A stretch of 29,890 bases of DNA from positions 1 to 29,890 of IMG/VR virus record IMGVR_UViG_3300028844_007832. One strand, given 5' to 3'. Source of the DNA: a virus. Position 1 is the first letter of the stretch. Each line of letters starts with the position of its first letter. A program made the position numbers and the translations under genes. Shown here piece after piece: positions 1-29,890 of the stretch. The notes under the pieces were generated by a model. It had not been told where the DNA came from. It saw only the letters and a list, made by a program, of their open reading frames with translations, and made no database searches.

Positions 1-149
1 TTTTCTATAAGGTTAGGAGAAGTAAGAATATCTTCTTCTTTTGCTGTCATATATTTTATTTCAACTTTACCACTTGAAAGTGGATGTTCTTTAGGATACA
101 CTAATCCTCTTGAAGGTAAATCTATTACCTCAGTAGGGAATTTACTCAT
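1..149 (-). CDS. Baseplate hub protein, N-terminal fragment (T4-like gp26-type), partial
   Basis: The gene starts with ATG at 149-147 and runs off the left edge; 49 codons are visible. The N-terminus contains VIDLPSRGLVYPKEHPL followed by SSGKVEIKYMTAKEEDIL. The pattern of a 'LPS-G-YP' segment, an 'LSSG' turn and 'MTAKEEDIL' is one I associate with the baseplate hub subunit annotated gp26 in marine T4-like phages. The assignment rests on recalled family resemblance over a short fragment, and a gp51-like hub assembly role is an alternative. GAGG at about 158-161 serves as the ribosome binding site. It follows the 70-aa membrane peptide by 35 bases in the same direction, downstream of tail tube gp19, which fits a tail or baseplate role. 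Confidence 0.6.
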   Translation of the reverse strand, partial: MSKFPTEVIDLPSRGLVYPKEHPLSSGKVEIKYMTAKEEDILTSPNLIE

Positions 150-184
150 AACAATTACCTCTTAATTAAGTTAAGAATTTATAA

Positions 185-397
185 CTATTTATTTCGACTA
201 AATTTTTCTGCTGCTGTTACGCCTAAGCCAACTATGGTAATATACATAAAGTTTTCAAGAATGATGTCTTTCACTTCAAACTGCCAAAATGTATTTGCTA
301 CCCAACTTGCTATTAGCATAACAAATGATGCGAAACCTATCGCCCGTTTAGACGATATCTTCGCATCACTTGATAGCATTTCTCTAATAAAATTCAT
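185..397 (-). CDS. Small two-helix membrane protein, holin-like topology, function unknown
   Basis: This 70-aa protein has a polar N-terminus (residues 1-17), a hydrophobic helix at about 19-37, a short charged loop (EVKD), a second hydrophobic stretch at about 48-62 and a charged tail (EKFSRNK). Two membrane helices joined by a short loop is the topology of small phage holins, but many other phage membrane peptides share it. I see no lysis enzyme next to it. It lies 3 bases downstream of tail tube gp19 and is therefore probably made late from the same transcript. The membrane location is a confident inference from composition; the holin role is a guess. Confidence 0.6.
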   Translation of the reverse strand: MNFIREMLSSDAKISSKRAIGFASFVMLIASWVANTFWQFEVKDIILENFMYITIVGLGVTAAEKFSRNK

Positions 398-400
398 ATT

Positions 401-889
401 TTAGAATTGTAATACTGCGTAGTCATAACGTAATGTACAAGTTATGTCTACAGGTTCACTAACTGACCAATCCAAATCTCCAAAATTTGCAGATTGAATA
501 TAAGCGCCTTTAAGGTCCCATTTCTCAACAACATCACCGACAGGTCCAAGTAATTGGAAGTTAACATTCTTTTTATAGAAGTCAGAGTATCCATCTCTTC
601 CTGTTACTGATTCGTGTCCAAGTCTTATCCACTCAATAACTGCTTGAGCACCACTTGGTACGATTGGGTCATAAAGAGTAATGTCCAAAGGTTGCCAAGA
701 AGCTTTACCTTTCACATAGCGCTTAACATTAATGTGATTTAATTCAATCTCTTCAAATTCTATTGATGGACGGTTTGCGGCTCTAATTAAGAAACTTGGT
801 ATACCTTCGACTTCCATAATAAAACGATTTTTCGTTTTTGGTTCGAAAGGTGTAAAAAATATCTCATTAGCATCTATCAAATCAGGCAT
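401..889 (-). CDS. 19: Tail tube protein gp19-like
   Basis: This is the T4-type tail tube subunit, which forms the inner tube through which DNA passes. It is 162 aa, almost the same as T4 gp19 (163 aa). The N-terminus contains a FEPKTKNRFIMEVEGIPSF segment, then IEFEEIELNHINVKRYVKGKASWQPLD, a pattern typical of gp19-family tube proteins in which a strand-rich core is followed by 'KW/SW-P---TLYDP'. The C-terminus ends in an immunoglobulin-like strand (DITCTLRYDYAVLQF). A CAGGAG ribosome binding site precedes the ATG at 889. The gene is the first after the terminator that closes the gp18 gene and has its own upstream AT motif at 922-929, so it may be expressed separately from the sheath, which suits the high copy number of tube subunits. 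Confidence 0.92.
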   Translation of the reverse strand: MPDLIDANEIFFTPFEPKTKNRFIMEVEGIPSFLIRAANRPSIEFEEIELNHINVKRYVKGKASWQPLDITLYDPIVPSGAQAVIEWIRLGHESVTGRDGYSDFYKKNVNFQLLGPVGDVVEKWDLKGAYIQSANFGDLDWSVSEPVDITCTLRYDYAVLQF

Positions 890-920
890 CTGCTTTTCTC
901 CTGTTAAGTTTATTGTTCTA

Positions 921-932
921 TTATAAATATAA
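921..932 (-). promoter_or_regulatory. AT-rich motif upstream of gp19 (candidate late promoter)
   Basis: The minus strand reads TTATATTTATAA, with TATTTATA at 929-922, 32 bases before the gp19 start. The plus strand reads TATAAATA, the T4 late promoter core, but pointing away from gp19. The same 8-mer recurs in five other intergenic gaps of this window. The location just after the gp18 terminator supports a promoter role; the orientation is unresolved. Confidence 0.5.
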
Positions 933-1001
933 GGATACTACAAAATCATCAGAAACAATGTATCTCTTTTTCTTAGTTTTTTCTTAGTTTTATAATATAA
1001 G

Positions 1002-1029
1002 AAAAAAGGGGCTCATAATTGAACCCCTT
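1002..1029 (-). terminator. Intrinsic terminator after tail sheath gp18
   Basis: On the minus strand AAGGGG-TTCA, a four-base loop ATTA, and TGAG-CCCCTT form a ten-pair stem with one G-U pair, followed directly by a run of T (TTTTTTCTT when the last stem bases are counted). It starts 21 bases after the gp18 stop codon. Stem plus U-tract is the standard rho-independent form, oriented to end transcripts from the left-moving genes. Confidence 0.9.
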
Positions 1030-1049
1030 AGTTCTTTCAAACCTCCCTA

Positions 1050-3479
1050 TTATTCAGGGAATGCCGCGCCTGTTGGCAATACAACAAAGTCGAGTACAAT
1101 AAACTCAGCAGTTCTTGTAGGCTGTATGAAGATTTGACCAATTAATTGGTTTCTATCTACTACTTCAGGAGTATTATTGGAATCATCCATTACTACTCTG
1201 AATGCCGAAAGACCTGAACGTTGTTGTACAGATTCCATATAAGGATTGACAATGTTCAAGAAACGATTTCTCGTTGCCGCAGTATTTTGTTCAAATACTA
1301 AGAATCTTGAAGATGATGCTATGAACTTCTTCAAGTTAATTAATAATCTACGAACATTTATTCTGTCGAGCGCTGAAGGTCTTGATTGTAGAGTCTTTTG
1401 ACCAAATGCTACAATACCCTGTCCTGGGAAAGAAGCAATCGGATTAACTTTACCATCATACAATTCATCTCTGTCTGTATGAGTTAATACCTTCTTAACA
1501 TCAAGAGCGGCGATGCCACCACGATTTAAACCTGCGGGAGCAAACCATTCTTGACCGATTCTATCGTTCTGTGAAAAGACACCTAACATAACTACTGATG
1601 GTGGAACCCAAAGTTGAGGACCGCCTCCTGGATTAGATATCTGAACCCAAGGAAAGTAAGTAGCTACATAGTTGTTGTCTATACTCGCAACGTTACTAAT
1701 AGCGTTTGCTACTGATTCGTTGTATTTAGAGCCATCTAATATGTAGAACGTATCACCACGATTTGATGCAATACTCATCGCCTTGTTACTAACAGCAGGA
1801 TGATAAGCGTGTATAATACCTGGTGTTGCTAACATATTAATGTCGATAAAGTCAGGGTCAGCAAGTGTATTCAATGCTCTTTTATAAGCAACAGAACCAC
1901 TCTTAACTGCTGTAGAACAATCAAGTCCTTGAGTGTTATTAGCAACAATATCGTTACCAAACTTAATTTCACGAGCAGGATTATCACCATCAAATCCCCA
2001 CTGCATCGGTATTTTAAACTTACGCTGTTGTACGTTAGTTCCTGATGCTAATGATAACTGAGTTGTTGCGTTAGCAAATCCTGCGTTACCACCGGCTGAA
2101 CCTGAAAGGTCTTCAAGTGAAAATGATACGTTTGCACCTACACCTGCATCTAAAGGTATCGGAGCTAAGTAAGCATTATTAATATAATTTGCTGCAGAAA
2201 AGTCCCAACCTGGAAATTTACCTGGGTCAAATTGTAAGTCACTATCTGAACTTGTTACAAACGATGCACTTGGTACATTAACACCACCTGCTATAGGATT
2301 GTTTACTTTACCAAATCCCATAGGCGCTAATGCTGGATTAGTACCATCTGTTAATGCTGTGTAATCACCGATTCTAATAAACTGAGCTTTATTACCATAA
2401 TTGCTATATTTAGTAATCTTTCCGTTATTATCAGTTACTTCGTGTCCATCACCAATCATAGCAACTACAAAGTTAGAACTTTTAGGGTCTAAATTACATC
2501 CATTGAAGTTTTCAACAGAAGAAAATACACCACTATCGTTCTTTAGATAAACTTGTAAATCAAACTGAGCAAAGTCAGGTGATGTGTTGTTTGATGCTGC
2601 GGCTTTGATATTAGAAATAGCAATATGTATTCTTTCGTTCATTTCTGTACCTGAACCACGAGTATAAATTCTAAACAGACTTGAAGCAGCAGCGCCGTTC
2701 AATCTCTGTGAAATTATATAAGGTGTTCTTGCAACAGAATATGAACTATTACCTGTCCAAGTGTTAGCGTTACCATTTGCATCAAATGATTGTACACCAT
2801 CTCGTAAGTTCAATGTAACAAGTGAACTTGAAATACTATTAGCACCGCTAACCGCTCCTGATGGAACTTTTCCGCCTTGATTAAAATACTTGTACATATA
2901 AACGTGATTAGTATTATCTTGCGGGTCAGATGTAACTGCATTAGTTCCGCCACCTGAAAAATTAGCACCTGGTATCGTGTTAAGTAAAAGGTCTGAACCT
3001 GATACACTAACCTTTACACTTCCTGATGCATAATCACCAAAACCGGCAGATGGGCCAGCATCAAGACTTCCACTAACTAAAGTAGAAGTTAAATCGCCTA
3101 ATCCTGCTGAATGTTTTCTTGATGGTAATAAAGTTGCTAAAATTCGGTGTTGTTGAGCCGCGTGTCCGGTACCAAGTACTACGTTTACTGCGTCTACTGA
3201 GTATCCTCCTATACCTAATACTCTAACTACCGTCACACTTGGCGCTCCGCCATTCAAATATCTTTGTACTGCTATTCCTGTGTAGTAGTTCTTAGAACCA
3301 CCTATCGCACCAAATTGAGCTTCAAAGTCACTTGCACTTGTGATTACGGTAGGAGTAAATGCAGGGCCTCGTAAAGTTGGTCCGACTACTGCGGCTCCAA
3401 TCTCTGCGACACCTTGTGGTAAGAATGATAAATCTTTCTCTCGGGTAAATACACCCGGAGATACAATTCGTTCTGCCAT
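1050..3479 (-). CDS. 18: Tail sheath protein gp18-like
   Basis: This is the contractile tail sheath subunit. The 809-aa protein starts with the family hallmark SPGVF (residues 7-11, in MAERIVSPGVFTREKD), followed by GPTLRGPAFTPTVITSASDF, a region conserved in T4-like sheath proteins. It ends with the conserved C-terminal domain: RLLINLKKFIASSSRFLVFEQNT, then GQIFIQPTRTAEFIVLDF. T4 gp18 is 659 aa; the excess of about 150 aa lies in the middle, where sheath proteins carry variable surface domains. An ACAGGAG ribosome binding site precedes the ATG at 3479. The gene has an upstream AT motif (3525-3532) and a terminator just downstream, so it can be a single-gene transcript. It is separated from the neck and head genes by the giant gene and the sugar module, unlike in T4. 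Confidence 0.96.
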   Translation of the reverse strand: MAERIVSPGVFTREKDLSFLPQGVAEIGAAVVGPTLRGPAFTPTVITSASDFEAQFGAIGGSKNYYTGIAVQRYLNGGAPSVTVVRVLGIGGYSVDAVNVVLGTGHAAQQHRILATLLPSRKHSAGLGDLTSTLVSGSLDAGPSAGFGDYASGSVKVSVSGSDLLLNTIPGANFSGGGTNAVTSDPQDNTNHVYMYKYFNQGGKVPSGAVSGANSISSSLVTLNLRDGVQSFDANGNANTWTGNSSYSVARTPYIISQRLNGAAASSLFRIYTRGSGTEMNERIHIAISNIKAAASNNTSPDFAQFDLQVYLKNDSGVFSSVENFNGCNLDPKSSNFVVAMIGDGHEVTDNNGKITKYSNYGNKAQFIRIGDYTALTDGTNPALAPMGFGKVNNPIAGGVNVPSASFVTSSDSDLQFDPGKFPGWDFSAANYINNAYLAPIPLDAGVGANVSFSLEDLSGSAGGNAGFANATTQLSLASGTNVQQRKFKIPMQWGFDGDNPAREIKFGNDIVANNTQGLDCSTAVKSGSVAYKRALNTLADPDFIDINMLATPGIIHAYHPAVSNKAMSIASNRGDTFYILDGSKYNESVANAISNVASIDNNYVATYFPWVQISNPGGGPQLWVPPSVVMLGVFSQNDRIGQEWFAPAGLNRGGIAALDVKKVLTHTDRDELYDGKVNPIASFPGQGIVAFGQKTLQSRPSALDRINVRRLLINLKKFIASSSRFLVFEQNTAATRNRFLNIVNPYMESVQQRSGLSAFRVVMDDSNNTPEVVDRNQLIGQIFIQPTRTAEFIVLDFVVLPTGAAFPE

Positions 3480-3521
3480 TATTGTCTCCTGTTATAATAA
3501 AATGAGGTTATTGTGTTAAAC

Positions 3522-3533
3522 ATATATAAATAG
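3522..3533 (-). promoter_or_regulatory. AT-rich motif upstream of gp18 (candidate late promoter)
   Basis: The minus strand carries CTATTTATATATG here, with TATTTATA at 3532-3525, 45 bases before the gp18 ATG. The 12-mer TATTTATATATG is identical in the gaps upstream of the 323-aa glycosyltransferase-like gene and of gp13. The plus strand reads TATAAATA. Positional recurrence suggests a phage promoter. Confidence 0.55.
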
Positions 3534-3558
3534 TTTTTAAAATTTCAAAACGTTATAT

Positions 3559-3849
3559 TTAACTCGGTTTATTTTCTTTTACCGGCACAAAATTGCCTGT
3601 TTTAGGGTCAAGAGTACCTGCACCATACTTATCACTTAGAATCTTTACTAAATCTTGTTCTTTAACTTGATTCTTTTTCCATTCATCACGAATAGAACTT
3701 TCTCTATTTTCAATAGTAGTTGCTCTGTCTTCTACTAATATTTTTTGAACTCCAAGATTACCTAACTCTGTTTGTAGAGCGCTGTAAGTATCTGCTACTT
3801 CGTTTATTTGTTTTAGTTCATCTTCTGAGAACTTTGTTTCGTTAGCCAT
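3559..3849 (-). CDS. Small coiled-coil protein, conserved phage hypothetical
   Basis: This 96-aa, charged, mostly helical protein has a central helix (residues about 10-70) rich in E, K, Q and L that looks like a coiled coil, then a terminal turn LSDKYGAGTLDPKTGNFVP. Proteins of this kind, with a coiled coil ending in a 'KYG-G-(I/L)D---G-F' signature, are common unassigned proteins next to structural genes in marine and Bacteroidetes phages as I recall them; no function is known to me. The start at 3849 is supported by AAGGAG seven bases upstream, and the gene overlaps the end of the glycosyltransferase gene by 8 bases. It sits between the sugar module and the tail sheath; a virion or assembly role is more likely than sugar metabolism, but this is only positional inference. 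Confidence 0.8.
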   Translation of the reverse strand: MANETKFSEDELKQINEVADTYSALQTELGNLGVQKILVEDRATTIENRESSIRDEWKKNQVKEQDLVKILSDKYGAGTLDPKTGNFVPVKENKPS

Positions 3850-4549
3850 TCGATTTCTCCTTAACTAATTTGTTATATGTTTCTACCCATTTGTCTTTGT
3901 ATTGACCGTTCCACGTAGTATGCCAAGGCCCGCCACGTGTATAGTGAATTGCTTTTGGGTTAATATTATCGTTATACCATCCTTCTAACCAATTAAAAGT
4001 TGCTGGTATCTCTCCAACACACTCATCACTTGTCCATTCAAATCTATGTAACCACTTTGCATTTTTTGCATTAATATTTTTAACACTTAATTTTTTAATA
4101 TCAGGATGTGAACAATTAAACATCATTAGACTTGACCAATTTTTTCTTGGATAATGTGTCTGTGCTTTTCCATCCATCTTTGTACTTTCAGGAGGTGTAT
4201 AATTGTGTTTTACACACATAACTGAATACTTTTCATCGTAGTAATCTAATAACTCATTAACATCTGTTTGCCACAAAAAATCAGAATCACAAAATAATGC
4301 TATTCCTTTATAACCATTAAGATGTGGAGTAAGAAATCTACTATAAACAAACTCTGTACTTGAAAGATAGTCTGCTTGTCGCCAATAAATATTTTTTAAC
4401 TTTAATTCTGAGACAATTATAGGTTCTATATTAACACTTTTATTATATTTCTCTATTGAGTACTTAGATACTTGATACGGAGGGTTTACTACTTCTGAAA
4501 AATGTTCAGAGTAATCTTGCCTACTATCGTAACCTATATAAACATTCAT
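3842..4549 (-). CDS. GT8-like glycosyltransferase with DxD motif
   Basis: This 235-aa protein probably transfers a sugar from a nucleotide-sugar donor. It begins with a short beta strand MNVYIGYDSRQ, typical of GT-A fold enzymes, and has a DSD motif at residues 88-90 inside ALFCDSDFLW, the metal and nucleotide-binding site of GT8-type and related enzymes. Near residue 200 is AIHYTRGGPWH, resembling the C-terminal histidine-containing segment of that fold that helps bind the metal. The fold assignment is good; acceptor and donor are unknown. It is the last sugar gene of the module; its ATG overlaps the upstream SDR stop in ATGA (4549-4546), so translation is probably coupled. No signal peptide or membrane segment is visible, so it acts in the cytoplasm. 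Confidence 0.78.
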   Translation of the reverse strand: MNVYIGYDSRQDYSEHFSEVVNPPYQVSKYSIEKYNKSVNIEPIIVSELKLKNIYWRQADYLSSTEFVYSRFLTPHLNGYKGIALFCDSDFLWQTDVNELLDYYDEKYSVMCVKHNYTPPESTKMDGKAQTHYPRKNWSSLMMFNCSHPDIKKLSVKNINAKNAKWLHRFEWTSDECVGEIPATFNWLEGWYNDNINPKAIHYTRGGPWHTTWNGQYKDKWVETYNKLVKEKSNG

Positions 4550-5097
4550 CTATTTAATTTTTTTGCTTTTTCGTTTTGTACATTAACATATGAGTCTCTA
4601 TGCCAAGCAGATACTTCACCTATTTCGATATGTTGTGGTTGATTAATACACCACATAACAATATCAGCCATTTCTTTGTAAGTTAAACTTGATAAGTCTG
4701 ATTCAAGTAGTCCTGGATTTACATCTATTATCTTACATTTCTTATCTGTATTAAATCGTAGATTATGAGATAAGTGTGATAATGATGCTTTAGAAGCAGA
4801 GTACATAAACCCTTTAGATATATTGTCATACTTTGCTCTACTAATTATATTGACAATAGTTTTATCTTTATGTTTCCATCTATCAAACACTTCCATTAAC
4901 ATACGAGTTTGGTCAAACATTGGGTGTGCGTTGTTTATAAACAAGTCAAATTTTTCTAATTCAAAAATAATCTTTGCTCGTTCATAATTATCCGAAACAT
5001 CATAATCATTACTTGATGAAAACCCTTCTACATCATCAAATCGACTATATAGTTCTTTCCCTAAACCTTTAGTGTGACCTGTTATCGCTACTTTCAT
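4546..5097 (-). CDS. Short-chain dehydrogenase/reductase (SDR), short form
   Basis: This 183-aa protein has the SDR nucleotide-binding signature TGHTKGLG (residues 6-13, the TGxxxGxG motif), the NNA motif at 55-57 (FINNAHP) and the catalytic YxxxK as YSASK (Tyr99, Lys103), with a candidate catalytic Ser at 86 in NIISRAKY. These point to a classical NAD(P)-dependent oxidoreductase. It is shorter than usual (about 250 aa), missing part of the C-terminal substrate-binding region, so activity could be altered. The start at 5097 overlaps the radical SAM gene by 29 bases. In this neighbourhood the likely substrate is a sugar or sugar nucleotide, but nothing in the sequence fixes it. Confidence 0.85.
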   Translation of the reverse strand: MKVAITGHTKGLGKELYSRFDDVEGFSSSNDYDVSDNYERAKIIFELEKFDLFINNAHPMFDQTRMLMEVFDRWKHKDKTIVNIISRAKYDNISKGFMYSASKASLSHLSHNLRFNTDKKCKIIDVNPGLLESDLSSLTYKEMADIVMWCINQPQHIEIGEVSAWHRDSYVNVQNEKAKKLNR

Positions 5098-5983
5098 AAT
5101 ATCCGTTAATTAATTCAAAACTTGATTTACCAAATAAGTCACCCTTTACTGAACACGTATTACACGGGCTGTGACTTCTATCTCCAACTGAAAGTCTGTC
5201 ACGGACTTCTTTCATTTTGTCACCCATCCAAACATCCATAACAGAACTTTGAATTAAGTTACCAACTACTATTTCTCTACCCCAATCGTTTGAACAAAAT
5301 AAAACATCTCCATTCCAATCTACAAACATTTTATAATAAGGATAGTGACAAGGCTTTCCTTTTAAATTTTCGATGTCATCTTCATCGAATCCTATCCAAT
5401 CTATCATCCCACTTCTGTTATTTACAAATAATCCCCATTCATCTTGTGTATGATGCGCTCTTAATTTGTAATTATCTTCAGATATACCTGAATCTTTCAT
5501 TATTTTAACAAACGGCTCTATCTGTTCAAGTCCATCGTACAGATTTATGTACAACATATCCATACCACTTTTGTATATCTCTGTAACAGACTCTTTATTC
5601 AAAAAATCACCGTTAGTATTACATTCAAATACGTTATTAGGCAATTCTTTTCTCATAGCCTGTACAATTTCATTAAATTCTTTATTTAAAAAGTTTTCAC
5701 CAAACCCACTAAATGATATTCTACCTACATAATCAAATTCTGCTAAACGTTTCGCTATTGTAGTAGAATCTTCTATAGTTGTATTTAAATTTCTATTTGG
5801 ATAAACTTTAGGGTCGTGTCGTGGACAAAAAACACATTTACGATTACACAATTCTGTTAAATTCATTTCAACCGTTAATATACTATGTAACGGGTTAGTT
5901 GTATTTTCAATTAAATTTAAATGTTTCTTCTCTTGGTCTTTTCTATATTGAAGAAAACTATATTTATCATCAACTTTTTTCAT
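5069..5983 (-). CDS. Radical SAM/SPASM domain protein
   Basis: This 304-aa protein has the radical SAM cluster motif CxxxCxxC at Cys46, Cys50 and Cys53 (ELCNRKCVFCPRHDP), which binds a 4Fe-4S cluster and S-adenosylmethionine. The C-terminal third has CHYPYYKMFVDWNGDVLFC, then a 'GN(L)---S-MDVW' segment and CNTC, the layout of a SPASM domain that holds auxiliary iron-sulfur clusters. Such enzymes modify peptides (maturases) or small molecules including sugars; some are linked to cell-surface polysaccharide loci. The substrate is not evident. Two options fit the context: modification of a sugar in the pathway, or a peptide modification of the neighbouring Thr-rich protein. It overlaps the GT29-like gene by 14 bases and the SDR gene by 29, so it belongs to the same transcript. 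Confidence 0.88.
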   Translation of the reverse strand: MKKVDDKYSFLQYRKDQEKKHLNLIENTTNPLHSILTVEMNLTELCNRKCVFCPRHDPKVYPNRNLNTTIEDSTTIAKRLAEFDYVGRISFSGFGENFLNKEFNEIVQAMRKELPNNVFECNTNGDFLNKESVTEIYKSGMDMLYINLYDGLEQIEPFVKIMKDSGISEDNYKLRAHHTQDEWGLFVNNRSGMIDWIGFDEDDIENLKGKPCHYPYYKMFVDWNGDVLFCSNDWGREIVVGNLIQSSVMDVWMGDKMKEVRDRLSVGDRSHSPCNTCSVKGDLFGKSSFELINGYYESSDNRSH

Positions 5984-6752
5984 CAGCCCACTTATTGAAT
6001 ATAGTTCCGTCTAACCATTTTCTGTCGTATTTTATTTTTTCTTCTTTTAAATCAGACAAAACGTTCCACTTAATCTTCTTTTGTTTTTCTAACTTTTTAA
6101 CATAATCATATTCTAACTTACCATTATGTGGATGTGAACCACAATCTTTAATAGGAAGATACCAACTAAAAGGCTTATCTCCGCCTCCTCGTTTCTCGTC
6201 AGTTATTTTTCTAAAAAAATCAAATCCTATAATATCTAAACTTTTATAAGAAGTTACTTTGCGGGTAAAATATAATAAAGACATAAATCCAGCTGAAGGT
6301 CTCATTCCATTTTTAGGTCCTCTAACTCCATTACCGAATCCTTCCATATAGTTCAATTCATCTAATGTTTCTATAAGTTCAATATCACTAAACATATCTA
6401 TTTTAGGAATTTGTGGTAATGAGTTTTCCCACGGAATATTAGAGTCTACATCTAATAATTTAGTACGAACTCTATTAAATAATATCAAAGTATCTTTATA
6501 TTGGCCACTTTCAAAGTCATCTTTTAACGTTTTTACTACGTGAAATCTAAATGTACCTGTAATCCATATATCAGTTCTACTTCCAAGATTTTTATATTGA
6601 GCTTGTGTTTTTGCTATAGCAGCGCCGTGATGTATTACGACATCAAATGAGTCAATAAAATCACCATACTCATAGTTCATCATTTCTACAGAATTTCCTA
6701 CAAGTACGACTCTTTTATTTTTTAAAAATTCGTTAATAGGAATTGTTAGCAC
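5970..6752 (-). CDS. GT29 family (sialyltransferase-like) glycosyltransferase
   Basis: This 260-aa protein resembles the sialyltransferase family GT29. An N-terminal motif VVLVGNSVEMMNYEYGDFID, then SFDVVIHHG and NLGSRTDIWITG, matches the L-type sialylmotif, which binds CMP-sugar. A second motif, PSAGFMSLLYF followed by SLDIIGFDFF, matches the S-type motif, and a later HPHNGKLEYDYVKKL supplies a His near the C-terminus as in the family. CMP-sialic acid is the usual donor; a CMP-linked relative such as CMP-KDO is a reasonable alternative given the KdsA gene upstream. The start is GTG at 6752, sharing its G with the TAG stop of the cupin gene. No membrane anchor is seen, unlike eukaryotic members. 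Confidence 0.8.
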   Translation of the reverse strand: MLTIPINEFLKNKRVVLVGNSVEMMNYEYGDFIDSFDVVIHHGAAIAKTQAQYKNLGSRTDIWITGTFRFHVVKTLKDDFESGQYKDTLILFNRVRTKLLDVDSNIPWENSLPQIPKIDMFSDIELIETLDELNYMEGFGNGVRGPKNGMRPSAGFMSLLYFTRKVTSYKSLDIIGFDFFRKITDEKRGGGDKPFSWYLPIKDCGSHPHNGKLEYDYVKKLEKQKKIKWNVLSDLKEEKIKYDRKWLDGTIFNKWADEKS

Positions 6753-7096
6753 TAAACACCACCTACAGATTCTCTTTCAATATCATTGTGATTTAGTTCA
6801 GCCCAATAAAATTCATAACAAATAGTTTTTGCGTTTGCTTTAAAACTATGATATTCTCCTGGCTTTGCTATAGTCATATCACCTGCTTTTAACGTAGTTG
6901 TATCCACTAAATCATAATCATTTTTGTAGATTATAATATCTAATTCACCACTTTCTACATAAAAGGCATTAAATTTATATTTGTGTTTATGTTTTGAACA
7001 ATATCCGCCTTTATTTACTTCTATCCTGTGTACTTCAAAATTAGGATTAGAAAATATATTTGCGGTCTTGCCCCATACTTTTCCTGCTGTGTGCAT
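6752..7096 (-). CDS. Small single-domain cupin
   Basis: This 114-aa protein has both cupin motifs. Motif 1 spans GGYCSKHKHKYKFNAFYVESG (residues 30-50), with likely metal ligands His36 and His38. Motif 2 is GDMTIAKPGEYHSFKAN (residues 72-88) with His83. The usual motif 1 glutamate is not at its expected place, so activity may differ from typical metal-dependent cupins. Small cupins in polysaccharide loci are often sugar isomerases, epimerases or the mannose-6-phosphate isomerase type; here the reaction cannot be named. It starts 2 bases after the KdsA stop and its own stop overlaps the next start, so it is in the same operon and probably acts on a sugar or sugar phosphate. Confidence 0.8.
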   Translation of the reverse strand: MHTAGKVWGKTANIFSNPNFEVHRIEVNKGGYCSKHKHKYKFNAFYVESGELDIIIYKNDYDLVDTTTLKAGDMTIAKPGEYHSFKANAKTICYEFYWAELNHNDIERESVGGV

Positions 7097-7097
7097 A

Positions 7098-8537
7098 TTA
7101 TATCCTTGGTTTAGGTTTATCTTTGGGATTGTTCCATCGAATCATAGGAACCTTTACTTTGTTAGATTTGACTTCTTCGTCTTCTTTTCTTTTATAATAA
7201 TCATTAGGTAAAGTTATCATTCTGAGTTTTGCGGGCTCAGCTGTAAAAGATACGAAAATATCTAATTCTTTTTGGTCGTGTCTTTCTCTTAAAAAGTTTA
7301 ACTTTTGTATCCACCACTCTATAGGTCTTCTTTTAGGTTCAAGTTGTAAAAATATTAGTCTTGTAGCAGAATTAAAAATAGTGACTAAATTTAAATCAAC
7401 TTCTGCAGGATTTAACGTATCGAGAAATCCGTCACAAGCTATCACTTCTGATTTATTCTCACCCATAGACTCTAAATCGTCAGTATTTGAGATAATAACA
7501 CTTTTAGTTAAGTTTCTTTCATCCATTAATTTTGTACAAGTTGTCGTAAACGGATTAGAATCTGATAAAGTATTAGATGGTTTTTCAGGTAACGGAATAT
7601 CATCAAAATTCATAACATTAATTTGATTTGTATCCATATGTGATTGATACTTTTTGTTGAGTCGGTCTTTATACATTGTTTTACTATTTTTTGCTTGACT
7701 TTCTCCTAAAACCGCACTAGGTGATTTTTTGACCTTAGCCGGCTTCATTTTTAGATTTGAAATAACTTCTTCTAAGTCACCTAAAGGCCATTGTGTTGAT
7801 GCATCTGATTTAGCACTTTCAGGGTCAGGGTGTGTTTCAAAAAATACGCCATCACAACCGACAGCAACTGCGGCTTTAGCAAGATAAGGAACCATATTTC
7901 TCATACCAGCTGTAGTTGTTCCGTTTCCTCCTGGAAGTTGATTACTATGTGTTGCATCAAATATTATAGGGAATCCAAACTCTTGCATTATAGGTATCGA
8001 CCTCATATCAACAACAAGATTGTTATAACCAAATTGAGTTCCTCTTTCTGTAATTAAAATATTTTCATTACCTTCTTCTGTAATTTTTATTATAACATTT
8101 TCAATTTCCCAAGGTGATAAAAATTGACCTTTTTTAACATTTACTACTTTGCCTGTCTGTGCTACTTCTTTTATCAAATCAGTTTGTCTACACAAAAATG
8201 CTGGTATTTGAATTATATCAACTACTTCTGCTACTTCTTTTACGTGGTGTACTTCGTGAACATCAGTAAGTACAGGCATACCTGTTTCTTCTTTTACTCT
8301 TCTAAGTGCTTCCAATCCCTTTTCTATACCAGGACCTCTATAAGATGAATTAGAAGAACGATTTGCTTTATCCCAAGAACTTTTGTATACTATCGGAGTT
8401 TTAGTGTTTTTTCCTATTTTAACAAGTTGTTTTGCGACATCCATTGAAAGTTTATATGATTCAATAACACAAGGCCCTGCAATTATAGGTGTCTCATCGC
8501 CACCGAATACTACATTTGAAACCGAAACTTTTTTCAT
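7098..8537 (-). CDS. kdsA: KDO-8-phosphate synthase (metal-dependent class) with extra C-terminal domain
   Basis: Residues 1-270 are a KdsA enzyme, which condenses phosphoenolpyruvate with arabinose-5-phosphate to KDO-8-phosphate for LPS or capsule. Visible family motifs are AGPCVIES (20-27), KANRSS (57-62), RGPG (67-70), QIPAFLCRQTDL (110-121) and ETHPDPE (234-240). Cys23, His197, Glu234 and Asp245 match the four metal ligands of the Aquifex enzyme (Cys11, His185, Glu222, Asp233 as I recall) with a constant offset of 12, so this is the metal-dependent class; the E. coli type has Asn instead of Cys. KANRSS separates it from DAHP and sialic acid synthases. Residues about 271-479 are an extension not found in ordinary KdsA (about 270-285 aa). 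It has a low-complexity linker and a segment with weak resemblance to the C-terminal half of small SAM methyltransferases (NPAEVDL...IFLQL...IEWW). An AGGAG site precedes the ATG. Confidence 0.95.
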   Translation of the reverse strand: MKKVSVSNVVFGGDETPIIAGPCVIESYKLSMDVAKQLVKIGKNTKTPIVYKSSWDKANRSSNSSYRGPGIEKGLEALRRVKEETGMPVLTDVHEVHHVKEVAEVVDIIQIPAFLCRQTDLIKEVAQTGKVVNVKKGQFLSPWEIENVIIKITEEGNENILITERGTQFGYNNLVVDMRSIPIMQEFGFPIIFDATHSNQLPGGNGTTTAGMRNMVPYLAKAAVAVGCDGVFFETHPDPESAKSDASTQWPLGDLEEVISNLKMKPAKVKKSPSAVLGESQAKNSKTMYKDRLNKKYQSHMDTNQINVMNFDDIPLPEKPSNTLSDSNPFTTTCTKLMDERNLTKSVIISNTDDLESMGENKSEVIACDGFLDTLNPAEVDLNLVTIFNSATRLIFLQLEPKRRPIEWWIQKLNFLRERHDQKELDIFVSFTAEPAKLRMITLPNDYYKRKEDEEVKSNKVKVPMIRWNNPKDKPKPRI

Positions 8538-8546
8538 TTTAAACTC

Positions 8547-9518
8547 CTAAGATTTTTTCTTTTTAAATTCTTCAGTTTTGACAATAGGGTCATCACGAAC
8601 AAATACTTCATACCATAATTCTCGCTCTTTATGTATATAAGTCAAATAGTCATCTATTTTTTTCTTCCAATTTCCATCTACTCGAGGATTAATTATTCCA
8701 CATTTAGGACTTGAGAGAACTTTATTAATAAAATAGTGAGTATCTTGGCCTCGAACTTCAGACATAAACAAAGGCCAATTCATATGATAAAATGAACCCC
8801 ACGCCATATCCTGATGTACTTCTATATGGTCAAGTTCTTTTTCTAAACAAACTGCATATAAAGAAGATTCACTAATATTAGTACTATATATTCTTGGTAC
8901 TTTCATCATAAAAGCATACAAATCTGCTTCACGCGGAAGTATACACGATTCACCAAATAAATCTTTCAATTCTCCTATAATTTGATGTTGTGTTATTGGA
9001 TGTGGTTTAAATAAAACTTTATCTCCGTGTCTATCTTTAATAGTTTTTAATTTATTTAAACAAACTCTACTTTTAATTTTATTAGAACCAGGTAAAACTA
9101 CTAATGCTTCAAGTTCTCTATCAAATTTTGGGTCTTCAGTTAAATCTATCCTGTCTTGATATTTGTTAGATACTTTATTTTCTACGTTCTCTTTAAAATA
9201 TGTTACCCAATCTAATATTGGATATTCTTCAGTTTCTTCATCATAATATGCATCTCGTATCTGTTGTTCTCTCATTATTTGACTCAACGGACACATCATA
9301 AATGAAGTAGCGTATTCAGTATAATTTATAGTTTTAAAATAGGCTATTTCGTTAGCCATTACATCATATGAAAATTCAGTAGTATACCGTTTCATACGTT
9401 TTCTAAAATATTTATCCACTCCTGCGAGATTATCAACTAAATATTTATTTTTTTCGTACTCCCCTATCCTTTCATTAGCAACGGAAGGGTCAAACATTTC
9501 AGATTTCATTTTAGGCAT
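8547..9518 (-). CDS. KPHP-motif glycosyltransferase-like protein (KDO/capsule transferase-like)
   Basis: This 323-aa protein is not firmly recognised. Residues about 165-175 contain VLFKPHPIT, a 'KPHP' motif found in GT-B-like transferases of capsule and teichoic acid synthesis (KpsC/KpsS, polysialyl- and glycerophosphotransferases). About 45 residues later STNISESSLYAVCLEKEL resembles the 'S-x-S-x-x-x-(E/Y)A' nucleotide-binding element that pairs with it. The N-terminal half is charged and helical, without clear motifs. It is the first gene of the sugar module, preceded by the AT motif at 9553-9560 and an AAGGAG site, and followed after 9 bases by kdsA, so it could be the transferase for a KDO-type sugar. 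That function is inference from position and motif only. Confidence 0.6.
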   Translation of the reverse strand: MPKMKSEMFDPSVANERIGEYEKNKYLVDNLAGVDKYFRKRMKRYTTEFSYDVMANEIAYFKTINYTEYATSFMMCPLSQIMREQQIRDAYYDEETEEYPILDWVTYFKENVENKVSNKYQDRIDLTEDPKFDRELEALVVLPGSNKIKSRVCLNKLKTIKDRHGDKVLFKPHPITQHQIIGELKDLFGESCILPREADLYAFMMKVPRIYSTNISESSLYAVCLEKELDHIEVHQDMAWGSFYHMNWPLFMSEVRGQDTHYFINKVLSSPKCGIINPRVDGNWKKKIDDYLTYIHKERELWYEVFVRDDPIVKTEEFKKKKS

Positions 9519-9548
9519 TATAACTCCTTAGATAACCTTTTATATACA

Positions 9549-9566
9549 CATATATAAATATAAAGT
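9549..9566 (-). promoter_or_regulatory. AT-rich motif between giant gene and sugar module (candidate promoter)
   Basis: The minus strand reads TTATATTTATATATGTG, with TATTTATA at 9560-9553, 34 bases before the start of the 323-aa gene. It contains the 12-mer TATTTATATATG shared with the gp18 and gp13 upstream gaps. It would allow the sugar module to be transcribed independently of the 10-kb repeat gene. No stem-loop terminator is visible between the giant gene stop and this motif. Confidence 0.55.
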
Positions 9567-9589
9567 TTTTTTTCTAAAAGTGATTTTTT

Positions 9590-12500
9590 TTAAGATACGT
9601 AGTAACTTGTGATACGGCTTGTATTATAAGTTGTAATAGTCTCGAAAGTTGTCGTGAAAGTTGTTATTGTATTAAACGTTGTAATCGTATTAAAAGTAGT
9701 TATAGTACTTTTAGTAGTATTAAAAGTTGTTGTAGTTGTTGTACTTGTTTCAAAAGTTGTAGTAGTTGTCTTAGTAGTTTCAAAAGTTGTAGTAGTGGTT
9801 GTTGTAGTATTGTAAACCGTATTAGTATTTTTATTGGTTTCAAAAGTTGTAGTAGTATTTTTTGAAGTTGCGGTAGCCAATGTTGTAGCAGTATTATAAG
9901 TTGTTATTGTGTTATAAATAGTAGAAGTAGTTGTTGTAGTATTGAAAGTCGTAGTGGTAGTTGTATTTGTTTCAAACGTAGTAATTGTTTCAAAAGTTGT
10001 AATCGTAGTGTATTGAGTTACGGTGTTTTTATTAGTTTCAAAAGTTGTAATAGTACTTTTTGTGGTCGCAGTAGCTAATGTTGTAGCAGTATTGAAAGTT
10101 GTAATCGTAGTGTATTGAGTTACGGTGTTTTTATTAGTTTCAAAAGTTGTAATGGTATTTTTTGAAGTCGATGTAGCTCTTGTTTCAATAGTTGTCGTAG
10201 TAGTATTAAAAGTCGTAGTAGTTGTTGTATTTGTTTCAAACGTAGTAATTGTTTCAAAAGTTGTAATCGTAGTGTACTGAGTAACCGTATTTTTATTAGT
10301 TTCAAAAGTCGTAATAGTACTTTTTGAGGTCGCAGTAGCTAATGTTGTAGCAGTCGATGTAGTGGTATTGTAAGTTGTAGTAGTACTTTGAGTTGTGTTG
10401 TAAGTCGTAATAGTTGCTAATGTAGTATTATAAGCTGTAGTAGTTTCATATATTGTAATTGTAGTATATTGGGTAACCGTATTTTTATTAGTTTCAAAAG
10501 TTGTAGTAGTAGACTTCGAAGTAGCAGTTGCCAATGTTGTTGCAGTATTATAAGTTGTTATTGTATTAAAAATAGTAGAAGTATTTTTAGTAGTATTGTA
10601 AATCGTAGTTGTTGTTGTATTTGTCTCAAAAGTTGTAGTGGTTGTTGTATTTGTCTCAAATGTAGTAATAGTATTAAACGTTGTGATTGTGGTATATTGA
10701 GTTACGGTATTTTTGTTAGTTTCAAAAGTTGTAGTAGTGTTTTTTGAAGTAGAAGTAGCTCTCTGTTCAATAGTTGTCGTAGTAGTATTAAAAGTCGTAG
10801 TAGTAGTTGTATTTGTATTAAAAGTTGTAGTGGTTGTTGTTGTGGTATTGAAAGTCGTAATGGTTTCATATGTAGTGATTGTGGTATATTGAGTTACGGT
10901 GTTTTTATTAGTTTCAAACGTTGTAATAGTAGACTTCGAAGTAGCAGTAGCTAATGTTGTAGCAGTCGATGTAGTGGTATTGTAAGTTGTAGTAGTTGAC
11001 TTCGTAGTATTAAAAGTTGTTATTGTATTGAAAGTTGTTATTGTATTAAAAGTTGTAGTGGTTGTTGTATTTGTCTCAAATGTAGTAATAGTTGAGTAAG
11101 TTGTAATTGTAGTATATTGTGTAACCGTATTTTTATTGGTTTCAAAAGTTGTAGTAGTGTTTTTTGAAGTAGAAGTAGCACGTGTTTCAATAGTTGATGT
11201 AGTAGTATTAAAAGTTGTAGTTGTGGTTGTTGTAGTATTAAAAGTTGTTATTGTTTCAAAAGTTGTAATGGTAGCATATGCAGTAGTAGTACTTTTTGAA
11301 GTTTCAAAAGTTGTAGTAGTATTTTTTGAAGTTGCGGTTGCTAAAGTTGTAGCAGTATTATAAGTTGTTATTGTATTATAAGTAGTAATTGTAGTTTTTG
11401 TAGTATTAAAAGTTGTTGTTGTAGTCTTACTTGTAGAAGTAGACTTAGAAGTAGAAGTTGATGTAGTGGTATTAAAAGTTGTAGTGGTTTCTTTTGAAGT
11501 TTCAAAAGTTGTTATTGTACTATAAGTTGTAATTGTGGTATATTGTGTAACCGTATTTTTGTTAGTTTCAAAAGTTGTTGTGGTACTCTTTGAAGTTGCT
11601 GTAGCACGTGTTTCAATAGTTGATGTAGTAGTATTAAAAGTTGTAGTAGTTGTCTTCGAAGTAATTGTAGACTTAGAAGTAATTGTTGACCTTGTGGTAT
11701 TGTAAGTTGTAGTAGTTGACTTCGTAGTATTAAAAGTTGTAGTGGTCTCATAAGTTGTAATTGTAGTATATTGAGTTACGGTGTTTTTATTGGTATTAAA
11801 AGTTGTTATTGTACTTTTTGAAGTAGAAGTAGCTCTTTGTTCTATAGTGTTTTGAAAAGTATTATAAGTTGTAGTGGTAGTTGTTGTAGTATTAAATGTA
11901 GTAATAGTTGCTAATGTAGTATTATAAGTTGTAGTAGTTGAATATGCAGTAATTGTATTGTAAACCGTGTTAGTGTTTTTATTGGTTTCAAAAGTTGTAG
12001 TAGTAGACCTTGAAGTAGAAGTAGCTCTCGTTTCAATGGTTGATGTAGTAGTGTTAAAAGTTGTAGTGGTTTCTAATGTAGTGTTAAAAGTTGTTGAAGT
12101 GGTATAAGTTGTAAGTGTAGCATATGCAGTGGTAGTTGTTGTATTTGTCTCAAAAGTTGTAGTAGTATTTCTTGAAGTTGCAGTTGCTAAAGTAGTAGCA
12201 GTATCATAAGTTGTTATTGTATTAAAAGTAGTTATAGTAGTCTTAGTAGTATTAAAAGTTGTTGTCGTTTCTCTATCTGTAGAAGTGCTTCGTGTTTCAA
12301 TAGTTGTCGTAGTAGTATTAAAAGTTGTAGTTGTGGTCGTTGTAGTATTAAAAGTTGTTATTGTGCTAAAAGTAGTTGTTGTAGTGTATTGAGTTACGGT
12401 GTTTTTATTAGTATTAAAAGTTGTAATAGTGTTTTTTGAAGTAGAAGTAGCTCTCTGTTCAATAGTTGATTTAGTAGTGTTAAAAGTTGTAGTTGTGGTT

Positions 12501-15500
12501 GTTGTAGTATTAAAAGTTGTTATTGTATTAAAAGTAGTTATTGTAGCATATGCAGTAGTGGTAGTTGTATTTGTATTAAAAGTTGTACTTGTAATATATG
12601 CAGTAATTGTAGTGTATTGGGTTACGGTGTTTTTATTAGTATTAAAAGTTGTTATTGTACTTTTTGAAGTAGAAGTAGCCCTTTGTTCAATAGTTGATTT
12701 AGTAGTGTTAAAAGTTGTAGTTGTGGTTGTTATTGTATTAAAAGTTGTTATTGTATTAAACGTTGTAATTGTACTAAACGTGGTTGTAGTTTCTTTTGAA
12801 GTTTCAAAAGTTGTACTTGTGGTATAAGTTGTAATCGTATTAAAAGTAGTTGTAGTATTTTTAGTAGTATTAAAAGTTGTACTTGTAGTATAAGTTGTAA
12901 TCGTATTAAACGTAGTAATTGTAGTTGTAGTTGTATTAAAAGTTGTTATTGTACTATAAGTTGTTAGTGTAGAATACGTAGTTGTAGTATTTTTTGAAGT
13001 CGATGTAGCACGTGTTTCAATAGTATTTCTACTTGTTTCAAAAGTTGTACTTGTAATGTATGAAGTAATTGTATTAAAAACGGTAGAAGTATTTTTAGTA
13101 GTATTAAAAGTTGTTGAAGTAGTGTAGGTTGTTATTGTATTAAACGTGGTAAGTGTAGTTGTAGTTGTATTAAAAGTTGTTATTGTACTATAAGTTGTTA
13201 GTGTTGCGTATGAAGTAGTAGTCGAATATGCTGTAATTGTATTAAAAGTAGTTGTGGTAGTTGTATTTGTAGCAAAAGTTGTTGAAGTAGTGTAGGTTGT
13301 AATCGTATTAAAAGTAGTTGTGGTATTTTTAGTAGTATTAAAAGTTGTTGAGGTAGTGTAGGTTGTTATTGTATTAAAAATAGTTTCTGTTGTTTTTGTA
13401 GTATTAAAAGTTGTTATCGTACTATACGTTGTAAGTGTAGCATACGAAGTAGTAGTCGAATATGCTGTAATCGTATTAAAGGTAGTAAGTGTAGTTGTAG
13501 TAGTAGCAAAAGTTGTACTTGTAATATATGCAGTAATTGTATTAAAGGTAGTTATGGTATTTTTAGTAGTAGCAAAAGTTGTTATTGTACTATAAATTGT
13601 AGTTGTAGAATATGTAGTAGTGGTAGTTGTGTTTGTATTAAAAGTTGTTGTTGTACTATACGTTGTAAGTGTTGCATATGAAGTAGTAGTACTTGCTGTG
13701 GTATTATACGTTGTAATAGTTGAATACGTAGTAATCGTAGTGTATTGAGTTACGGTATTTTTATTAGTATTAAAAGTTGTTATTGTACTTTTTGAAGTAG
13801 AAGTAGCACGTTTTTCAATAGTTGTTGTATTAGTATTGTAAGTTGTGATTGTAGTCGTTGTAGTATTAAAAGTTGTTATTGTACTATACGTTGTAAGTGT
13901 AGAATACGTAGTTGTAGTTTCTTTAATAGTATTAAAAGTTGTTGAAGTGGTGTAGGTTGTTATTGTATTAAAAGTTGTTATAGTATTTTTTGAAGTAATT
14001 GTATTAAAAACGGTAGTGGTATTTTTAGTAGTATTAAAAGTTGTTGAAGTGGTGTAAGTTGTAATTGTATTAAAAACGGTAGAAGTTGTCTTCGATGTAA
14101 TTGTATTTCTTGTTTCAATAGTTGATATTGATGTATTATAAGATGTTATAGTTAGCACACTTTGTGTTGTATTTCTTGATTCTATTGTATTTCTACTTGT
14201 GTTATAAAACGTAATAGTAGAGTAAGTTGTTATTGTATTAAAAGTAGTAGTAACCGTTTTCGATGTATTATACTGAGTAAGAGTATTTTTTGAAGTAGCA
14301 GTAGCCCTTGATTCTGCTGTTAATTTTAACGTATTAAACCTCGTTGATGTATTAAAAATAGTAGTAGTATTTTTAGTAGTATTAAAAGTTGTACTTGTGT
14401 TAAATGCTGATGCAGTTGTTCTCGAAGTGAGCCTATAAGTTGTTTTGTTTGTTATAAAGAAAGTATAATGTTTTGTAATAGTATTAAAAGTTGTAGTTCT
14501 TGAAGTATTCTTAGAAGTAGTTCTAACAGGTGAACCTCCAGGCCCATTTCCATAGCCTACCCACGTTGAGTAAGATGTGATGTAGGTCGTAGTTTTCGAA
14601 GTAGCTGTAGCATAGTAAGTTAGTTTATAAGTATTCTTTGCTGTGATGAAGTACGTATAATACGTAGTAGTCACATCCGTTGTTGTCTGAGTATTTTTTG
14701 ATGTGTTATAAACGGTAGAAGTGTTTCTCGAAGTAGAAGTTGTTCTTGTGGTATTATACTCCGTCACGGTAGAGTAGGTTGTTATTGTATTAAACGCGGT
14801 AATGGTATTCTTTGATGTAATGAAAGTTGTAGTAGTGTTTTTTGAAGTTGCAGTAGCTCTTGTTTCTATTGTACTTTTGTTTGTAACCATCACCGTAGAA
14901 GTTGTGTAGGTTGTTGTATAAGTTGTTATTGTAGCAGTAGCTTTAGTAGTAATGAAAGTTGTTGTTGTACTATAAGTTGTAAGTGTTGCATATGAAGTAG
15001 TAGTATTTTTTGAAGTAGAAGTAGCTCTTGTTTCTATTGTATTTCTACTTGTGTTGTAAGTAGTAATAGTATTTTTTGAAGTACTTGTAGCATATGCGGT
15101 ACTTGTGTTTTTTGAAGTAGATGTAGCTCTTGTTTCTATTGTATTTTTACTTGTATTATACGTTGTAATCGTAATTCTTGAAGTGATAGTGTTTCTTGTT
15201 TCAATAGTACTCCTGGTAGTGTTGTAAGTAGTAATAGTAGACTTTGAAGTTTCATAAGTTGTAGTTGTAATGAATGAAGTAATTGTATTAAAAGTAGTTA
15301 TAGTACTCTTAGTAGTATTAAAAGTTGTTGAAGTTACTTTTGAAGTTGAAGTGCTTCGTGTCTCAATAGTGCTTAAAGTAGTAGCATAAGTTGTTATGGT
15401 ACTTTTTGAAGTGATAGTGTTTCTTGTTTCAATAGTACTCCTGGTAGTGTTATACGTTGTTGTAGTAGTTTTCGAAGTAATTGTATTTCGTGATTCAATA

Positions 15501-18500
15501 GTTGCTAATGTTGTATTGTAAGTTGTAATAGTGTTTTTTGAAGTAGAAGTAGCCCTTGTTTCTAATGTGTTTCTACTTGTGTTATAAGTAGTAATAGTAT
15601 TCTTTGAAGTAGAAGTTGCTCTTTGTTCAATAGTACTTTTTGAAGTGATAGTGTTTCTTGTTTCAATAGTACTTAAAGTAGTATTATAAGTAGTAATAGT
15701 ATTTTTTGAAGTAGAAGTTGCTCTTTGTTCAATAGTATTTCTACTTGTGTTGTAAGTAGTAATAGTATTTCTTGAAGTAGAAGTAGCTCTTGTTTCTATT
15801 GTATTTCTACTTGTGTTGTAAGTAGTAATAGTATTTTTTGAAGTTGAGGTGCTTCTTTGTTCAATAGTAATTCTTGAAGTTATTGTATTTCTTGTTTCAA
15901 TAGTACTCCTGGTAGTGTTATACGTTGTTATGGTATTCTTTGAAGTAGAAGTTGCTCTTTGTTCAATAGTATTTCTACTTGTGTTGTAAGTAGTAATAGT
16001 ATTTTTTGAAGTTGATGTAGCTCTTGTTTCTAAAGTATTTCTACTTGTTTCAAAAGTTGTTGAGGTAGTATAAGTTGTTATTGTATTAAACGTTGTGATA
16101 GTTGTTTTTGAAGTAATTGTATTTCTTGTTTCAATAGTACTCCTGGTAGTGTTGTAAGTAGTAATAGTATTTTTTGAAGTCGAAGTTGCTCTTTGTTCAA
16201 TAGTATTTCTACTTGTGTTGTAAGTAGTAATAGTATTTTTTGAAGTAGAAGTAGCCCGTGTTTCTATTGTATTTTTACTTGTATTATACGTTGTAATCGT
16301 AATTCTTGAAGTAGCAGTATTTCTTGATGTTGATGTTGCTAAAGTAGTATTATAAGTCGTAATAGTTGACCTGGAAGTATTAAAAGTTGTTATGGTCGCA
16401 TACGTAGTAATGGTGTTAAAAGTAGTTATAGTGCTTTTAGTGGTATTAAAAGTTGTTGATGTTGTCTTTGATGTTGAGGTTGACCTTGTTTCTAAAGTAT
16501 TTTTAGAAGTATTATAAGTAGTAGTAGTTGTCTTTGAGGTAATAGTGCTTCTTGATGTTGATGTTGCTAAAGTAGTATTGTAAGTGGTAATAGTTGACCT
16601 AGAGGTATTAAAAGTTGTGATAGTTGAATAAGTGGTAATTGTATTAAAGGTAGTTATAGTGCTTTTAGTAGTATTAAAAGTTGTTGAAGTTACCTTCGAT
16701 GTACTTGTAATTCTTGATGTTGCAGTCGATAGTGTAGTAGCATACTTTGTAATAGTTGACTTAGAAGTTTCATACGTAGTAATGGTCGCATACGTAGTAA
16801 TAGTATTAAAAGTAGTTATAGTCGTCTTCGAAGTTTCAAAAGTTGTAGTAGTAGACTTTGAAGTAGCGGTTGCCAATGTTGTAGCAGTATTATAAGTTGT
16901 TATTGTATTAAAAGTAGTAATGGTTGTTTTAGAAGTATTATAGGTTGTAATAGTTGTTTTCGAAGTAATTGTATTTCGTGTTTCAATAGTATTTTTACTT
17001 GTATTAAAAGTAGTAATGGTTGTTTTAGAAGTATTATAGGTTGTAATAGTTGAATAAGTAGTAATTGTATTAAAAGTTGTAGTAGTGTTTTTCTGTGTAT
17101 TGAATGTAGTTGAAGTTGTCTTCGATGTTGAAGTGCTTCTTTGTTCAATAGTAGTTTTTGAAGTCTCAAAAGTTGTAATGGTTTCTAATGTTGTATTGTA
17201 AGTCGTAATAGTTGACTTAGAAGTTTCATAAGTTGTAGTTGTAATGAATGAAGTAATTGTATTAAAGGTAGTTATAGTGCTTTTGGTAGTATTAAAAGTT
17301 GTTGAAGTTACTTTAGATGTTGAAGTACTTCTTTGTTCAATAGTAGTTTTTGAAGTTTCGTACTTTGTAATAGTTGTTGTATTTGTTTCAAACGTAGTAA
17401 TTGTTTCAAAAGTAGTTATTGTAGCATATGCAGTAGTAGTAGTTTTTGAAGTTTCATAAGTTGTTATAGTCGCATACGTAGTAATAGTATTAAAAGTAGT
17501 TATAGTACTTTTAGTAGTGTTGAATGTAGTTGAAGTTACTTTAGATGTTGAAGTAGACCTCTGTTCAATAGTAGATAATGTTGTGTTATAAGTTGTAATA
17601 GTTGTCTTCGAAGTTTCATAAGTTGTTATTGTATTAAACGTTGTAATTGTATTGAAAGTTGTAGTAGTTGTTTTTGAAGTTTCAAACGTTGTGGTAGTAG
17701 ACTTCGAAGTAGCAGTTGCCAATGTTGTTGCAGTATCGTATGTAGTAATTGTATTAAATGTAGTAATAGTATTCTTCGTAGTATTAAAAGTTGTAATAGT
17801 TGTTTTTGAAGTAATCGTAGACTTAGAAGTAATAGTTGCTAATGTTGTATTGTAAGTTGTTATAGTTGACTTAGAAGTTTCATACGTAGTAATAGTTGAA
17901 TATGTAGTGATTGTATTAAAAGTTGTAATAGTGTTTTTAGTAGTATTAAAAGTTGTTGAAGTTACCTTCGATGTTGAAGTGCTTCTTTGTTCAATAGTTG
18001 ATAATGTGGTGTTGTAAGTAGTAATAGTATTTCTTGAAGTAGATGTACTTTTTGAAGTAGAGGTTGCTAATGTGGTATTAAAAGTAGTAATAGTTGTCTT
18101 CGAAGTTTCATAAGTTGTTATTGTATTAAACGTTGTAATCGTATTAAAAGTAGTTATAGTACTTTTAGTAGTATTAAAAGTTGTTGAAGTTACCTTCGAT
18201 GTTGAAGTACTTCTTTGTTCAATAGTTGCTAATGTTGTAGCATACTTTGTAATAGTTGACTTAGAAGTTTCATAAGTTGTAGTAGTTGTTTTCGAAGTTT
18301 CATACGTAGTAATAGTTGAATATGTAGTGATTGTATTAAAAGTTGTAATAGTGTTTTTAGTAGTATTAAAAGTTGTTGAAGTTACTTTTGAAGTTGAAGT
18401 AACTAAAGTTGTTGCTGTAGCTAAAGTAGTATTATAAGTTGTTATAGTTGACTTAGAAGTATTATAAGTGGTTGTAGTTGTCTTCGAAGTTTCAAAAGTT

Positions 18501-19519
18501 GTAGTAGTGTTTTTTGAAGTAGCAGTTGCTAAAGTAGTAGCAGTATCATATGTGGTAATGGTATTAAACGTTGTAATAGTACTTTTAGTAGTATTAAAAG
18601 TTGTTGAAGTTACCTTCGATGTTGAAGTAGTCCTCTGTTCAATAGTAGTTTTTGAAGTCTCAAAAGTTGTAATGGTAGTTGTTGTAGTATTAAAGGTTGT
18701 AATAGTTGACTTCGAAGTTTCGTAAGTTGTTATTGTATTAAAAGTAGTAATAGTATTAAACGTGGTGATGGTACTCTTCGTAGTATTAAAAGTTGTTGCA
18801 GTTACTTTTGAAGTACTCGTAGCTATTGATGTTGATGTTGACCTTGTAGTATTGTAAGTAGTAATAGTTGACTTAGAAGTTTCATACGTAGTAATAGTTT
18901 CATATGTAGTGATTGTATTAAACGTGGTTATAGTGTTTTTAGTAGTATTAAAAGTTGTTGAAGTTACCTTCGATGTTGAAGTTTCTAAAGTAGTAGCGGT
19001 GTTAAAAGTAGTAATAGTATTAAACGTGGTGATGGTACTCTTCGTAGTATTAAAAGTTGTTGCAGTTACTTTTGAAGTCGAAGTAACTAAAGTTGTTGCA
19101 GTTGATAATGTGGTATTATAGGTCGTGGTGGTTTCTTTTGTAGTATTAAAAGTTGTAGTAGTGTTTTTTGAAGTAGCAGTTGCTAAAGTAGTAGCAGTAT
19201 CATACGTTGTAATCGTATTAAAAGTAGTTATAGTATTTTTAGTAGTATTAAAAGTTGTTGATGTTACTTTTGATGTACTATATTCAGTAGTAGTTTCTTT
19301 TGTAGTATTAAAAGTTGATGTGGTATTTTTAGTAGTATTAAAAGTTGTTATAGTTTCTTTTGTAGTATTAAAAGTTGTTATAGTACTTTGTGAAGTCGCA
19401 GTTGCTAATTTCGTAGCAGTTGCTAAAGTTGTAGACCTGGTGGTATTAGTAGCCTTAGTTGTATTAAACTCTGTGCTGAATTTTAATTCGTCAAGAAACC
19501 CAAAAGCGCCGTTTGCCAT
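9590..19519 (-). CDS. Giant threonine-rich repeat protein (3309 aa), putative mucin-like or fibrous virion/adhesion protein
   Basis: I do not recognise a named family. After a short unique start (MANGAFGFLDELKFSTEF) nearly the whole protein is built from two interleaved units: a six-residue unit such as TFNTIT or TYETIT, and a ten-residue unit such as TFNTTKSTIT, with interposed TSTSKVTST and IEQR/IETR blocks. Thr dominates, with Asn, Ser, Ile, Phe/Tyr and Lys/Arg. I see no Cys, a single Trp (residue 1653), and Gly or Pro essentially only in one central patch (about 1655-1664). Residues alternate as expected for beta strands, so a beta-solenoid or fibrous rod is plausible; dense Thr/Ser also suits O-glycosylation. 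There is no recognisable C-terminal receptor domain; it ends in SRITSYYVS. The frame stays open over 9.9 kb, which argues for selection. The start has an AAGGGAT site, 17 bases after a small fibre-like gene; the sugar module follows. Confidence 0.85.
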   Translation of the reverse strand: MANGAFGFLDELKFSTEFNTTKATNTTRSTTLATATKLATATSQSTITTFNTTKETITTFNTTKNTTSTFNTTKETTTEYSTSKVTSTTFNTTKNTITTFNTITTYDTATTLATATSKNTTTTFNTTKETTTTYNTTLSTATTLVTSTSKVTATTFNTTKSTITTFNTITTFNTATTLETSTSKVTSTTFNTTKNTITTFNTITTYETITTYETSKSTITTYNTTRSTSTSIATSTSKVTATTFNTTKSTITTFNTITTFNTITTYETSKSTITTFNTTTTTITTFETSKTTIEQRTTSTSKVTSTTFNTTKSTITTFNTITTYDTATTLATATSKNTTTTFETSKTTTTTYNTSKSTITTYNTTLATATTLVTSTSKVTSTTFNTTKNTITTFNTITTYSTITTYETSKTTTTTYETSKSTITKYATTLATIEQRSTSTSKVTSTTFNTTKSTITTFNTITTFNTITTYETSKTTITTFNTTLATSTSKSTSTSRNTITTYNTTLSTIEQRSTSTSKVTSTTFNTTKNTITTFNTITTYSTITTYETSKSTITTYNTTLATITSKSTITSKTTITTFNTTKNTITTFNTITTYDTATTLATATSKSTTTTFETSKTTTTTFNTITTFNTITTYETSKTTITTYNTTLSTIEQRSTSTSKVTSTTFNTTKSTITTFNTITTYATITTYETSKTTTTAYATITTFETITTFETNTTTITKYETSKTTIEQRSTSTSKVTSTTFNTTKSTITTFNTITSFITTTTYETSKSTITTYNTTLETITTFETSKTTIEQRSTSTSKTTSTTFNTQKNTTTTFNTITTYSTITTYNTSKTTITTFNTSKNTIETRNTITSKTTITTYNTSKTTITTFNTITTYNTATTLATATSKSTTTTFETSKTTITTFNTITTYATITTYETSKSTITKYATTLSTATSRITSTSKVTSTTFNTTKSTITTFNTITTYSTITTFNTSRSTITTYNTTLATSTSRSTITSKTTTTTYNTSKNTLETRSTSTSKTTSTTFNTTKSTITTFNTITTYATITTFNTSRSTITTYNTTLATSTSRNTATSRITITTYNTSKNTIETRATSTSKNTITTYNTSRNTIEQRATSTSKNTITTYNTTRSTIETRNTITSKTTITTFNTITTYTTSTTFETSRNTLETRATSTSKNTITTYNTSRNTIEQRATSTSKNTITTYNTTRSTIETRNTITSRITIEQRSTSTSKNTITTYNTSRNTIETRATSTSRNTITTYNTSRNTIEQRATSTSKNTITTYNTTLSTIETRNTITSKSTIEQRATSTSKNTITTYNTSRNTLETRATSTSKNTITTYNTTLATIESRNTITSKTTTTTYNTTRSTIETRNTITSKSTITTYATTLSTIETRSTSTSKVTSTTFNTTKSTITTFNTITSFITTTTYETSKSTITTYNTTRSTIETRNTITSRITITTYNTSKNTIETRATSTSKNTSTAYATSTSKNTITTYNTSRNTIETRATSTSKNTTTSYATLTTYSTTTTFITTKATATITTYTTTYTTSTVMVTNKSTIETRATATSKNTTTTFITSKNTITAFNTITTYSTVTEYNTTRTTSTSRNTSTVYNTSKNTQTTTDVTTTYYTYFITAKNTYKLTYYATATSKTTTYITSYSTWVGYGNGPGGSPVRTTSKNTSRTTTFNTITKHYTFFITNKTTYRLTSRTTASAFNTSTTFNTTKNTTTIFNTSTRFNTLKLTAESRATATSKNTLTQYNTSKTVTTTFNTITTYSTITFYNTSRNTIESRNTTQSVLTITSYNTSISTIETRNTITSKTTSTVFNTITTYTTSTTFNTTKNTTTVFNTITSKNTITTFNTITTYTTSTTFNTIKETTTTYSTLTTYSTITTFNTTTTTITTYNTNTTTIEKRATSTSKSTITTFNTNKNTVTQYTTITTYSTITTYNTTASTTTSYATLTTYSTTTTFNTNTTTTTTYSTTTIYSTITTFATTKNTITTFNTITAYITSTTFATTTTTLTTFNTITAYSTTTSYATLTTYSTITTFNTTKTTETIFNTITTYTTSTTFNTTKNTTTTFNTITTYTTSTTFATNTTTTTTFNTITAYSTTTSYATLTTYSTITTFNTTTTTLTTFNTITTYTTSTTFNTTKNTSTVFNTITSYITSTTFETSRNTIETRATSTSKNTTTTYSTLTTYSTITTFNTTTTTITTFNTITTYTTSTTFNTTKNTTTTFNTITTYTTSTTFETSKETTTTFSTITTFNTITTFNTITTTTTTFNTTKSTIEQRATSTSKSTITTFNTNKNTVTQYTTITAYITSTTFNTNTTTTTAYATITTFNTITTFNTTTTTTTTFNTTKSTIEQRATSTSKNTITTFNTNKNTVTQYTTTTTFSTITTFNTTTTTTTTFNTTTTTIETRSTSTDRETTTTFNTTKTTITTFNTITTYDTATTLATATSRNTTTTFETNTTTTTAYATLTTYTTSTTFNTTLETTTTFNTTTSTIETRATSTSRSTTTTFETNKNTNTVYNTITAYSTTTTYNTTLATITTFNTTTTTTTTYNTFQNTIEQRATSTSKSTITTFNTNKNTVTQYTTITTYETTTTFNTTKSTTTTYNTTRSTITSKSTITSKTTTTTFNTTTSTIETRATATSKSTTTTFETNKNTVTQYTTITTYSTITTFETSKETTTTFNTTTSTSTSKSTSTSKTTTTTFNTTKTTITTYNTITTYNTATTLATATSKNTTTTFETSKSTTTAYATITTFETITTFNTTTTTTTTFNTTTSTIETRATSTSKNTTTTFETNKNTVTQYTTITTYSTITTFETNTTTTTTFNTITTFNTITTFNTTKSTTTTYNTTTSTATTLATATSKSTITTFETNKNTVTQYTTITTYETITTFNTTTTTTTTFNTNTTTTTTFNTTTTTIEQRATSTSKNTTTTFETNKNTVTQYTTITTFNTITTFETNTTTTTTFETNTTTTTIYNTTKNTSTIFNTITTYNTATTLATATSKSTTTTFETNKNTVTQYTTITIYETTTAYNTTLATITTYNTTQSTTTTYNTTTSTATTLATATSKSTITTFETNKNTVTQYTTITTFETITTFETNTTTTTTFNTTTTTIETRATSTSKNTITTFETNKNTVTQYTTITTFNTATTLATATTKSTITTFETNKNTVTQYTTITTFETITTFETNTTTTTTFNTTTTTSTIYNTITTYNTATTLATATSKNTTTTFETNKNTNTVYNTTTTTTTTFETTKTTTTTFETSTTTTTTFNTTKSTITTFNTITTFNTITTFTTTFETITTYNTSRITSYYVS
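9600..13800 (-). repeat. C-terminal repeat zone of giant gene (NKNTVTQYTT cassette family)
   Basis: This zone encodes alternating T-F/Y-N/E-T and I/T-T units with a distinctive cassette NKNTVTQYTTIT, of which I count twelve copies, all in the C-terminal half. Copies are often followed by TTYSTITTF or TTFETITTF and preceded by ATSTSK/ATATSK blocks. Copies differ at synonymous positions, so they are not a recent perfect amplification. Unit sizes of 18 and 30 bases are multiples of three and preserve the frame. Confidence 0.85.
14424..14680 (-). other. Non-repetitive midpoint segment of the giant protein (candidate hinge)
   Basis: The segment encodes STWVGYGNGPGGSPVR, with the single Trp at residue 1653 (14563-14561) of 3309, two residues from the exact centre. 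It holds the only Gly/Pro-rich stretch of the repeat region. Two related segments flank it: YYTYFITAKNTYKLT on the N-terminal side and HYTFFITNKTTYRLT on the C-terminal side. This looks like a flexible joint or folded knob between two long arms. Confidence 0.7.
15000..16300 (-). repeat. 66-bp tandem repeats in the giant gene (22-residue units)
   Basis: Here the gene is built of near-identical 22-residue units: an ATSTSK or NTITSK block, an NTITTYNT block, then SRNT or TRST and IE(Q/T)R. At DNA level the plus-strand text 'atttctacttgtgttgtaag' recurs at 66-base steps (for example near 15733, 15799, 15973 and 16205, allowing for interposed variants). The units are Lys/Arg-rich, so this part of the protein is basic. 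These are the least diverged copies in the gene and could be the most recently expanded. Confidence 0.8.
16400..19480 (-). repeat. N-terminal repeat zone of giant gene (TSKVTSTTFNTTKSTIT cassette family)
   Basis: This zone encodes many copies of a cassette TSKVTSTTFNTTKSTITTF followed by one or more TTFNTIT or TTYETIT units, punctuated by TIEQRST or TLATATSK. The SKVTSTTFN cassette is abundant here, has a last outlier near 15320-15358, and is absent from the C-terminal half, so the two halves evolved from different cassettes. Confidence 0.85.
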
Positions 19520-19536
19520 AACTATCCCTTAGTTCA

Positions 19537-19947
19537 TTATGAAAACGGGCCTAAATAGTTGACTGCCACGTTACTTGTGTTGACCACGTAATACGACATT
19601 AAAGAAATGCCGTTGGCGGATGTGTCAAATGATATAGAATCTCCTCGAGGGGTTTTAAACAATGAATTTAATGTTATTGAATGACCACCTGAACTATCTT
19701 GTATTAGTGCGATAAGTCCACTTTGTCCTTCACGGCCTGATAAGGCGGTTGGAGTTAAAGTAACGTTACCGGTTAAAGTAAGATTATAATTGTTCTTTGC
19801 AGATAAGTCAATGTTATTAGCACCGGTTATAGAAGTCGAAGTTTGAGTTACGGTAAATGCACCATTAATCTGTACATTACCGCTACTTGTAACTTCGTTT
19901 AGTACGGCATTACTGCCTGATGTTATTACTTTTTTCCAATTTGGCAT
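19537..19947 (-). CDS. Small fibre-like virion protein with WKKVI-SGSN N-terminus
   Basis: This 136-aa protein starts MPNWKKVITSGSNAVLNEVTS, closely matching the first 20 residues of the 354-aa protein encoded upstream (20436-21500). The remainder is strand-rich, with alternating hydrophobic and polar residues (ITGANNIDLSAKNNYNLTLT, then VTLTPTALSGREGQSGLIAL), as in small phage fibre or decoration domains. No enzymatic motif is visible. The shared N-terminus probably attaches both proteins to the same virion site. The gene ends 17 bases before the giant Thr-rich gene and no terminator lies between, so the two are probably co-transcribed; it could be an adaptor, cap or partner of the giant protein. 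This is inference from adjacency. Confidence 0.8.
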   Translation of the reverse strand: MPNWKKVITSGSNAVLNEVTSSGNVQINGAFTVTQTSTSITGANNIDLSAKNNYNLTLTGNVTLTPTALSGREGQSGLIALIQDSSGGHSITLNSLFKTPRGDSISFDTSANGISLMSYYVVNTSNVAVNYLGPFS

Positions 19948-20028
19948 CTACTACTTCTCCTACTATACGGTTGGTTACTTCTTTTGAAGCCCACTTCCCT
20001 TAACGGGCCAATATAGACTATACTACTA

Positions 20029-20193
20029 CTACTTACTAATTACTTCTTTTTTTTCTTCTAAGTTTTTAAGTCTACTTACTTCCTTAAAAACTTTATTTAA
20101 TACTGCTCCTACAAAAAGTGAATCTTTTCCTTTTATTGTAGAATTATAAATACACTCTTTTATAAAATCTAACTCAGCTATATCGAATTTCAT
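20029..20193 (-). CDS. Small 54-aa hypothetical protein, overlooked because of length
   Basis: ATG at 20193-20191 opens a frame of 54 codons ending in TAG at 20031-20029. The protein begins MKFDIAELDFIKECIYNST and ends in a charged helix (VFKEVSRLKNLEEKKEVISK). Its ATG overlaps the TGA stop of the 74-aa gene upstream in ATGA (20193-20190), the coupling arrangement seen between other genes here. Residue use (amphipathic helices, many Lys/Glu) is protein-like. The function is unknown; a small helical chaperone or assembly factor for the adjacent structural genes is possible but unsupported. Confidence 0.72.
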   Translation of the reverse strand: MKFDIAELDFIKECIYNSTIKGKDSLFVGAVLNKVFKEVSRLKNLEEKKEVISK

Positions 20194-20414
20194 CCTGTTA
20201 GCCTCTTGTACTCACTTTGTAACCATTGAACTGAATCAATCGCAACTTGTAAATCAGAACCTCTTAGTGATACTGAATCTCCTATTGTTCTTAATAACCA
20301 CTCAATATGTTTTTTTTCTAAGTCTAAAACACTATTTGGTGTGTTCATTGCTGTTTTTGGTTTTGACCTTGTCGTTTTCTTACGTTTAGGGTCAACCTTG
20401 TCTATTAATCCCAT
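20190..20414 (-). CDS. Small conserved hypothetical protein (74 aa)
   Basis: The first about 28 residues are basic and Thr/Pro-rich (KRKKTTRSKPKTAMNTPNS), probably disordered; residues 30-72 form two or three helices (LDLEKKHIEWLLRTIGDS, then LQVAIDSVQWLQSEYKRL). Proteins with this 'HIEWLL--I' and 'LQ-EYK-L' pattern occur in marine phage structural regions as I remember them, without a known role. It begins 21 bases after the end of the 354-aa gene and is coupled by ATGA to the 54-aa gene. A basic disordered arm could bind nucleic acid or an acidic partner, but that is speculation. Confidence 0.75.
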   Translation of the reverse strand: MGLIDKVDPKRKKTTRSKPKTAMNTPNSVLDLEKKHIEWLLRTIGDSVSLRGSDLQVAIDSVQWLQSEYKRLTG

Positions 20415-20435
20415 ATGTAACCTTTATCTTCTATT

Positions 20436-21500
20436 TTATGAATAAATAAATATATCACCTGTTGCTGTATTTACGTGCATCATACCTATTCTACTACCTG
20501 CGGCTGTTCCAAAATCATTTGGATTAGCACCATCATTTGGGTCTAAAGCTGAACCTGAAACAGATACTATGTATTGAAATCCTGCTGCTGAAGCATCTAC
20601 TGATGTCGCATTATGTGCTAATTTATCTTCCGCACCTACTGCCCATCTGTTAATGTCGTCATCAAATACTAAAGCGGCGCCAGCGTAAGATGCGTTAGTT
20701 TGTACTACAATACCACCATCACCTGCGGCAGAACCACTATTAAGTAAAATAAATTTATCTTCTACTAATAAATTTGAAACTTGTTGTTGAACCGTATCAC
20801 CATAGATTGTTAAGTCACCATTAATGGTAAGATTATCACCGATAGTCACTTCTGATGTACCAGCTCCTATTGTTGCAGAAGATAATCCCGACATATCGAC
20901 ATTCAATGTGTGTGCGATATTTTCACCACTTGTAGCACCTGTAGATGAAATACCTGTACCTGCTGTTATGTTCTGAACATAATCGCCTGTAGTATCTGTC
21001 GCTAAAGCAACTGAGTTAGCTTGTATTGTCATAGCACCGTTTGAAGCTAATGCAATATCTCCACTAACTGCTACTGAAGCAATATCTGTTCCATCACCAA
21101 CTAAAATCTGTCCTGATGTTTTTGCATCTAAATCAGTAGGAGCATTTGAACCGCCACCAACTTTAATACTACCTCTTGTGATGTTTGCCAACATAGAGTT
21201 TTCAACTGAATCTGCGGCGATTGTTAATGCACCACCTGCTGCGATTGTTGCATCTCCACTAACATTTCCGAATACACCATCTTCTACATTACTAAATGTT
21301 ATCTTCTTTTCAGTACCATTATCTGAAACAATAAAGTGGTCTTCTGTCTGATGTAAACTTGTTACAGCAGATAAAGAGTCAATATCAACTGCGGCTGTTA
21401 CACCCGTTAATGCTGAACCGTCTCCTTTAAAGTAACTCGCAGTTACATTATTCAGACTTGCATTTGAGCCTGAAACGATTACTTTTTTCCAATTTGCCAT
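20436..21500 (-). CDS. Virion structural/fibre-like protein, marine T4-like type
   Basis: This 354-aa protein starts MANWKKVIVSGSNASLNNVT, then has YFKGDGSALTGVTA, a short repeat common in phage fibre and collagen-like stalk proteins. The centre is Gly/Ser/Thr/Ala-rich with regular beta-type spacing (GDATIAAGGALTIAADS; GDIALASNGAMTIQANS), forming an internal repeat. Residues about 220-265 (LTINGDLTIYGDTVQQQVSN, then LLVEDKFILLNSG) match a segment I associate with cyanophage and other marine T4-like tail fibre proteins. The C-terminal part (FVV-type strands ending in NTATGDIFIYS) may form a small head domain. It begins a new unit preceded by the AT motif at 21537-21544 with an AGGGGAG site. 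It is probably a fibre or whisker-like surface protein. Confidence 0.8.
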   Translation of the reverse strand: MANWKKVIVSGSNASLNNVTASYFKGDGSALTGVTAAVDIDSLSAVTSLHQTEDHFIVSDNGTEKKITFSNVEDGVFGNVSGDATIAAGGALTIAADSVENSMLANITRGSIKVGGGSNAPTDLDAKTSGQILVGDGTDIASVAVSGDIALASNGAMTIQANSVALATDTTGDYVQNITAGTGISSTGATSGENIAHTLNVDMSGLSSATIGAGTSEVTIGDNLTINGDLTIYGDTVQQQVSNLLVEDKFILLNSGSAAGDGGIVVQTNASYAGAALVFDDDINRWAVGAEDKLAHNATSVDASAAGFQYIVSVSGSALDPNDGANPNDFGTAAGSRIGMMHVNTATGDIFIYS

Positions 21501-21535
21501 TACTTTTCTCCCCTAATTCGGCTATTCATCTTCAC

Positions 21536-21549
21536 TTATAAATATTATG
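21536..21549 (-). promoter_or_regulatory. AT-rich motif upstream of fibre-like gene (candidate late promoter)
   Basis: The minus strand reads AATATTTATAAGTG, with TATTTATA at 21544-21537, 36 bases before the ATG at 21500. It matches the 8-base core of the other copies but diverges in the three or four bases after it. Confidence 0.5.
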
Positions 21550-21575
21550 TTTTTAAAAAATTGTGTCATCATCTA

Positions 21576-22334
21576 TCAAAGTCCTACATAAAAAGCACTA
21601 CCACTATACATTATGCCACCGCCTGTTGCAGTAGGTGTCGCACCTACGATTGGTCTTAGTAAAAACATCGAAGCCGTTACGTTGTTAGTTACTACACGAG
21701 AACCTGTCGTAGCAAATATACTTATAGCATTACCATTATTTGTTGCAGTCATTGCGTCACCGTGAAAATCAAATGTCCTTGAATTAGGACTCAAGATACT
21801 TCCGGAAAATGAAGCAGTTATTGCTAATCCTGAGCCACCGCCACTGCCACCGCCTCCTGAAAGGCCTGATAAGTCTACTGAATTTCCGCCTGTGATAGAT
21901 AATCCGTAAGTTGACGCATTAAAAGTCAATAGCTGTGAGTCTGAATCTAAATTTGCTTGTGAACCTGAACGAATTCCTTTCGGCAACAAATCTATTAGTT
22001 GGTCTGAGCCACTTATCAGATTAGGTATTTTTGCGGCTAAATGTGCTTTTGAAAAAGAGCCACTTATTTGTGATGCTAATTGTGCAGAAGAACTTATAGT
22101 ACTTGCAGGTAGATTTGCTTTTGTTTGTGCAGAACTACTAACTATTCCAAGTCCGTGTATTCTATCAATCTCAAACGAACCTGAAAAAGACCCTGTAAAT
22201 GAACCTGTAAAATTAAAGTCAGCTGTTTCCCACCCGTATTCACTTGTTAAAGAACTCGTTACATTTGTAGTTCTTAAAAATTGTCCCGCTTGTTGTGGTG
22301 CTTTTGCTTGTCTTGTTAAATCTATTTTAGCCAA
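21576..22334 (-). CDS. Virion-associated fibre-like protein with Gly/Ser linker
   Basis: The 252-aa protein has an N-terminal segment (residues 1-40, MAKIDLTRQAKAPQQAGQF) that may attach to the virion. A repetitive Ser/Gly region follows (FTGSFTGSFSGSF; repeated ISSSAQ/VSSSAQ and SGSxQ motifs), then a glycine linker (GGGGSGGGSG at about 160-169) and a strand-rich C-terminal domain (FDFHGDAMTATNNGNAISIF, then RVVTNNVTASMFLLRPIVG). Modular 'tether, linker, head' architecture is typical of phage fibres and decoration proteins. It overlaps the upstream 168-aa gene by 8 bases, indicating joint expression with the 155/168-aa pair. The specific role is not recognised. Confidence 0.75.
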   Translation of the reverse strand: MAKIDLTRQAKAPQQAGQFLRTTNVTSSLTSEYGWETADFNFTGSFTGSFSGSFEIDRIHGLGIVSSSAQTKANLPASTISSSAQLASQISGSFSKAHLAAKIPNLISGSDQLIDLLPKGIRSGSQANLDSDSQLLTFNASTYGLSITGGNSVDLSGLSGGGGSGGGSGLAITASFSGSILSPNSRTFDFHGDAMTATNNGNAISIFATTGSRVVTNNVTASMFLLRPIVGATPTATGGGIMYSGSAFYVGL

Positions 22335-22833
22335 TTATCGTCTCCGCTCTATACTTAATTAGTAAGGTATCCGAGTTATCTACTAAGATTCCACTATGGT
22401 CACCACGTGGTTTATATAAAACTAATTGTTCAAATCTTGACCCGGATAAAAAATAATCTGAACCACTAACCCTGTGTGTTTTTTGGTCTTCAGTAGTTTG
22501 TTGTTCTAAACCATTTATTTTTAAAGAAACACTTCCTGTAACTATTGCTTGTCCTGTAGGAACATCTATATTATAAACTTGTGTAGTAGAATCAGACCTT
22601 CTTTGTTGTTTAGGAAGAACTTCTTCTCTATCTTTTATAAGAGTATTAACATAATTTTGCGTGATTATATCAGTATTGTTTTCTGATAAACTACTTGTTA
22701 AATGTAAATTAAAAGGCTTTAAACTACCATTTAATGTATGTCTGAATCCTAATACTTCAGAAACATTATTTTCATCATTTACAGACACTATAGAATTTAT
22801 TAAGATTCTTCGTATTTCCGTTGAGTTTGCCAT
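22327..22833 (-). CDS. Beta-rich virion protein, related to its 155-aa neighbour
   Basis: In this 168-aa protein the C-terminal half contains YNIDVPTG, VSLKINGLEQQ, SGSDYFLSGS, LVLYKP and DTLLIKYR in order. The 155-aa protein encoded just upstream has YQVTFKPTG, LEVYLNGLSLR, SSDYFVSGT, VVIYNI and DKLKIKF in the same order and spacing, so the two probably share a domain of about 80-90 residues by duplication. The N-terminal half (EIRRILINSIVSVNDENNVS) is distinct. Start ATG shares an A with the upstream TAA stop (TAATG). No enzymatic motif is visible; the context points to a structural protein of the tail or neck. Confidence 0.75.
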   Translation of the reverse strand: MANSTEIRRILINSIVSVNDENNVSEVLGFRHTLNGSLKPFNLHLTSSLSENNTDIITQNYVNTLIKDREEVLPKQQRRSDSTTQVYNIDVPTGQAIVTGSVSLKINGLEQQTTEDQKTHRVSGSDYFLSGSRFEQLVLYKPRGDHSGILVDNSDTLLIKYRAETIIG

Positions 22834-23300
22834 TAGAATCCTTGAGTAAATTTTATTTTTAATTTATCTTCGTCTTTTAGACGATATCCATATGAACCTG
22901 TAATATTATATATTACAACTTTATCTGTACCTGATACAAAGTAGTCTGAAGAGTGTGCATTTGAATTTTCATTTTGTCGTAAACTTAATCCGTTTAAATA
23001 TACTTCTAAACTATCTGTGTTTATTCTTTGTGAACCTGTTGGTTTGAAAGTAACTTGATAAAATTGATTTCCATCAGAATCAAGAGAAGACGATTGGCTA
23101 CCGGACAAATATACTTGTCTGTTTACAAAGTTTCCTTTAAGATAACCATAAGTAACGATTGCGTTATCATCTGCAGAACTTGATGGCTGACCTGTGCCTC
23201 TCATAACGTAAAGAGTTGGCCCGCCATTTGAATTAGTGAACTCTAAATCTTCTTGTGGTCCTATTTGGTTAACTCTTAAAAAATCTCTCGCATCAGGCAT
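22833..23300 (-). CDS. Beta-rich virion protein, related to its 168-aa neighbour
   Basis: This 155-aa protein starts MPDARDFLRVNQIGPQEDLEF. Residues about 60-155 hold a domain with the ordered motifs VYLSGSQSSS, YQVTFKPTG, LEVYLNGLSLR, DYFVSGTDKVVIYNI and DKLKIKF. The 'Y-NG--L----DY--SG----' string resembles small beta-sandwich modules in marine phage fibre proteins that present an 'NG-x-L' turn. It shares this domain with the 168-aa protein that follows. It begins 9 bases after the gp15 stop, so it is in the gp13-gp14-gp15 transcript. The function is not recognised beyond a likely virion component. Confidence 0.75.
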   Translation of the reverse strand: MPDARDFLRVNQIGPQEDLEFTNSNGGPTLYVMRGTGQPSSSADDNAIVTYGYLKGNFVNRQVYLSGSQSSSLDSDGNQFYQVTFKPTGSQRINTDSLEVYLNGLSLRQNENSNAHSSDYFVSGTDKVVIYNITGSYGYRLKDEDKLKIKFTQGF

Positions 23301-23309
23301 TAGCCTCTC

Positions 23310-24185
23310 CTATACTTGACTCTCAATTCCGCCTTGCTGTGGAAAGTTATATTTGTTATCATTTAAATCTTCATTATCTAATGTTTGCTTTAGATTACTT
23401 GATGCTTCTGAAAAGTTTGTAACAAACTTTGGAGAAAATCCTCTCTGTGTGTTAGATACGCCATTAAATTCTTCAGGCAGTAGATACCCATTAAAAGTAA
23501 AACTAAAATTAGTTCTAATTAATCGTTCTTGTTCAAACTCTGATGCATCTTGAAAACTATCTATACTTGCTCGAAATTTAAATTTTCCAGGGTCACCCCA
23601 ATATGAGCCATCAGTAAAATTAATCTTTTCTATAATTCTATTCATTTGGTCTGTGAAGTTTGTCCATATGATAGCTTCATAATTCATAATCATATAATCC
23701 GGCATAGTTACAGAATGAAATTCTTGACTTGGCTCAGCACCATTCATAGCACTCATTAAATCGTATCTGTTATTTACAGAATATTTTTTTTGAAATTGAT
23801 AATTGAGTCTTGGCTTATTAGCATCTAACTTATCAATAGAATAATTTGGGTCTTTTTCAACAGAGACTCGTCTAAATGCTATAACAGGTATAACTCTTTT
23901 TTTATTTCTGTCTTGCATCCACCCTGATTTTCTAACTGCAGCCCATCTTTCAGGATTAGCATACATAATAGGAACTTTAACTTGATTACCATTTTCTTCA
24001 ACTGCGGGTCTTATTACTTCATTAAAATAATACATAACAGCCGCATCGTGGTCCATAAGAGTAATTGAATAATTCTTTTTAAGACTATCATCATCTCTTC
24101 TTAATTCACGAGACCTATTTACTTTACGTTTTTCTGTATATTCTATAGGTCTTGATAACTTTGGCTCTACTTGTCTACCTGCCAT
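23310..24185 (-). CDS. 15: Tail sheath stabiliser/completion protein gp15-like
   Basis: The 291-aa protein (T4 gp15 is 272) aligns by eye with T4 gp15. KVPIMYANPERWAAVRK corresponds to the T4 RVPITYASKEHF segment; DYMIMNYEAIIWTNFTDQMN then IIEKINF corresponds to the 'YELSIFTRYEDDMFQIVEQI' region; and LIRTNFSFTFNGYLLPEEF corresponds to the 'W-LTFEVNGWMYPP' region. gp15 forms the ring at the head-proximal end of the tail that joins tail to neck. The gene overlaps gp14 by one base (TAATG) and follows gp13 and gp14, the same local order as in T4. The N-terminal 40 residues are basic and probably disordered. Confidence 0.85.
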   Translation of the reverse strand: MAGRQVEPKLSRPIEYTEKRKVNRSRELRRDDDSLKKNYSITLMDHDAAVMYYFNEVIRPAVEENGNQVKVPIMYANPERWAAVRKSGWMQDRNKKRVIPVIAFRRVSVEKDPNYSIDKLDANKPRLNYQFQKKYSVNNRYDLMSAMNGAEPSQEFHSVTMPDYMIMNYEAIIWTNFTDQMNRIIEKINFTDGSYWGDPGKFKFRASIDSFQDASEFEQERLIRTNFSFTFNGYLLPEEFNGVSNTQRGFSPKFVTNFSEASSNLKQTLDNEDLNDNKYNFPQQGGIESQV

Positions 24186-24670
24186 TATATTGTCCTCACT
24201 TGTTCAATGCCTAAACTACTTATTCGTGTTAGATATCCTGATGCTATTACTGAAAAGTTTTGATTCTGCATACCTCCTACTAACTGATTTTCATTTAAAT
24301 TAGAAATAGTCCAATATGCGTAATTCCAATTAACTACATCACCTAAACTAATAACAATCTTTGCATCTAAAATTGAATCTCTTAGAAAAGAAAAGGTAAC
24401 ATTTTGATTTCTGTCCGGTCCAAACTCATCAGTATTGAAATCAAAATCTTCAGCTTCAATTAAACAATTCAATGTGACACCCGGTTTCCAAGATTTACCG
24501 GATGCTGATTCTCCATACATATCAGTTGGAGTTTCACCAGCGTCAAGTTGATATACAACAACTTCTTGGTCTATGATTCCGTCTTTACCGTTCACAGGGT
24601 CACCAAGAAGTTCTTTATTAACTTTATGAAAGAAGTTGTTATCTCTTGTTGAGAGAAAGCGTCCTGCCAT
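24185..24670 (-). CDS. 14: Neck protein gp14-like
   Basis: This 161-aa protein is shorter than T4 gp14 (256 aa). Motifs consistent with gp14 are VVYQLDAGETPTDMYGESAS and KSWKPGVTLNCLIEAED; T4 gp14 has a similar 'YGEA--K-FFPGI-LNCLFE' string as I recall. It also has a strand-rich C-terminus (VVNWNYAYWTISNLNENQL). gp13 and gp14 form the neck collar that closes the filled head. The position between gp13 and gp15 supports the call. The missing ~95 residues relative to T4 are probably a T4-specific insertion, since marine relatives tend to be shorter. It starts 4 bases after the gp13 stop. Confidence 0.8.
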   Translation of the reverse strand: MAGRFLSTRDNNFFHKVNKELLGDPVNGKDGIIDQEVVVYQLDAGETPTDMYGESASGKSWKPGVTLNCLIEAEDFDFNTDEFGPDRNQNVTFSFLRDSILDAKIVISLGDVVNWNYAYWTISNLNENQLVGGMQNQNFSVIASGYLTRISSLGIEQVRTI

Positions 24671-24674
24671 TTTA

Positions 24675-25790
24675 TTATCCTATGTAAATAGGGTATGGAA
24701 CTTTATTAAGTTTTTCTTGCAACGCTTCAGCTTCATCTCGTTCTGATTCCATCATTGCTTTTCTACTTGTTTGTTCTAATATTTCCCTAAGTTGTGTTAC
24801 TAAAGTTTCTTTTTCTGAAGCGGCTTCATTTCTTAACGTATCTCCATCCATTGAGACATCACCGCCTGGTATAGGAACTGAAGCATATTTACTTCGTATC
24901 GTTCCTAATAATTCTTTACAAAGAGCTAAAGCATATTTCTTTATCCATTGTTTACCAACATCATTTATATGTCTAAACTCCATATTGTCATACGGAGCAT
25001 TACTAATATCACTAACTCTTCCTACACTATCACCTTTTAACGGATTACCTCTGTCATCTTTAATCAGATATTTAAAATGTAATTTATAGTTTTCTAATGG
25101 TCTTGGAAAAATTCTTAATTTATTGTTAATCAATTCAAATGTATATGCTGATTTTCTTATTTGGTCGTTTAATTCAATCGCTTGTATTCTTAGCAAATCA
25201 GAATACATAGGCATCATCAAAAATTGTACTGAAGGAGAAAAATTTCCCCAACCAAAAGCGTCTAACATATTCATATTATTACTACCAACACCCGCATAAG
25301 GGTCAAAATATTTATTGACTGCTGCAGGGCCTTCATAAAAAACTTTTCTAACTTCTATGCCACTACCTGAAGAAGCTACACTTTCTGAAACGTTTGTCCA
25401 TAATGTATTTAAATCGTATTCTTGTGAGCCACTAACAATGTCAATAGAGCCTGTTTTGAAATCTACCGTACCACCAACACCTGCTTCAGTACCATATTGT
25501 TCTGAAAGAGTTATGAATCTGCCGAAAGAATTTGTAACAGGTCTGTGTGTTAAATTTGAGCCTGTAGATTGTCCTTGTAAAGATAATAGATTATCTTTGA
25601 TATTAAATTGATTTACTTGTGCTTCTACATCTATAATAGGATATCCGAGTCTTTTAGCAGCCCAATCAGAAAATCTATCTACAGAATGTACACCTGAACC
25701 TGAAAATTCTGAATCTGAATCATAAAATCCATATGGTGTTTGACTACTACTAAAATTACTCGAACCAGCCCAAATTGGTAATTGTGCCAT
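24675..25790 (-). CDS. 13: Neck protein gp13-like
   Basis: The 371-aa protein (T4 gp13 is 309) has the characteristic RFSDWAAKRLGYPIIDVEAQ (residues about 40-59), matching the gp13 'F--YCLRRLG-PVI-INV' pattern, then long loops rich in SGS that are an extension relative to T4. A later core spans YSDLLRIQAIELNDQIRKSA and LRIFPRPLENYKLHFKYLI. gp13 is a head-completion neck protein that docks on the portal. It begins a new transcription unit after the gp23 terminator, with an AT motif 27 bases upstream and a TTTGGAG site. Next come gp14 and gp15, as in T4. The C-terminal 60 residues are helical and charged. Confidence 0.82.
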   Translation of the reverse strand: MAQLPIWAGSSNFSSSQTPYGFYDSDSEFSGSGVHSVDRFSDWAAKRLGYPIIDVEAQVNQFNIKDNLLSLQGQSTGSNLTHRPVTNSFGRFITLSEQYGTEAGVGGTVDFKTGSIDIVSGSQEYDLNTLWTNVSESVASSGSGIEVRKVFYEGPAAVNKYFDPYAGVGSNNMNMLDAFGWGNFSPSVQFLMMPMYSDLLRIQAIELNDQIRKSAYTFELINNKLRIFPRPLENYKLHFKYLIKDDRGNPLKGDSVGRVSDISNAPYDNMEFRHINDVGKQWIKKYALALCKELLGTIRSKYASVPIPGGDVSMDGDTLRNEAASEKETLVTQLREILEQTSRKAMMESERDEAEALQEKLNKVPYPIYIG

Positions 25791-25813
25791 TTATTTCTCC
25801 AAAAGTCTTTTGT

Positions 25814-25828
25814 CATATATAAATATAA
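25814..25828 (-). promoter_or_regulatory. AT-rich motif upstream of gp13 (candidate late promoter)
   Basis: The minus strand reads TATATTTATATATG, with TATTTATA at 25825-25818, 27 bases before the gp13 ATG and immediately downstream of the gp23 terminator. Terminator followed by motif followed by gene is repeated at gp18/gp19, which makes a promoter role likely. The 12-mer TATTTATATATG is identical upstream of gp18 and of the sugar module. Confidence 0.58.
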
Positions 25829-25852
25829 AACTATTAAGTTTCTGAAGGTTGT

Positions 25853-25883
25853 AAAAAAAGAAAAAGCCCCAAAAGAGGGGCTT
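25853..25883 (-). terminator. Intrinsic terminator after major capsid gene
   Basis: On the minus strand AAGCCCC, a six-base loop TCTTTT, and GGGGCTT form a seven-pair GC-rich stem followed by TTTCTTTTTTT. It lies 31 bases beyond the gp23 stop codon. T4 also has a strong terminator after gene 23, so this is an expected place. Confidence 0.93.
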
Positions 25884-25914
25884 AATCTTTAAAGTGTATA
25901 AGTTTAACTTAAAC

Positions 25915-27468
25915 TTACACCATATCAACGTCTGCAACGATGACTTTACCGTAGAACTCAGGACGAACCATCTTCTTAGCATAACGAGTCATTACACCTT
26001 TACGTGGAGTAAAGTTGACCGGGTCATACACAAGAGGTGTCATAATTAACGGAATATATGGAGCATATACAGCACCTGTTTCTAAGAAATTACTTCCTCT
26101 GAAACCACATAGTATCTGATTCTCTAACATATAAGGGTTCTTGTAAACCGTATATCTGTTATTTAATGCACCCATTTGTTGTACACCCATTGCATACTTG
26201 TTATTCATCGCATCACCGTTTGTAGATGCAGCGTAGCCTGGAATAGACTCAATTATTGTAGCTGTCTCAGGAGACACAACAATAAAGTTAGCACCACCAC
26301 GTAGTGTTTTTTGATGAATAGCATTACTAACGGCTTGTATTTTGTTTCCAAGTGTTTGGAACCACTCGCCTTTAGTGTAAGCATTTGAGTTACCTGAAGA
26401 TTCAGCGAAAACGTTTCCGCCATCCCATTCAAATCCAACTTTAGCAGACCATCTATCTGTCTTAGCAGAAGCGTTAGCCATTAACATATCAAGGATTTCT
26501 AAATCGATTTCCATAGAAACGTACTCAGAAAGCATAGATGTTAACTCAGCTTCAGCATCAACTGAATGATAAGCGTTAAGGTCTTGAGCTAATTCAGGTG
26601 TCCAAACTGCTTTCAATTTACGTGTCTTAGCGACAATCGGAATTGATTTCATTTGGATGTCTACCTTTGAAAATTTAACTGCAATAGATGATGTTACGTG
26701 AGCACCATATACACCGGATGTTGCTGGTGGAGCGATAACGAAAGAAATAGTATCATTACCGTCGTACTTTGTATAAGCAGGATACTGAGTTGTTACACTA
26801 TCTCCTACTAATTCAAAAGACCTTACAGCGTCTACATCAACGTTGTCTAAATCCTGTTTACGAATACTAACTTTTATCAAAGTACTTAAAGAACTTGATA
26901 AAGAAGGTTCGAAATCAGTATCTTCTTGGTCTACTGAACCGGTTATGTATTTATCTTGTGCTAGCGTTTGTGCACCATCTGTATGTGCTACGGTTTGGGA
27001 TAGTTCTTTCATAGAGTATCCGAATTTACCTGCACCATAAAGTCCGCCACTTGCGTCGCCTGAACCTGATGTGTTACCAAAGATGTCGCCACCTGTGGAA
27101 GCAAGCCCGTTACCGGAGCCGTATTTGAAATCAAGATAGAAAATAAGTCCACTTGGAAGATTCATAGGCTGAACGCTTACGAAGTCTTGAGCAGCTAATT
27201 CACCAAAGATTCTACGAACCAATGGAAGAGCCACACCTGACCATTCTTCTTTTTGTGAGCCAGTAGATGTCTGTGAAGCTTCTTTAACCAGCTGTGAAGC
27301 CTGGTTTTCAAGAAGTACGGACATACTACTTTTCTTAGTTTCATCATTGATTCCATCAAGTAGACCTGTTGGTTCCCATTTCTCTGTAAGCTTTCTTGTG
27401 TGTTTCAACAATTCAGCTTGCGGAGATTGAGCACTCATTAAGTCATTAATGTTGTCATAATTAGGCAT
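25915..27468 (-). CDS. 23: Major capsid protein gp23-like
   Basis: The 517-aa protein (T4 gp23 is 521) builds the hexamers of the head. The N-terminal ~65 residues are helical and probably removed by the prohead protease; LLE at 52-54 fits the T4-type (L/I)xE cleavage rule, though the exact site is uncertain. Conserved parts include LPLVRRIFGELAAQDFVSVQ then PMNLPSGLIFYLDFKYG (about 80-115), KTRKLKAVWTPELAQDLNAY and YVSMEIDLEILDMLM, NFIVVSPETATIIE, and a C-terminal KKMVRPEFYGKVIVADVD. An AGGGG site precedes the start. It follows scaffold gp22 by 11 bases, the T4 order, and is closed by a strong terminator, consistent with very high expression late in infection. Confidence 0.97.
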   Translation of the reverse strand: MPNYDNINDLMSAQSPQAELLKHTRKLTEKWEPTGLLDGINDETKKSSMSVLLENQASQLVKEASQTSTGSQKEEWSGVALPLVRRIFGELAAQDFVSVQPMNLPSGLIFYLDFKYGSGNGLASTGGDIFGNTSGSGDASGGLYGAGKFGYSMKELSQTVAHTDGAQTLAQDKYITGSVDQEDTDFEPSLSSSLSTLIKVSIRKQDLDNVDVDAVRSFELVGDSVTTQYPAYTKYDGNDTISFVIAPPATSGVYGAHVTSSIAVKFSKVDIQMKSIPIVAKTRKLKAVWTPELAQDLNAYHSVDAEAELTSMLSEYVSMEIDLEILDMLMANASAKTDRWSAKVGFEWDGGNVFAESSGNSNAYTKGEWFQTLGNKIQAVSNAIHQKTLRGGANFIVVSPETATIIESIPGYAASTNGDAMNNKYAMGVQQMGALNNRYTVYKNPYMLENQILCGFRGSNFLETGAVYAPYIPLIMTPLVYDPVNFTPRKGVMTRYAKKMVRPEFYGKVIVADVDMV

Positions 27469-27479
27469 TTTAATTCCCC

Positions 27480-28520
27480 TTAAATGATGTTGGCTAACTT
27501 CTTGAATCTGTTGCGAAGAGCTGAACCTTCAGAAATTACTTCTGTTTGTTTTTCACTCTTTGTTGACGCAACAGCTTTAGAAGCTGAGCCTTTTGATTCT
27601 TTAATATTGTTTTTAGCACCATTTCCAAAAGTTTCAGCCATTGTTGAATAAACCAACTTGACTTCTCTTAGATTTGTTGCTCTGTCGAAAGTTTCAACAA
27701 CTTTCATTTTTTGCTCATTGTTTAGGCCATGTGCACGGAAAAGCTTGTTTGTGAAAAGAAGCTTAGCATTAAGTAGATTAACTTCGTTTAGCTTGTCTCT
27801 CATAAATTTGACTGCTGCACGAGTTTCTTCTAACTCAGCTTTAAGTTTAGAAGTTTCAGAAACTTCGTCTTCTTTAGGCTCGTCTTCTTCTTTAAGAGCG
27901 TCAAGTATTTCGTCTAAGTTAAACTCAGAGTCTTCCTTAACTTCATCTTTAGAATCATCGTCCTCTTCTTCTTCTTTCACTTCGTCTTTAGCTTTATCGT
28001 CTTCGTCTTCTTCCTTGACTTCATCTTTTTCGTCTTTATCATTACGTCCTTCTTCAAGGTCGGCATCTTCGTCAAGTTCAGATTCAAGCTCTTTAATAAC
28101 AGCTTCAAGGTCAAGTTCATCTTCATCGGCAGATTTTTCCATGTCTTCGCCTTCTTCTTCGTCCATCTCATCTTCGTGTTCTTCTTCAGCGACTACAGGT
28201 GCATACTTTACACCATCGATTTCGATTATCTCAGACTCATCTACCTCTTCACTATCTTCGTGACCATCTTCTTCAACTTCATCACCGTCGCGTCTCATAT
28301 CGCCACGACCTTCTTCTGCTTCTTCATCATCCATTTCTTCTTCGACATCTTCATCTTCGTGTTCATCTTCGTCAATTTCGATTTCGTTCTGAATTTTCTG
28401 TGAAAGCATATTCTGAAGTTTAGGTGTGAAAGCTTCTTCTAACGCTAACTTAGCATTAGTAATAGCTGTTTCACGAACTGCTTTGGCATCTGCAATGGCA
28501 TCTTTTAATAAATCATCCAT
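27480..28520 (-). CDS. 22: Prohead core scaffolding protein gp22-like
   Basis: This 346-aa internal scaffold protein is longer than T4 gp22 (269 aa). It begins with a helical segment (MDDLLKDAIADAKAVRETAI, then TNAKLALEEAFTPKLQNML) typical of marine T4-like scaffolds. Residues about 50-230 are extremely acidic (Glu/Asp runs broken by Lys), the larger size coming mostly from this region. Residues 235-290 form a coiled coil with helix KLKAELEETRAAVKFMRDKL. The C-terminus is basic (ALRNRFKKLANII). Acidic core plus helical ends is the usual composition of gp22. It lies immediately before gp23. The preceding gap of 135 bases has a hairpin and an AT motif, so scaffold and capsid can be expressed as one unit. 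Confidence 0.9.
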   Translation of the reverse strand: MDDLLKDAIADAKAVRETAITNAKLALEEAFTPKLQNMLSQKIQNEIEIDEDEHEDEDVEEEMDDEEAEEGRGDMRRDGDEVEEDGHEDSEEVDESEIIEIDGVKYAPVVAEEEHEDEMDEEEGEDMEKSADEDELDLEAVIKELESELDEDADLEEGRNDKDEKDEVKEEDEDDKAKDEVKEEEEDDDSKDEVKEDSEFNLDEILDALKEEDEPKEDEVSETSKLKAELEETRAAVKFMRDKLNEVNLLNAKLLFTNKLFRAHGLNNEQKMKVVETFDRATNLREVKLVYSTMAETFGNGAKNNIKESKGSASKAVASTKSEKQTEVISEGSALRNRFKKLANII

Positions 28521-28546
28521 TACTATTCTCCTTACGGAATTTGGAA

Positions 28547-28564
28547 TTAAAATAGTTATTTTAA
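28547..28564. promoter_or_regulatory. AT palindrome in gp22 leader
   Basis: TTAAAATA, two bases, and TATTTTAA form an eight-base inverted repeat 26 bases before the gp22 start. It could be a protein-binding site or a weak mRNA hairpin in the scaffold leader. AT-only palindromes arise by chance in this AT-rich genome, so the functional claim is weak. Confidence 0.3.
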
Positions 28565-28589
28565 ACTATTATAGAATTTCTCTATTGGT

Positions 28590-28621
28590 ACACTTTATGA
28601 TGTACGGAAGTACGAAAGTGT
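28590..28621 (-). promoter_or_regulatory. Structured leader hairpin upstream of gp22
   Basis: On the minus strand ACACTTT pairs with AAAGTGT (seven pairs) enclosing a second stem GTAC-TTCC-GTAC with unpaired bases on one side. The element lies in the 135-base gap between bS21 and gp22, after the AT motif in the direction of transcription, so it would be in the 5' leader of the gp22-gp23 mRNA. It lacks a U-tract, so it is not a terminator. A stabilising or regulatory RNA element is the likely role. Confidence 0.5.
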
Positions 28622-28630
28622 ATTTGTTTT

Positions 28631-28645
28631 TATATAAATATATAA
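28631..28645 (-). promoter_or_regulatory. AT-rich motif upstream of gp22 (candidate late promoter)
   Basis: The minus strand reads TATATATTTATATA, with TATTTATA at 28640-28633, 112 bases before the gp22 ATG and just beyond the end of the bS21 gene. It is the copy farthest from a start, because a hairpin-bearing leader intervenes. Otherwise it matches the 8-base core of the others. Confidence 0.5.
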
Positions 28646-28655
28646 AGAAAAAGTT

Positions 28656-28862
28656 TTATAACCATTTAGTTGGTCTTTTTTCTTTTCTTTGTCTCATACG
28701 AGCTTTAGCTTGTGCTCGTTTTTTTCTTTTTACCGCACTTGGCTTTTTAAATTCTTGTCTTTCACGTAACTCTAAAAGAATACCCGATTCTTTTACTTTT
28801 CGTTTAAATATTGAAATTGCCTTTTCAATACTTTTTCTTTTGTCAACCTTTACATATACCAT
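28656..28862 (-). CDS. rpsU: Ribosomal protein bS21, phage-encoded
   Basis: This 68-aa protein has the length and layout of bacterial bS21: an N-terminal strand (MVYVKV), a helix with AISIFKRKVKESGIL (residues 15-29) corresponding to the E. coli 'ALRRFKRSCEKAGVL' helix, then ELRERQEFKKPSAVKRKK (31-48) corresponding to 'EVRRREFYEKPTTERKRAK', and a long basic C-terminal helix. bS21 sits near the 3' end of 16S rRNA on the small subunit and helps initiation. Phage bS21 genes are known from pelagiphage HTVC008M and other marine phages, and are thought to be incorporated into host ribosomes to favour phage mRNAs. The ATG shares an A with the upstream stop (TAATG), so translation is coupled to the 195-aa gene. 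Confidence 0.95.
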   Translation of the reverse strand: MVYVKVDKRKSIEKAISIFKRKVKESGILLELRERQEFKKPSAVKRKKRAQAKARMRQRKEKRPTKWL

Positions 28863-29449
28863 TAGTCTTTTTCATCCTTCGCATCGTAGTTTTTATCTAC
28901 ATAGTTAAAAAATTTCTTTTTCTTGTCGTTATCCATATCAGCAGGTGAACTTGCATCAAATTTCTTTAAAGCAGACTGAAAGAATTTTTCATATTCATCA
29001 TCTTCTGTAATGTCTTCGCTTATCTCATAATAACGACCCATTATGTTACCCATATCTTCATATAGACCCTGCATACGTTCTTGAAGACTTGCGGCTTCTT
29101 CTGCAATCTTACTAAATTGTTTTGAATGAGTATTTAATTCTTTCATATTACGTGAAACGGTTACTCTGTCAAACCAATCTTCTTGAAGAGATTCTGTATG
29201 TATCTGTGCTGTTTCAGCAACATTCTTTAGTACATTAGCAATGCTACGTAAATCATTTATTTTAATGTCTTCGCCAATACGACCAAATCTATTAACCATA
29301 CCAAGAAATGAGTCTGTATCAATTTTCTTTGATTCTTGTTGCTCGTCTTCGTTGACCATAGTAGCCATCTCAATGGTACCGACAGGTTTTATAGTTTTAA
29401 TAGGGCTAACGAGAACTGAACTTTCTTTTAATATATCTTTAAGTTTCAT
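28862..29449 (-). CDS. Helical hypothetical protein in the head gene cluster
   Basis: This 195-aa protein is mostly helical and charged. It begins MKLKDILKESSVLVSP; residues 55-150 look like a long helical domain with heptad-like spacing (SIANVLKNVAETAQIHTESL; SKQFSKIAEEAASLQERMQG), and the C-terminus is acidic then mixed-charge (KKKKFFNYVDKNYDAKDEKD). The 'MKLKDIL-E' start recurs in internal or scaffold-type proteins of marine T4-like phages in my recollection. Located before bS21, gp22 and gp23, it may be an internal head or core protein. No enzymatic motif is seen and I do not recognise a named family. The stop overlaps the bS21 start. Confidence 0.8.
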   Translation of the reverse strand: MKLKDILKESSVLVSPIKTIKPVGTIEMATMVNEDEQQESKKIDTDSFLGMVNRFGRIGEDIKINDLRSIANVLKNVAETAQIHTESLQEDWFDRVTVSRNMKELNTHSKQFSKIAEEAASLQERMQGLYEDMGNIMGRYYEISEDITEDDEYEKFFQSALKKFDASSPADMDNDKKKKFFNYVDKNYDAKDEKD

Positions 29450-29460
29450 TATAATTTCCT

Positions 29461-29751
29461 TTATCTATGTAATACGTGTACTTTACCTGTAGCACCTATT
29501 GTTACTGAATACACTCCTACAGGATAAACCGTTTTTACTAAACATTGATTACCATTTAGTGTGCCGCTGTTTGAACAATTTATTACTACGTTTGTAGCAT
29601 TTTCAATAATAAATCCTGCAGCACCTGCTTCTGAACCGGTCGCAAAATACGTTGAATTTGGTCCTACGTATGTTACTTTGTTGTAGTCACCTGGACTATG
29701 AGACCTACTTCTCTGTGTTCGGTGTATTCCACCTACATCTGCTGTTGCCAT
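29461..29751 (-). CDS. Small beta-rich hypothetical virion protein
   Basis: This 96-aa protein has a basic, probably disordered N-terminus (GGIHRTQRSRSHSPGDYNKV) followed by a strand-rich domain (residues 26-96) with Gly/Asn turns, including AAGFIIENATNVVINCSNSG and YPVGVYSVTIGATGKVHVLH. Composition and size resemble small head decoration or tail-surface domains, but there is no specific signature. It lies in the head gene block, 3 bases after the stop of the upstream partial gene, with an AGGAG site overlapping that gene's last codons. The two cysteines (in INCSNS and NQCLVK) could approach each other but are not evidence of a disulfide in the cytoplasm. Confidence 0.7.
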   Translation of the reverse strand: MATADVGGIHRTQRSRSHSPGDYNKVTYVGPNSTYFATGSEAGAAGFIIENATNVVINCSNSGTLNGNQCLVKTVYPVGVYSVTIGATGKVHVLHR

Positions 29752-29754
29752 TTC

Positions 29755-29890
29755 TTATCTCCTCAATTTACCTTTTGGTAAGTATCTTCTAAATTCTTTT
29801 CTAACTTTACGCCATAACATTTTCATAAAAGGTCTTTCACCTTCGTGTGTTCTATTCAAAGCGCCTGTTTCAATTCCACGTATAATATCC
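29755..29890 (-). CDS. Partial CDS, C-terminal 44 residues, function unknown
   Basis: The gene enters from the right edge; the visible frame encodes 44 residues ending RYLPKGKLRR before TAA at 29757-29755. The tail is strongly basic (FMKMLWRKVRKEFRRYLPKG). In T4 order the prohead protease gp21 or portal gp20 would lie upstream of gp22, so this could be the end of a head gene, but the visible residues do not match a family I can name. The stop is 3 bases from the next ATG, so the two are co-transcribed. Confidence 0.65.
   Translation of the reverse strand, partial: DIIRGIETGALNRTHEGERPFMKMLWRKVRKEFRRYLPKGKLRR

What the first reader, a model, noticed from the sequence alone, without database searches (positions are those of the whole stretch)
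3842..19519. A phage mucin? Thr-rich giant protein next to its own glycosylation module
The module after the giant gene encodes KdsA, a sialyltransferase-like GT29, a DxD glycosyltransferase, a KPHP transferase-like protein, a cupin, an SDR and a radical SAM/SPASM protein. A protein with thousands of Thr/Ser hydroxyls and almost no other chemistry is the textbook acceptor for O-glycans, and acidic nonulosonic or KDO-type sugars could cap them. Physical linkage between a Thr/Ser-rich acceptor and glycosyltransferases is how several bacterial protein glycosylation systems are organised. This could be a self-contained, undescribed system that makes a glycosylated virion coat, perhaps for host glycan mimicry or adsorption.
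Basis: inference. Interest (0 to 1): 0.9.

Follow-up and report, generated by a model that had tools for sequence, protein, structure and literature searches.

The report
Phage Thr-rich fibre with own glycosyltransferase
Several unrelated groups of bacterial viruses carry a very threonine-rich repeat protein that appears to be part of the virus particle, nearly always followed by a gene for an enzyme shaped like those that attach the acidic sugar Kdo, which suggests these viruses sugar-coat their own fibres.

Summary
ORF 9590-19519 (-) encodes 3309 aa, 47% Thr, and the seven genes after it are as described. The conserved partner of Thr-rich repeat proteins is one gene, the 'KPHP' protein (8547-9518). 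Of 56 distinct KPHP homologues found without using Thr-richness and with 600 b or more of upstream sequence, 52 have a Thr/Ser-rich ORF within 1.2 kb upstream. No KPHP match was found in 793 bacterial genomes. Its AlphaFold model (pLDDT 88.5) best matches the Kdo transferases KpsC and WbbB (Z up to 10.8), and the next window gene is a true Kdo-8-phosphate synthase. In one phage group the Thr-rich region is fused to a baseplate protein. The other enzymes (KdsA, cupin, GT29-like, rSAM, SDR, DxD-GT) are an add-on of the window clade; GT29-like and DxD genes recur near Thr-rich plus KPHP in a second lineage. Best reading: a fibrous virion protein O-glycosylated by a dedicated phage enzyme. Glycan, sugar and function remain inferred.

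The parts
9590..19519 (-). Giant Thr-rich repeat protein, 3309 aa; repeat units of 6 and 10 residues (with 22-residue super-periods) in a two-residue register; short conserved N-terminus MANGAFGFLDELKF
8547..9518 (-). KPHP protein, 323 aa: GT-B-type transferase-like, Kdo/sialyltransferase-like fold, found in phages only in the sets searched; the conserved partner of Thr-rich proteins
7098..8537 (-). KdsA, Kdo-8-phosphate synthase (about residues 1-268), with a ~210-aa C-terminal extension conserved in the clade and of unknown function
6752..7096 (-). Cupin (Cupin_2; weak WbuC-like match below cut-off)
5970..6752 (-). GT29 (sialyltransferase)-like protein
5069..5983 (-). Radical SAM/SPASM protein
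4546..5097 (-). Short-chain dehydrogenase/reductase
3842..4549 (-). DxD glycosyltransferase-like protein (phrog_28018, unknown function)
3559..3849 (-). Small 96-aa protein that flanks the insert on the sheath side in relatives with and without giant and module
1050..3479 (-). Tail sheath (T4 gp18-like), downstream flank
401..889 (-). Tail tube protein
19537..19947 (-). 136-aa fibre-like protein just upstream of the giant; upstream flank of the insert
20436..21500 (-). 354-aa fibre-like protein; relatives recur in this interval
23310..24185 (-). Tail sheath stabiliser-like
24675..25790 (-). Head-tail adaptor-like (phrog_211)
25915..27468 (-). Major head protein (T4 gp23-like)

Best explanation
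The giant protein is an extended, beta-rich virion fibre. Its Thr/Ser side chains are O-glycosylated in the infected cell by the KPHP protein, a phage GT-B transferase of the Kdo/sialyltransferase type that travels with such fibres across many phage lineages. KPHP probably uses a CMP-activated acidic sugar. Phages carrying KPHP alone would draw on the CMP-Kdo that Gram-negative hosts make for LPS. The window clade adds its own Kdo-8-phosphate synthase to raise supply (KdsB and KdsC coming from the host), and a GT29-like and a DxD transferase plus rSAM, SDR and cupin enzymes to extend or modify the glycan. Shown here: the gene pairing and its breadth, absence of KPHP from the bacterial genomes sampled, the fold match, the KdsA identity, selection on Thr, and fusion of Thr-rich regions to a baseplate domain in one phage group. 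Inferred: virion location of the giant itself, catalysis by KPHP, Thr as acceptor, Kdo as donor, and the biological role (a hydrated anionic coat that shields the virion or tunes adsorption).
For: Forward test: from 10 isolate loci and 79 viral-contig loci found by KPHP similarity, 62 distinct KPHP proteins, 56 with 600 b or more upstream; 52 of these have a Thr/Ser-rich ORF within 1.2 kb upstream (148-1977 aa, median 642; T at least 0.3 in 39), 40 within 150 b. Background: of 76 gp18 loci scored as without KPHP (666 kb), 2 hold a rich ORF, 72 aa and on the other strand; 0 of 22 genome loci. Lullwater's whole genome has one rich ORF of 80 aa or more, the one directly upstream of KPHP. Reverse test: of 72 new loci found with a Thr-rich query, 47 have KPHP 13-243 b downstream, 11 could not be judged, and 14 are a baseplate group; on 4 of 12 of that group's records KPHP lies elsewhere, again beside a second Thr-rich ORF (3 of the 4 look near-identical). 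KPHP model pLDDT 88.5; Foldseek ranks 1-5 and VIA-align ranks 1-10 are Kdo transferases (WbbB, KrkA, KpsC), rank 11 a polysialyltransferase. Invariant D52, K119, Y120, G144, N146, K171, H173, P174, E217 among others in 36 sequences. KPHP in 0 of 398 and 0 of 395 bacterial genomes; the same query matches 7 of 15 phage records. KdsA is the next gene and a true KDO8P synthase. GT29-like genes recur near Thr-rich + KPHP in six contigs of a second lineage. The Thr-rich protein contains a baseplate wedge domain in 8 of 14 loci of the baseplate group (L316 confirmed by PHROGs). Precedent for Kdo on protein Ser/Thr: CbMaf (PMC11339370, abstract read).
Against: No glycan, enzyme or virion data. Stenotrophomonas phage DLP_6 has KPHP (51% to L340's) and no rich ORF above 147 aa in its genome; L183 and L187 also lack one, and Cr30's neighbour (T 20%, S 7%) is below threshold. 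In a high-GC genome short chance ORFs pass the threshold: 8 in 168 kb of DLP_6, about a 6% chance of one within 1.2 kb. By sequence the KPHP profile finds no solved Kdo transferase, and Pfam matches are few and weak: GT52 in 1, Capsule_synth in 1, polyST in 2 of 36. Foldseek TM-scores are low (0.30-0.43 for ranks 1-5), and other GT-B enzymes reach Z 9.0 over a shorter stretch. The catalytic Asp of KpsC/WbbB could not be mapped. No KdsB was found on a 126-kb relative. The giant's N-terminal 318 aa gave no fold (pLDDT 25.8). The 14 baseplate-group loci have large Thr-rich proteins without KPHP beside them, and 8 of 12 of their records (18.7-68 kb fragments) show none. GT29-like (63-75%) and KdsA (68-77%) are no better conserved in the clade than the sheath (66-80%).
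Confidence: 0.62

Rival explanations
1. The module remodels the host surface (LPS or capsule), for example to block superinfection or change a receptor, and only happens to sit beside the giant. The giant is an unmodified fibre.
For: Kdo is an LPS/capsule sugar and KpsC-type enzymes act on lipids (recalled); Kdo and GT cassettes occur in other phages away from any Thr-rich gene seen: L143/L144, cyanophage S-SCSM2R near psbA.
Against: KPHP follows Thr-rich genes in 52 of 56 testable cases found independently of Thr content, gave no match in 793 bacterial genomes, and the block lies among head and tail genes. The rival may still fit the add-on enzymes alone.
Confidence: 0.15
2. KPHP is a non-catalytic GT-fold chaperone that helps the long Thr-rich fibre fold or assemble, as tail-fibre assembly proteins encoded next to fibres do.
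For: Position directly downstream of the fibre gene is typical of fibre chaperones (recalled); the giant does not fold alone in prediction.
Against: Invariant KxHP, N146, E217 and other polar residues, in an alignment whose outer members are 18-23% identical to the window's, and best fold matches to Kdo transferases look like an active site; KdsA and GT-like genes are added beside it in the window clade, and GT-like genes in a second lineage.
Confidence: 0.1
3. KPHP glycosylates the fibre, but with another sugar (a nonulosonic acid or an ordinary hexose), and KdsA serves another step.
For: Weak Pfam hits are to GT52 and polysialyltransferase as well as to Capsule_synth; the fold list continues into UDP- and TDP-sugar GT-B enzymes at Z 7.5-9; no KdsB on the 126-kb relative.
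Against: The ten best VIA-align matches are Kdo transferases and KdsA directly follows KPHP on 7 of 7 relative contigs that cover both.
Confidence: 0.25

Closest known systems
Virion glycosylation of mycobacteriophages (Freeman et al. 2023; paper not held, seen only as described in a passage of PMC12619734)
   Same: Phage virion proteins carry glycans; phage-encoded glycosyltransferases (the latter recalled)
   Different: There the acceptors are C-termini of capsid and tail tube proteins; here a dedicated, very long Thr-rich repeat protein, with a Kdo-transferase-like enzyme and its own Kdo-8-P synthase
Serine-rich repeat glycoprotein adhesins of Gram-positive bacteria with adjacent glycosyltransferases (recalled)
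   Same: Giant repeat acceptor, core transferase always beside it, further transferases variable
   Different: Thr not Ser; in phages; no GtfA/GtfB or SecA2 relation looked for; virion rather than cell wall
Maf flagellin glycosyltransferases (PMC11339370, abstract read)
   Same: Direct O-linkage of an ulosonic acid, including Kdo, to Ser/Thr of a filament protein
   Different: Another enzyme family (recalled; not compared here); flagellin is not a Thr-rich repeat protein
KpsC / WbbB / KrkA Kdo transferases
   Same: Best structural matches of the KPHP model
   Different: No sequence match by profile; known acceptors are glycolipids or polysaccharides (recalled)

Membership tests
KDO-8-phosphate synthase (KdsA) | Match above the curated cut-off of the equivalog model TIGR01362 | tested here: met
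   388 bits against 314
KpsC/WbbB-type Kdo transferases | Same overall fold | tested here: met
   VIA-align Z 10.8, 230 of 323 residues, 3.9 A to KpsC 6mgb; Foldseek E 9e-5 to WbbB, TM 0.3-0.43; from a predicted model
KpsC/WbbB-type Kdo transferases | Family profile (Pfam Capsule_synth) or sequence similarity | tested here: inconclusive
   Capsule_synth in 1 of 36 members, E 0.006; no hit to solved Kdo transferases by profile
KpsC/WbbB-type Kdo transferases | Catalytic Asp that carries the Kdo adduct | not testable with these tools
   No residue-level structural alignment is given; D52 is the only invariant Asp
KpsC/WbbB-type Kdo transferases | Transfer of Kdo from CMP-Kdo | not testable with these tools
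   Needs an assay
GT29 | Pfam Glyco_transf_29 above gathering score | tested here: met
   24.6 bits against 23, over residues 13-68 only
GT29 | Sialyltransferase activity | not testable with these tools
   Weak profile hit to a solved sialyltransferase, E 0.005
Mucin (Pro-Thr-Ser domain) | Pro-rich PTS repeats | tested here: not met
   2 Pro in 3309 residues
Mucin (Pro-Thr-Ser domain) | Dense O-glycosylation | not testable with these tools
   Needs mass spectrometry
Phage virion protein glycosylation systems | Transferase gene linked to a gene for a virion protein | tested here: inconclusive
   Linkage of KPHP to Thr-rich genes is shown; a virion domain in the Thr-rich protein is shown only in the baseplate group, whose KPHP, where found, lies beside another Thr-rich gene; for the window giant it is inferred from position
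Phage virion protein glycosylation systems | Glycan found on the virion protein | not testable with these tools
   Needs mass spectrometry
Serine-rich repeat glycoprotein systems | GtfA/GtfB core transferases and accessory SecA2 export | not tested
   No search made; comparison is by likeness only

The most novel reading that the evidence does not exclude
A widespread, undescribed class of tailed-phage virion fibres made of Thr-rich beta repeats, each decorated at hundreds to more than a thousand sites with Kdo or a related ulosonic acid by a phage-only transferase family (KPHP). The window phage would display one of the most densely glycosylated proteins known from any virus, an anionic glycan brush built from host LPS sugar chemistry.
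Probability: 0.4. Interest if true: 0.9.

Novelty: new variant of a known kind. Interest (0 to 1): 0.78.

Why it matters
It would turn two sets of 'hypothetical proteins' (phrog_26179/phrog_30602 relatives, and Thr-rich ORFs of which some are not even annotated) into one testable system present in culturable phages (Caulobacter phage Lullwater, Vibrio phages QD01 and KVP40). It predicts a new family of protein O-ulosonyltransferases and a simple experiment: look for Kdo on Thr in virions. It would also explain why a phage carries Kdo-8-phosphate synthase inside its structural gene block.

Tried and rejected
Low-complexity artefact or non-coding ORF: rejected; the frame is open for 3309 codons, is kept in relatives, and dN/dS is 0.27.

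Module as an indivisible unit with the giant: rejected; KPHP pairs with Thr-rich genes without the rest.

Isolated phage relatives of the giant by tblastn: no match with a 500-aa N-terminal piece (the low-complexity filter is on, so this says little). Solved structures: none by sequence. Structure prediction of the giant's first 318 aa as a monomer gave nothing; a multimer could not be predicted.

KdsB on the 126-kb relative: not found (the family search rings in 11 of 14 control genomes). A cellular source for the cassette: 22 rSAM relatives in genomes, none with KdsA or cupin beside it (only the rSAM was used as query). Whether the L143/L144 cassettes continue into KPHP and the 306-322-aa gene of the second lineage: no sign at the contig ends.

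A8 contained one wrong row (a KdsA in a DxD-GT alignment) and is used for no claim. One search counts (81 of 85 distinct KPHP proteins) include loci found with a Thr-rich query, so searches are preferred. One locus, L126, was left out of the background set because of a blastp hit that the later profile did not confirm. Of the 80 loci, 79 entered (L046, a window-clade contig, did not); of the 45 isolate records, 10 representatives were fetched. Of the 77 loci, 72 were scored; 5 were already held from the KPHP scan.

Literature: searches. From titles and abstract beginnings none describes Thr-rich phage proteins paired with a transferase; the one listed paper with 'threonine-rich' and 'tail fiber' that I opened (PMC9973310, passages) means the host's S-layer. 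The library holds open-licence papers only. Papers: PMC12619734, PMC6821194 and PMC9973310, passages; PMC11339370, abstract; all others, search listing. Freeman et al. 2023 was not held.


Full report
What is there. The window is a whole IMG/VR record of 29,890 bases from a T4-like phage: tail tube, tail sheath, sheath stabiliser-like, head-tail adaptor-like and major head proteins lie on the minus strand. Between a fibre-like ORF (19537-19947) and a small 96-aa ORF next to the sheath gene sits a 16-kb block: the giant gene (9590-19519) and seven more genes (8547-9518 down to 3842-4549). Pfam, PHROGs and NCBIfam give the names listed under parts. KdsA is a true Kdo-8-phosphate synthase by its curated cut-off. 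KPHP and the DxD protein match no Pfam family at E 0.01.

The giant. It is 46.8% Thr and 9.6% Ser. Repeat units are 6 or 10 residues long, with a strong 22-residue period. The main spacings are even, so one residue parity holds T/F/K/Y/R/E/L and the other T/S/N/I/A/V over 3309 residues. Parity purity is 0.975, against 0.611 on average and 0.644 at most in 200 shuffles. Eight other Thr-rich proteins were measured: L340 1.0, L246 0.983, L297 0.972, L200 0.958, L193 0.894, L312 0.811, and the short ones of KVP40 and Lullwater 0.741 and 0.682. My inference is an extended beta structure with two faces. AlphaFold as a monomer sees nothing. Selection keeps Thr.

Window clade. Divergent relatives carry the same block as far as their contigs reach: L014/L029, L016, L017/L032 (a 126-kb contig), L018, L019 and L021. 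L021 and L047 lack rSAM and SDR. Between the flanking genes, 15 loci have both giant and module, 13 have neither, none has one alone; the 15 are the window and 7 contigs, several near-identical, and the 13 belong to more distant phages (sheath 38-53%), so few events are counted. Some module proteins are strongly conserved (cupin 95-96%, rSAM about 90%, KPHP 85-90%) while the sheath is 66-80%; GT29-like (63-75%) and KdsA (68-77%) are not (divergent members).

The turn. A tblastn of KPHP against isolated phages found only distant relatives, in Caulobacter and Vibrio phages. In Lullwater, Cr30 and KVP40 a small Thr-rich or Thr/Tyr-rich ORF lies just upstream. Searches with other members each return 45 isolate records: 35 Vibrio, 9 Caulobacter, 1 Stenotrophomonas. 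I fetched 10 representatives. Eight have a Thr/Ser-rich ORF over threshold just upstream (in KVP40 and its relatives with a small or overlapping reading frame between); Cr30's is weaker (T 20%, S 7%); DLP_6 has none. In Vibrio phages F86, D479 and D484 this ORF is not annotated.

Scale of the pairing. A viral-contig scan with a KPHP alignment returned 80 loci. Seventy-nine of these and the 10 isolate loci, with identical or contained proteins merged, give 62 distinct proteins; 56 have 600 b or more upstream, 52 of them have a rich ORF (80 aa or more, T at least 20%, T+S at least 30%) within 1.2 kb upstream, 40 within 150 b. The neighbours are 148-1977 aa long (median 642), 39 of 52 with T at least 30%. 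The misses are Cr30, L183, L187 and DLP_6. At 60% identity there are 16 clusters, and in 12 every member has the neighbour. Controls: 76 sheath loci scored as without KPHP (666 kb) hold two 72-aa opposite-strand ORFs over threshold, and 22 bacterial loci none. In high-GC genomes short chance ORFs do pass: 8 in the 168 kb of DLP_6, all 122 aa or shorter, which makes about a 6% chance of one within 1.2 kb (counted).

Reverse test. A Thr-rich protein (L246) as query gave 77 loci; I scored the 72 not already held. In 47 KPHP follows at 13-243 b. Seven were cut inside the window clade's own giant, three ran off the locus end, one had no rich ORF. Fourteen have a large Thr-rich protein without KPHP in the locus; many of the 47 are contigs already known from the first scan. 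All 14 lie among baseplate genes, and in 8 of them the Thr-rich protein itself contains the baseplate wedge domain; for L316 PHROGs confirms it (phrog_17744, residues 3-280). That makes this kind of Thr-rich protein a virion part. Of 12 records of this group searched whole, 4 have KPHP elsewhere and 8 (fragments of 18.7-68 kb) do not; in the 4, KPHP is again beside a second Thr-rich ORF and a neck-like gene. Three of the 4 look near-identical.

What KPHP is. With 36 sequences the model has pLDDT 88.5 and pTM 0.86. Foldseek's best five rows are WbbB, KrkA and KpsC, all Kdo transferases; VIA-align ranks KpsC and WbbB 1 to 10 with Z 10.8 to 9.6, then a polysialyltransferase at 9.5 and other GT-B enzymes at 9.0 and below. 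TM-scores are modest (0.30-0.43), and sequence profiles find no solved relative. KxHP, E217 and D52 are invariant. The family gave no match in 398 and 395 bacterial genomes of two phyla, while the same query matches phage records.

The other enzymes. Elsewhere they occur without KPHP: L143/L144 have rSAM, SDR, cupin, KdsB, a methyltransferase, KdsA, DxD-GT and GT29-like genes, in L143 beside a ribonucleotide reductase gene (Pfam). Both contigs are about 7 kb, so a Thr-rich gene elsewhere is not excluded. GT29-like genes (37-38% to the window's) recur near Thr-rich + KPHP in six contigs, L297-L299, L309, L311 and L326, after one more gene and on the opposite strand; the DxD gene (39-40%) follows on the three that reach far enough, L299, L311 and L326, and then a ribonucleotide reductase gene on L299 and L311. 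DLP_6 has the pair away from its KPHP. So these two are the most likely extension enzymes; KdsA, rSAM, SDR and cupin are clade-specific among Thr-rich loci seen here.

Mechanism proposed. Host or phage enzymes make CMP-Kdo; KPHP links it, or a relative of it, to Thr/Ser of the fibre; GT29-like and DxD-GT add to it; rSAM, SDR and cupin modify the sugar. There is a published precedent for Kdo on protein Ser/Thr, by Maf (PMC11339370, abstract). Each catalytic step is inference. Kdo as the sugar is the least certain part.

Novelty. Glycosylated phage virions are known. A dedicated Thr-rich fibre paired with a Kdo-transferase-like phage enzyme was not found in ten searches of an open-licence library. 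I rate it a new variant of a known kind.

Noticed in passing
L176:3113-3670, L177:3167-3679, L178:3162-3695: Thr-rich ORFs in Vibrio phages F86, D479 and D484 are missing from the annotation, partly overlapped by other called genes.
   Followed up: yes
window 7098-7733: KdsA carries a ~210-aa C-terminal extension, conserved in the clade and without a Pfam match.
   Followed up: no
L200:749-1897, L246:2452-3504: A methyltransferase-like gene lies between two Thr-rich genes in several KPHP contigs (weak Methyltransf_25 match for L246).
   Followed up: partly
L193:7089-8904, L246:7374-7952: Phage-encoded GroEL with a Cpn10 co-chaperonin, and a GroES-like gene, lie near the Thr-rich/KPHP pair.
   Followed up: partly
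L341:1-1655 and L344:15893-18489: DLP_6 has large unannotated ORFs at both record ends, one of them next to its KPHP gene; they look fibre-like by eye.
   Followed up: partly
L003:16512-18986 and 20001-22475: The 484-kb uncultured phage LR756508 encodes two divergent tail sheath proteins.
   Followed up: no
L147:7974-11499: Cyanophage S-SCSM2R carries kdsA, kdsB and a GT gene in the region of psbA and a carbohydrate phosphorylase.
   Followed up: no
L297:7011-7958, L302:10462-11104, L337:611-1486: A second protein without a Pfam match follows KPHP directly in several lineages; possibly another transferase.
   Followed up: no
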